This document shows, in pieces, positions 1 through 64,000 of a DNA stretch of 64,000 nucleotides. This DNA is from Zygnema cylindricum. Lineage: Eukaryota > Streptophyta > Zygnematophyceae > Zygnematales > Zygnemataceae. The position numbers were made by a program, and so were the translations under genes. How positions within the stretch are numbered: the first letter of the stretch is position 1; every line of letters starts with the position of its first letter. The stretch is taken from contig JBBHKE010000843.1 in the NCBI GenBank assembly GCA_037447655.1, forward strand, positions 193,617-257,616, written 5' to 3'. The notes under the pieces were generated by a model, which saw nothing but the letters and a program-made list of their open reading frames with translations, had not been told where the DNA came from and searched no databases.

Positions 1-76
1 GTGAGTTTGAACTATGAGAGTAACCAGGTGTATGTAGTGATCTTTAATTTAGTTCTCCTTTTAAACTAAGTTTTAA

Positions 77-864
77 CGAAAAACCTTTTCCATTGGCTCC
101 GTAACTTTTCCAAAAAGCAATTCTGAATCAAATTTTCCTCTTGATTTAATTTCTAGTGATGTATGTGGACCAATGAGAGTATCAAGTTTGAGTGGTTTTG
201 TGTATTTCATTACCTTTATTGATGATTACTCACGATTCACTCATGTATATCTCATGAAAAATAAGTCTGAGGCTTTTACTCATTTCAAACATTTTAAGTC
301 CCTCATCGAAAATCAATTCTCCTCCCGAATAAAAATGCTAAGAAGTGATAACGGAGGAGAATATATGTCGCATGAATTTTCCAAATTCTTAGGAGAATGT
401 GGCATAATTCACGAATTAACTGCTCCACATACACCTCAACAAAATGGGGATGCCGAAAGACTTAATCGAACCCTTGCCGATATGGCTCGATCCATGATGC
501 ATTTTGCCTCCTTACCTCAATCTTTTTGGGCCGAAGCGGTACTAACGGCTTCTTACATTCGAAATAGGTCACCCACATCGGCTCTAAAAAACTAAACTCC
601 TTTTGAGGCATGGCATAAAATAAAACCGAATGTTTCTCACTTCCGCATCTTTGGAAGTGAAGCCTATTACAAAAATCTTACAAATACTGATAGAAAATGG
701 GGTGCAAAGGCCATTAAAGGTATATTTGTCGGATACGCTCCTCACTCTAAGGCGTACCGCATATACTATAATAAAACACATCGTATTATCATCACACGTG
801 ACGTCATTTTTAATGAGGACCCCTTATTTGTCAAATCATACCAAATCTTCCTGTTACACCTCTA
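77..864 (+). pseudogene. copia integrase core and C-terminal part (element H)
   Basis: Open from 77 to a nonsense codon at 593-595, then continuing in the same frame to about 864. Visible integrase marks are the first Asp in SSDVCGPM (about 150-175), the second Asp in RSDNGGEY (about 335-365) and the Glu-bearing stretch QNGDAERLNRT (about 440-470); together they form the D,D-35-E site. The copia C-terminal block around FGSEAYYKN and KGIFVGYA follows at about 640-730. The upstream zinc-binding part is unrecognisable. Had the 593 codon not been a stop, the frame would continue into the FEAWH block, so a single point change explains that break. Expressed function is not expected. Confidence 0.88.
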
Positions 865-885
865 ACCATTGATTTCCCTACAGAT

Positions 886-1383
886 GTGTCACCCGCTGAT
901 TCCTTTTTTCCTCCTGTTTTTCCTTCTAACAATCCAACGGACATAATGACAAAAACGGACAACTATGTTCGTAAAATTTTTGTCACATTAGAGAATTCGT
1001 TGCCCGCAGACCTTGCCGCGAAATCCGCGCCCATTATACAGACACGAATCATTGAGGCCGACAACTCTTCACATGGTCCAAAATATGCCCTGACAAAGTT
1101 TAACCAAATTAACGCTGGCGCGCCAACCGACAATAATGACAGAATGCCTCAAGATAATTTTTTCCGTGTACCGACCAACTATGCAGAAATTTCGCCGCAA
1201 AACCACGTTTTCGATGCGACAAAAAATCTACAAGTGTCGACATTAATACGAACACATGATGTACGGCTAGAATCCACCCTTGTTAGAACAAATCTAACGA
1301 ATTCTTTGACGCGACCCTTCGCGCCAGTTTTGGGGAACCCACTTGCGAAATCCTCCACGACAAATCTTCAAACCGGTGGTTAG
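886..1383 (+). pseudogene. copia integrase-RT linker region (element H)
   Basis: A 165-codon open stretch between the integrase and reverse transcriptase blocks, rich in Asn, Thr, Ser and Pro, with no conserved motif. Position and composition fit the variable spacer of copia polyproteins. It lies in a different frame from the integrase block, so a frame change occurred around 864-886. I assign it only from context. Confidence 0.6.
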
Positions 1384-1434
1384 ACGCAACAGACTGTACG
1401 GCGCAGCACTCAAGCTATACGTCTTACGTGGAAG

Positions 1435-2310
1435 GTGGCTCAAAACCTTGCACACGCCAATATTGCTGATGTTAGAGATCCACCACTTACATTAAAATGT
1501 GCTCTAAAGCGTGCACATGTAGACAAGTGGTCTTTAGCGGCCAATGAAGAATATCAAGCTCTAATGACGAATCACACTTTGCTGCTTTGTGAGCTACCAC
1601 CTAACCGAGGTGCCATTGGTTCAAAATAGGTTTTCAAGGTTAAAATTTTTGCAAATGGCTCTGTTAAACTGTACAAAGCGCGTCTTCTGGCAAAGGGTTA
1701 TTTGCAGACAAAATGGATTGATAACAACGAGACTTTTGCACCCGTCACGAAATTTGAATCTATTCGTACAATTTTGTCTTTAGCGGCGATACACGATTGG
1801 GAACTTCACCAACTTGACGTCAAATTTGCCGTTTTGCACAGAAAACTTGAAGAAGACATTTACATGGAACAGGCGCCTGGATACGTTGTTGCCACACAAG
1901 AGTCTTTAGTCTGTCGCTTGAATAAATCTATTTACGGTCTAAAACAGGAGCCATGTGTATGGCACAAAACGCTTGTCTTTGTTTTATTAAAAGATGGTTT
2001 TAAAGAAATTAGTGCAAATCCTGGTATTTACATTAAAGGTACAGGTGACAGTTTTGTAATCATTATTATCTACATCGATGTTTTAATTCTAGCTGGTCCC
2101 AGTAAAACGGAAATTCACAAAATCAAAGTCATGCAAGCATCTTATTGGCCAATCACTTATTTAGGTGACCTTGACTATTGTCTAGGTATTAGCATTATAA
2201 GGGACAGGTCTAAACGTCTATTACAAATGAGTCAAGAATATTATATTGTCGATCTTTTAGATTCTTTTGGCATGTCCGATTGTAATCCTGTCTCTACACC
2301 TTTTGATCCA
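1435..2310 (+). pseudogene. copia reverse transcriptase (element H), active site altered
   Basis: One frame runs from 1435 to the insertion point of element C2, broken once by TAG at 1627-1629 where the family has the Trp of GSKWVFK. Recognisable blocks are YKARLLAKGY, NNETFAPVTKFESIR, QLDVKFAVL, KSIYGLKQEP and LGDLDYCLGI. The catalytic YVDD box reads IYIDVL, so the second Asp of the pair is lost. Copia sequence stops at 2310-2315, where a 5-bp target duplication and the LTR of C2 begin. The domain resumes at 8742. Non-functional. Confidence 0.9.
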
Positions 2311-2315
2311 AATAC
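2311..2315. repeat. left target-site duplication AATAC of element C2
   Basis: AATAC directly precedes the C2 LTR (which starts TGCAATTTTG) and recurs at 8737-8741 directly after the other LTR (which ends TTTCAACA). A 5-bp duplication is normal for copia integration. Confidence 0.85.
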
Positions 2316-3361
2316 TGCAATTTTGTGTCCTCCTTTGGACTACAAAATACAAGAAGCCTCTAGATAGTTATTAAATAACCCAATTTCAATGGAAACCACT
2401 GCTACACAAGCAGACAAGCAAAAAATATGACAACACCCTGGTGAAGCTTAGACTCCCTTGAGTCCGTAAGAAAAGAAATCTCTGAAAACTCCCAACCAGG
2501 CGATAAGTTATAAGGTGGCAAAGTTGCCAATTTATACAAACTCTCAAAGAGAGAGAGGACTATCTACCTATTTTTCCTAAGTCCTAGTTTTTCCTAGTTC
2601 TCTCTCAGAACCCCTATCTACTGCTAGTACGAACCAATCACAACACTGTATAGTACCAGAAAGTACTACTGCCGATGTACTTTCTGTACGACCTCTGTAC
2701 AACAAGGCCATCACGCGGACGCGTGTCCATTTTCCACTCGTCCGTACGTTCCACGGAATTCCCGCGACTAAATGTCATCTCTCCACATGGCGTTAGGTCA
2801 TGCCACGTTACTAAATGCCAAAGTGACCATTCCTGGATTTCGGCGATGATGTGTGCCGTTAGATTTGACGCGAAATGGAATCTCTGCCATGATAAATACT
2901 TGCGAAATATTTGTTTTGCTGTCGAAACAAAATGCGCAATATCCGTTTTAATTTAGTACAGTACTTCGTATTTTGTAAAACTGTATCAATGCGTGCTGTA
3001 AAGAGTTTCAGTTAAATGATTTCTGTATAACACGATAGTTTATATATTAATAAAACCCTATATCTCCTAACACACTTCTACGACAGACTGGTTCGAGCTA
3101 ACGGCTACGCCGCTCTTTGCTGGTCGGGGGTTCGAGTCCTGCCAGACTCAACCTTTTGTTCAGAGTGACTTAAGTCACTCTTTAGTCTTTCCTATGGAGC
3201 TAAGGCAGCCATGGCTCCATCGCTCTCTCTCTTCTTCAGTGACTACAACAAGTATGGGGGCAAGAGAGAAGAGATGGAGGCAGGCTGCCTACATTTTTTT
3301 AATATGTTTTCCGCTAATTAATTAAGACCTAGAAAATACAATAAAACTACTTATTTCAACA
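2316..3361 (-). repeat. 3' LTR of C2
   Basis: 1,046 bp, begins TGCAATTTTG and ends TTTCAACA on the + strand, giving TG...CA ends. It matches 7701-8736 along its length, including GAGAGAGAGGACTATCTACC, the tRNA-like stretch near 3086-3150 and the GGCAGCC...GGCTGCC pair near 3207-3290. For a - strand element this left copy is the 3' LTR. The ORF at 2675-2956 lies inside it and is not a gene. Confidence 0.9.
3080..3155 (+). other. tRNA-like A/B-box segment in the C2 LTR
   Basis: Contains GGTTCGAGTCC, an exact match to the Pol III B box, with an A-box-like stretch CTGGTTCGAGCTAACGG about 30 bases before it and a T-run after it. The overall look is Ser/Leu-tRNA-like but the acceptor and T stems pair poorly. 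The same segment is at about 8455-8530 in the other LTR. It may be a tRNA-derived (SINE-like) fragment captured by the LTR; not a functional tRNA as far as I can see. Confidence 0.35.
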
Positions 3362-3374
3362 CTCCCCTTATTTT
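3362..3374 (-). other. polypurine tract of C2
   Basis: On the - strand this reads AAAATAAGGGGAG and abuts the TGTTGAAATAAG start of the 3' LTR, the usual plus-strand primer position in LTR retrotransposons. Confidence 0.75.
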
Positions 3375-3397
3375 CTAGTCTAATTTTAACTTTTCTT

Positions 3398-5158
3398 TTA
3401 ATCCACATTTTTCCCTACATATTTTAACTTTGGAGAGGGCACAGGTTTGGTCATCATGTGAGCCACCATTTCCTCATCAGATCTATATACAAGATTCACT
3501 ATTTTATTTTCCACTTTTTCTCTTACAAAACTTAATCTTATGTCCATATGTTTAGCCTTAAAATGATGTTTTGGATTGGCTGCAATTGCTATGGCCGCTT
3601 GATTATCACAAAACACTTTATGCACGTCCTCCTTCATATACCCCAGTTCTTGCACCAAGGACTTGACCCACATCAATTATTTCACACCAGAACTAGAGGC
3701 CATGTACTTAGCCTCTATAGTGGACTGAGCAACCACCTTTTGTTGCTTATTGCTCAAACAGCAAGCACCTTCCCTAACATACAACACATACCCAGAAGTG
3801 CATCGTCTCATAGGTGCGTCCCCATAACTGGCGTCACTCCAAGTAGTGATGTCAGTGTGCTCCCCTCCCAAATGCAACCATAACTCTCTAGTTCCCACTA
3901 GATATCTCATGACTCTCTTGGCTGCCTCCCAGTCTCTTTTCCTAAGATCATTAAGACTCCTACTGAGTACTCCAATTGCCACCGCTATGTTCGGTCTGGT
4001 TCAATTCATAAAATAGATTAAACTTCCTACGACCTGTCTATAAGGGATAGACTTCATAAATTCTCTCTCCTCTGCACTCATCTGATCGTCTAAGATCATC
4101 ACTCCTCCTTCTACACTCCCATCACTTCCTTTTTTCAAGTCCATGGGAGTAGTACAACTGTTAGCATTTTCCATCTGGAATTTCTGAAGCATATCACCTA
4201 TTGCTTCTTTGTGAGTAAGTCTGATAATCTTCTTCCCCCTATCTCTTTCCATTTGAATCCCCAAAATATATCTTGCTTCCCCTAAATCCTGCATATCAAA
4301 TCTGCTTCTAAGATCTTTCTTTAACTTATTGATCTTTTCCAAAGATTAACTCAACACAAGCAGATCATCCACATAAATTGCAATAAAAATGACACCATTC
4401 TCATCCTCAAACATATAGATAGAATGGTCAGAGATGATACGGATGTATCCCAAACTTGTAAGAAAATCATCTCGTTTCTTATTCCACTGTAGGGGAGCCT
4501 GCTTCAATCCATATAAAGACTTTATGAGTCTGCAGACTTTGCTCTCTTCTCCTTCTTCCATGAACCCCTCGGGTTGTCTCATAAAAATTTCTTCCTCTAA
4601 CTCACCATTAAGAAAAGCAGTCTTAATGTCCATCTCGTGTATTTCCATGTCTTCTGTTGTTGCCAGACTGAGGAGAATCCTTACTGATGGTAACCGAACA
4701 ACTGGAGCAAAGGTCTCCTCATAGTCAATCCCCTCATTTTGGGTGAATCCCTTTGCTACCAATCGAGCCTTATATCTCTCAATGGTATTATCTGGGTTCA
4801 GTTTTAGTTTAAAAACCCATTAACACCCAATAGGTTTTCTGTCTAGAGGGCAATCCGCTAGTTCCCAAGTGTTTACTTCCATGATAGAAGCCATTTCATC
4901 ATTTATGGCTCTAATCCATCTTTCTTTCTCTGGACTATTCACTTCCTCGGAGTAAGACTGATGCTCATCTAGGTGAGATAGCTTAGTTACCTTATGAGCG
5001 GCTTGTTTTTCCTGTATCCGTTTGCTGCTCCTTCTTCCTCCCTCAAACTGCGAAGCTAGAATAGATGGAAGTCTTGGATTTCTTCTCACTGTCTCATCGG
5101 CTTCCCTGTCCATGGAAGCTGGTTCTTGTCCCGCTTCTTCTATCTCCTTGAAGTCCAT
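3398..5158 (-). pseudogene. copia reverse transcriptase and RNase H (C2)
   Basis: One - strand frame from 5158 down to 3398, interrupted by in-frame stops (near 4817, 4343, 3998 and 3677). RT blocks are FTQNEGIDYEETFAPVVR, MDIKTAFLNGELEEE and SLYGLKQAPLQWNK. The catalytic box is intact as YVDDLLVLS near 4350, unlike element H. RNase H is recognisable by WSDASYGDAP, STIEAKYMA, VFCDNQAAI and KHMDIRLSFVREKV. The N-terminal part (5158-4820) carries the acidic Ser-rich linker and the RAINDEMASI block. The domain set is complete but the stops prevent a full polyprotein. Confidence 0.9.
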
Positions 5159-6438
5159 AGGAGTATGTGAGGTTTCTGGTGAGTCTCATGTATCTTAGAT
5201 CTCCCCAAATCTGCAATCACGGTTTCACTCATGTCCCTTTCGGGAACGACTGAGTTCTCCTCACTTTCTGACTCAAATCTGATTCTTATCTTCTTTGTAT
5301 ATTTGAAGGGGTCAAATGACTTCCCTTCATCCATGACAACTAAGTGTTTGATCAGAATGATATCTTTCTTTGCTAAGTCATAGACTATATATCCCTTAAC
5401 ATCCTCATCATATACCACAAGGTATCCAGGTTTTCCCTTAGCATCTTGCTTCCAATTTTTCCTATCTGTGTCAAGACTGTAAGTTTAGCTACTGAATACT
5501 TTAAGGTGTCAGATATATGGTTTCTTTCCAAACCATCTCTCATAAAGTGTCACTCCCTTTATAGCTGACGTAAGGACTCTATTCTTAATGTAGTTGGCAC
5601 AGTTCATTGCATCTGCCCAAAATCTCTTTCCTATTTTCTTGTTTGCCAACATACTGCACGCACTATCTCCTAGTGTGTGATTCAACCTCTCACCTACCCT
5701 ATTTTGTTCCGGGTTATATGGTACAATTTTTTGGTGCTGCACTTCTTCATCTCTCTGATATTCCTCAAACTCGTTAGAGGTATATTCCCCCCCATTATCA
5801 CTCCTTATACTCTAAATGGGGGTTTCATGCAACTTCTCACACCAAGCTTTATATTCTTTGAAGTAAGTTGATGCTCCAGACTTTGTTTTTAGAAAGTAGA
5901 CTCTAGAGTATCTAGGCCAGTTATCACTTATTGTCATCATAAACCTCTTTCCTCCAACCGAAGGTACTTTTGCAGGTCCCCAAATATCTGTGTGGACCAA
6001 ATCTTTTAATTTCTCACCTCTATATGTGGCGGCTTTGGGAAAGGGAAGTCTGTGAGCCTTACCTTGAGCACAACCACTACAATCATCCATTATTTCATTA
6101 TCCCCAATTTGAATGCCTTCTACTACTCCAAGCTTTTTCATTTCCCTCAACTAATCAAAATGCACATGCCCGAACCGCTTATGCCAAATCATCAACTTAG
6201 GAACACCAACATAGTAAGCATTCTTCTTTTCATTACTCAGGTTAAGCCTAAACATTCCTTGGATACCCTTATCTGCCGTGAAGTAAACTTCATCACCATA
6301 CTTAGCTATAAAGACTCCCTTTCTAGTGAAGGTATCAAACTCTTTGTCATCTAACACACACGTAGAGACAAGATTTTTACTCAGCTGAGGAATGTAGAGT
6401 ACAACTGAGAATGTAAGTATAGAAGTCTTACCCTCCAC
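5140..6438 (-). pseudogene. copia pre-integrase and integrase (C2)
   Basis: One - strand frame from 6438 to about 5140 with three or four in-frame stops. It shows the His-His-Cys-Cys zinc motif (IWHKRFGHV then CSGCAQGKAH), the first catalytic Asp in HTDIWGP, the second in RSDNGGEY (near 5770-5800) and the Glu in RVGERLNHT (near 5680). The C-terminal part around KDVKGYIVYDLAKKD is the family's strand-rich end. It changes frame relative to the RT block near 5140-5158. Confidence 0.88.
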
Positions 6439-7013
6439 TAAGATTTTTCATCTACTGAGCCCATTAGATCTGTAGTAACCACTCTCCCATCCCCATACTC
6501 TATCTCTACAGTAGGGATCTTTCTTAGCTTAGTGAAAAGTTCTTTATCACGACACATGTGCATGGATGCACCTGAGTCAATAATCCATCCTTCTAGTGGA
6601 GCTTCCCGAATTGCTCCAAGGGCACATTTCTGTCTCTGAGGGATCTTCTTCTCCTCCAGGTTCTTGTCAAGAAGAAGCTCCCTATCCTCCTCAGTAGAAT
6701 TATCCTCGGTTTCTCCTGTTATTTTAGTAACCACAAGTGCATTTTTCTTCCTTTTAGAAGAACCCCCTCCACGGTTCTCTTGGAGCCTCAGCACCGACAG
6801 CTTGACACAATCTGCGATGAAGTGTCTTGATTTTTTGCAAAAATGACAAAGACCCTTTGGGGTCCTCGGTCCCCCAGAATTATCTCTTTCCCCTTTATAA
6901 GGTTTCTTCGGGTCCTTCCCCCATCGGTCCCCTCCTGCTGCTAGAGCTTGAATTCTCTTTCCTCCTCTCCTAATCTCCATTGTGTTTTCCTGCACTAGTA
7001 TCATCCTAACCAC
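6438..7013 (-). pseudogene. copia gag C-terminus (zinc knuckle) and protease (C2)
   Basis: A 191-codon - strand stretch. The zinc knuckle CHFCKKSRHFIADC fits C-x2-C-x4-H-x4-C, the nucleocapsid signature. About 80 residues later WIIDSGASMHMC supplies the retroviral-type aspartic protease active site (DSGA). Lys/Arg-rich and Glu-rich linkers separate them. It is in a different frame from both neighbours, so the original polyprotein is broken on both sides. Confidence 0.85.
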
Positions 7014-7597
7014 TGTGTTCCATTTCCCTCAACTATCAGACATTTTTGTACTCGATACACTATGTTCTCAAACTCATTTGGTAATTTCATGATAAGAGTG
7101 TTAACTTTCATTTTCATTGTGCTTATCCACCCGGCACTTTCCATCTCCATATACAAACAAGAAGGATCATTACAGTAATCTAACATCTTTCCTCATTTGT
7201 AAGTGTAACACATTTGTTTTTGCTCAGCCAACTAGAGCTCCTGAATAGTTCCAGCTCTATAAATCTCCACCAAACTCACCCACAACTCCTCGGCCTTGTA
7301 AATGCGAAGATGAGGGGTGGCCAAAGCTTGAGTGAGGTGCCTCAGAATGAAGTTCTTGGAAGCCATGTTTACATCCTCCCACATTTGAGTATCATTCTCC
7401 ACGGTCTTCACGGTCGCCGCTCCCAATACTGTGGCAATAAGAGTGAGGGGTGTCTCCTTCCCTTTCCCCTTTTCGGACACACTGCTTTCCCCATCATCTG
7501 CCTCCTCCGCTGAGGCAGCCGTTACTATAGGAAACCTTACTCCTCCAAATCGTGGTTGAGTTCCCAAAGGTGGATGTTTCACTTGTCCACTATCCAT
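7001..7597 (-). pseudogene. copia gag N-terminal part (C2)
   Basis: Two - strand pieces in one frame, 7597-7232 and 7186-7001, separated by stop codons. The second holds the helical block with KLPNEFENIVYRVQ, the LP..F pattern typical of copia capsid (UBN2-like) gag; the first has WEDVNMASKNFILRHLTQ and ELWVSLVEIY. The start at 7597 (MDSGQ) lies about 100 bases inside the 5' LTR, a normal leader length. Confidence 0.75.
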
Positions 7598-7700
7598 ACC
7601 CCACTATCGTTTTTCGCACAAAGCTCCCATCATCATGGCTTCCCAATAGATGAAACCAGATCCATTAAAGGTGGGCAACCTAGAGGATGGGCCCATAACC
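7598..7700 (-). other. C2 leader / primer-binding region
   Basis: Short untranslated stretch between the 5' LTR and gag. Directly next to the LTR the - strand reads GGTTATGGGCCC. The primer-binding site should lie here, but this is not the usual initiator-Met complement, so I only mark the place. Confidence 0.4.
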
Positions 7701-8736
7701 CGCAATTTTGTGTGCTCCATTGGACTACAGAATACAAGAAGCCTCTAGATAGTTATTAACTAACCCACTTTCAATGCTAACCACTGCTACACAAGCAGAT
7801 AAGCACACAATTTGACTGCACCTTTGTGAAGCTAGACTCCCCTGAGTCCGTAGAAAAAGAAATCTCTGAAAAGGCCCAACCAGATGATAAGTTATGAGTG
7901 GCATGCCAATTGATACAAACTCTCAAAGAGAGAGAGGACTATCTACCTGATTTTTCCTAAGTCCTAGTTTTTCTTAGTTCTCTCTCAGAACCCCTATCTA
8001 CTGCTAGTACGAACCAATCACAACACTGTACAGTACCAGAAAGTACTACTACCGATGTACTTTCTGTACGGCCTCTATACGACAAGGCCATTAGGCGGAC
8101 GCGTGTCCATTTTCCACTCATCGTACGTTCCTCAGAATTCCCGCGACCGAATGTCATCTCTCCAAGTGGCGCCAGGTCATGCCACGTCACTAAATGCCAA
8201 AGTGACCATTCCTGGATTTCGGCGATGATGTGCGTCGTTAGATTTGACGCGAAATGGAATCTCTGCCGTAATAAATACTTGCGAAATATTTGTTTCGTTG
8301 TCGAAACAAAATGCGCAATATCCGTTTCAATTTAGTACAGTACTTCGTATTATGTAAAACTGTATATGTGCCGTAAAGAGTTTTTGTTAAATGATTTCTG
8401 TATAACACGATAGTTTAAATATTAATGAATCCCTATATCTCCTAAAGGACTTCTATGACAAACTGGTTTGAGTTAACGGCTACGCCACGCTCTACCGGTT
8501 GGGGGTTCGAGTCCTGCCCGACTCAACCTTTTGTTGAGAGTTACTTAAGTCACTCTTTAGTCCTTATTATGGAGCTGAGGCAGCCATGGCTCCATCGCTC
8601 TCTCTCTCCTTCAGTGACTTCAACAAGTATGGGGGCAAGAGAGAAGAGATGGAGGCAGGCTGCCTACATTTTCTTTATATGTTTTCCGCTAATTAATTTA
8701 GACCTATAAAATACAATAAAACTACTTATTTCAACA
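7701..8736 (-). repeat. 5' LTR of C2
   Basis: 1,036 bp partner of 2316-3361. Its inner end starts CGCAATTTTG where the other copy has TGCAATTTTG, a mutated terminal dinucleotide. It ends TTTCAACA, followed by the duplicated target AATAC. It carries the second copy of the tRNA-like segment (about 8455-8530). Confidence 0.9.
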
Positions 8737-8741
8737 AATAC
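8737..8741. repeat. right target-site duplication AATAC of element C2
   Basis: Matches 2311-2315; element H sequence resumes right after it. Confidence 0.85.
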
Positions 8742-9472
8742 TACACTCAAAAAAAAAGCCTCCGATGGGAATGCCCAAGGAGACATAGGTTCTCTTTACC
8801 GGTCTATAGTAGGAAAGTCAATGTATGCTATGCTGGGGTCGCGTCCGGACATTTGCATTGCTGTGTGCATTTTATCGCAATTTTCTCATTGTGCGACTTC
8901 CACTCATTTAGATGCGGCAAAACGTGTCCTTAGATACCTTCAAGGCACTAAACATCTGCGCCTCACCTTCTCTCTCCCTTCTTTACTGTTTCTCTTCCTG
9001 ATACTTCTCTTGTTGGATTTTGTGATGTGGACTGGGGAAATCGAACCGACGAACGCCGCTCTATTTCTGGGGTTGTTTTTCCGTTGGTGGTGGTCTTGTC
9101 TCATGTCCTTCCCGAAAGCAACCAACTGTGGCTCTCTCATCTACCGAAGCTGAATACATGGCTGGTACTTCTGCCACTAAAACCGCCATTTTGCTTTGTC
9201 GTCTCCTCACGGATCTTTCTTTTCATCAAAATTCTCCCACTCCTATTTTCTGTGATTCTCAAAGGGCTCTCGCCCTCATGAAAAATCCCATCCATCATAC
9301 TCGAACAAAGCATATTGATATACAATACCACTTTACACGTGAAAAATTTGTGGATGGTACGATCTTTTTTTCTCATTGCTCTACCTCTAATCAACTTGCC
9401 GACTTTCTTACCAAACCTCTTCCTCGTCCTTTATTCGACAAACATGTTCTCTCTTCTGGCCTACATGCCTAA
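8742..9472 (+). pseudogene. copia RT C-terminus and RNase H (element H, continued)
   Basis: Continuation of element H after the C2 insertion. YRSIVGKSMYAMLGSRPDI and AAKRVLRYLQGTKHL are the copia RT/RNase H connection. Frame changes near 8975-9030 and 9110-9130 split the rest: FCDVDWGNRTDERRS in a second frame, and LSSTEAEYMAGTSATKT, IFCDSQRAL, TKHIDIQYHFTREK and ADFLTKPLPRPLF in a third frame ending at 9472. These are standard RNase H blocks with catalytic Asp/Glu positions present. Broken by frameshifts. Confidence 0.9.
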
Positions 9473-9489
9473 AAATCTTCGTGCTTCAA

Positions 9490-9500
9490 TCGAGGGGGGG
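9490..9500 (+). other. polypurine tract of H
   Basis: TCGAGGGGGGG lies 17 bases after the polyprotein stop and directly before the LTR start. Confidence 0.7.
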
Positions 9501-9841
9501 TATTGGAATTCGTACTTCTACTGTCCTATTGAAACACGTCTTTTTAGTTCGTCCTTTCATGATATTTTAAGTCCTAGAACACTAGGTCTTAAGTGTATCA
9601 CTTTATTTAGTGTTCATGTACTTTTTGTACATAATGATCTTTACATAGAAAGATTCCCACTAAACATTTAGAATCTTTCTACCTAGTTGTACCTCCACTA
9701 CTAGATATACCTAGATTAATCGTAGTTCCACTTATTAGGTGTACCTAGATTAGTTATACCTTGACTTAGATTAGTTCGCCCTACACGCTCGAGTTCATCT
9801 ATAAAGCTCGAGCGTCTCACTATGTAAAATATACATCAACA
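9501..9841 (+). repeat. 3' LTR of H (right end approximate)
   Basis: Begins TATTGGAATTCG (expected TGTTGG, so probably a TG to TA change) and contains a TATA-like ATCTATAAAG near 9798-9806. A candidate CA end is ATCAACA at 9841. The partner LTR is outside the window, so the right boundary is an estimate. Confidence 0.55.
9785..9815. promoter_or_regulatory. inverted repeat around the TATA-like box in the H LTR
   Basis: ACGCTCGAG at 9785-9793 and CTCGAGCGT at 9807-9815 form a perfect 9-bp inverted repeat flanking TTCATCTATAAAG. It could be part of the LTR promoter or the RNA 5' hairpin. Confidence 0.4.
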
Positions 9842-12224
9842 ATTCTTTACTATTGAACTTAAGTTCACGACAGCCTCAGTTGTCCTTGCTGTCTTTATGT
9901 ACTTTGTATTTTTACCTGTTCCTTTGTTTTAATTTATTCCTTTGTTTTGGCCGCTAATTTATTATATTTCTCTATTGTTTTTTTTCACAAATTATTTAAA
10001 TTTTATTAGTTTGTTTTACGACCACGACCGATTTTATTTTTCGTTTGTATTTTCTTTAAGTTGTTTCATTGTTTTTTTTCCATTGGTGGTTAATAGATCG
10101 AAATGATAATCTCAACATTATATAAATTCATACATCTCTCCATTTTTTATTTTTTTATTTTTGATAAATACTTGGAAAACATGGCAAAAAATAATTGTCA
10201 CTATATCCCCAAAAAAGGAGAACAAACTTTTCCTTTTGATACTTGGTCTTTGTCGTAAACTTTGTGAAAAGTTTCAGTTAAGTGTTTGCCGTACGGCCAT
10301 CGAATGATGCGCCACCTTGGAATAAGATTCGAAGCGAATGAAAAAATACAATGCTCCACTAACGACAAAATGAAACAAAGGTGGAGTGAACCTTTTACTC
10401 GAAACGAGCGAACAAAAAGAGAATGTCGCCAGGTAGGCTAAAAGTGCGAACTAAAAGTGCGAGCTAAAAGTGAAAACTGAAAAATAAATAAAAACGACGC
10501 TTCAAAAGTAAATTACATGATTTAGTTTAGGTTGTATCCCCATGTGCCGGAGGGTAACGGTTTTTTTTTGTATTAATCCCCTTTTAAAACTTAGCGCGGT
10601 ACCTATAAAACATAGTTCAAAAGTAGGCGTTTCTATTGTAGGTCTTTTGTCGGCGCCTTCATCGTAAGTTGTGTTATGGGCTTTTCATGTGATCGTCTTA
10701 AGTTGCTACTTTGATCAGCGACCGTCCGATCGTCCAAATCTGACGAATAGATCGCTACTTTGATCAGCGACCGTCCGATCGTCCGAATTTGACGGTTTAA
10801 ATAAAAAGTCGCTCAAAACTCACAGAAAAATATTTTTTTGTCCGTTTTTTTTTTCAAATTTAAACATGACGTTTAATTCTCTATCCATCCATGTGCAACT
10901 CAACCCTGTTACTATTTTATTTCATTTTGCGGCCAATACAATATGGGTCTTAAGGGTATATTGTATTTTTTGCGTACAATAGGCATATTGTATGGGTGTA
11001 CTTTCACCTACTTTTGAACTATGCTTTAAAACTACAACCGTACGAATAAATTGAAAAAAAATGAAAGTAGAATTTGCGTCATTTCCAAACTTAAAATGTA
11101 CTTCATGTTGTCGTCTTGTGTTTTTCGACCCACGGCCACGCAGTGCCACGTCAACTTCAAACTTTTTGTTAAAACGTATAGTACATGTATTTTGATTTAA
11201 AGTATAATCGCTCCACCAACAATAAAAATCTTTACATGTGTAAGAGATTTCAAAAATTTCAAAGGATCTCAAACGACGAGGAAAATTACATTTATTTTTT
11301 TTGTCCGTTTGCATCCACTACGGATGGGAAAATGTTTTTTCCCCAGGGTTCTCAAGAATTCAGTGTCGTGTCACGGCGACCGTACAGGAGAGAGAGGCAA
11401 AGGCATCTTTTTCAACCCTTGAACAGTTGAACACCACAGGGGTGAAAGGACTGAAAAGCCGTACGTCTACCATGTCACGCAAAGTCATGCGACGTCACAA
11501 TAAGTTGAAAAAAAAACTAATTAATGTGCGACAACACACATAGTAGATGGTGCAAACCCTAAATAATCCTTAAAAACCCTAAAAAACCGGCATTGTCCAC
11601 TTCTACAATCGTCGCAAACTTTATTTACAACTTCGTTTTGAAGCATTGGGACACTTCGTGTACCGAAAAAACGTGTACCGAGAATCTTCGCTAGAATACA
11701 AAGAAAATTAGTTAAGTTAAGATTACATGAACAAAAGCCTTTAAAAAATTAGATGACGTCAAACAATACTTCCGAGCACTTTACTTCATCGACATCCACA
11801 AGCCTACAAGCGACTTAACAGTACAATTTACTTGATTCGTACGGAGATATTTATGAAAAAATTGTGACCGACAGATATTAGGTGTCACGTGTGGAAACTC
11901 GTACGTCTGTCAGAATAGTCAAATATTTTCAGCGAAGGTGCAGCGTGTCAGACATTCTGACGTGGCAATTTTTAATTCGAAGGGTGAAACATTGTCGGTA
12001 ATCGTCGGCTACCATGTACGGAAATTCATCGTATCACATGTGGATGTGAACGAATATTCTAATTGATCGTACACTGCTCGAACGAATAATCTGAAAGATA
12101 TCTCCACGTTTGGAAGATAAGCGACAAATATGAACAGGTATACGGAATTTTGGAAGACATGACTGAACCAGTGTACGGCAATTTTGGTAGATAAGCGACA
12201 AATATGAGCAAGTGTACGAAAAAT
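9842..12224. other. gene-poor spacer with small repeats
   Basis: No gene recognised. Visible structure: an inverted pair around CATAGTTCAAAAGTAGG at about 10602-10629 and 11006-11028; a 49-bp direct duplication starting at 10705 and 10754 (core CTACTTTGATCAGCGACCG); a direct repeat AAGCGACAAATATGA at about 12118 and 12192. The open frames here (for example 10922-11314 and 12059-12367) show no family features and I do not call them genes. Confidence 0.6.
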
Positions 12225-12375
12225 AAAACCGAATGTTGGTCGCGGTCTTTTACTAAATATCTTTGTCGGATCTCACGATCCCGGGAAGGAAAAACAAATA
12301 AAAATAAAATACACCAAGACAAACAAAGAAAGTCCATATTATGTACGGTTTTGGATATTCTGCACACCGTGTGAG
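12225..12375 (+). repeat. dispersed repeat D, copy 1
   Basis: Shares GTCGCGGTC, CGATCCCGGGA, CAAACAAAGAAAG and TGTACGGTTTTGGATA in order with copies near 15465-15600 (+), 20235-20420 (-) and 22220-22400 (-). No coding signal; identity unknown. Confidence 0.5.
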
Positions 12376-12840
12376 TTAAATTGTCGGTGTGCCTTACGAA
12401 CGGAAAAAGACAAACATAAACATTCTTTGTAAATATCTAGAAACGTGTCAGAGACAAAAGCTGTGGCCACCCCTCCCTAGATATGATCAGCGCACACCTA
12501 GAATCCGATATCCGGTACCAATCGTCGGTGAGGGTTGCCGTACATTATTTGTACAGTAGCCGTACTCCTTTCACGATCCTTCTGCTGTGACAGGCTAGTG
12601 ACGTGACGGCAGCGGCCAAACGCCTAACGCCTAGCGAAATCTCCATGCTGACGGCTCAAATGGCCTGACCTGCCACGAGTCACTGTCCAGCGCACGTTGT
12701 AAGAAGCCGTTCAGCGAGTTTTGCGTCGGCTAAATGTAACAGAGAGCCCTCTGTTAATCTTGTCGTACGTAATAAATGTTCAGCTAACAGAGTTTAATTG
12801 GTCGACGCTATTTATGAGAAGAAAAGTGCATGCAATCTAC
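12376..12840. other. spacer, nothing recognised
   Basis: About 12540-12740 is rich in CGGC/GCC words and resembles, in reverse, the stretch 19860-19960, so it is probably another dispersed repeat fragment. No gene seen. Confidence 0.4.
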
Positions 12841-12844
12841 AGCT

Positions 12845-13115
12845 GCACTGTATAATATGTATTTATTCTGTATAATATTGTATTAATTCTGTATAAAATG
12901 TATTAATTCTGTATAATATTGTTTTAATTCAATATAATATGATTTTTATTCTGTATGATATTGTACTAATTCTGTATATGCATTAATTCTGTATAATATT
13001 GTATTAATTCTGTATAATTTTTTGTATAATATGAATTAATTCTGCATAGTATTGTACTAATTTTATATATGTATTAATTCTGTATAATATGTAATAATTC
13101 GGTAAAATATGTATT
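12845..13115. repeat. AT-rich minisatellite, about 20-21 bp unit
   Basis: Around 13 imperfect tandem copies of TATTAATTCTGTATAATATTG with 17-22-bp variants. Confidence 0.8.
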
Positions 13116-13518
13116 AGGGTTTTTAGGTTTTTTCCCGTACACTGTCACACTTACGATTTAGGAAGAGAAACGCTTAGGGACGTGGCATGAACTGCCAGAC
13201 TGTACACTGACAAAATATTATTTAGGATCTTCTACTTTTGTCTTTTTCGTCATCATTCTTTTGTCTTTTTGAACATTTTTTTTTTTTTTGTTAGGGCAAA
13301 TGTCAGTTGTAGAGCAAAAAAATGTGTACCACGTGTACGGTTTTTCGCAGTGTTGTGTATCGGCAGGAATTTTATCGCGATGACACCGGTACCGATAGTT
13401 ATCGGTTATCGAACGGTCAGCGATTCAGATATAACGCTCCGAGCCCAATAAATTCCTTATCGGCGATATGTAGAAAAAATACAGTACGCTATATAATAGT
13501 ACTTTATAAAATACTGTA

Positions 13519-13717
13519 CACCGCGAATCGTTATTAGCGTTATGAACTCTAAATCGGAACCCCAAAATTTTGACATTAATACCTTAAATAGAATAAACTA
13601 CACTATTTAAGGACGTGGACCATAATCTGCCACGTCTCCTGGCACTAAATTAGAATGAATGACGCTAATTTTTTATTTACACTAATAATTTCTCAACGCT
13701 AATAACGATTCGCTGTG
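13519..13717. mobile_element. TA-flanked MITE M1 (199 bp)
   Basis: Starts CACCGCGAATCGTTATTAG and ends CTAATAACGATTCGCTGTG, near-perfect terminal inverted repeats, with TA on both sides (13517-13518 and 13718-13719). TA target sites suggest a Tc1/mariner-type (Stowaway-like) family; no transposase is present. Confidence 0.8.
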
Positions 13718-13719
13718 TA

Positions 13720-15150
13720 CACCGCGTATCGTTATTAGTGTCAATGTTTAAATAGTGTGGAAAAAAATATACCGTCATTGACCCTAATTAAGATTTAAAA
13801 AAAAAAAAAAAAAGGTGTATTTTAATTTCGGCGTTGATGCTAATTTGTAGTGTTGTGAATCGGTAAGGATTTGCCGATAACCGATATGGGCTATTATTCG
13901 GGTATCCGATAATCAATATATTGGTACGATATATCGACATCGGTCTTATCGCCGATAAGTAGCCGATAATATCGGGTACTTATCGGCGATAATGCCGATA
14001 GCTATAACTATCGGCGATAACTGTACGGACCGTACAGATAATTGTACGGCATGTACACTCAACTGTACGTCTTATTCCCTAGACATGTACAACCACACCA
14101 GTAGTCGCCATGAGATCTGTACGGTTTTGATACGGATCCAGTAAAAACGACGTACCTTTCACATCCGACGCCATGGCTTTGTCCTTTTATTCCTGAGATC
14201 CACTGGGACATGCCACGTGTCAATCTGTCGACTTTTTTGGCATAAGCTGCCGAAAGAGCCATTCCGGGATGCCGGCGCACACGCTGGCCCGTCCGCTCGT
14301 GTTTTCTCATTCGAAGTCGTCCGTTCGATTCCGGCGGCGCGCAGAATGTTATTTTGCGTCCGTTGTACTTTTGTGTCCGTCGTCCTTTTCCATTTCCATG
14401 TTCACCAGTTTCTAAGTAAAATTATTACGTTGCCGTAAAAGTTTTGTTCAGTTAACCGGCCAACGTTTATATGTTGCGCTATCCGTAATAAATTGTAGTT
14501 AAGCGGTAACGCAACAGATTGTTATGCGTGGCATGCCACGCTATATAAAATCAATAAAACAATACAGTATGCTATAAAGTACTATTGTATGCATACTATA
14601 TATTTTTTAAGTTATCGTCGATATGGAATTTGTTGGTCCCAAATCGATATATCAGAACCTTTGACCGTTCGATAACCGATAACTATCGGTATCGGTGTTA
14701 TCGCGATAAGCTTTTTACCGATACACAACACTACTAATTTGGGAACAACAAAAATGGAATATTCGTTGTACGATTATATACAATAATATATGTATTTGTA
14801 CAAAATATTGAAAATCGTACGCCGTCGTGAAATTTAAATATCCGTACATGTAAGACTAATTTACGTGTCAGAACAATCCCGTTTTTTTAGCCCAAGATCC
14901 TGTGCGTGCGCGTCTGATTTAACTCATTTTTTGTAAAATTTTCACTTGAAAAGGTACATTTATGTACAGTCTGACATCGACCGTACACCACACTATTTAG
15001 ATATTATTGTAATTCGTCCTTTACGCTATTTTGTACGGTACCTTAATTAACGTCATGCAAAAATTAAAATCATGTATCCTATTTGAGGAAAAAAATCAAA
15101 ATTTTAAGAACCCAAATTAGTGTCGTTGACACTAATAACGATGCGCGGTG
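13720..15150. mobile_element. TA-flanked element M2 (1,431 bp with nested hAT copy)
   Basis: Starts CACCGCGTATCGTTATTAG directly after the TA that ends M1 and finishes CTAATAACGATGCGCGGTG before TA at 15151-15152. Without the nested N1 (13848-14733 plus one 8-bp duplication) it is about 540 bp. It matches 20591-22032 in reverse orientation. Its right 165 bp (14986-15150) equals the short MITE type at 16867-17033. No transposase frame. Confidence 0.78.
13848..14733 (-). mobile_element. hAT-like non-autonomous element N1 (886 bp)
   Basis: Terminal inverted repeats TAGTGTTGTGAATCGG and CCGATACACAACACTA, and an 8-bp target duplication CTAATTTG at 13840-13847 and 14734-14741. The 8-bp duplication and the T/CA-GTG ends fit the hAT superfamily. 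Subterminal parts are dense in TATCGGCGATA words, as expected of transposase-binding repeats. The middle holds short open frames on both strands (14059-14310 -, 14217-14438 +) that also exist in N2 but resemble no transposase. A 14-bp palindrome CGTGGCATGCCACG lies at 14527-14540. Confidence 0.85.
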
Positions 15151-15464
15151 TAGTATATATTCTACTTTATATAGCCTGGCATGCCACGTGTAGAAACCTG
15201 TCCCGTACTATGTATAACGGAATAGCGGCGGTTTAGTAAGACAGCATAAACCGTAAATTGTAAGGAAATAACCGTACAATTATCGCCGATAGTTATTGGT
15301 ACCTAAGTTTTTGATAAAAAACAGATAATATCGGTAGTTTATCGGCGATAATACAGTTTCGATATATCGTTCCAATATATCGATTATCAGCAAGCCAGAG
15401 AAAGGTAGATGTCGATTTTCAGGCAAACCTTGCCGATACACAACACTAAAACTTCAAATGTCGG

Positions 15465-15600
15465 TCATCGTCACCAAACATTTGACGTCGGCAGACCGTA
15501 CGATCCCAGGAAGTAAAACAATCTCACCGAGAAAATCAAAGAAGGTTCACAATTTGTACGGTTTTGGATAATCTAAATCGAATCTCACCCGAATGTTACG
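15465..15600 (+). repeat. dispersed repeat D, copy 2
   Basis: Shares CGTACGATCCCAGGAAGTAA, ATCAAAGAAGGT and TTGTACGGTTTTGGATAAT with the other D copies. Confidence 0.5.
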
Positions 15601-15797
15601 TGTCGGTGCCTACCTTAAAAAAAACAAATATTCACTCCTCTGTAATGTCGGCGGACCAACCGTCCAAGATTTTCCGCGAGCATCTCGAATTCGATATCCA
15701 GTATAAGTCGCCAGAAAGAGGAGACAGAAATATCTTATGTCAAATTCTTGTTAGAAGTGACGTGGCGTGGCACCTACAGTACCAGCTTTGTACTGTA

Positions 15798-15985
15798 CAC
15801 CGTGAATCTCTATTTGTGTTAATGTTTTTTCTGCCACTTAAAACATCTTTTCTCCGTACACACTTGTCCGATTTTCAATATGAGGCCGCCAATCGGAAGC
15901 TGAAAATGTCACCTTTCAATCGCAATCGTCAGATCCACAATCTGACATGTGTGTACGGAGGAAAGATGTTTTAAGTGGAAAAAAA
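15798..15985. mobile_element. MITE M3, hairpin type, right end lost
   Basis: Left end CACCGTGAATCTCTATTTG after TA (15796-15797). It contains a long imperfect hairpin: CTTAAAACATCTTTTCTCCG (about 15837-15857) pairs with CGGAGGAAAGATGTTTTAAG (about 15955-15975). The same inner hairpin is found at 45078-45293, where the right terminus is present. Here the terminus is replaced by A-rich sequence. Confidence 0.7.
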
Positions 15986-16866
15986 AATATATAAAAAAAA
16001 CAGCAGAATAAATTAAAAAGCACAATGGTAAACCATCTGTGTCCGGGGGTACAAAAGGGGTGGCATGGCCAAAACTGAAAAAACTACAATAAAAAAAAAT
16101 AGAGCGATGGGAACACAACAAAAAAAGAAACATACAACAAGGAAAATAAAGCACCCAATGTCGTTTGCCTATAAGAGGCGACGAAACGACGCATCTTGCT
16201 CAAAAAATGGCAAAGTTTTGTGAAAATGAATCCGCGAGATTTTGACGTCACCCACCGAGCGATCAGAATGTGGATGGGATTAGTCTTAACAAAAATCTAT
16301 TTTTTGTGTTCTGTTCGCACTTGCTATTTGTTTGTAATCTTTTCAAGTTTTGAAGGCACCGCGTTTTTTCTATCGTAAATTTTGTAACTTTACTCTAATT
16401 TGTAGACTTTGTGACTCTAATTTGTTGACATTTTGTGAAACACAACCCATTTTAGGGTCAAACTTAACTCTAATCAAGGTCTCTTTCGTTTACAGGTTCG
16501 GTATTACTGTTATGTTTGCTTCAGACCCACTAATAATGTAAATATGTACTCTATTAAGTTCAAAAGACCTCAAATACAGTTAACACGGCAATGTAATAGT
16601 ATTAACTTTCCACGACTATACAACATGTGTAAGCAAGAGAAAGTACGCTCACGTAACATATGCAGTTTTTGGCATATGACAATGTTATCCGATCACATTA
16701 TCACACACAAAAATGAACGTATGAATCTACGCGAACTCATATGTTGTAAACTCGACTCCACGTTTATTCTACGCGTAGTTCCGTATATGACCGACATAAG
16801 TTCACTACAATTATCGTACGATTTTCGATAACGAAATACATTGTTGTACGAACAACACATTCCGTA
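15986..16866. other. spacer, nothing recognised
   Basis: AT-rich with short open frames on both strands (for example 16544-16831) that have no family features. No repeat boundary seen. Confidence 0.5.
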
Positions 16867-17033
16867 CACCACACTATTCATGAAATAAGTACGGTAACCC
16901 CATTGATGCTAATTCACAAGAACCCTAATTAACGTCACAAAAAAATTAGATTCATTCATTGTATTTCGGGTATCAATGTCAAAATTTTGGGGTGCCGATA
17001 AAGAGTACATAAGGCTAATAATGATTCACGGTG
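16867..17033. mobile_element. TA-flanked MITE, short type (167 bp)
   Basis: Left end CACCACACTATTCA after TA, right end CTAATAATGATTCACGGTG before TA. Same length as 17489-17655 and nearly the same as the right arm of M2. Confidence 0.75.
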
Positions 17034-17038
17034 TAGTA

Positions 17039-17253
17039 CACTGCCAATCGTTATTAGCGTCAATAACGCTAATTCGGTGCCCCCTAACTTTTTTTTTCTC
17101 AAATAGAATTATCCATTCTACTTAAAAAAAACCCTAATTTCTAATTAAAGCAAATGATTTTCTCTAAAATTTTGAATTTCCCAATTAGCGTTAATAAGGC
17201 TAGTTTTTCTTTTATGCTAATTATTCCTTGACGCTAATAACGATTCGTGGTGT
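17039..17253. mobile_element. TA-flanked MITE (215 bp)
   Basis: Left end CACTGCCAATCGTTATTAGC after TA at 17037-17038, right end CTAATAACGATTCGTGGTG before TA at 17254-17255. It lies only 5 bp from the previous MITE. Confidence 0.75.
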
Positions 17254-17488
17254 AGCATCAAAGTTGAAGGACATACGTCCTAATAATGTAAAAGTTATCT
17301 TTCAAAAGTGTGAAATGTGTAATGTGTTCACATGATCAACGTTTCAACAAGTGTGAACAAGTCTAAGCGATCTAATTTTGTCAATGAATTTGAGCGCACT
17401 TTCACGTGTCGACGCCATTATTTTAATACATATTTTTTACTTCATAACTCAACAAAGAACAATTATAGTACAGCCATACAATTCCATA

Positions 17489-17655
17489 CACCACACTATC
17501 TGAGTTGGACCTATATTAAAGTCATTAACGCTAATTCAAAAGTAACTTAATTAACGTAAAAAAACATTTAGAGTAATTAGTTATATTTTAGGTTTGAGGG
17601 TAAAAATTTGGGGGCACCGAATTAGCGTAATCCACGCTAATAGCGATTCACGGTG
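17489..17655. mobile_element. TA-flanked MITE, short type (167 bp), second copy
   Basis: Left end CACCACACTATCTGAG, right end CTAATAGCGATTCACGGTG, TA on both sides. Confidence 0.75.
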
Positions 17656-19140
17656 TACTTGCTGACTTTGTTTTTTGTGAAATTTCATAACTTCCCCCCA
17701 TTTTCGGAATCGCGCGAAAAGACGCGGTCAAATATTTGGAAACGACAAAACTGCACGGTTGGCCGTTAACTTTTTGCCTTGAGGACCGGCCATGTTGCAA
17801 GCAACATTTTGCCATGACTGTATGATGCCAAAAAAAAAGACAAAAGAACAAAGATCCTAAAAAATATTTTATCATTGCGCAAAGAGGAGGTATAGTATCA
17901 ATTTCCGCTAGTCTTAAATTTGTACGGATCCAGTCTGGCAGTTTATGCCATGTAATCTAGCACCTGTCTTCCCTAACCGTAAGCGTGACAATGTATGGAT
18001 CATGCCACTGTAGCAAAATCTGAGAGAGGCTTCGTCCAGGCCCAAGATTTGCTGTGCTTTCCATTTAGCGGTCCATTAATATCCTTAACTGAATATGGGT
18101 AACCTTCCATCAGGCGTATCCAGTAATTGTACAATCACATTTACACAATCACATTTACAGACAGTAATATTTGTAACACTTTCCCATTAGGTCGTGCCAG
18201 TGAATCAAAAAATGCTTACTTGTTTGATTGCGATTGGTACCACGTAAGATCGTGTTGAGCCGACCGGGAATATTGAAAGTTTTGAAAAGTACAAAATCTC
18301 AACTACGTATCTGTATCGGCGGACGCCGATTAAAATATCTAGTAGCGTCACGCTAATGTACAATCAGAACGTTCTTGTTTTTGTCGTTGTTCCAACGGCC
18401 AAGAAAATCGTTGCAAAATGAAAATTTGTACAAATGTCCATGAATGTACCATTTTGTACGTTCACGTATTATTGTTGTATTAGTGGAGGCGTGACAGGAT
18501 GTCCTACAACCAAGATTTTGTCGTCGAACAGAGTGGTATGATGTTAGACAGTACACGCCATTTACCACATGTAAGTTTATAGCTTCATGTCCGTCGTGGA
18601 TCAACTCTGATTTTACAAGTGGACCAATACAGGCTTCCAGTAAGCGCAAAGTGTCCTCCCGAGGACAGTCAGAGGAGACTCGTCAAGTACTTGATAGAAG
18701 GGGTCGTTTGCGTCGAGAATTTATAATCGGATGGTGGAAGTTTCGCCAAAAAGTCTGGAGAATCTTAACAAAGTTTTAGTAAACATCTTTTGTAAAAAAA
18801 AAAAAAAAAACACTAGGGTCTAGTTTGGAAAGGTACTTTCTCCAGTAAACAACCCTACCCTCGCCTGATGGAAGGTTACCCTAATTAGCCTATATACTAA
18901 TAATTAGAGAGAGCTCTATTAATAATAATATCGGAGAGTTCATCACGCAAAGAATTAATGGACCGTCGAGAAATTTTACTCTCAAGCAGCAATTTCGACC
19001 AATAGAATGTCGGTGTTCGAACCATCGCTATTTAAAAAGCGAAAAATAGGAAACGAAGCGCTCTTCTTTGCGATTCACATTTGCCCGTACAAAATTCCGA
19101 GACTTGCAAAAGGTGTTTGTACGTTTATTAGCAAATTGCG
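17656..19140. other. spacer, nothing recognised
   Basis: No supported gene. The stretch 17850-18010 resembles 13130-13260 in reverse, so dispersed repeats are present. GTAC-containing words are frequent. AT-rich with an A-run near 18795-18812. Confidence 0.5.
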
Positions 19141-19142
19141 TT

Positions 19143-19862
19143 GCCCGGACAAAGTTAGCCGGTCCGGCAAAGATGCAGCTGGTCCGGCAAATTGACAGCC
19201 GGTCAGGCAAAATGTAAGCCGCTCAGGCCAAAAGGAGCCAGTCCGGCAAAATGTCAGGCGGTCAAGCAAAAAGTCAGCCGGTATGGCAAAAAGTCCGCCG
19301 GTTAGGCAAAAAGTCAGCCGGCCTGGCAAAAAGGCAGCCATTCCGGCAAAATGTCAGCCGGTCAGGAAAATGTTAGCCGGTCAGGCGAATGGTCACCCGG
19401 TCAGGCAAAAAGTCAGCCAACCCGGCATAAAGGCAACTGGTCTGGCAAAATGTCACCCGGTCAGGCAAAGAGGCATCCGATCAGGCAAAAAGTCAGCCGG
19501 TCCGGCAAAAAGGGAGCCAGTCCGCAAAATGTTAGCCGGTCAGGCGAATGGTCTGCCAGTCAGGCAAAAATTCAGCCGGTCTGGCAAAACGTCAGCCAGT
19601 ATGGCAAAAAGTCAGTCGGTAAGGCGAAAAATCATCCGGTACAGTTAAAAGGCAGCCGGTGTGGCGAAATGTCAGCCCGTCAAGAAAAATTCAGCCGGTC
19701 AGGCGAAAAGGCAGCCAGTCCGGCAAATATTTAGCCGGTCTGGCGTAAAGGCAGCCAGTCCGGCAAATTGTCAGCCGGTCATGAAAAAAAAGTCAGCAGT
19801 TGTGGCAAAACGTCCGCCGGTCAGGCTAAAAGTCAGCCGGTCCAGACAATTCCTGCCGTCAG
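19143..19862. repeat. GC-richer minisatellite, 20-bp unit, about 35 copies
   Basis: Tandem diverged copies of GGTCAGGCAAAAAGTCAGCC, mostly exactly 20 bp with a few 19- or 21-bp units. Because 20 is not a multiple of 3, all frames can stay open, which produces long Lys/Gln/Pro-rich frames on both strands (for example 19283-19648); these are shadows of the repeat, not genes. Confidence 0.92.
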
Positions 19863-20590
19863 CCTGGAGACCTCGCCACTGTAGAGGTATCAATCCGCGG
19901 TTAAGAAGCCGTTTCGCCGCGGCCGTCTCGTCACGTCACCAGCCTGTCACGGCATAGGGATCTTGAGGGACAGGCTGTACGGCAGATCTTTCGCACCGCC
20001 TAGTCCAGGATAGCAGATTCGAGAAAATCTAGGAGGGTGGGTTGTCTTTCGAATTGTTTTACAGAAGAGTGAATATTTTTGTCTTTTTGTGTTCGTTTGC
20101 GTAATACCACCGACAATTATCATCATTCTGAGATCTCGTACTTTATATCGGATTCGAAATGCTTCCAGAAAACATTAAAATCGGTCCCCCGATATTACGG
20201 AGGAGTGAATCCTTGTCTTTTTGCGGCTGGTACCGACACGTAACATTACCGAGAGATCCGATTCAGAATAATCAAAACCGTACAGAAAATGCACCTTCTT
20301 TGTTTTTCTCGGAGAAATTGTAACCTTCCCGCGCTTGATCTGACAACTCAACTGTTTGGTGACCGCGACCTACATTTTTTTTTGGAATCCGTTCAAGATG
20401 ACGGAATTTGTCGGTCGCCTCCCAAGCTTGGGTGTGACGTCGATTTATTCGTTCGGGAGGTACGGCTTTGTACAATGTTACGCTGTATGGCGACACGTAA
20501 GCCGGTCAGGCAATTTGAGCCACTGGAGACCCTCGCTACCCGTAATATCCCGCGGCGGTAAGGCGATTCGCCGCGGCCGTCACGTCACTT
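19863..20590. other. spacer with dispersed repeats
   Basis: 19863-19960 (TGGAGACCTCGC...CGCCGCGGCCGTC) recurs at about 20520-20590. A third copy of repeat D (- strand) covers about 20235-20420. No gene recognised. Confidence 0.5.
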
Positions 20591-22032
20591 CACCGAGAAT
20601 CGTTATTAGTGTCAAAGTCACTAATTTGTAGTGTTGTGTATCGGTAAAAAACTTATCGCGATAACACCGATACCGATAGTTATCGGTTATCGAACGGTCA
20701 GAGCTTCCGATATATCGGTCTGGGACCAACAAATTCCATATCGGCGATAACTTAAAAAATATATAGTATGCGTACAATAGTACTTTATAACATACTGTAT
20801 TATTTTACTGATTTTATATAGCGTGGCATGCCACGTATAAAAATCTGTTCCGTTACAGTTTAACTGCAATTTATTACGGTAAACGCGGCACATAAACGTT
20901 GGCTGGTTAACTGAACAAAAATTTTACGGCGACGTACGGAAATTTACTAAAAAATTGGTGAACATGGAACTGGAAAAGGACGGCGGACACAAAAGTACAA
21001 CGGACGCAAAATAACATTCTGCGCGCCGCCGGAATCGAACGGACGACTTGGAATGAGAAAATACGAACGGACGGGCCAGCGTGAGCGCCGGCATCCCGGA
21101 ATGGCTCTTTTAGCTTTTGCCAAAAAAGCCGACATATTGACACGTGGCAGGTCCTTAGTGGATCTCAAGGAATTAAGGGACAAAGCCATGGCGTCGGATG
21201 TGAAAGGTACATCGTTTTTACTGGATCCGTATCAAAATCGTACATATTTCATGGCGGCTACGGTACTTTCTATGCTTGTACACGTCCGGAGAATATGACG
21301 AACAGTTGAGTGTGCAGACCGTACATTTATCTGTACGGTCCGTACAGTTATCGCCGATAATTATCGTTATCGGCATTATCGCCGATAAGTACCCGATATT
21401 ATCGGCTACTTATCGGCGATAAGACCGATGTCGATATATCGTACCAATATATCGATTATCGGATACTCGAAAAAAGGCCCATATCGGTTATCGGCAAATC
21501 CTTACCGATACACAACACTACTAATTTGGGTACTTAAAATTTTGATTTTTTTTTTTCAAATAGGATACATGATTTTAATTTTTCCTTGACGTTAATTATG
21601 GTACCGTACAAATTAGCGTAAAGCCCGAAAGTACAATAAAATATAAATAGTGTGGTGTACGGTCGATGTCATACCGTACATAAATGTACCTTTTCTAGTG
21701 AAAATTTACAAAAAATGAATTAAATCAGACGCGTACGCACAGGAACGTGCGCTAAAAAAAACGGGATTAGTCTGACACGTAAATTAGTATAGGATGTACG
21801 GATATTTTATATTCGTGACGGCGTTCGATTTTTATTATTTTGTATGGATACATGTATTAATGTATATAATCGTACGGCGAATCTTCCATTTTTGCTGTTC
21901 CCAAATTAGCATAAACGCCGAAATTAGAATACACCTTTTTTTTTGAAAAATTTCAAATTCTTAATTAGCATCAATTACGGTAAATTTTCTTCAACACTAT
22001 TTAAACTTTGACACTAATAACGATTCGCGGTG
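20591..22032. mobile_element. TA-family element M2' (1,442 bp with nested hAT copy)
   Basis: Starts CACCGAGAATCGTTATTAG and ends CTAATAACGATTCGCGGTG (TA after it at 22033-22034; TT before it). Apart from the nested N2 it matches the reverse complement of M2, for example GGATACATGATTTTAATTTT and ATAATCGTACGGCGAATCTT. N2 sits near the opposite end from N1 in M2. Confidence 0.75.
20629..21520 (+). mobile_element. hAT-like non-autonomous element N2 (892 bp)
   Basis: Ends TAGTGTTGTGTATCGGTAA and TTACCGATACACAACACTA, with target duplication CTAATTTG at 20621-20628 and 21521-21528. It is a close relative of N1 in the opposite orientation on this strand, with the same inner palindrome (20822-20835) and the same short open frames. 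No transposase. Confidence 0.85.
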
Positions 22033-24400
22033 TAAACTCGCGAGAGGCAGACTGTACGGTAATGTACGGTACTGTACCACTTTCTGTCGACGTGTCACGT
22101 TCTAGATCCCCTGTCCATATCTAGAGGGGCGGGGGGGGTGGGGGGATGGGCATAGCTGGTCCACTGACACTATCCGAAATATATGCAGCGAATAATTTTT
22201 CCTTTTTCAGCTCACCGACAATCATACTCGTGACGAGATCAGATTCGAAAAATCCAAAACCGTACAAGATACTACTGTACTGTAATTTTCTTTGTTTTTC
22301 TCGGTGAGAATGTTTCCTACCCGGGATCGTACGGTCTGACAACGTCAAACTTTTGGTGACCGCGACCGACATTTGTTTTGGACGCCGTACATCCGTACAT
22401 ACAGTAAGATTTGTCGGTTAAGTCTCAAACCGTTGAGATATATTTCAACTCTTTCAGATATTTCAAAATCTTCGTTCTAAAGTGTACGGTCAATCAGAAT
22501 ATTCCTTCACAACTACATGTGATACGATTTACTTCCGTGTACGGAAGCCATAAACCACCGACACGTTCTACCCTTCTGGGCAAAACTTGACACGTCAGCG
22601 TATCCGATATTGTGCACCTTCACAGAAAATATTCGACGATTCGTTTTTGGATTCTGACAGACAGAACCATTCGCCATGTGGCAGACTTCAAATTCCAGCA
22701 GGTCACAATATATCTCCGTACGAATCACGTAAATCGTACTATAAAAAAAATCGTACTTCTAGATGTACATCATGGAAAGTACCTGGAAGCTTCACTCTTC
22801 CGGTTCTCGCTTCTATCCTTCCTTGCCTTGTATTGTCTTTTTTGAATTCTTCTCGTTTTGAGGAATTTTTTCTCTCAACCTTCTTTTTTTTTATTCGCAA
22901 CAAAGACTCTTTCGTTTTATTTCTTCTCTAGTGTCGGGTTTTCTCTTTCGCTTCGAATCGTACTCCAAGGTGGCGCACCATTCGAGTGCCGTACGGTACA
23001 CACCTCACTCACGCTTCTCACTAAATGTACGACAAAAACAAAGTATCAAAAGGAAAAGTGCATTTTTTTTTTTGGCTTTGCTAAAGTTAAGGTTATAATT
23101 GCCATGCTTTCCGAAGATTTAATAGGAAAAATCTGGAAATATGTCCGTATATGTATTTTTGTTGAGGATATGCGTTGGGCTATTATTTGTTTGAAAAAAA
23201 AGTGGAACAACAACGACACAGAGTATTTTAAACGCGATCCAAACTAATTATGTGTTTGTATGTTTATTGGCTTTGGATCACACTATTTTGCACTCATGGA
23301 AACACTCATATCATGTTACTGTTACTTAAACCAATTAATATTTTTTACAAATTTTTATTATTTTTCATTGCCCCAATGTTACAGTTTAGTAACTTTGATA
23401 ATGCTATTATTTTCACATCTGTATTGTAACAAAATCCACTCTATTTTCCTCAAGGTTCTCTATTAATTTTTTTTTGTTTTGAAAGCCGAGTCAAAAGTAC
23501 AGTGTTTTGCTTCAAGCACACCTATGTCTTTTTGTGTACTTTCTCTTTTTAGTGTTCTCCATTCCATCGAGTACGACAAAAATCTCTCTTTGCCCCTTGA
23601 TCCTTTTTATCTCCATGGCAACAGATCTGATCTACGTGTACTTCTCCTTTTTGAGCTTCTCATTTTGATTCAAAGATTTTCTTTTAATAAAGTGGTTTCT
23701 ACATGCCATTGTAAACTTTATCCTACACCAGACAGCTCATAAAAAAGTTTATTTTCTTATCTTTAACCAATTTTGTCTTTACCTTGTTTTTCCTTATTTG
23801 TCATTTTTTTCTATGCTGACATCTGTTGAACTGTCTCCTTTTTTTTTTAAACTTTACCTGCCGGTAGGAATGTAGTAAAGCGAAGTAACTGCTTAGTAAT
23901 CTACAATGGGAAAAAAAAGCAAAAAACAAACGGCTAATAAAATCCGCAGTGGTCATAAAACAAACTAATAAAGTTATAAAAAGGAACATTAACAAAATAT
24001 CCAAAGAAAGTCCACAGTTGGACTAATTTCTGCAAGGTGTGCCCAACATTAAAATTTGGTGATATTTCAGCGTCTTATATTGAAAGTTGTTTATTGTAGA
24101 ATTGATTTTTTTTTTGTTTTTTTTTGCGGAAATAATCACCTTTTTACTGTGAGCAAATTTTGAGTAGGGTAATACAAAATTTCTAAACTGCTAAAAGAAT
24201 GTTTTTTAAAGGTTCTGATTTTGTGTTTGGAAACTAAACAGGAAAGGAGTGGCTATGGATGTGCCACGTGGCACCTTCATATTTCGGAGTTTTATATTCA
24301 CTTTTCTTGTGGGATTCGTTTTTGGAGTTCCCATCGCAATCGAAGATCGTACGTTCCAATTTTTTTGTTTTTTTTCTTTTCCAAGGAGTAAATGAACTGC
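22033..24400. other. spacer with one D repeat, no gene recognised
   Basis: Copy 4 of repeat D on the - strand at about 22220-22400. A G-run stretch at 22130-22146. The rest to 24400 is AT-rich; its open frames (for example 22858-23247) have low-complexity Phe/Leu/Ser composition and no family features. Confidence 0.5.
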
Positions 24401-24968
24401 GTTTTACAATTAATGTCAAAAATAAATGTACTCTTTCTTTCCATCTCACCCTCCCTTTCTCTCCTTGATATATTTAAAGTTGAAATCATGTGCTCTGTCT
24501 CTCTCCCGCTCTTTCCTATCTCTCTCCTTAACATAGTAATCATAAAAAATGTTGTGTTATTCCTCTCTCATTTCTTATCACTAATATGGTAAGCGCTAAA
24601 AAACATGTGCCTTCTCTTGTCACTCTCCCTATTTATTTGTTCATTCATAACATGAAAAAACATGTGCTTTTTCTCTCTCTTTCCCTTTCTCACTAAACAT
24701 TGAAAAGCATGTGTTTCTCTCTTTCTCTCTCTCTCTCGTTGCATGTCTCAATCAACTTACTAAGATTAAAATGAAGAAGTATGTGCTCACTCTCTCCACC
24801 CCAATTCCCTCTCACACTCAATTTTTCTCACTTTCACACTTTCCCTATTTTTTGTTTCGTTAACAATACTATGTTCGCTCGCTCTCACTTCTTGTTTAAA
24901 ATTAGTCACGTTTAGAAGACGTGCTCTCTTTCTCTCTTTCTCTCCATAAAATACTTGACGATAAAAAG
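24400..24968. repeat. pyrimidine-rich degenerate satellite, left block
   Basis: Repeated pattern of a T/A/G linker containing GCATGTGCT followed by a CTCTCTCTC tract, unit roughly 55-80 bp. It continues at 29005 after the inserted element E1. Confidence 0.75.
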
Positions 24969-25552
24969 TGTTACGATTCAATGGAAGAATCGGTTGGGCG
25001 CGGAATCGAATCTATATCGCTTTGGTACCTTTTTGTCATATTTCGCGTCGGCACTTCTCTGTTCGATTTCATGAAAGTACTAGTTTGTTTGTTTCACGTC
25101 AGTTTTTGTCGTTTCCGTTCATGTCTAGAAATATCTGTATGTCTAATTTGGTATGATCGTTCTTTTGTGCTGCCTAGCACTTTCGGTTTGGGTTGTCATG
25201 TAGCTATGTTTTCGGTCCTTTCTCAAAATTAGGGTGTTCTATTGTATTCCGTCGGCATAAATCTAGAGGATTCTCGGCGGATCATGCTCACACGTGCGTG
25301 CCATTGTTGGCTAAAGTATTTGAGAGACACCATGGCTTTGAGTAGAAACAATTGAAGGAAAATGCAAACAGATATAAGAGTGAAGGAGAGTGAAAAAAAA
25401 CCATTCTAATTTCTTACTTTATTAATTTGAGATTATTTTTTTCGAAATGTGCTTCAATGTCATATCAATTTGATGCAATGCTGTATAGTGTTAATGCTTC
25501 CGCTGTTGTAATCATTTTGTGGTGAACATTGACGTGTTAGTCAATCTTTTCA
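24969..25552 (+). repeat. 5' LTR of E1
   Basis: 584 bp, pairs with 28425-29004 (for example GTTGGGCGCGGAATCGAATC and GTACTAGTTTGTTT) and with 60826-61403 of E2. Confidence 0.88.
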
Positions 25553-25554
25553 TT

Positions 25555-25566
25555 TGGTATCGGAGC
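25555..25566 (+). other. primer-binding site of E1
   Basis: TGGTATCGGAGC two bases after the LTR; one base different from TGGTATCAGAGC, the complement of the plant initiator Met-tRNA 3' end used by many copia elements. Confidence 0.8.
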
Positions 25567-25584
25567 GAGTAGTGCTCCATTGTA

Positions 25585-25833
25585 GTGTTGCTCTGGCGAG
25601 TGTCGAGGCCATTGGGGGGGAAAAAAGAGAAGATGCCCCTTCTCACGCCCCTCTTTTCAACTGTCCCCATCACCAATTCTTGGGATATGCCATTTCCCGA
25701 GGATCCTCTCAAAGATGAAAATGAATTCACTTTTCTTGGAGCTGCATTTGAGTCTTCATTCCTCACCAATCATCCATTGAAGCTCGTCCATGTCAATCTA
25801 TGTGGACCCTTTAAGAGTATTGGAGGGAATTGA
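25585..25833 (+). pseudogene. gag start fused to integrase by deletion (E1)
   Basis: The first two thirds match the gag leader of E2 (NEFTFLGAAFESSF here, a similar stretch near 61570-61615 there). Without a stop it runs into the integrase start HPLKLVHVNLCGPFKSIGG. The capsid, zinc knuckle, protease and zinc-binding integrase N-terminus are missing between them, so an internal deletion of well over 1 kb is inferred. Confidence 0.7.
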
Positions 25834-26760
25834 TACATTATGGTAATTGTGGATGATTATTCGAGATTTTCATGGGGTTGGTTATTGAAAAAGAAATTTG
25901 ATGCTCTTGTTACTTTAATTGAGTGGCGTTTGCCGGAAGAAAATGCGAAAGGATATTGAAAGTCATTCGTTTGAACAATGAGGAGAATTCATATCATTTG
26001 AGGGGTATTATTATGTGAAAGAATTAGCTAGCATTTCACACGACTATTTTCTCTGAAATCTAATGGAGTAACCGTAAGGAAGGATAGAACTTTGCAAGAA
26101 ATGGTGAGGGAGATGGTGCATTTTGCCGGTCATAATATCTCATTGTGGGGAGAAGCAATACACACGGCTATCTATATTTGTAATTGGAGACTTACTTTGG
26201 TTTCCGGTGACAAAACGCCATTTGAATTATTGTATGGGAGGAATCCGATGCTCCGTCACCTTAGAATTTGTAGATGTCGAGCTACGGTTGTATGAAAATC
26301 AAGTGAAAAGAAAGTGAAAATTTGAGGAGAGGAGTTGGCCAGAAATTTTTGTGGGCTATAGTTTGAAGGGAAATATTTATCGGGTATTTGATCCAGTCCA
26401 TTGCATTGTGGAAGAATCCCGCATTGTCAATTTTCTCGAGGAGTTAAATTCGGTTATTGGGAAATCGACCGAATTGAAGAAGAATCTTTATTTCTATGAA
26501 AAGGATGATGTCACCAATTTCTCAGACTAAGGATTCGGATTGAACCAGGAGCGGCAATTCAATGCCAATGTCAAGAAATGGAAATTGAATTCAGATTTGG
26601 GTTCCGAAAACGTCCACATTGACATTGATATTCGAAGTAATGAGAGCCGAAATTCTAAAATGTCTTTGGGAACTCATAAATCTTCGAATTTCAAAATCGA
26701 GTTCTCAAATGCAGATGAAGAGTAACATGTCGATCAATTTCCGGTCCTTCAAGAAAGTAC
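25834..26760 (+). pseudogene. copia integrase remainder and linker (E1)
   Basis: After a stop at 25831-25833 the same region reads VIVDDYSRFSWGWLLKKK, then a degraded second-Asp block near 25970, then LQEMVREMVHFAGHNISLWGEA and DKTPFELLYGRNPM (26092-26295), and a linker (26540-26725). Frames shift repeatedly. Confidence 0.8.
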
Positions 26761-26879
26761 TCAGGAAAATAGAGTGAAGAAATCGAATCGGCTCTCCTAT
26801 GTCAGAATTGGTGGCGACAATTCCAATTCACATTTTTTTTGTCTTCGATACTTAGGAGTTGAAATTCCTCTAACACTGT

Positions 26880-28180
26880 AATGTGCGAGTATTTGGCCTC
26901 GAAACCTCAATTATACAGTGAGGTAAGAAATTCGTGTGATTGGGAATCGAATTGGAAATCGACATGGAGGAGTATAAGTCTATTATGGAAAATCAAACAT
27001 TCGAGGAGTTATGATTACCGGAGGGGAAGAATACAGTTGATGCTAAATGGGTCTTCAGAACAAAAACTAGTGCATCAGGTGAAGTAGTGAAGTGCAAGGC
27101 TAGGGTAGTTTGCAAAGGATTTCAGCTAAGAGAGGGGGTAGATTACACAGCGACATATGATGTTGTTGTGAAGGTTATTTTTTTAAGGATGAGTTTTGCG
27201 ATTGCCGTTGCGATGAAGAAGAAAATTCATCAAAGAGACTCCGAAACGAAATTTTTGAATGGAGAATTAAAAGAGGACGTTTATATGAGGATACTTAAAG
27301 GCGTCACCAAAAGGTACAGCATAGCGCCTTCGCAAATCCCTTTACAGATTGAATTAGGCTCCTCGTAGCTGGTGTCTGCATCTTCACAAAGTTCATTTGG
27401 ACTTAGGTTTCGCGCGTAAGGTTTCTGCTTCGAGAATGTACCCAAAAGAAAGAGTCCATAATATTGTATTTTCATGAACGTCTATGGTTTCTTTATGACG
27501 GGGGATAGTCATGCATATTGAATGCGTACTTGCCTCAACATTAAAAAGTAACGGATCTTGGCAAAGTAAGTATGTTTTAGGGATTGAGGTGATACGCCAT
27601 GAAACGTGGACATGAAGTTAAGTCGGGTGCAATATAGCAAGGAGGTTTAGCGCAATTTTCCATGCTTGATGCAAAACCGGTTTCAACGCCTATGTACCCT
27701 AAATGTCAATATCTAAGGTTCAACGATGAAGCGATGATTGATGTACCATATCGCCAAGCAATTGGGTGTTTAATGTAGCTAAGTGTTGGAAAGCAGCCCT
27801 ATATGTCTTCAGTCGTTTCAATTATGAGTCGATATTGCCAAGCGTCTAAGAAATTGGGAGATCTCGAAGCATATATTTCGTTACTTAGGTTACAGTGGAT
27901 ATTGACCTTGTATTTAAATAGGGAAATGATTTTCAGAGTGCGTCGGATATTGCGACGCTGATTGGGATGGGCATGTTGATTCGGGAAAACCCACGTCCGA
28001 ATGTATTCGTGTTTGGCGGCGCGACGATCGCATTGAGTTCGCTCCTCCAACTGAACATGGCGCTGATTTTGTCAGCGACAGAATACTTGGCCGCTTGTCA
28101 CGCATTTAAAACGTGTATATGGATAAGCAAAATGTTGGGTAAAATTGAATTTCTTATTGGATGTTAATTTTTTTTTACTA
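26880..28180 (+). pseudogene. copia RT and RNase H relic (E1)
   Basis: RT is recognisable at 27087-27290 as KARVVCKGFQLREGVDYT and TKFLNGELKEDVYM. No intact YVDD box was found. RNase H relics near 27960-28150 include VFVFGGATIAL and LSATEYLAA. Heavily mutated with frequent stops. Confidence 0.75.
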
Positions 28181-28424
28181 AGAGTATGAGTTCCATGGCA
28201 CTTGTGAAAAATTCAGCTCTTCACAAGTGCACAATACACGTACGCATACAATGGCAATTTGTACGAGATCTCGTGGTGGCAAAATCAGTGGAATTTTAAT
28301 TCGTGTCTTTTGAAGTTGTTGACGATACGATGAACAAGGCGACGACTTTGGATGTGCTTTTGAAAAGGCGACCTTAGTTAGTGTTAATGTGAATGGTGAC
28401 GTTTCTCTCAATGAAGAGGGGAAA
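28181..28424 (+). other. E1 3' internal end and polypurine tract
   Basis: Degenerate end of RNase H, then GAAGAGGGGAAA at about 28413-28424 directly before the 3' LTR. Confidence 0.6.
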
Positions 28425-29004
28425 TGTTACGATCTATAGGACGAATGTTGGGCGCGGAATCGAATCAATTTTGCTCTGGTACTTTGTTGTCATAGTTCGC
28501 TTCAGCAATTTCTACTTTGATTTTGCGAGAGTACTAGTTTGTTTATTTTGCGTCAATTTGTTGTTTTAGTTCGCGTCTAAAAATATCAGTACGTTTGGCG
28601 TACTTTTGTGTTTTCAATTATTTTCGGTCTGGGTTGTTGTGTAGCTATGTTTTTGGTCTTCGTCAACACTAGTGTTCTGGTGTATTCCATGGAGTGGTGG
28701 CAGAATTCTGGAGGATTCTTGGCGACGCACGGTCACACATGTTGAGTCATAGGTGGATGTAGTATTTAAGGGACGCCATGGCTTTGCCTAGAATAAACTG
28801 AAGGAATGTGTGGAAAGTTAGAAAAGTAAAGGAGATAGAATGGAGAACATTGTTAATATGGTTTTTTAATTCATGTGAGATTATCTTTTCCGAAATTTAC
28901 TTTAGTGTCATTTGAAGGTGACGCAATGTTGTTCAATGTTAATGCTTCCACTGTGGTTTTTAAACATTTTTTGGTGAACATTGAGATGTAAATCAATCCT
29001 TTCA
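28425..29004 (+). repeat. 3' LTR of E1
   Basis: 580 bp partner of 24969-25552, more diverged than the C2 LTR pair. Confidence 0.88.
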
Positions 29005-31740
29005 AAGAGTGTGTTTTTTTTCTTTCTTTCTTTGAAATACATAGTGCCAGAGATAATGAGAAAAAGCATGTGCTCCTTTTCTTTAATACAGCTAATGTTG
29101 AGAACCATGTGCTTTCTGCCGCTCCTTTTCTCAATAAACATAATGTTTATAATCACGCGCGCTCTCTCTCCCTCACTCTCTCTATGCATGGTACAGAATA
29201 TTAAAAATTATGTGCTCTTTCTCTTTCCCTCTCACACTCTCTCTATCTCCCCCAAATTTAACTAAAGTTATAATTAATGTGCTTTTTACATCTCTCTCTC
29301 CCTAAGACGCAACGTTAGAAAGCATGTGCACGCTTCTTCTCCCTTGATATGCACAATGTTAACAAAAATAGTTTATCACTCTAACCCCCTCTCTTTCTCT
29401 CCTCAATATTCTTAATTTTAGAGCATGTGTACTTCCTCCCTTCCTCATCTCGCTTTCCTTAAAATAAGTCACATTAAAAAGCTTGTGATGTCTCTCCCTA
29501 TCAACCAATTCTCAAATAATGGAAAAAAAGCTCCTTCTCTTTAATACAGCTAATGTTAAGAACCATGTGCTTTCTGTCGCTCCTTTTCTCAATATACATA
29601 ATGTTTATAATCACGCGCGCACTCTCTCCCCCCCTCTCTCTATGCATGATACAGAATATTAAAAATTATGTGCTCTTTCTCTTTCCCTCTCACACTCTCT
29701 CTATCTCCCCCAAATTTAACTAAAGTTAGAATTAATGTGCTTTTTACCTCTCTCTCTCCCTAAGACGCAACGTTAGAAAGCATGTGCACGCTTCTTCTCC
29801 CTTGATATGCGCAATGTTAACAAAAATAGTTTATCTCTCTAACCCCCTCTCTTTCTCTCCTCAATTCTTAATTTTAGAGCATGTGTTCTTCCTCCCTTTC
29901 TCCTCTCGCTTTCCTTAAAATAAGTCACATTAAAAAGCTTGTGATGTCTCTCCCTATCAACCTCTTCTCAAATAATGGAAAAAACTTTTTCTCTGCCTAA
30001 CCTCCCCTCTCGCTTTGTGTATCTAACTCTCTCTTTTCTCCCTCTCCTTGTCTATAAAAACACATGTTATTCTTCTTGCCCTCACTACTTTATACACGTA
30101 ACGTTTAAAGCATGTGCCCTCGTCCTTTCTCTTACTTATGCTTTCTCTCCATCTCTCTCTCTCTAGCCTTTATTAACTTGATGTTAAAGAGCATGTTCTC
30201 TCTCTCCCTATTTTCCCTGCTAAACATGTAAAATCTTTCATCCCCTCTTTTTTGTCTCTCTTCTGTATTTTTCACGGTAAAAGCATGTACGCGCTCTATT
30301 TCTGTCTCTCACTCTCTTTCCTTCTCTCCTTCAATTCTTTATCATTGATATACATAAGGTTAAGATTGTCCAGTCTCTATCGTTTTAGTATTCACAATCT
30401 CTCTTTATGTACACAATGTTATAAAACATCCGCTGTTTTCTCGCGCTCTACCTGTCTTCCGTCACTCTCTCTTACTATACGTACATTAGAAAGCACGTGC
30501 TGTCTCCTTCTCGGCCCCTTTTATATTTAACGTTAGCATGGCTCTTTCTGTCCTCGACATAATTGAAATGAAAATACACGTGCTCTCTCACCTTCTCTGT
30601 ATTTTTGCCTTTGATACTCTCAAGGTTTAAGGTTAAGTTCTCTCCCTCTCTCTCTCTCGCCGTAATATACGTATTATGCAATAGTATGTGCTCTCTACTT
30701 CTCTCTATCCCTCACTCTCTATAGCCCTATTTCCTATATATACTTGATGTCAAAATGCTTGTGCTATATTTCCATCTCTTTAATATACTTAATGTTGAAA
30801 ATCATGCTTTCTCTCTTTTTTTGCCCCTCTCTATTTCGTCAATGTACCATGTGCAGAAAAATTCTCTCCTCTCCCCCTCTCTCTTCTTAACACAATGAAC
30901 TTAAAAAATCATATCCTCTTTCTCACTCTCTCTCTCGTGATCTCTCTCTCCTTGATACACTTTATGCTAAATAATGCGTTCTTTCTCTCCCTCTTTCTCT
31001 CCCTCGCTGTGTTGTGCTCATTAGAAAGTATGGAAGTTATCGATCTATCTCTTATATGGTTCTCTCCCCTTTCTCGCCCTTTAAGATCGTAAACATTGAA
31101 AAGCATTTCCCCCCTCTTCCTCTCCCTCTCCACCTCAATACTTAACATAATGTTAATAGGCACGTCCACTCCGTCTATGTCCCTCTCTTCGTTCTCTCTC
31201 CCCTTGTTATACTTAGCACCAAAACCATGTACTCTCTCTCTCTCCTTAACATAACCTTATAAGCATGTATTCTCCCTCTCTCACTCTCGCTAACATAATT
31301 AACAAGAGAAACATGTGCACTTCCTCTCTCTACTTCTCGCTCTCCTCTCTTTTGACAAATTAAAATTGAAAAATGTTCCCCTCTCACCCTCTCGCGTGCT
31401 CTCTCCTTACCATCCTTAACATTGGATCTGGAAATGGGCCCATCCGATCAAAAAGCCAAATAAATCGGTTCAAAATTACACTGGAAACGCGTTTTGTACT
31501 GAACCTTAAAAAAAATGTGCTCGCTCTCCCCTCTTCTCCCTCGTCGTCTCTCCTTAATACATGAAATGGTTAAATTCATGCGCTTTCTCTCTCTCCCTTT
31601 TTCTCCGTCCCTCTTTGTTACCTTTAGCATCTTTGCGTTAAAAAGCATGTGCTATCTCTCACCTCAACACATTTAAAGTTTAATTCCATTTGCTAATTCT
31701 CCGTCTCTCCCAGCTCTCAATCTTGAATACACTTTATAGA
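29005..31740. repeat. pyrimidine-rich degenerate satellite, main block
   Basis: About 40 imperfect units, each with an AATGTTAAAA-like linker, a GCATGTGCT core and a CTCTCTCTCCC tract, spaced roughly 55-80 bp. The + strand is almost purely pyrimidine between linkers. The many open frames on both strands are by-products. It ends about 700 bases before the first recognised gene exon. Confidence 0.82.
29073..29988. repeat. 458-bp tandem duplication within the satellite
   Basis: CTTTAATACAGCTAATGTT occurs at 29081 and 29539, and the following 450 bases match almost base for base, through CCTTAAAATAAGTCACATT and ATCAACC..TTCTCAAATAA. The higher identity than between satellite units shows a later event. 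Confidence 0.85.
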
Positions 31741-31957
31741 ATGAAAGTTTGGGGATGCAAACTTTTTGGTTTGCAAACCGCAAAATATTTGAGTCTTTTC
31801 GTATGTGAAGTTTGAGGGCAAAGATATGAATTTTGAAAATTGAGTTGTCTCTACAAAATTTCTCTTACATGGATTTGGTTTGAATTATTTGAAATAATTT
31901 TCTTATATCCGTGGTTTTTCATATTTTTTGGCGAATGAAATTACTATGGTTTTCATT

Positions 31958-31967
31958 TATATAAATA
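31958..31967 (+). promoter_or_regulatory. possible TATA box
   Basis: TATATAAATA 30 bases before an ATG at 31997. In AT-rich DNA this is weak evidence. Confidence 0.25.
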
Positions 31968-32063
31968 AAAAAACCCTTTTTTTAATAATCAAATAAATGT
32001 TGCAAAAAATCTTACTTCTTTTAGGTGTGCCAATCCATTGTTTTGGGTCCAAGGATTTCAAAT

Positions 32064-32211
32064 TGTGTGTGCGTGTGTGTGTGTGCGTGGGTGCGTGTGT
32101 GCGTGGGTGCGTGTGTGCGTGCGTGCGTGTGTGCATGCGTCTGTGTGCGTGCGTGCGTATGTGCGTGCGTGTGTGTGCGCGTGTGTCTGTGTGCGTGTGC
32201 GTGTGTGTGTG
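32064..32211. repeat. GT/GTGC microsatellite
   Basis: About 150 bases of GTGTGTGC and GTGCGTGC variants. Confidence 0.9.
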
Positions 32212-32449
32212 AGATGGTCCGGTTATGCATTTGAACCTTCAAATTTATATGATGTTAAAATAACGTTGTGAAGTTTAATTATTTCTTCAAGACTATGAGT
32301 AAACCTATAGTAAAAACTAAGCGATGATAGTATCTAAAAATACTTTCAAATTAAATTTTCCGAATTCTAACTTGTGATATTTTATAAGATCAATTTGAAG
32401 TTCTTTACATTTTTTGACCCGAACCATTTTCGCTTTTTCTCCCTTAAAG

Positions 32450-35374
32450 GAAATGCACTTCTGGCGATGAAGTCAGGATTTCCGATTCGATCTGTGTTAA
32501 CTTCTTGGGACTTATCCAATTCCGATTGTTTAAATTGGATTGCAATAGATTGTGACGCAAATGGAAGAGTCATAACTATGTAAGTTTTCACCTTTTGTTA
32601 ATGAGGATTCTTAAGTTTATCTGTTAAGGTTTTTTGTTCTTAGAGTATTTTACGTGTTTAATATCAATTTTAGCCCCTTTTTTTTGTTTTAAAATTTGGC
32701 CTTCCGCAAATAGGATTGTTTTCTGGCTAAAATTCAATAATGATTTGAAATGAAACTGAGTAAATGTCTTCTTCCTCGTTTGCTTTTTTTATTTAAGATT
32801 TTTTGTCTACACTTTGGCACTTCTTTTCGAAATTTTGACAGATCTATTCCAAAAAACACTCAACTCAATGTCCCTTGTGCGCCAATTATTGGAAATTTGA
32901 CCGCCCTCACTTATCTTGAAATGTTGTAAGTAAAGTTTCTATTTAGGAAATCGTTACAACGCATTCCGTGATTTTTTTTATTTTTTTTTCTGTTTTTATC
33001 TTTAATTTTGGCTTCATCAGCATTCAAATGTATGGTCATTCTCCTTGCGAAATCTCTCTCTCTCCCCCTCTTTGTTTCTCTCTTTCTTTAAATAATTTTG
33101 ATAGCTTTTGTTTTTTTTGTAATATTTTCAGAATCATACCAGGAAATGGCCTCACGGGTCCCATTCCGGCGTCCATTTCTCAATTGAAAACCATCAAAGT
33201 ATTGTACGTTTTTTTGTTTTTTTTTTTTTGTTCAATTAATCAGAATTCATACATTGTAGATACTTCAAAAGCCAACAAGATAGGAAGCCCAGAGAAAAAC
33301 GGGGGGAAAATACATTAAAATCGGAAAAGAAAAGTTAAAAAATGAACAAATACAACGGTGTCATGAAAAGTATAAATTTACCTTTTTGTTTTAGGTGGGC
33401 TTGTTGGCAATAATTACAGAAAATTTGAAAAAATCTCACAATGTCCTTTTCTCTTTTGCTCTTTTTTTTATATCTCCTCTCCCTTCCCCTCCCGCCTCCA
33501 TTACCTCACCCTCTCCCTCCGATTTGTTTATTTGGCTCTCCTTATTTATTTTTTCTTTGCTCCTATCTTTTTCCCACACCATCTCTAATCCCTCTTTCTA
33601 GCCTCTTGAAACTACTGTTGACGCTTATGTCTAGCTTGATATCTATAGCTTATATCGATGTTGCTTTTTAGGTCATTAACGTGAACTTCTAAGTCAAAGC
33701 GTTGTGAGAGGGAGAGGGAGAGGGAGAGGGAGAGGGAGAGGGAAAGGGAGAAGGGAGGAGGGCTTTCTTTTATTGTTTTGCCTTTTCTATTTTTTTGTTT
33801 TTATCCTTTTTCCGGCTTTTCATGGCCTATCCTTAATTACCGCCCTCCGTTGTGTCTCTCATTTCTTCTTTAATATGTTCTCTTCCTCTCCTTCTTTTGT
33901 CCTTTTTCCCTCTCCCTTTCCTTCTCCCATTTGCTACCCATTTTTAGTGTCAATGTCAATTATAAGAATAAACGGATATTCGAAATTATTTTGAGAGTCA
34001 AAATAACCCTTTTCAACATAACCCGTTTTTCCCCATCAATTTGGATGTCTTGTTTCAATTTTTGTTTTTTTATGTTACCACTCTTTGTGTTTGTTCAGTA
34101 TAACAGATTTTTGAATGTCGAAACTGATCGCTTGTGTCTTCAGTTATTTTGTTTTACAATTCCAAAGAGGTAAGTGGAAGGTTACAATCTGTTCATCTTT
34201 TTGTAACTCTCCGTCTCTCATCTCTTTTCCTCCCTTTTGATTTTTTTTGTTCTTTTAGGGACTTGAGCAACAATTCTCTCACAGGATCCATTCCGCCATC
34301 GATCGGGTCGTTGTCAAATCTCACAAATTTGTAATTTCTCTACTTCCTATTTTAAAATAAACACACGTTAAATATGATATATAATCAAATACTTATAGAA
34401 AACGAAAGGTGAACAACCTTCAACAAAAGTGAAATATGTCGTCACGGCTTGCCGTTTAGCTCTTCTATTCGCCTCTACAACCAGTTATGTGCGTAATCTG
34501 ATAAGAAAAAAAACTGACGTATGGCATCTCAGAATCTTCTGTTAATTGTATTTCATTTGTGAATCATGGAAAAGAACTTTACTGGTGGCGATAACATAAA
34601 ACCTGGTATTGTTAGCTCTTAATCTTCCAAAGTAAAAGGTTATCGGATATGGTTGACTCAGGATTATCATGCCATTATCAGCTACTCCTTAATGGTTGAA
34701 AAGGAAATATTACACAAGAATATGATGACTCAAAGGAGTACAAACTATGCGAAGATAAGCTAATGCAAAGAAGCTTATGATAAATCAAAGGATAAATTGT
34801 TCCTCCTGTAACTGTTCAGTCACGGGAAACTAATACACGCTGATTATGCGCTTGTTTTTAATAAAAGGGATCGATAGGTCCATTTGGACTCATTAGCCAG
34901 GAGAAACTAATTCAAAAAGATTACCATGAATCAAGGATTCTCTTTTAGGTGTAAGAACGTCATTGCAACATACCGTGACGATGTGCATGAACTGTGATAG
35001 TTGACGGAACTGCTGTCCACTTGTAGGATTTTTGGAAATTCGTTTATGGGTCTTTTACGAGTTTGCAAGGTTCTGAAGAGTTTTTGCTACTTTTTTATTT
35101 TACAGTCAATTTTTTTGTTTTTTTCCATGGCTTATTCTCATCAAGGAGTCAAAGGATTCCCAGTTTCATTTCAATTGGATTCATTCTTAGTGTCTAATTG
35201 CTTTCAGTAATAAATTGAAATCAATTATTTTTTTTGGAGGGTTTTTATTATGCTATTTTTTATTCAACTTGTTTGTATTCTGATTCTTTTTTTTTTATAA
35301 AGGTTTTTGGGTTACAATAACCTATATGGTCCAATTTCAACATTCATCGGCAATTTGACTAGTTTGCAACGCGT
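32450..35374 (+). CDS. LRR module A: N-terminal cap and four LRR exons
   Basis: Exon 1 (32450-32579) encodes an LRRNT_2-type cap: ALLAMKSGFPIRSVLTSW, then two Cys in DCLNW and IDCDANGRV, typical of the region just after the signal peptide of plant LRR proteins. Exon 2 (84 nt) encodes a linker and NLTALTYLEML. Exons 3-5 are each exactly 72 nt, phase 2 at both ends, one 24-residue LRR each: GNGLTGPIPASISQLK, NNSLTGSIPPSIGSLS, YNNLYGPISTFIGNLT. This is the plant extracellular LRR consensus (LxxNxLxGxIP) and the plant exon-per-repeat layout. Only four repeats is short for a receptor. Exon 1 begins in phase 1, so an upstream coding exon is required. Confidence 0.85.
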
Positions 35375-38300
35375 GTAAGTTTTCCTTGCTTCCAGTAATA
35401 ATCAAAAACCAAAAAAAAACTTTATTCAAAGGTATTCACTTACCATAACTTCACAGACTACGGGCATTTGTAAGATGATTTTTAAACAAATAAAAACATA
35501 ATTGTTTATCTTTTTCTCAAGTTTCGAAGAATAAAAATTTGTCTTAACAATTTGTAAACATTTATTTTTCTTGGTACCTTTTTTCTTAAAAAAAAATGGA
35601 ACTGTGAAAACCCACTTTTTGTATATGTTTTTTTTCCAGTTTCCTTGAACTGTTTCCAAAGTTGAAACTTAAATTAGAATTGATGACTTGGATTTTTGTA
35701 AAAAAACTTCTGAACGTCTACATGTTTTTTTCTCAACAATTTCAAAATCCCATTTTCCTTTTCTTTTTATTTTAACCTTGAGTTTGAGTTTTTCATTTCA
35801 TGTGTACAATATTAACAAATTGTATATACCATATAAGTAAACTTTTTTGTTTACATTTATACTTGTGTATATGCATGTTAGTTGTGAATCTTAATTCTTC
35901 TCCCATTTCTTTAGTGAGAATTTAAAGGTACATTATTGAAGTTTCGGATTTTTCGAATGTATTTGTTGATGTAGTTTGTTCTAGTAGCTCTCGATAACTG
36001 AATGATTGAATCAAATTTGTATCGGATTTGAATTTCCTCTAACGATATTTACTGATTTTAAGAATCCCAGACGGGACAGTTTTTGTTGTTTTTTTCTCTT
36101 TCGGAATTTTCTTATAATTTCAATTTGTGCACGAAATTATAGTTCGTAATAAAAAGCTTTCGATTTTTTAATTGTTGTGCATTGATTCTGTTTTCTACGC
36201 ATTTTTGGAATTTCTCGTATTTTTTTTGCATTTCATTTTTCAAAACTGATTTGCTTTTTGTCATGAATTGATGGTGGAATGTAGACAATAAGAGCTTTCA
36301 AATGAGGTTGTATCTCTTATTTTGGTTATGAAAACAGGTCCAACAGACTACCTTGTGGTAAAACATACCCTATGTCCTTTTCTTCACGTTGACGCAACCT
36401 TAAGTAAAGCAAAAGAAAACACAAACAGGAAAAAGTAAAAAAAAACATATGTTGTACATGATTTGACGAGCATCTCATGCATTTTCGAAGGAAGATTAAT
36501 TTCTTGTTTTTTCTTTTGGAATATCATAATATTTTTTTCTTTACAGGTATCTTCAAAACAATTTCCTCACGGGTTCTGCAAAATTCGGACTGAATCTAAT
36601 TTTTGGAGACATAACTTATAATTATTTCTCGGGGCCTATTAATTTTACGCGTTCTTGGTGTCCTCTTAAAAGTTATAGAGATGGATTACGTTATAATTGC
36701 CTTTTCGGTACCAGTTTTCCAAAGCTTTGTTCCTCATCTCCCCAAAGACCATCAACTGTTTGTGCGAATTTTTGTGTATCGACACAAACAGGAGGATATT
36801 GTGGAGGAAAAGGATTCTGTTCTTCAACTGAAGCAGTTATTCGTGTATATGTGATAGTGGGTATATTCCCAGAACAGCGTCGACATGTTCTCTTGGTGAG
36901 TTTTCTTTTGTTCTTTCCTTATTTTCTTGTTAAACATTTTCGTTAACACGTTTCCTTAGTGAGCTCTCTTGGTTTGGATGAATTTGACAGCTTGTCCCGA
37001 TTTCTTCGACATTTTTCTTTATTTACTTCACTTTTATAGTTTTTTACTCGACCCAAGATTTTTTTCCAAGAATTTCGTAGTGATTGTGGGTTGTTATGAA
37101 TAGCATGTTCTTTTCAACCAGAAAATGGTTTTCTTTTGATTATTGTCTTTTGGATTTCTAAGGATTCTTTTTATGTATGTGCATATTCTTATAATTTTTT
37201 AACGGGTTTATGAATTCACAATAAAGATATGAACAATGTGGTCTTTTCTTAGGGTGTTATGGGACACAAGTATATAGGAGAAAGTTACCTTATTTCCACA
37301 TTGAATATCAATACATATGATTTCCTTTCATGGTTTATGAAAAAAGTGTATATCTATATAATTATTTTTGTTTTTGAAGTATTAGTATTGGTATAAGAAT
37401 TAGTATTAGTATTGCTGTTCACTTATTTATGTATATTTTTTGATATTTTTAATGCATAATTTCATGTGTTTTTATGTATGCTTTTCTACTTATAATATCT
37501 AACAGTAAACATTGTAGCTTTCGTACCTTTGGCTTTTTTATTATTATTAATTTCACAAGGTTGTTTAATCCTCCTACTTTGCTTGAAGGTTTCCAAACAT
37601 TCTTTTCGTTGACTTTTTTATTTTACCTTTGAATGTTCTTGTTGTCCGTTTCTCTTGCAGTTAGTATTAGTACACCAAATCTTTCGTTTTGTAATGTAGT
37701 TGTTGGCCGTTTCTCATTTCCTGAAGATCATGACTTTTAACATCTTTTATGTTTTTGTTTTTTTTATTACCATACTTCTTATAAATATTATTCCTCCACC
37801 ATTCGTACAATGCTCACAAACCATGAAATACGACACAATTCTTTCCCTCTAGCATCACCATTTTACAGACGGTAGATAAAAGAAAAAACCTAAAAAAAAT
37901 TCAGGCATTTTGCCCAAGGGCAACCCAAGTCGGTGTCGAACCTCTTCGAAAAACTAAACCATGCGTAAAATTCAAGATAAACCCTTACAATGATCTCCCA
38001 ATGAAATTCAAGAGGAATTTCTTATAAACGATTATAACAACCGGTTTTAATCCATCATGTAATCTCATACGAACATAATCTCATGCACATCATATCCTTT
38101 AAATCACAACGAATGTGATACCTATACTCTTTTATGTCGTTTTTTTTTTTCCTTTCATTTTTTGACAAACGCAGCGTGCAACGGCATTAATTACTCCTAC
38201 ACCGTTTATGTCAATGCCGATGCTGTGGGAAGTGACATTGCAAGTTACACAGCGACCACCGCTTTGGAATGTCAACAGAAGTGCACAGCGGAATGCACTT

Positions 38301-41300
38301 GCACAGCCTTTAGGAGTAGAAATAATTATAATTGTTGGATAAAAAGGAATACCACTAGACCAACTTTGTTGTACAACCCCCCTGGATCCTTGTACATCAA
38401 AAATCTACGTAAGTGTTTCATCTTCTATTGGCAAGAAATTTTACTATAAATGATATAAATAAAAAAATTGGATTGTTTTACTGTGCTTTTCGTCTGTTTG
38501 TGCTTTATCCCTCTTTTTGGGAGTAAATCGAACTTTATTTTGAAACATGTGTTGTAAAACGTCTTAAGAATAATAATTAATGGAGCCAGCTTATGTTAAA
38601 TTTCGTAGTTTAACTGAATCGGGAAAGGAGAAATTGAGCAAATTTAGGTCTTTGTATTTGCTTTTACCATTTCTTCCCCTCAAAAACATATGGCTATGGT
38701 TAAAACTTCCTTATTAATTTTCATTTCACTATAAAGGTTTTTTTCCTTAGGATGAAGCCGAGGTTTTAGGATATTTCTCAGTTAAAACGATTATAATGTA
38801 TTATGTATACCATAAACAAACATTTATGTAGAAATTTGTATTTAATTGCATGTAAAAACAGGACGTATTTGTGTTTGTACACTACCTATTTAAAATATTA
38901 CAAAGTTTATTGTTTTGGTGTAAAGATAAAATTCCCAAAATGAAAAGTTAATATCAAATACCCATTCGCCCTTTTTATCTCTCGCTTTTTTTATCTTTTG
39001 ATCGCTCCTATCCCTCCCTCTTATCACCGCACCCATTTTCTCCTCCTACACCAATGATCCGCCATCGGCCGTCCCCCGGCGCTTTGTCACATTTCGTATC
39101 TCCTCTCCACCTCCCCTATCATCACCCCCCCCCCCCCCATTATCCCCCCCCCCCCCCCATATCCCCCCCCCCCCCCCCCCCCCCATCCCCATATCCCCCT
39201 CCACCGCCCTCAAGGATCATCCCATATCCTCCACCCCCATATCCCCCATCATCTCGCCGCCCCTCCCCTTCTCCACCATCCCTTCCTTTCCATTCCTCCT
39301 CGCCCGCCTTCTCCTCCTCCGTCTCCCCCTTCCCCACCCAGCCCACCTCCGGGATATACACACGGTAATGTTTGGATTTCAAACCGGCATTTCAAATAAC
39401 AAAAATGATTTTTTTTTTTTTTAATTAACAATCTTCACTTCGGATTTCTACTTTCTTCTTCTCATTGATGATTTCAAAATTTAATTCCATTCTTTCAAGT
39501 GTTTCGTTTTTATGTAGACCGTTGTTCCCGTCCCAATCCTTTATTGCTCTCCCTCTACAGTGATTTCCCCTCTCCCCACTCTCGCCTCTTCCCCTTTATA
39601 AAGTACAATTCTGAAGTATGGTTATGTCTGAGGACATCACGAGACCTACGGCTTATATTTAATAGCATAAGTGCTGGCCGTATATGTTTCGCTTGTCAAG
39701 TATTGACTAGAAAAGTCATTTTGTAGTCGACAGCTTGTGAATTATCAGGTCACGACAAATTGGCTATAGCGGGTACATAATTTACCCGAACGGTTCCAAG
39801 GCCAACTTCTGAGAATGGATACATGACCATCCCTTGCAAATGTATATTCACCCCGGAAAAGAAACTGCAAAGAACTGTAATTACCGGATCAAAGATGCTG
39901 GTCCAATTACTATCCGTTTACAAACATAATTTTTTGTCCGTAAACTCATGTTTTTGCTGCCAGCGAACACTCCAGTTCCGTCAATTCAATATAGCAATAT
40001 TTTAAGACGCCGACCTACTGTGGCAGGGTAAATCTGAACTTGATTTCTAGTTGGCGTCCGTGAAATATAGTCGTCGACACTCAATGTAATACTAGTGTAA
40101 CAAAAACCTCTCAGATAAAATGTAATTTCTGTTACAATTCCTTGGATTGACCTATTGACATTAATATTTCCATTATTTCCTTAACTTGGCATTATTAACC
40201 AAAGTTTACAAGTCAAGCTTTGGTTAGTCTTAAGTATGTTTCTCAATTCTTTAGTTTGGTTGTTGAATTCACAAGTCTACTCCTTCACAATCTGTAATTT
40301 GACCCCTATGTTCTTAAGCCTTCAATTTAAAATTGAGTTGTCCGTTTCACTGTTCGTCCCTAGTTCAAAATCTAATTATTGGTTCATCCATCAAACTCTT
40401 CTTTTCAACTATTTAATATTTTGGTTGACCATCTAAAACATTATTTTCACTGTCGAGTCTCTAATTTCACTACCAAGCCTTTAATTTCTCCCCTGCTTGA
40501 GTATGACCGGTGAGTCTTTAATTTGACCATTATCGTTCTGGTTTGAGTATACTGGTTTGAGTATTAAGTCCTTACTTCAACAGTGAGCTCCTGAGATCAC
40601 CCTTGGAGTAAGTTCAATGAGTCTTTGGCTTGACCAGGAGCTTATGGACTGACGATTAAGTCTTTTTTATCATCAAGTCTTTTTTTCACCTGTGAGTTTT
40701 AATTGAACCATTAGGATGAACATCAATTTTACTCTAATCATCAAACTTATCTGTCCATTAGGTCCATATTTATCCGTTTAGCCCATTATTTAACCTTTAT
40801 GTCCTTAGTTTGGTGAGCAGCTATTTAGTTTGATTAAAAAGTTTTTGGTTCGATTATTAGTCCTTTTTTTACCACTTAATCCTTAGTCTGGATGTCCTTG
40901 CGTTCGAGTCCTCTTTTTTACAACGAAGTCATTAGTTTGAAAATTGACTTTGTCGTTTTAACACTGGGCCTTTTTTTCACTGTTGTCTTTCAGGACCAGC
41001 AGTTACTAGTTTGATCGTATCTATTTATTCTTAATTTGACCAATTATTCACTAGTTTACCAAAGATGATCTGTTTGGTAAATCAACGGTTTTACAACTAG
41101 CCTTAAAATTCACCAATCATTTTTAGTAAGACCACTGGCCTTTAGTTTGACCACCAAGTCTTTCGCTTTTTTCTTTGCCCTTCGGCTGTCTGAGTCAGCT
41201 GATTTGCCTGTTGAGTCCCTAGTTTCACCGTTTTTTTTAACTTAACCATCAGGTCCTTTGTTTATTTGGTAAATAAGGTAACTAATTGGAACTCGGAGTC

Positions 41301-44300
41301 TTTATCACCATTAATTTTGTCCTTTGTCAAAACCGCAATGTGTTCTTTTTTTTAAGTAGTAAATTTAATTGACACGAATTTTAAAATTAAGCCAGCTAGC
41401 AATTAAGTGACCTCATTTATACACTCTCTTTCCCGGTTCTATTGTTAAAAAACTATTTTCTTCTTTTGTTCTCTTTTGTATTTTTGCCTGCTCCCATTCC
41501 TTTTTTCTTTTCATTTATTTCAAAAAAACTTTTCCATTGTGGACCTCTCAACACCAGTTAAGAGATCCTTAAAAATCCTAAACCTTTCAGACACCAGCTA
41601 CCCCTTCATCAAACCACTCAATTTTTATCAATTTTTGTTTTCGAAATTTTCCAGCAAATCTACTTCTCCAATTCAAGGCAACTATTACAAACGATCCGAA
41701 TAAAACATTGGATAACTGGAATTTGGGTCAAAATGTTTTCACTTGGAATAGAGTGGAGTGGGACAAGTACAATCGCGTGAAGAGGATGTGAGTTTTTGAA
41801 ATTCCATCTTTGCTATTTTGAAAAATTGAAACGACATACGAATTCCTTACAATTTTTTTATTTTCTTGTATTTTCTTTTGAGGCGAGGGGACCAAATAAG
41901 TCCTTTTACTTAACCTCTTTTTTTGGGGATGTAATGTTTGGCAGTCTTCTAAATGGGAGTAAACTGGAAGGAACGTTTTCGTCGGCACTTGGGGGTATTT
42001 CTTCACTAGAAGAATTGTAATTTCTTTCGACTCAAATGTCTCCCACTAATGAAAAGCCAAAATAACCTTGTTTTTTTTTAAATTGTTTTCGAGTTTTATG
42101 ACTGTAACTTGTTTTTTCCTCGGAATTTATCTTTGAACATGCATTGTCGTTTCGGAGAAATGTCTTTATTTCAGAGAAATCAAGGTATTTTTTTGATTTT
42201 TCACATAGGGTTGCTATTTCGATGAGAAAATTAAAATTTCTAGTTTCTTTAATACCGGGAAAAAAAAAATTGAAAGTTTTATTTTGGGTGAAGAAATTTA
42301 AAGAAGATGAATACTGTATCAAATTCAATACAACGACTTATGGAATTTTTCTTTGGTTAAATATGTGATGGTAAACTTTACATCAAAGGCAAAATTGTGA
42401 TTAAATTTTTAACTGTCCTTTTGTTATAAAAATAGGACTTTTTTGGTGAATATGGAAGTTTTCCTGTGCAAAATAACAGGTTAGCTTTAACATCGATAAA
42501 AAAATAAGATTATTGGAAAAAAAAAAGATTTGACATTGTTTTGAATGTCAACCGTATTTTCAACTGATCAAATGTTTTCATACAGTTGTTGCTTTCTGAT
42601 AGAATTTCCCTCTGCACGAGTTTTCCTTTTTTTCTGTTCAATGCCTATTCACTCGCTTTGTTGACTTTGGCATAACTGTTGTCGTTTGTCTCATTTTGGA
42701 TCGTTTTAATCTCTCTACTTTCGTCTCTTATGCTACGTCTTGTATTGCTCATTTCAGTTATATTGTCTCTTATGTCACCTCTTTTGTCGCTTATGTCAAT
42801 ACAAAGGTTGCTTATGTCACTGTGTATGTCATTGTACCTTTTGTTATTGTATCTTCATTAGAGTTTAGTTTGATAATTCTCCCTACCCTAGTTGTATATT
42901 CACTAGTGGACCATTTCTTTATTCTAGTATAAAAATAAGGTCACATTATAGATATTAACTCAATTAAGTTTGGCAATTAGAACCTAAGGAGATCTCGCCG
43001 CCAATTTCATCTTTCATCGCCTTGTTGTTCTACGCATATTCGCGGTGACTTTCTTGGTTTTTTATTTAAATGGCCTCACGTCTCTTAGTTTCTTTACTCT
43101 TGGTTTACATCTCACTTTCTCCATTTTTTTTGTTTTTTCTCGTTTATTGATTTATCTTTAACTTTTTTTATTTCGTCTTATATTCAGAGACTTATCGGAT
43201 AATTTATTGAAGGGAGTGATTCCGAGCAGCATTGGAAATCTCAGAAGTCTCAAAATATTGTGAGAAATTTTGAGCATTTTCTTCTTTTCCATTTTTTTCA
43301 TAAAATTGAACGGTAGTATTCTAAATTACAAATTTCAGTAAAAATATGCGAGTATTCATGGCTGATTATGCAGTTTTTATTAAAAAAAAAATTGGATAAC
43401 ATTATGTTCGTAGCTCTAAGCATTTATATACGTCAAGTATTCGACTGTATGATGAAATAAGGATTATGCTATTTCTAAAATCTTGATGTTGATGTTTTTT
43501 ATCACCCTATCATCTCCCGGGAACACTCTCCTCCTCCCTTCTCACCCACCAACACCCTCTTCCCCCTCCCTCTCTCTCCACCTACTTCCCCTCTTCGCAC
43601 CCACCCCTTACACCTCTTTTTCCTTTGTTTTTGGATAGACGGTTGTCAAATAATCTTTTCAGCGGGGAAATTCCAACGTCCATTACAAATCTTGCCAATT
43701 TGCAAGCTTTGTGAGTACTTTTTTACAAAACTTGTAAAGAGGAATTGTTGATGTTTTTTTTTATTTTCTTGTTTGCTGGATGTCTTTTGTAAAAAATGTT
43801 AAAGTTTAATTAAAAATAGCACATGTAGATATATATATATATATACACACATGTAGATATATATCGTATATTGTATATTTGAATATACGTAATTTTATAT
43901 GCATAAAAAAAGATAATGCATAAAATACATATGTTCATGAATCTCTACATGCATAAGTGTCTGGGTGTATCCTTAACATTTCAAATAACATTTTATATTG
44001 AAAAAACAAAGGATAATCAGTTAGAATACCTGGATGTTTTGTGCAACTTGAGCTAATATTATCGGACACCAACCAAAAAAATCGCAAAGCTTTTTCTTTT
44101 TTTCCTTGTTTTTTACATCCATTTTCTTTCTCTCTTTTGATGAAATTGTTGGTAATGTTTTTGTATGGCAGGTTTTTGGATAGAAATACATTATCCGGAA
44201 GTATCCCTTTGCTTCTCGGACAACTCAAAGGTCTACAAAACGTGTAAGTGCCTCTTTTTGTATACTTTATTTGTTTGTTATTTTTTTATTATGTTTTTTT

Positions 44301-47300
44301 CTTTTTATTCTCTTTTTTTTTGTTTATTCCCTTTTAAAAAAAAAGTTTTGCTATTTTTTTTTTATAATTCTCTCTTTTTTTCCTATTTATTTTCATAAGT
44401 TTCTTTTCAACATTTTATATTCTTATTTGTTATGAGGTGGCATCTCAATACAAGCGAATACATAGGAGTTTATTATAATTTCGATTGCGAAGAGGACCCC
44501 CACCCTTCTTTAGACGAAAAAAACTACTCGACGTCTCATTGATACTTGATATGCATGATAAACTTAAAAGCTGCTCAAGTGTTTGATATGTGTATTTTTG
44601 TTATCAGTACTACAAAATTCTATGTGTACAGGTCAATATAGAAGGTATTAAAATACTCGATGCGTACTGTATGCAATCAAAGCAGCTACAAGGTTCAGCA
44701 TTTTTGCTACAGTGTATGTGGAAAATTTGCACACCGAATTATATTTGCTTCGAGGTGAAAAAAGACCATCCAATTTGTACCGATGGACCCTCAGATCAAT
44801 AGCAAGAACAAGATTGACCTGGTTAGATGTTGTTGGTTTGGGACTTGGCTGGTTCATTTTTCTTTTATGGATTCTCCTACATTGGTCCCTAGATTCCAAT
44901 AACCTTCACGTGGTAGAAAAACCTTGAGAGTCGTGAATCCTCACCGTTTACCTCGTAAGAGGCGATGTTGAAATTGGCAAGATGTGCCATTCAATACTTG
45001 AATGCATTTTCGCGGACAATAGATGTATAATAATTTTGATCTTCCACTTTCAATATCCGGGCTTGTTGCAGTGGTTACACCTTGAATCGCTATTAGGGTT
45101 AATAATTTCTTCGCCACTTAAACATCTTTTCTGCGTACACACTTATCTGATTCTCAATTTGAGACCACCAATCAGAAGCTGAGAATCTTACCTTTAGATC
45201 GCAACCGTCAGATCTACAATCGGACATGTGTGTACGGATAAAAGATGTTTTAAGAGACGAAAAATACATTAACACTAATAGCGATTCACGGTGTAGTGCA
45301 CTGGAAGTTCTATCCAGAGGTCCTACGTTTGACCTCTCGCCAACTTACTTTTCTCTTATAGAACTCTCTCATATTTACCCCTACTTTCTGGAAATATTAA
45401 CAACGCCCACTAAAATAACCTGTCCATGGAATAATATAACATTTTGGACATTCTAACAACGCCCACTATAATATCGTGTTCATAGAACATCAGAAATTTA
45501 AACGTATCAGCCCCTAGATTCTGGAAATCGTAATTACACCGATTGTAAATTCCCGTCCACACAATATTTCAAACATACGTGATATAAGCACGGCATGGTC
45601 AAGAGTCGTATTGACAAGAATCAAACAACTCCAGTGTCAATTTACAGATTACCCCGAGAAGTCAACTCTCTTTCCTCGCTTTACTTTTGTGCTCTGGTGG
45701 CTTTTTCTTCTAGTGCATCCAATTTATTCTTTGACATAATTCTTAGTCCTCCTATTTCTTACATTTTCACCATTTTTAGTCTGTATCTCGTTATGAGAAT
45801 TAACGTTAAACGCACTAAAAATCTGGCTCCATATGTCTTCATTACAAATTCAATATCGACTATTTCTTCTTTCCAAATTGACAAATTTATTTACGTTAAA
45901 ATGAGGTTGATCTAACTTAAATTGCCAAATTTAATGATTTGTTCACCTTTATATAATTACACGCTTCATTATAGAATTGACATAAGATCACGATATCCCC
46001 ATCTAAGTCAACCATACGGTAGGAAAATCTAGCCTACAAATTATTATCGACGTCATTTTCCGCAAAAATGCACTCAAAATAGTTTGTGTATGAAACCCCG
46101 CAAACCTTTTGGCAGTAGAACGCATAGACTGCATAGAATACGATATTAAATATGGTGCGAACGTATTGTAGTATGGTGTAATTATTCACGTTTGAATTGG
46201 GACATCCAGTAGCTCATTAGAATGTTCTAAAAGTTCTAAAACTTTGTGAGATTTAGGAATTCAACATTAGATTTTACAAAGGGTATAGTTTTGTAAAAAA
46301 TCTGGCATACACGCGAAACTGTTAAAAACACCTTTATTGGTAGAAAATAAGCAGTGAAGTACATATGAGAAAGAGGGTTATTAATTTAAATATTTAGCTA
46401 CGCGTTTATTGGTTTATTTATGTTTTATATATATGTAAATGTTTATTTATATTCAGTTAAATTTTGCACGTTTTTATGTTAACGTTACTATATATTAATA
46501 TAGTTATCTATTTTTATGTTTATAAATTCGTACAATATTTATATAATTTTGTATATTTGTATTTATATATTTATATGTTTTCTTTTTTTTCGAATTTGCT
46601 TGTTTATTTAATACATTTTATATTGGTACAGATCTTTTGCATACAACCAGCTAACCGGATATCTCCCTTCAACTTTGGGAGGTTTGACTTCTCTTAACAG
46701 CTTGTAAGCATACTCTCATTCCCTCTCTCGCTCTCCTACTTGTCTTTCTCCCTTTCACTCCCCCATTTTCTCTCTCACTATCTCTCTTACTTATCTTTCT
46801 CGATCTCCTTCTCTCCACCTTTCTCTCTGTCCCTCGTCCTCTTGCGCACTGTCTTTTTTTCTCTGTTTTTTTCTCTCCCTTAATACTTTTTAATTTTTCT
46901 CTTCCACTCCCTCTCTCACTTCCAATCTCTCTACTTTCTGATCGACACAGAGGCATGTCTCTTCATGCTACTGGTGGATCCATGTTGACTGCATGTGAGA
47001 ATGCTCCTGACTAGGGAAGCTGACGCCCCGCCCTTTGAGGTCCACCATGTACATGCGTATATGTGGAACTGAATTCTTCTCTGTTACTTTGTTTCTTCTT
47101 CTTTAAAATCTATTTTTTCTTTCTTTCTTTCTTTGTTTATTTGTTCTTTACTTATTTTTTTTGTTACTTTTTTTTTATTAAATAATATTATGAAATTATT
47201 TTTGGTTCACATCTCATCTTCTCATTACGGCAATGTAAGAGTCGACCACGAGTTGAGAAAGTGGTGCACAGTCAAATCTTAATCGTTTATTTTAAAAGTG

Positions 47301-50300
47301 CTGCAGACTGTTTGTGATTGTAAAGGATATGATGTTATGATCTCTTACCTTTCATATTTGGATTCGAATTCATGTTTGATGCAGGTATGGTGAGAAGTCT
47401 TGCATGTCTTGTGTAAAAATGTTTGTGGTGTGTATGCATTTGAAGTTTAGCCATTGTGGGGTGTCCTTGAGGGAGTGGGATTTTTTAATTTTGTAGCTTT
47501 TGCTATCATCAACAGAATAGTGACCGCTAGGCCTGTGGTCCAGACAGACGATAGTGCGGTTCAGAGCTTTGGACCAGTTCACCAAGTTGTTTTGACGTCC
47601 GTCGTCCATAAGTGCAACCTCTCTTGTATTAAAAGTCCTCTCTTGTATTAAAAGTCTTTGTTAAGCATTTCACTTCCGGTTGATGAATCAAATATTCCCA
47701 AAAACGTGTGTTGAGGAGTATGGTTCAAAACGTTAAAAAGAACAAATTCGAAGATAAAGCAAACATACAATCGAAGAGTCCAATAAAGTAGACGGAGTGA
47801 AAGAAAAAGAGCAAGAGCAAAGTAAATGAACTTAGCAAGATACAGGGAAGTTACCGGGAGAGGGGGGAACCAAACAGGGTGAGCTTTTTCTCTTAAGAAA
47901 GAAATGTTAAAGCTTATCCATCAATTACGTTAGAGCCTTCATTGTCTCTTGTTTGGCAATATCAAACATTTTTGTTTTCTTGTCTCTCTTTGCAGTGTTG
48001 CCCGCAACAACCTCTTGATTGGCCAAGTTTCGATGTCTTTGACCACAATCTCTATTCCAGAAATCGACCTCTCTTTCAATTACTTCTCGGGTACACCCGT
48101 TTTTTCCGTAAACGGAATCGAAACTTGTGGAGGGATTCAAAAGAATTGTTTTGACTTCCAAGACTCCTCTCTTACATGCAGTCAAGACGAACAAAAGGAT
48201 AACTCGAGCTGTAATAATTTTTGCAAAGCTTCCCAGACAATTGGAGCTTGCGGAGGTCACGGAATTTGTTATAATAGAAGTACCCCAACATGCGAATGTG
48301 ACGTTGGATACAATCTTTTTGACGATCCTGGGGTTTGTGCTTTCGGTAAGTTTTTAAGCTAAAATATATCCTTTTTCAGTCATTGTAGATGGTTTCTTGG
48401 GTTTTTTGCAAGGTCTTTGAAACGTTTTTCAAGCGGTAGTTAGGGTTCAAATTATTCCTTAGAAAAGTTATTTATTAAGCAGGAAATGATGTCCTTATTA
48501 GAGTTTATCACTTTAATAACCCAATCATGAAAAAAAACTCCATCGTTGGTTCTTGCTTGACATAACTTCACTTCAAACCTTGATTAATGATAATGTTGTC
48601 GACATGTTCATGTGGATGGAATAAAACAAACTCTGTTTGAATCGCGATTTAATATGAAATAAACCTGTCCGAAGCTATAAGTAGCAAATAATTTTTGAAA
48701 CAAACTCGGAGTTTTGTTTGAGTTTGTTAGAAGCACCATTGTAGTGACGATTTAGGCAATCTCTCTTCTCCAGCCCACAACATTATAGTGGGCATTCGAG
48801 AAGTCCGTTTGTTAACTATAGGTTGATCATGATTGTTGGTCATTTTAAAACTGTAAACGCTAACACAAATGCAGGTTAAAATTGGAGGGTTTAGGTATCT
48901 TATGATAACAAAAAACCTTCTTCATGTATAGATGATTAAAAACTCGCTTAGCGATCATCAGATGGACCATTCTATAAACGTGTGTTAGCAGTGAACTTTT
49001 TTGGTGTGCATAATTTTGTTCAGTGCGTCGTTTAATTTTAGTTAAAACGAACCCTTGGTTGAAGAACGGGAGACCATGAATAGCTATTCATGTACTATGG
49101 TTTTCTTGTAGCGTTTGTCTATATAAATTTCGGGCGAGCCACTTACCCTATCAATGTTGTCAACAAAAAACATTGTTATAAACGTTCAGCAGTGTTATAA
49201 CGTTATGTTTTGGTCAGGGGCCAAAAGAAACTGGCACCGTATCAGTGTTATTAATGGTATTAGCGATTCACACTGTACCCACCGATGTGGCATAAAATGC
49301 CCTCTCATGTGCTACTTCTTTTGGATTTTAGGGTTTTTTTGGTGTTTTGAAATGGATTTACTTTTAAATGACACCGTGGACCATTTCTGCAGATACACGT
49401 GGCTTCGGCCTATTCACACCAGATCTTCAAGTTTCAGCAAAGCAGACCAAATATTTTCGTTACGCCTCCGCTGGATTTATGCCGGGAGAGGAAGGAGACA
49501 CTCCTTCTTGGATGGTGGCCACCAGCTGGAACTGGGTGAGGAGGAAAGCAGTGCAACGAATAACGGATCAAGATATCTGCAGTGAGAATTACATTTATAC
49601 CTTTTTACCTGTTTTTGTTTGCTAAGTAATGTTCGTTCGTGCTGGTTTAACATTTCTTCACTTACGGTTTCCGAGGGGTCTACCACTTCATCACTTACGT
49701 GTACAGGTTAACTTTTTGATTTTGATGTTCATCTTCTACCTTCGTAACGGCTAACAAGTTTTTGTATACGAGTTTTTTTTTGCTAAATTAGATGTCCCTT
49801 TTTCTCTTGATCTTCCTATCTCTCGTTCTTATTGAAATTGTATTGTTATTCTTCATTACATCGCTGACATTTATCATTTGTAAAATTTTCATTTCATGCC
49901 CCAGTTTTGAACTCAATTTAGTTCCGAGAAAAAAAGATTTGTATGATGGTCCCGAACATAGTTATAACGAAATGATTGAGCCGAAAATTTGAGATTACAT
50001 GACGTTATCACCCGTACTAGGTTTGTAATTTGTACATGTTGCACAGGTATTTAATTTCTACATTTTTTTCGAGGTGGATTTCGTTGCAGATTCTTGTTGG
50101 ATTTATGCTCCAATCGCAGCCATAGAAAGTGCGTATTACATAGTCAATGGAGGTCAAATCCCTCTTCCCAAAATTCAAGAAACGCATGTTTTTGATTGTT
50201 CTAGTGTGAATGCAACTTGCGAAGCGGAAGGGTGGCCATCAACAACTCTCAACTTCGCTGCAAATACTGGGCTTGTGCTCACTACTTATGACAGTGGATC

Positions 50301-53103
50301 AACGAATTGCCCTTCGGTAAACTTCGAACCACCTTTGACCGATCGCCGTTGGTGTGATGTGAAGACAGATAAAAAATGAAAGTGAAGTACAAAGAATAGC
50401 TTATTTGATGGATATTTTCAAAGGGTATTTTTGAAAATTCTGCTGCACAATGCCTATTCTTATAGACATGGAAAACAGTCAGTGGACCTATAGTGAGCTA
50501 AAATTTAAAATTAGGTTCCGGTCTTTTAGGAAGTAGCAACAGAAAACAAAAGGAAAATCAAGACCAAGCTTGATACAAATAATTGGACCAACATAAGTGT
50601 GGCTGGCGTAGTGAAGGACATACAAGAGACATTTAAAGTCATACTAGGGAGAAGCTTCCTAGTGAAAGAAATTCAATCTAATCACTAGCACCAAGTGAGG
50701 ACGGAGTGGAAGCACTTGTCTCCGTCTCTGTATCTTACACATCTAACAGCCGTGATGAATAGTCCTCTTCACTCCCTAATAGATATATCCAGAGGATTCA
50801 GGTGAGCCTGTTACAACAGGTATTACATACCAGACATCAAAATGCTAAGCAGAATAGGAAAATTTTGTAGAGTCAATCCAAAAATCGTAATTACAGTCCA
50901 TCATAACACATATCCTCATTTGTTAAGTTCAATGAAATCTGAAACCTATCTATCTTTATAATCATTTTCAAATGCCGAAACATGGACGAATCACACTATA
51001 TCACACCTTTGAAAAAGAATAATAATTCTTCACCTTCCATTTTAGCTGATTATTAAGAAACGAATATGTTACATTACGTCGAATCATGTCATATAATGTG
51101 AGTTTGTCAAAAAGGATTTACAGAATAAAGCGAATTAAGGTCATATGAATGTAACACCTGAAATGGTGATGATCTTGTCAAGATATCTTCAAATATTTCA
51201 GTGTCGACTATTTCATGTGATTTTTCTAACTTCCGGTTCGGTTTTTCGAGATCTATTCATGATTCTGCGCAAACTTTAGTCATCAATTTCACCGAATTTT
51301 TTTTTTTTTTGTTTTTTGAGTTTGTCCAAACAATGGGATCAACTGTCATCCCTAGATGAAACTAAACGTAGCGTTAGGGTTTTCAAATATAGTATTTACA
51401 AAAAAATTATACGACGCCTTATGTTTTGGGCTATCTAATTTGTACTCCACGAAAGCTACTTAAGAAGGTCCCTTGTCTGAGCTCTTAAGTTTCTACTTAT
51501 CCTGGATATATTTCTTTACTCGTTTTTTTTTTATGCTATTTCAGGATCCTGTCAGCACCTTAAAAATTGATGCCTTTGAGCAAGTTCAACTGAACGGATG
51601 GATCGGTCTCCTTCTCGCCCTCCAACAACAGCCCACTATTGTGTATATTGAAGGGAGTTATGACGCCTTTCTTAATTATAAATCTGTAAGTTTTTTTTCT
51701 TGTTTGAGGTTCAAAATAGATTTTTATGTATGCGTTTGTTGACATAGTGTGTTAAAGTGTTTTCTTTAAGGAATATTGAGTTCAGTTTAGTTTAAGTGTT
51801 ATATATTTTTTAATTTTTTTTTTTTCTTTTTTGTCTTTTTGAGCCCTGATTTATTGTTGGCCGGCATCATCGCTAGAAGTTACTTTGTTATCGAGGTGTA
51901 TAATGTAAATATTCAGCACAAAGCCTTGTCAGATTTATCTCTTCGTAAATAATTGTATCTCTAGGATTTCTAACCTGTCACCTGAATAGTAACAAAAGCC
52001 TGAGAGTTTTTTTTTACCATTTAGACATGCAAGATTCACCTGACTCTGGCACTTCAGGTCAAGAGGCAAAGAACTGTTCAAATCTCTGCCGATCCACTAT
52101 GTCCCAACTGTCATCTACGACAGCTTTCCTTAGTGTTTAACTTCCATGCTTTAACTTTGTAATAGCATCTCTGTCAATACAAACAAAAATAATATTTCTA
52201 TTCTCTCCCGTCTGTCTTTTGCTACACCGTTAATTAATTTTTATCATGCATTCTACGTCAATCAGTATCATGTAGTTTCCTATTTTTGATAAAAAATTCT
52301 GTTGATTGATTTTTATGGGGAAGCTTCTGCTACATCTATGGTTTTTTTGGCATGCCATAGTTACAACGGCTAGCTTGGTTGAGCACTCATTTGTTAACGT
52401 TCAATTTGTGTAATCTGGACTAAACTTTTGGTTGTTTTTTTCAAAAATCCGCTTTTGAATACTTGGAAAGTATGGATTGGATCTTGCTTGCTGTAGGATA
52501 TTTAAGTTCGGTAGAATGTTTAATCTTCTCTCAAGTAAGAAAATTACGTTACAGACAAACTTGTGAGCATCTTTATTTAGGAGATACTTCCTGGAAATGT
52601 TTTACTTGCTAACGTTTTTTTTGTGGAACTAATGTCTGAGCATTCATACAATGTACGAAAACTTATGAAGAATTTTATCTCCTATGTTATGAAGTATTTT
52701 TTGTTTGTGATCCTTTATTTTCACGTCTGATCCAATCAGAAAATGTAAAAAAGGAAGATATGAGACACACTTCACTTTCCGGGAGTACTCATTGGTATCC
52801 GATTCAACTATACAACACTTTCTATTTTTATGCATTTTGCAGGGAATTTTTGATGATGAGTATTGCTTTTCAAATGGAGTGAATCACGTAGTGGTTGTGG
52901 TGGGTTACGATCTCACATCAACTCCTCCGTTTTGGATTATTCGAAATTCTTGGGGTTCAAAGTGGGGTGAAAATGGGTATATGCGTTTGAAAATAACGAG
53001 TGGAGCCGGAATATGCGGAATAAATAGCCTTCCGGCTTTAATACCCATTTTAAAAACAGGTAAGAGAACTTCCTACCTTTTAAAATGATAGAGAAGAATC
53101 AAC

Positions 53104-53199
<96 letters not shown>

Positions 53200-56100
53200 T
53201 CTCTATCACACTCCTTTTCTTTTTGCTCTTGTTCTTTCTCTCTATTTCTCTTTGCCTCACATGTACACAAAAAATAAAATTAAAATACACCAAACGGAAC
53301 TAAGAGAAACCGAACCCTTGCAACCTTTTGGGCTACTCAAGAACAATTTTGTCTTCCGAATCATCTCCTGGTCGAATGAATCCGTGTGGAAGTGGAATTT
53401 GTATCCCCACGGGATCTGATGGAAATATTTGCAAATGTGCAAATGGGTTCACGGCTGTCAATAATACGGATTCCTCACAAACATGCGCTCCAGGTGAGTA
53501 CTTCAAAACACCGGAATGCGGCCGTATTCAGTGAGGGCTTGTATGGCATGCTTGTTTTTCTGTGGGCTGGAGCAAAATTGCTATTTCTCTTGTGGATTTG
53601 AAACGATTTCGCATATGAATAGTGGTTTTATGATCTTGAGCTCTTCGCAATACTTATTATTTCTTCTTCTTTTTCTTCAGTAAAAAGATCAAAAAGGAAC
53701 TGTTAAAGCTACAATCTGTGCATCGTTATCTCAGTCTTTAAGCTCTTCTTTTCTTTTATTTCGCAAGAACTTCTTTTAATGTTGTTTGTGGAAAGATCAT
53801 GATAAGTGTGCGTTGGAAAACCATAATTGGTAGTGTGGATGCGGATAACACGATCGGAAATTACGCATATGTGGTTTTGTTAGAGCATTGTGGATTTCGT
53901 AGAAAAGCATCTATTTGGTCCGATTGTTAATCTTTTTATTTTGGTCCAGGTGCTTGGATTCTATACTATAATTCGATTCATCACCGTGCAAAATGTAGAT
54001 GTAGAAAATGGTTCAAAAAAATGAATCAACCCTATATCAAAAATTCAAGAAACTGGATTTGCTAATATTTGAACCCTTCCTTTCTAAATATTGGGCGTGT
54101 GATAATCAAACAAAACAGACCATCTGAGGTTTCAACTGAAATCTTATTGCCGGAATCAATATGTTGTTGTCACTTGTACTAGCTTTTTCCACCGTGAAAG
54201 GAATCCTTTGTTTGGAAACCTGTTTTTCTAGAATCATTACGAATTAGGAATAACTATTTTAGTTGGGTCGAGGATTGTTTTAGTGCAAACATGCAAGTAA
54301 TAATAGTGTGGATTAGTTTGTGGAAGCCAGACTTGTGTATTAAATACAACAATTGTAACTTTTTTGCTCGAACAATGTGTCGGTTGAGCTACCATAAGTT
54401 TTTTCGGATTCTCGTTCGTGTTCATTAAACCCTAAGAACTTATACGTCTTTGCTGTTATTTTTCACCGCCAAAACCTCTGAACTTCCATTAAAAACCGAA
54501 TGCATCTCGTTAAAACGGCTAAGACTTACAAGTTGATGGTTCCTTTGATTTTAATCTGCGTTCTTCTTAGCCTCTCCGTGCACTTTCTCGTCGAACAATC
54601 CGTGTGGCGTCGGAGCTTGTGTCGATTCGGCACTTTCCCTTGGCACATATTCATGCATTTGTCCGATGGGCTATGTCTCCAATGCGCCAGATGGCGCTCT
54701 CACGTGTGTTCCAGGTTTGTTAGTTTCTTCCCTCTAAGACACAACTTCGTCTCTCTAAGACACAGCTTTTTAGGAAGTTTCTGAGGTTTCCCCTTTAAAT
54801 CTAGTGGTTTCACAGTTTTCCAAGGATTTTTTGAAACGTTCGGGTTTTCTGTCGTTTTAAGGATTGTCCATTTTTTTTTATATACATAGGAAATTATTTT
54901 TTAGGAAAGGCTTTTAGATTTCTCTTTTCTTCTATTATTTGAAGGGCGTTCTCATGGATTTTATTTTTTGTTTTGTGGAATTCCCTTGAGCTTATAATAT
55001 TTCACAATTTCCAGAAGCCACCTGAAAGACATATTTTGCTATTGAAATTTAATGAATAATCAAACTATATCTACGGAGCGAGAAAAGATATAACTATAGA
55101 ACTGGGGAAAACAATTAGAGAATTGCATGCAAAGGAAAGTGATAATGTCGTGCTTTTGTATGTAGAAAGATACGCCGTGTATGGTTAGTAGCGTTAATTT
55201 TATTTTTTTTACCACTTAAATCAACTTTCTCCATTCACCCGTGTCTCAATTCGGTTTGGGGACCGCTAATCTGAAGGTAAGGATATCACCTTTCTATCAC
55301 AGCCGTTGATTAATAATTTGGTAAGCTGCACGTACGAAAATTAATCTAAGTGTCAAAAAATACATAAAGACTAATAACAGTGCACAGCGTACACAAAAAT
55401 ACAGAAGACCCCAACAATCTTGAAAAACCTAAGGTATCTTAAGAAAATATCAAAACCTCAACATCCTCAGGTGTTACTTCGGAAGTTAAGAGCGTACTTT
55501 GAAATGTCACAAAAACGTCGCATTACATTTTTTCTCGCGTACTACTCTGGTCATAACTTTTGAAATAATCACTGGACATTAAATTGTGCAAAACTTTTGC
55601 TGGCCGTCAAATTTTTGCCACACGTCAGAATTTGCTGAAAATTATTTTCTGAATTATGCTCTTAAAACTTTGGAAGAAATGCAGCAAATTAAAAAATTGA
55701 TCATAATTCCTATAGCATGATAGTTGGGGTAAACGTAATGAACATATCTTTACCTGTACCTGATAAGTAGTTTGTCTAACATGTGACTTTTAAGTGTTTT
55801 ATCAGGCCTCACATACAGAGCTTTAATCCAAACATTTAACCATCTCCTTGTTGGTTATTGTTGGTTGTTGGTTATTGTCCTTGTTATGTTTTGCAGCTAG
55901 TTATAATTTTTTTTTGTATGTTTTCCTTTTTTTTATACTAGTCTTCCATTTTCTTTTTTATCCTTCCTCGTTCCACTTTCATTTCGTCCGTTTCACATAT
56001 TTTCTCACCCTCACTCGCTGTCCTCTCTTACTTGTCCACTCCGATCACTCACTCCTTCCCTTCCCCTTCCGCCTTCCCCCCTCCCTCTCTCCCGCCCCTT

Positions 56101-59100
56101 CTGCTCCCCCCAGTCGGCAGCGTGGATGCCAGCCTCCAAACTTATACGGTTCCAGATGGGTACAATGTCAGCTGTGACGTCATTTTCACGACTTATGGTA
56201 TCCCGCTTGCCAGTTTTCTGTCACAAAATCCGGTGGGTTCTCCCTTTATAAAATCACACAACGTGGAATTTTCTCTCATAAAAAATCGGAAATAAATGTT
56301 TATCATAGGCCACATATTGAAAAGTGGGCGAAAAAAATGTGGAATTCGGTTTGAAAAATTGGAAGGCAAGGACATTTCAAAAATAGTTAATGAAAAATAA
56401 AATTTAAATGATGAGGGATTAAATTGAAATTAAGTTACCACACCTTACAACAAGGCAATCTGGTTCGTAATGTTGGTTGAGAAGTTTTTGTACTAAAAAA
56501 CGAAATGTGATGAGCAAATTTAATTGCAGTAGTAAATGCATATCGAAACACCTCGTAATTTCTTTTTCCATTTATTTTGACACATTGCGAACATATGGCT
56601 TCCCTAATCCGTTTTATCATTAAATATCAAACTGTAATATTCCACATAATGTTTCAAACAAACCTTTGGTTTTTGCAAGCCAGCAATACAGTAGACTATA
56701 GGTGTAACGGTACAATAGTTTTTTGTTTAATTGAATGCGTAATATACATGGTGGTTTTTCCTCTCTACTTTAAAATGCTTCCCGTTTTCACTTGTAAAAC
56801 TTACGTTCCTTTGCGGGGTCTTAAGTTAGTAACTAAGTATAATACTAAAAATGGTATGTGATTTTTCTTTTTCCTTAATTTTTTTCGTTTTGCTCTAACA
56901 CCCATGGAAGCTTTTTAATTAAACGAAATAACGTCTCACCTACATAATTGCATTGAACATGTCTTTGTAATTTTTAACGAGAAAAATTTGGAGATGTTTA
57001 AATCCTTGTCATTCTTTCGATTGTAATTTTCATTAGTGTGGTTGTAGTAAACTAGAATTTTCATCTTTGATAAATCAGTGCTATTGTCAAAAAGTATTTA
57101 TATCAAAACCCTATTCCATTTATATGTTAGGATGTGTTAGACTGTTTCTCTAATCAATGAGGGATAGGTGTTTTATCGTACTCTTAAGATTTCCATTTAA
57201 AGCTAGAGCTACAATGATTGAAGGAATCAAAAGAGAAAAAGGAATCAAAACCCCATTCATATATCTCCCAAAACTGCCTTGCATAGAAATAATCCCATAA
57301 CTCAAAACATGAATGGGTCATTAAGATGTTGTTTTTGGGTATAATTTTGCCTGTTTCTATTTGAATAATGTACTGTTGTAAACTTTTTGGTTTACTGCAT
57401 GCTATATTTTACAAACGCCATGTGTTCACTATGAAACTAGCGGTATTATGACTTTATTTTTTTTTTCCAAGATTGACAGCATAAATTCTTAAAACACGTC
57501 TGAGTGTACTATTTAGCCTGATATCTTTCTTTTTTCGTTTTTTGTTTTTTTTTCCAAAATTGCAAGATTTGTTTGTTGCAAATCCAAAATCTCAAACATC
57601 ATATATTCTGAATTTGACCCAAGCCGTACATCATTTTTCCATTTCAGGATGTGAACTGCAACGATTCTCTCCCACTCCCTCCTTCGACGGTAGTCAATGT
57701 GACTAACTTCCAAAACTGCTCCATTATCTATGCGGTCAACGAGGTATATATCTCTCTCCTCTCCCTTTCTCTCTCCCCTTCTGTCCCTCTTGATCCCTCA
57801 TTTCTTCTTGCGCTGTGTACAACTGCTTCCCCTCAAATTCTCTCTCTCTCACATACATGTCTCTCCCTCCTCGCTCCCTCCCAGGGTGACACTTGTGCTT
57901 CTATTGCCGGAATCTTCTCCATCCCCTCCCTTTCTGGACCTGACTCCCCCAATCCGGACCTCAACTGCACCTCATTGCAACCTTTCCAACAGGTTAAACA
58001 CAAACACTCCCGAAAAAAAAGTTTGCAGAATGCACCTCTTAAAAAAGCACACTCCAAAAGGCTTATTTAACTAGTGTAAAATCACCTCAAAAACGGTTAT
58101 GTCTGTCCCAAATGTTTGGATGGGTTACAGAATAGACAGAAGAGAATGATAACATTGGAATGAATCCACGTCGCTTTTGGTGAAACAACTCAAAACGGAC
58201 AATTAATGGGTTCATTGGGTTCATATTGACTTTTTTTTACAACTTCTATTTTAAATTTCTGAACATATTACCTTCAAGTTGAAAGCAATAATATCTTAAA
58301 GAGAAGTTTCATTAAATTCAATGAACATAATCAGTACTATCGACAATAAATATTGATCAACCACAGCTCAAAATCTCCTAAACGCTAAAGTTTTAAAGAG
58401 AAAAATTATGTCAAGTGTCTGGTCAAGTTGACTGTTACAGGTGCACTAAAGAGATTTAGAAATTAAAGATAAGAATGAAAATAGAAGCTTGAAATTTGAA
58501 GCACAATTTCCTTTAATGCACAAAAAAATTTAACCGTTTTATCTTTCTTAAATCAAATGGACTTGCTGAATCTACTTAAAACTCGGTGAGAAAACGTGTT
58601 TTGGAAGTTTTCTTATCTTATCTAAGGCTGTCCTATGTTTTTTTTTTTTTTCAGGTCTGCGCTGTAAGAGGACCTCTGGAGTATCCAGGGCCGTGTACAA
58701 AACCCTATGGTGTGAGATCCAACGAGAGTTGTTACTCGATTGTGATGAATAATATGAATGGAAACGTGACAAAGTTTTACTTTCTGAATCCGGGAGTTTA
58801 CTGTGGTCGAATTCAACTATCTGCGAGTGGTAGTACTTCCCTTGGACAACAGGTAAATCACGTTGAATACGTGGTTAATTTTTGGAAGTATGGTTAACTT
58901 TCTGCTAAGATTTTTTTGCCTAGCTAAAATTCGGGTTTACGGGTGGGGTATGGCTAGCTTCAGCTTAGCTTAAGGTTAAAGATGCATTGATTTTTTTGTG
59001 GAGTATTAATTATTATCTTTTTTTCATGAGTTTTTTCCTCTGATGTTCCCTCGTCTTCTTTTTTTCTATTTCCATGCTGTAATCCTCTCCCTCACCAATC

Positions 59101-59525
59101 CTATGCCCTCCAACTACCTTACCCTCTTCATCTCTTTTGCTTACTTTCCTCAATCTACTTTCCTCTTCTCCTCGTCTTTCTTCTTTTGCCCCTTTTTTGT
59201 TCCTCTCCCTCTCCTCCCCCCACTCCCAATTTTTCCAATGAAATTGTCATGTTTTCAAACTAATATTTTGGTTTTGGTACAATGGTCTTAGGTTTGCCTT
59301 GAAGCGGAAGATTTTGGAGCCAATCAAGCGAAATGCAAAGGAAAAGCCATTATATTTTCAAAAAGTGCCACATGCAAATCTCTGGCAAAATGCTATACGA
59401 AAACATCAACTTTCAAAAAGCTGAATAACTTCGCTTGTAAGGAGTCTCAACTTAGAGTACTTCGTGCCAAAAGTCAGAGTCCTCGAGTTTGCGTCCCATC
59501 CACGAGTTCGTGCAAGTCTTCTTAG
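32450..59525 (+). CDS. multidomain secreted-type protein: LRR-EGF-PAN-LRR-EGF-cysteine peptidase-EGF-LysM
   Basis: Exons read by eye: 32450-32579, 32842-32925, 33132-33203, 34259-34330, 35303-35374, 36547-36895, 38175-38408, 41655-41787, 41945-42016, 43188-43259, 43639-43710, 44172-44243, 46632-46703, 47996-48345, 49393-49581, 50090-50316, 51545-51685, 52843-53059, 53305-53493, 54571-54714, 56114-56232, 57648-57743, 57885-57992, 58655-58852, 59292-59525 (stop TAG). All introns are GT-AG and phases fit throughout, except that exon 6 is one base short. About 1,240 codons. No transmembrane segment or kinase is visible. The first exon (start codon and signal peptide) is missing from the model. 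It may be one gene, or two tandem genes divided between exons 7 and 8. Role inferred: extracellular, possibly binding glycan (LysM) and cutting protein. Name and exact function unknown. Confidence 0.75.
33704..33745. repeat. GGGAGA microsatellite in intron 3
   Basis: Seven copies of GAGAGG-type 6-mers. Confidence 0.9.
36547..36895 (+). CDS. last LRR of module A plus EGF-like domain (exon 6, frameshifted)
   Basis: Begins as an LRR (YLQNNFLTGSAKFG), then a Trp/Cys-rich joint, then an EGF-like unit with the Cys pattern of exon 14: CANFC, YCGGKGFC and then, in another frame, CICDSGY. The phase entering is 2 and the phase leaving must be 1, which needs 350 nt; the exon has 349. Exon 14, its paralogue, has exactly 350. 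The break lies at about 36835-36841 (GCAGTTATTCG), where one base appears to be missing. Read literally, the protein would stop inside exon 7. A sequencing indel or a true mutation are both possible. Confidence 0.75.
38175..38408 (+). CDS. PAN/apple domain (exon 7)
   Basis: A 78-residue exon, phase 1 in and phase 1 out, so a symmetric movable unit. It has the PAN-like spacing ALECQQKCTAECTCTAFR followed by NCWIK and a hydrophobic end SLYIKNL. PAN domains bind protein or carbohydrate and occur in plant lectin receptors and secreted proteins. The strong donor GTAAGT at 38409 supports splicing onward. If unspliced, the frame would end 14 codons later (38447-38449), giving a possible end for a separate upstream gene. 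Confidence 0.8.
39123..39186. repeat. poly-C low-complexity tract
   Basis: Runs of C separated by single AT or CAT. It produces proline-rich open frames on + and glycine-rich ones on - that are not genes. Confidence 0.9.
40180..41400. repeat. degenerate intronic minisatellite, about 20-bp unit
   Basis: Diverged units such as ACTGTCGAGTCTCTAATTTC, ACTACCAAGCCTTTAATTTC and GGTGAGTCTTTAATTTGACC follow each other at 20-bp spacing; the TTTAGTTTGACC core recurs along about 1.2 kb with indels. Confidence 0.65.
41655..46703 (+). CDS. LRR module B: second N-terminal cap and LRR exons 9-13
   Basis: Exon 8 (41655-41787) is a second LRR cap: NLLLQFKATITNDPNKTL, TLDNWNLGQN and RVEWDKYNRV, in the same phase as exon 1. 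It lacks the usual Cys pair of such caps. Exons 9-13 are all exactly 72 nt, phase 2 on both sides, one LRR each: NGSKLEGTFSSALGGIS, DNLLKGVIPSSIGNLR, NNLFSGEIPTSITNLA, RNTLSGSIPLLLGQLK and YNQLTGYLPSTLGGLT. The repeat of cap plus LRRs inside one exon chain suggests an internal duplication or joining of two related genes. Intron 12 (44244-46631) carries a complete MITE. Confidence 0.85.
43834..43865. repeat. AT/AC microsatellite in intron
   Basis: Short ATATATAT and ACACAC run. Confidence 0.8.
45078..45293. mobile_element. TA-flanked MITE, hairpin type, complete (216 bp), in intron 12
   Basis: Left end CACCTTGAATCGCTATTAGG after TA (45076-45077), right end CTAATAGCGATTCACGGTG before TA (45294-45295). 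Inner hairpin arms CTTAAACATCTTTTCTGCG and GGATAAAAGATGTTTTAAG. Same inner sequence as M3 (15798). Confidence 0.85.
47996..48345 (+). CDS. last LRR of module B plus EGF-like domain (exon 14)
   Basis: 350 nt. Starts as a terminal LRR (ARNNLLIGQVSMSL, DLSFNYFSG), then a Cys-rich joint (TCGGIQKNC, TCSQDEQ), then an EGF-like unit: CNNFC, GACGGHGICYN, TCECDVGYN. Paralogue of exon 6 over its full length with the same phases (2 in, 1 out), but intact. It links the LRR arm to the peptidase domain. Confidence 0.85.
49190..49275. mobile_element. MITE right-end fragment in intron 14
   Basis: GTATTAGCGATTCACACTG followed by TA resembles the right terminal repeat; no left end found. Confidence 0.4.
49393..53059 (+). 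CDS. papain-like (C1A) cysteine peptidase domain, exons 15-18
   Basis: Exon 15 (49393-49581) gives a linker and the mature-domain start SWNWVRRKAVQRITDQDIC, with the oxyanion Gln in TDQ. Exon 16 (50090-50316) starts NSCWIYAPIAAIESAYYI, which contains the catalytic Cys. Exon 17 (51545-51685) holds the central part, ending in FLNYKS. Exon 18 (52843-53059) has the catalytic His in NHVVVVVGY and the Asn in IIRNSWGSKWGENGYMRL. Thus all four active-site residues are present across about 255 residues, a normal C1A size. Differences from papain: CNSCW instead of CGSCW, no GCxGG motif (TCEAEGW instead), and no recognisable I29 propeptide, only about 30 residues after the EGF unit. An alternative donor for exon 16 in the same phase lies at 50359. 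Endopeptidase activity is likely but not proven. Confidence 0.9.
50317..51544 (+). other. intron 16, nothing recognised
   Basis: No gene or repeat boundary seen. The frame stays open for 23 codons past the chosen donor GTAAAC before a TGA, hence the alternative donor. Confidence 0.5.
53104..53200. repeat. CT microsatellite in intron 18
   Basis: About 95 bases of CTCTCT with few interruptions, directly upstream of the exon 19 acceptor, where it may serve as an oversized polypyrimidine tract. Confidence 0.9.
53305..54714 (+). CDS. two EGF-like exons (19 and 20)
   Basis: Exon 19 (53305-53493) and exon 20 (54571-54714) are symmetric phase 1 units. Exon 19: NPCGSGICIP, ICKCANGF, TCAPG; its acceptor (CTAAG) is weak but is the one that keeps phase with exon 18. 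Exon 20: NNPCGVGACVDS, YSCICPMGYV, TCVPG. Both have the six-Cys EGF layout and end in C-x-P-G. They form a spacer between the peptidase and the LysM array. Donor of exon 20 is GTTTGT, less usual. Confidence 0.82.
54715..56113 (+). other. intron 20 with a MITE copy
   Basis: Carries the diverged MITE at 55173-55389 and a pyrimidine-rich tract before the acceptor at 56111-56113. Otherwise AT-rich with nothing recognised. Confidence 0.6.
55173..55389. mobile_element. diverged TA-flanked MITE (217 bp) in intron 20
   Basis: Left end CGCCGTGTATGGTTAGTAGC after TA, right end CTAATAACAGTGCACAGCG before TA. Inner part resembles the hairpin-type MITE (CACTTAAATCAACTTTCTCC). Confidence 0.6.
56114..59525 (+). 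CDS. four LysM-like units and C-terminus (exons 21-25)
   Basis: Exons 21-25 carry four repeats of a Cys-type LysM pattern. Unit 1: LQTYTVPDGYNVSCDVI, LSQNPDVNC. Unit 2: IIYAVNEGDTCASIAGIF, NPDLNC. Unit 3: YGVRSNESCYSIVMNN, FYFLNPGVYC. Unit 4: IIFSKSATCKSLAKC, LNNFACKESQL. Unit 2 has the classic GDTC turn. The introns inside and between units are phase 0. After unit 4 the chain ends with VCVPSTSSCKSS and TAG at 59523-59525. LysM units bind GlcNAc-containing glycans such as chitin or peptidoglycan. No GPI signal or membrane helix is seen at the end. Units 1, 3 and 4 are divergent, so LysM identity rests mainly on unit 2 and the shared Cys spacing. Confidence 0.82.
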
Positions 59526-60825
59526 CAAGTTGGTATGTGGAGAAGTCTTGAGTAGGTCGAGTTTTGCTGAATCTTTCTTTTTTTTCTTTTTTCCCTCCTT
59601 TCTTTTTTTTTTTTGTTTACTCTGGTGCCTTTTCGGTAAAGGACAAAAACGTTGAGAGGGGGTGTGGTTAAAATGATGACACAACTTTCATTTTCAACTT
59701 GTTTTTATTGGTTTTTTTCTTTAACTGACAGTGCCGAATGAGCTTCGCATAGGGTGATGTCGGTAGGAAACGGTTCTGATATGGGAGACACATTAAAGAA
59801 AACTTGGGATATTTATTTCAGAATTTTCTTTTTTCTTTTATATGGAGTAATGGCTTTGAAAAATATGGAATTTTCTCATTTTGAAAGGTGATTGACATTA
59901 TCTTGCTGCTTCTGTCTCGGAGATGGTAGAGATGTGAGTCTGGGTTTACAAGTGACAATGCGGATCTTCTTCACCCAAAATGGATATGATGTTTATGTTG
60001 GAGCAGCTGAAGACGAAGTAGCCATCACAAAAATCTAGTAGAAACTCCCTAGAGATACACTTTTCAGATGGCAGCTTTCAATCCCTACCGATTGCAATGA
60101 ATTAACACAAATCACAGTCACACACTCGTTGAAAACTGTCGTTTCATAATATCGTGACGCGTATCAGAGTCCTTTTGTATTCTTTTGGTTCGTGTCACCC
60201 CTGGCATATACATGATATCCATTATTCTGATCTACACGATATCCATTATTCTGATCTTTAGTTTGAGGCTTTAGTGTCTAAAGTAGTTTGTAGTGTTTCA
60301 GTAGTTTAGTTTTGATGTACTTGCTTTATTTCTTTTCTTTTAGGATTTTAAAGCACTTTTGTTGTGTTTTTAGTCCTTTAGGATGTTGGTCTTTAACTTT
60401 TGTTGGTCATCAATTCTTTTATGTGACAATCATGTTTTGTGCTTTGATGGTATTACCATCGTGTTCTTCGGAATTCTATTTATGCTCGTGCAATCTAAAA
60501 TTTAAAGTATTATCCGTACTATCACGCTAGTTATAGCACATCGTAGCACTAACTCTCAAATTTTTAAGTGTTATGGACTCTCTCTCTTACAACAATTTTT
60601 ACTCACAACGCCGACTAGAATCCGGTGCTAGCTCGGTGCCATAAATCCTACACCAAAGTTTTTAAAAACAACAGTTGACCTTGCATTTGCATCTTGATGT
60701 GACAATTTATGCGTTGATATGGCATTTGGTGTGAAATTGAAGAGGTTGATATGGCACTTTTAATGCCGATGTGGCATTTTTAATGCTGATGGATTAACAT
60801 CTTTGAGGTTGTTGCTGCTTTTGAG
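59526..60825. other. downstream region, no gene recognised
   Basis: No clear AATAAA close to the stop. A short coding-like stretch near 59935-60038 (TMRIFFTQNGYDVYVGAAED then a stop) is too small to assign. Near 60710-60790 are short imperfect repeats of GATATGGCATTT. Confidence 0.5.
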
Positions 60826-61403
60826 TGTTAAAATTCATTGAAAGAATCGTACGTGCGCGGAATCGGCTCGATTTCGCGAAGTACTTTTGCGAATGTATCG
60901 TGAAAGTACTTTCACGTACGATGTCGATAAAGTACTACAGTAGTATGTTTGTTTCGCAACACATCTGTCATTTTGTTTCGCGTCTAGAATTATCGTGTGT
61001 CTAATTTAGTACGATAGTACTCTATATTTAAGTAGAACTTTCGTTTTGGCTTTTCTTTTTGCAATGTTTTAAGTCAGTGAAAACAGAGTGTTATAGTCTA
61101 ATCCGTAGACAAGTGGCATCTTTCTAGAGGTTTTTTGGCGGCGCACGCTCACACGTGCCGCGCCACGGCTAGTGTGTTATAGAAGGGTCACCATGGACTT
61201 GTGTAGTACAATTCATTAGAGGAATACATGGAGGAATAGAAGAGATAAAGGAGATAGAAGAAAAATTGTAATTTCGGTTTTTTTATTAATGTGAGAATTT
61301 TCCGAAATTTCTTCTCAATGTTGATTTAATGTCTTTAAATTATAATGTTTCTGCTGTCATACTTGCTTGTTAGTGAAGATTGTGTTTATACTGGATCCTT
61401 TTA
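60826..61403 (+). repeat. 5' LTR of E2
   Basis: 578 bp, matches E1 LTRs in GCGCGGAATCG, TTGTTTCGC, TGTGAGAATTTTCCGAAATT and the 3' end. Contains a 16-bp palindrome GTGAAAGTACTTTCAC at 60900-60915. Confidence 0.8.
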
Positions 61404-61405
61404 TT

Positions 61406-61417
61406 TGGTATAGGAGC
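61406..61417 (+). other. primer-binding site of E2
   Basis: TGGTATAGGAGC, two bases after the LTR; close to the initiator Met-tRNA complement. Confidence 0.75.
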
Positions 61418-61429
61418 GGGTAAAGCTCC

Positions 61430-62090
61430 ATTTCAGTGTCCCTTTCTCGTGTGTAGCGGTCATAGGGGGAAAGAACAAAAAGTAGCGCCCTTTCACTCCC
61501 TCCTCTTCAGCTGCCCACATCACGAATCTTTGGAAAAATCTGCCGACTCTCAAGGATCCTCCTAAAGAAAAAAAAGAGTTCACTTTTTCCGGAGCCGCAT
61601 TTGAGTCATCATTCCCCACGGATTCGTTAGATCAAAATAGAGGTGTCGGTGGCTCCATGACCAAACAATCAAACGCGAGAGTATTTTGAGAATTTCATGC
61701 GTCGTATTGATGAGAAGTTTTCAGCCGTGGATATGAGGCTTGATAATCTTGCTCATGTTGAGCCGGATCTCGACCCAGATGGAGGAGATACCAATGATGA
61801 TGATGAGGGGGCAAAGAAAGATAACGATAAGAAGGGGAAACAAAAGCTTGATGATGATTCCAATTTAGAGGAGGATAGTCAATGAGGAATGGAGATGTTT
61901 CAAATTCCCGGCAAGACTATTGTCTTCAATGGATCGTATTACCCTCCATGGAAGAAGTACATTCGAGCTAAAATTGATTTTGAAAGGACTTTGGAAAGTT
62001 GTGAATAGAGAGGAGAAAATGTCGGTTGGAGATGCGAAGTCTCGTCGCTTGTGGAAACGAAAGAATCTCGCGGCCATTACCGGATAGATG
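61430..62090 (+). pseudogene. copia gag (E2), frameshifted
   Basis: Pieces in three frames: an N-terminal stretch near 61560-61620 shared with E1; an acidic coiled segment 61697-61885 (RRIDEKFSAVDMRL, then Asp/Lys-rich); IPGKTIVFNGSYYPPWKKYI near 61900-61960, the typical F-x-G-x-x-Y-x-x-W gag block; and KSRRLWKRKNLAAI near 62035-62080. Not functional. Confidence 0.75.
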
Positions 62091-62154
62091 CAAACGTGTT
62101 CGGTTTCTGTGCATGGCCATTTCCTCACGCATATCACCGCACACGGATGTTGGA

Positions 62155-62202
62155 CTCTCTCTCTCTCTCTCTCTCTCTCACACTCTCTCTCTCTCTCGTC
62201 AT
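62155..62202. repeat. CT microsatellite
   Basis: Two runs of CTCTCT separated by ACA. Confidence 0.9.
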
Positions 62203-62217
62203 GCCGCATGATGTCGG

Positions 62218-62340
62218 TTAGCACGCTCGCACGATATTTGCATGCACCTACGATATTTTGCACGCATGTACGATACTCCGCACGCACGCACGATTTTTGG
62301 CACGCGCGCACGATATGATGCACGCACATATGATTTTCGT
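62218..62340. repeat. 20-bp tandem array, six units
   Basis: Units of the form GCACGCACGCACGATATTTT at exact 20-bp steps. Confidence 0.85.
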
Positions 62341-64000
62341 TCACGTCGCCTACGTGGTACCGACGGTTCAGTTTTGTGACGTGTACGCAATTCGCCTACA
62401 CGTCTAATGGAACATGTACTAATTTAGTGCGATTTGTGTTATTTCATTCATAGGAACGCGATTTTGGAGTATAGACGCGAATATCGTTTGGGCGACACGT
62501 CGCGATTTCCGAAGTATTTCATGCGGTATGTTTCGTTACGCCAAGTATCGTTTGCCGACGAATCGCAATTCCTTGGCATATTGGCGACGCTGCGATACAT
62601 TTCATTTGTTTAAGTTGCGAACCCATGTAGGTTCGCGCACACATGTAGTTAGGGAGGGTTTTTACCCTCGGACTGGATTTTGTTATGCGTATGGCAGACG
62701 ATGTTGGCCTCCTATTGGCCAAACATCTTAAGTAGTTCATTCATGTGATCTAGCCTAGACTTAGGTTAGGGTTTGCGTAGGCGTAGCGTGGCTAATACTT
62801 AGTCTATTTTCAAACTTAGAATTTCTAGCTTTTGGACAAGAATTTTCTTTTGGCGGCGGAGCTTTCTCTTGCTCTCTCTCACCCATTGCTCATGTTTTCT
62901 ATTTGTTATTGCTAGCTAGCTATAGAGGCTAGATAGGTTACGAATATTTGCCCTTGTATTTCTGCCCATGTTTTTAATCCACACGGCCTAAGGCCACGTC
63001 CAGAAGGTTTCCCTCCAAACTTGGTGTTTTGGTGGAAGTGTGGAATTGGAGATCGTGGGGGAGCACATCTGGACCTTGCTGTGCCTTCCTCAGGCAGCGT
63101 GACGGTTTAGTTGTGTGTGTGTGACTTGTTTGTATTTCATTTGGCTTGGAAGGAGTGTATTTTTGATCAGATTTGGATTTTCCCTTGTTCCGGTTGGAAT
63201 ATTTCTTGCTTTGCTGCCATAACAAGATACCTCTTGTAGGGAATGTCATAAAGACCAGAGAGCCTAGTGGCTACCTCTTGGCTTAGCATTCTTGTCCAAA
63301 AGAAACTAAATTCTATTAAAAATATAAATTTTATTTTATAAAAAATAAAAAATAAAATTGTTTTTGTTTTCCGCTATTTCTTTCTTTCAATCTTTGTCTC
63401 TTATTCTACTGCCACACTATTTCTTGGCTGTAGTGTTTATCCTAAATTCTGCAGCAAATTAATGGTTAATCTGCAAAATTAGGGTTTTGGCTGCAAAATT
63501 AGGGTTGCAGCAGATTTAGGGCTTATTCCTTTTGATTCTAGTCCTTAGGTCAATATCCTTCTATTCCTTAGCTATAAATTTGGAGTTTTGGCCGTCTAGA
63601 ATTAGGGTTTGGTGTTGGAATTAGGGTTTTTCAAGTGGGATTAGGGTTTGCTGCTAGCTTTAGATTATTGTGGTCACAAGTTTGGCTCTATATCTGGAGT
63701 TTGAGCAGCCTTTGACTTTATTCTAACGCACTTTTCCTATCTATCATATTTTTCTTTCTTATTTGTTCTTTTTCTTCTACCGACACCTTCCATTTTTACT
63801 TTCAACTGGTCCTCTAACATTCCACGGTGTACATCTTCACGTTACCGAGAGTCTCGCGAAGGGTCACTTTTGGAGAAGTTGCTCAGGGCGGATTTCGGAG
63901 CCGATTTCAGAGCAGATTTCGGAGCGGATCACATTCGAGAGCTCTACAAAATCCGACTTGCACCAAACAAGTCTGGTTCACTTTTAATACTCACCAGAAT
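62341..64000. other. spacer, no gene recognised
   Basis: A perfect 15-bp inverted repeat CTTTTGGACAAGAAT (62829-62843) and ATTCTTGTCCAAAAG (63288-63302) encloses 444 bases. ATTAGGGTTT words recur at 63470-63660 but not as a telomeric array. Four 12-bp units GATTTCGGAGC-like lie at about 63888-63930. The open frames (62974-63249 -, 63763-63987 +) show no family features. Confidence 0.5.

Follow-up and report, generated by a model that had tools for sequence, protein, structure and literature searches.

The locus described here, from an assembly of Zygnema cylindricum, is probably (at roughly 0.6, judged from sequence) a member of a large gene family of secreted multidomain papain-type proteases with target-binding ectodomains. 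The window, that is, the whole 64-kb stretch of DNA analyzed, corresponds to positions 193617 to 257616 of contig C631; the genome comprises 352,776,454 bases (352.8 Mb) in 2689 contigs, and C-numbers below denote contigs of this same assembly. The following features were read in the window.

32450..32579, + strand: LRRNT exon of arm 1 with both Cys (LRRNT_2, 1.8e-4, over the cut-off), AG before and GT after
32842..32925, + strand: 84-nt exon of arm 1 that leads into the LRRs (border reading)
33132-33203, 34259-34330, and 35303-35374, + strand: three 72-nt LRR exons of arm 1 in a common phase (LRR_8, 2.3e-9)
36547..36895, + strand: exon 6, LRR/EGF-like exon of arm 1, its Cys-rich part frame-broken near 36832
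38175..38408, + strand: exon 7, PAN domain (PAN_1, 4.5e-6, exon scored alone)
39215..39364, + strand: weak, phase-compatible candidate for a Pro-rich (SPP) exon that would link the arms, in low-complexity C-rich DNA
41655..41787, + strand: exon 8, LRRNT-like exon of arm 2 without the two Cys (LRRNT_2, 0.02, under the cut-off)
41945-42016, 43188-43259, 43639-43710, 44172-44243, and 46632-46703, + strand: five 72-nt LRR exons of arm 2 (LRR_8, 1.1e-16)
47996..48345, + strand: exon 14, LRR/EGF exon of arm 2 (EGF_2, 6.9e-4, just below the cut-off)
49393..49581, + strand: C1A exon 1, with a lead of ∼45 residues lacking I29, the N-terminal part of the peptidase, and the oxyanion-hole Gln (Pfam, alignment)
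50090..50358, + strand: C1A exon 2, with the catalytic Cys codon at 50095-50097 (Peptidase_C1; chymopapain alignment)
51545..51685, + strand: C1A exon 3 (borders, Pfam)
52843..53059, + strand: C1A exon 4, with the catalytic His codon at 52885-52887 and the Asn codon at 52945-52947 (chymopapain alignment; genome match C631:246453)
53305..53493, + strand: exon 19, first EGF-like exon of the tail (EGF, 1.5e-8 for both EGF exons together)
54571..54714, + strand: second EGF-like exon of the tail (scored with the first)
56114..57743, + strand: LysM-like unit 1, from exons 56114-56232 and 57648-57743 (not significant alone by Pfam; both exons present in paralogs)
57885..57992, + strand: exon of LysM-like unit 2 (LysM, 4.5e-4)
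58655..58852, + strand: exon 24, LysM-like unit 3 (without a LysM match alone; 117 genome matches including itself)
59292..59525, + strand: last exon, LysM-like unit 4, ending in TAG at 59523-59525 (no Pfam match alone)

Exons 8 to 25 (41655-59525, + strand) formed a single open frame of 2745 nt, with 914 codons followed by TAG, and GT-AG borders were found at all 17 introns. In order, these exons encode the LRRNT-like segment, five LRRs, the LRR/EGF segment, the C1A peptidase, two EGF segments, and the LysM-like units up to the stop. AG-started stretches with lengths equal to exons 8 to 25, and with ends outside those exons, served as a control; every one of 5000 trials contained at least 23 stops, versus none in the chain. 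The predicted 914-residue product has 46 Cys and 14 N-glycosylation sequons, and no membrane helix was identified in it (hydropathy maximum of 1.37 over 19 residues), a combination that fits a secreted protein. No kinase domain was present among the Pfam matches of the exon chain, which ends at a stop. Neither Rfam (gathering thresholds) nor ARAGORN returned a match in the window. A simple scan of intron 7 gave no phase-1 candidate for a signal-peptide exon, and 5′ of arm 1 (28000-32450) no such exon was found; each of the 16 ATG/donor pairs there lay in CT- or GT-rich sequence.

The peptidase matched Peptidase_C1 (4.2e-39) across profile positions 2 to 215 of 220. Among the best 60 of 173 relatives with solved structures, chymopapain ranked first (6e-29), followed by ficin, ervatamin, and triticain. 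The active-site Gln, Cys, His, and Asn all aligned with those of chymopapain, in agreement with the first-pass annotation, which had called a C1A peptidase with all catalytic residues. Pfam identified no I29 propeptide in the exon chain. Across the genome, a six-frame search with Inhibitor_I29 scored three candidates, all of which matched (C1970, C547, and C1311), each beside a C1A match and none on C631. C1 members without I29 exist, so the assignment of the window peptidase to C1 stands. Viral contigs scanned for this peptidase yielded no relative.

Downstream of the peptidase, the tail as a whole matched both EGF (3.7e-8) and LysM (8.5e-6). The LysM score of the tail was 26.1 bits against a cut-off of 20.9, yet no single stretch passed, and when the LysM-like units were scored singly only unit 2 was significant. 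The earlier proposal of four LysM-like units was therefore upheld for the tail as a whole and for unit 2, but not as four clear units. Among paralogs, tails reached 27.8 to 50.2 bits with LysM (2.5e-6 to 2.4e-13) in all four that were scanned of six assembled. Of the EGF-like exons, the pair in the tail was supported by Pfam, exon 14 fell just short, and arm 1 had no Pfam EGF match, even when its frame break was bridged by X.

That break lies in exon 6, which is 349 nt long versus 350 nt in its counterpart, exon 14. The Cys-rich part of exon 6 is split over two frames, so that in the given sequence translation of arm 1 meets a stop in exon 7 and the window's copy of this arm is interrupted. 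The two arms resemble each other (1.7e-30), and exon 6 bears its EGF label because of its likeness to exon 14. Its nearest genome relative among the matches listed, at C2107:8207-8494 (54%), is in a single frame throughout. Exon 7 stood as a PAN domain, as first read. The Pro-rich linker counts as no more than a weak candidate, because the C-rich low-complexity DNA around it is open in more than one frame. The first-pass annotation had joined all 25 exons into one phase-consistent chain with two LRR arms, ending at a stop. The stop and both arms (LRR_8 matches in each) were borne out, but because of the break in exon 6 only 18 of the 25 exons, those from exon 8 onward, follow one another in a single phase.

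To place the locus within the genome, exons and profiles from the window and its relatives were searched against the assembly. With Peptidase_C1, the best 150 of 303 candidates were scored, 137 of which cover the last C1A exon; for exon 14 and exon 6, the best 150 of 443 and the best 150 of 401 candidates were scored, respectively, the matches to exon 14 including exon 14 itself. All 130 candidates for LysM exon 24 were scored (117 matches), as were 31 for the PAN exon (22 matches including itself) and 84 for Lectin_legB (83 matches). At least 59 of the 137 listed C1A last exons had an LRR/EGF exon on the same strand no more than 15 kb upstream (median distance, 2.8 kb), compared with 0 of 137 downstream and 0 of 137 on the opposite strand among the matches listed. 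At least 74 had a LysM exon no more than 15 kb downstream, again on the same strand, against 1 upstream, 3 on the opposite strand, and 0.34 expected at random placing. Both partners, LRR/EGF upstream and LysM downstream, accompanied at least 49 of the 137. Lectin_legB matches were found upstream of at least 17, downstream of 1, and on the opposite strand at 1, and at least 74 of the 137 had LRR/EGF, PAN, or LegB upstream. Among the matches listed, 47 of the 137 were without any of the four partners within 15 kb, and the window was the sole C1A locus with LRR/EGF, PAN, and LysM together. The LRR/EGF exon was the marker in this census, so loci with LRR repeats proper are counted only among those fetched.

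Ten C1A loci (∼20 kb each, one of 18 kb), ten of the first eleven contigs listed with C1181 skipped, were fetched and read directly. Plant-type LRR exons were present upstream in seven, and the order LRR, LRR/EGF, C1A, EGF, EGF, LysM was found in six (C1052, where two of four C1A exons were found, C1662, C1505, C2344, C1414, and C2033). At C1380 the run LRR-C1A-EGF-EGF was followed only by an incomplete copy of the last LysM exon, and a LysM match lay on the opposite strand; C2271 carried C1A-EGF-EGF-LysM with no LRR in the stretch read; C1970 and C547 were ordinary C1A genes adjoining an I29 match. Over seven loci, the phase of the window was shared by 59 of the 71 nearest AG borders and 64 of the 71 nearest GT borders, where approximately one-third would be expected. 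At the junction of LRR/EGF with C1A, six of seven donors and six of seven acceptors agreed, and at that of C1A with EGF, seven of seven and six of seven. The acceptor of the first LysM exon had the window's phase in only one of six paralogs, the nearest AG being off in the other five. The catalytic Cys, His, and Asn were kept in six of the seven LRR paralog loci, the Cys exon not being found in C1052. The proposal made at the outset, that a single gene comprises the LRR/EGF, peptidase, and LysM exons, accords with the order and strand shared at no fewer than 49 of the 137 listed loci and with intron phases that mostly agree among paralogs. These arrangements do not point to a split between LRR and peptidase exons, and the dozens of similar genes suggest a repertoire of secreted, target-seeking proteases rather than a one-off assembly accident.

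Substitution ratios were estimated by the Nei-Gojobori method for six of the seven LRR loci (C1414 was left out). The dN/dS values were 0.13 to 0.31 for C1A (15 pairs, of which the five that include C1052 rest on ∼100 codons), 0.18 to 0.43 for the LRR/EGF exon (15 pairs), 0.06 to 0.59 for EGF (15 pairs), and 0.31 to 0.52 for LysM (10 pairs). For the LRR exons they were 0.50 to 0.96 (five pairs, four with two exons only), values that are biased by similarity-based pairing. By these estimates, the peptidase is constrained and the LRR exons are less so. Stops were observed in the tails of C1505 and C1052 and in the near copy on C1462, indicating that birth and death are ongoing in the family. No signal-peptide exon was seen by eye 5′ of the LRRs in C1380 and C1505.

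Other recognition modules adjoin C1A elsewhere in the genome. At two PAN-C1A loci that were read, C2211 and C1824, F5/8 type C domains (7.4e-18 and 2.5e-13) lay 5′ of PAN, and PAN was followed by either a ricin-B-like segment (2.6e-4, sub-threshold in Pfam) or a pair of legume-lectin domains (2.1e-34 and 5.2e-34). At both, C1A comes last and all modules are on the same strand, as read from neighboring modules rather than spliced exon chains. The peptidase thus adjoins several kinds of recognition module.

How the upstream LRR-EGF-PAN exons relate to the rest of the locus was considered with reference to C2107. On one strand, that contig carries, at 400-759, a near relative (67%) of exon 14 together with the exon 6 relative at 8207-8494, and its order is an LRR exon, an intact arm-1-type LRR/EGF exon, an arm-2 LRRNT exon with both Cys (LRRNT_2, 1.9e-6), five LRRs, and an arm-2 LRR/EGF exon. 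On this comparison, the upstream exons of the window are somewhat more likely than not to form a further, N-terminal arm of this gene. The window could instead hold two adjacent genes. The first, LRR-EGF-PAN (32450-38408), would now be broken, and the second, LRR-EGF-C1A-EGF-EGF-LysM, would be complete and start from a signal-peptide exon of its own within intron 7, so that no double-arm protein is made; this arrangement is possible but rather the less probable. An LRRNT-type exon opens both arms, needing the same phase, exon 6 is interrupted, and each of the seven fetched LRR loci had just one LRR/EGF exon in the part examined, all of which favors two genes. In the same direction, none of the PAN matches listed lay on C1462, C133, C2015, or C2107, the contigs of the closest arm-2 relatives. 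Against this, C2107 places an arm-1-type exon 5′ of the arm-2 LRRNT on the same strand within 10 kb, and the simple scan that found no signal-peptide-like exon in intron 7 found none between the arms of C2107 either. Both Cys are gone from the arm-2 LRRNT exon of the window, as might happen in an internal segment, and a phase-compatible Pro-rich linker is possible both here and in C2107, where a long open frame rich in Pro, with a GTAAGA donor in the phase of the window linker, lies between the two arms within low-complexity DNA.

The near relatives of exon 14 vary in what lies upstream. The one on C1462 had a single LRR exon in the 9 kb read before diverging, with stops in its exon 14 copy, and C133 and C2015 had no LRR exon within ∼9 kb upstream; C2015 nonetheless has C1A and LysM matches downstream. 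In the stretches read, three of the four nearest exon 14 relatives among the matches listed did not show a full LRR arm, which weighs slightly against the family reading. Decay of the entire gene in the window into a pseudogene, within a family that is otherwise active, is quite unlikely. Such decay would account for the break in exon 6, the lost LRRNT Cys of exon 8, and the company of copies with stops (C1462 and the tails of C1505 and C1052), but not readily for a stop-free run of 914 codons with every border intact from exon 8 to exon 25 and all four catalytic residues kept. The reading preferred here is a single family gene whose N-terminal arm is interrupted in the given sequence.

Under that reading, the N-terminal arms may bind varied protein or glycan targets, and the LysM tail may keep the enzyme on GlcNAc-type or wall glycans. 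The missing I29 propeptide suggests that the ectodomain or a partner holds the enzyme in check, such that activity would be set by these in place of a classical propeptide. The output would then be local proteolysis at a recognized surface, whether of microbes, partner cells, or the alga's own wall, rather than kinase signaling, and a role in microbe processing or in the cell wall may be envisaged. The secreted or wall-bound protease with binding arms that was first proposed is retained as far as exons 8 to 25 form one gene whose predicted product has sequons and no membrane helix, but not as a continuous 25-exon chain. A broader proposal, offered tentatively, is that of a receptor-like protease repertoire, in which many secreted, propeptide-less C1A peptidases bear interchangeable ectodomains (LRR-EGF, F5/8C-PAN-legume lectin, or ricin-like) and a glycan-anchoring LysM tail. 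Recognition would lead to direct extracellular cutting, making the repertoire a protease-output counterpart of the plant receptor-kinase repertoire, with arms that diversify around a conserved enzyme. The same architecture could also serve a housekeeping protease, active in remodeling of the cell wall or mating matrix or in extracellular digestion rather than in microbe recognition, with the faster evolution of the LRRs reflecting relaxed constraint. This has a chance only a little short of even; the matrix of the alga itself is a possible ligand for LysM and lectin modules, and dN/dS of the LRR exons stayed below 1. The copy number, the variable ectodomains, and the contrast of a conserved enzyme with a faster arm look, by analogy, more like recognition repertoires, however.

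In plants, kinases are the usual readout of receptor ectodomains. The same types of ectodomain tied to a secreted cysteine protease would represent another output for recognition, and raise the question of how a C1A enzyme stays silent without the usual propeptide. The plant-type LRRs and plant-type papain suggest a streptophyte alga as host, in which case the family would bear on the kinds of surface recognition present near the origin of land plants.

The nearest published precedent is a combination of Peptidase_C1 with LysM in Chlamydomonas, reported in the accessible text of PMC2728734, according to which angiosperms have lost peptidase plus LysM and the peptidase of the moss form is peptidase_M23. 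Those proteins resemble the window gene in pairing a C1 peptidase with LysM in a green alga and differ from the window family in that the same text mentions no LRR, lectin, PAN, or F5/8C. In the literature searched, which included the available text of PMC11289646, PMC11096116, PMC10834447, and PMC10407611, no protein was mentioned that combines Peptidase_C1 and LysM with an LRR or a legume lectin. Such a fusion is likewise not named in the parts consulted of PMC11096116 and PMC11289646, on streptophyte domain combinations, or of PMC10834447, on plant receptor evolution. The first-pass annotation knew of no standard family with this order; the C1 plus LysM part is already reported from Chlamydomonas (PMC2728734), but LRR- or lectin-C1A-LysM was not met in the print sources covered. 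Receptor-type ectodomains combined with C1A and LysM at this copy number are new to us.

The plant papain-like cysteine proteases chymopapain, ficin, and ervatamin were the top solved relatives of the window peptidase and share its catalytic residues. Plant enzymes of this type are preproenzymes with an I29 propeptide, and RD21 has a granulin tail; the window gene, in contrast, lacks I29 and has large binding arms. Plant LRR receptor-like proteins and kinases share with it LRRNT_2, GxIP-type LRRs, 72-nt LRR exons, and the PAN module. The receptor kinases differ in that the window chain has no transmembrane helix and carries a peptidase where the kinase would be. For the legume-lectin and PAN modules, L-type and G-type lectin receptor kinases are the systems for comparison; both modules also occur at some sister C1A loci (legume lectin, 2.1e-34), where, with exon chains untraced, they lie beside C1A and not a kinase. 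In the agglutinin of Marasmius oreades, a lectin-protease, a sugar-binding module delivers a cysteine protease. Compared by description, it is fungal and of another make-up, and it is alike in that a cysteine protease is delivered by a lectin.

A partial copy of the gene under study (the exon chain at 41655-59525) is found elsewhere in the genome, where contig C1462:536000-545999 aligned to window 44681-49030 with ∼80% identity, introns included. Its counterpart of exon 14, an LRR/EGF exon, shares 85% identity with the window at the protein level and carries stops, whereas the LysM exon of the same contig (564198-564395) is 97% identical to that of the window. Because divergence is uneven along the copy (∼80% for the gene part versus 97% for the LysM exon), the alignments may hint at gene conversion.

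Another recurrence was identified when C98:187000-196999 was compared with the window, giving matches to 26465-30805 and 38009-38317. Here, the sequence left of the upstream LRR-EGF-PAN exons is present again and runs straight into a PAN exon that is truncated, as though a retroelement had been moved, or lost, along with a piece of the gene.

At the left end of the window, Ty1-copia-type retroelement frames were identified:

Ty1-copia-type retroelement frames in the window
77-595, + strand, frame identified by Pfam profile
1630-2367, + strand, frame identified by Pfam profile
4001-7028, − strand, putative frame

The first two scored 9.3e−18 (rve) and 2.1e−57 (RVT_2), respectively, and direct repeats (2308-3292 and 7693-8667; 87 to 95% identity) accompany the frames. 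Window 13344-22563 harbors a large set of inverted repeats (longest arms, 319 nt; 91%), a short motif that occurs several times and ends in CGGTGTA and, at ∼19100-19850, a 20-nt tandem array, which together are probably debris of mobile elements.

LRR/EGF-like matches on C456, C2124, and C216 lie within long open frames (338 to 741 residues) and possibly represent intron-poor family members. A LysM match (C1824:74834-74986) was located inside an open frame of 1,851 residues, which is exceptionally long for this intron-rich gene family. For 86 of the 150 LRR/EGF exon matches scored genome-wide, the 15 kb downstream contained none of the listed C1A last exons, and the LRR/EGF ectodomain may also be used by other proteins.
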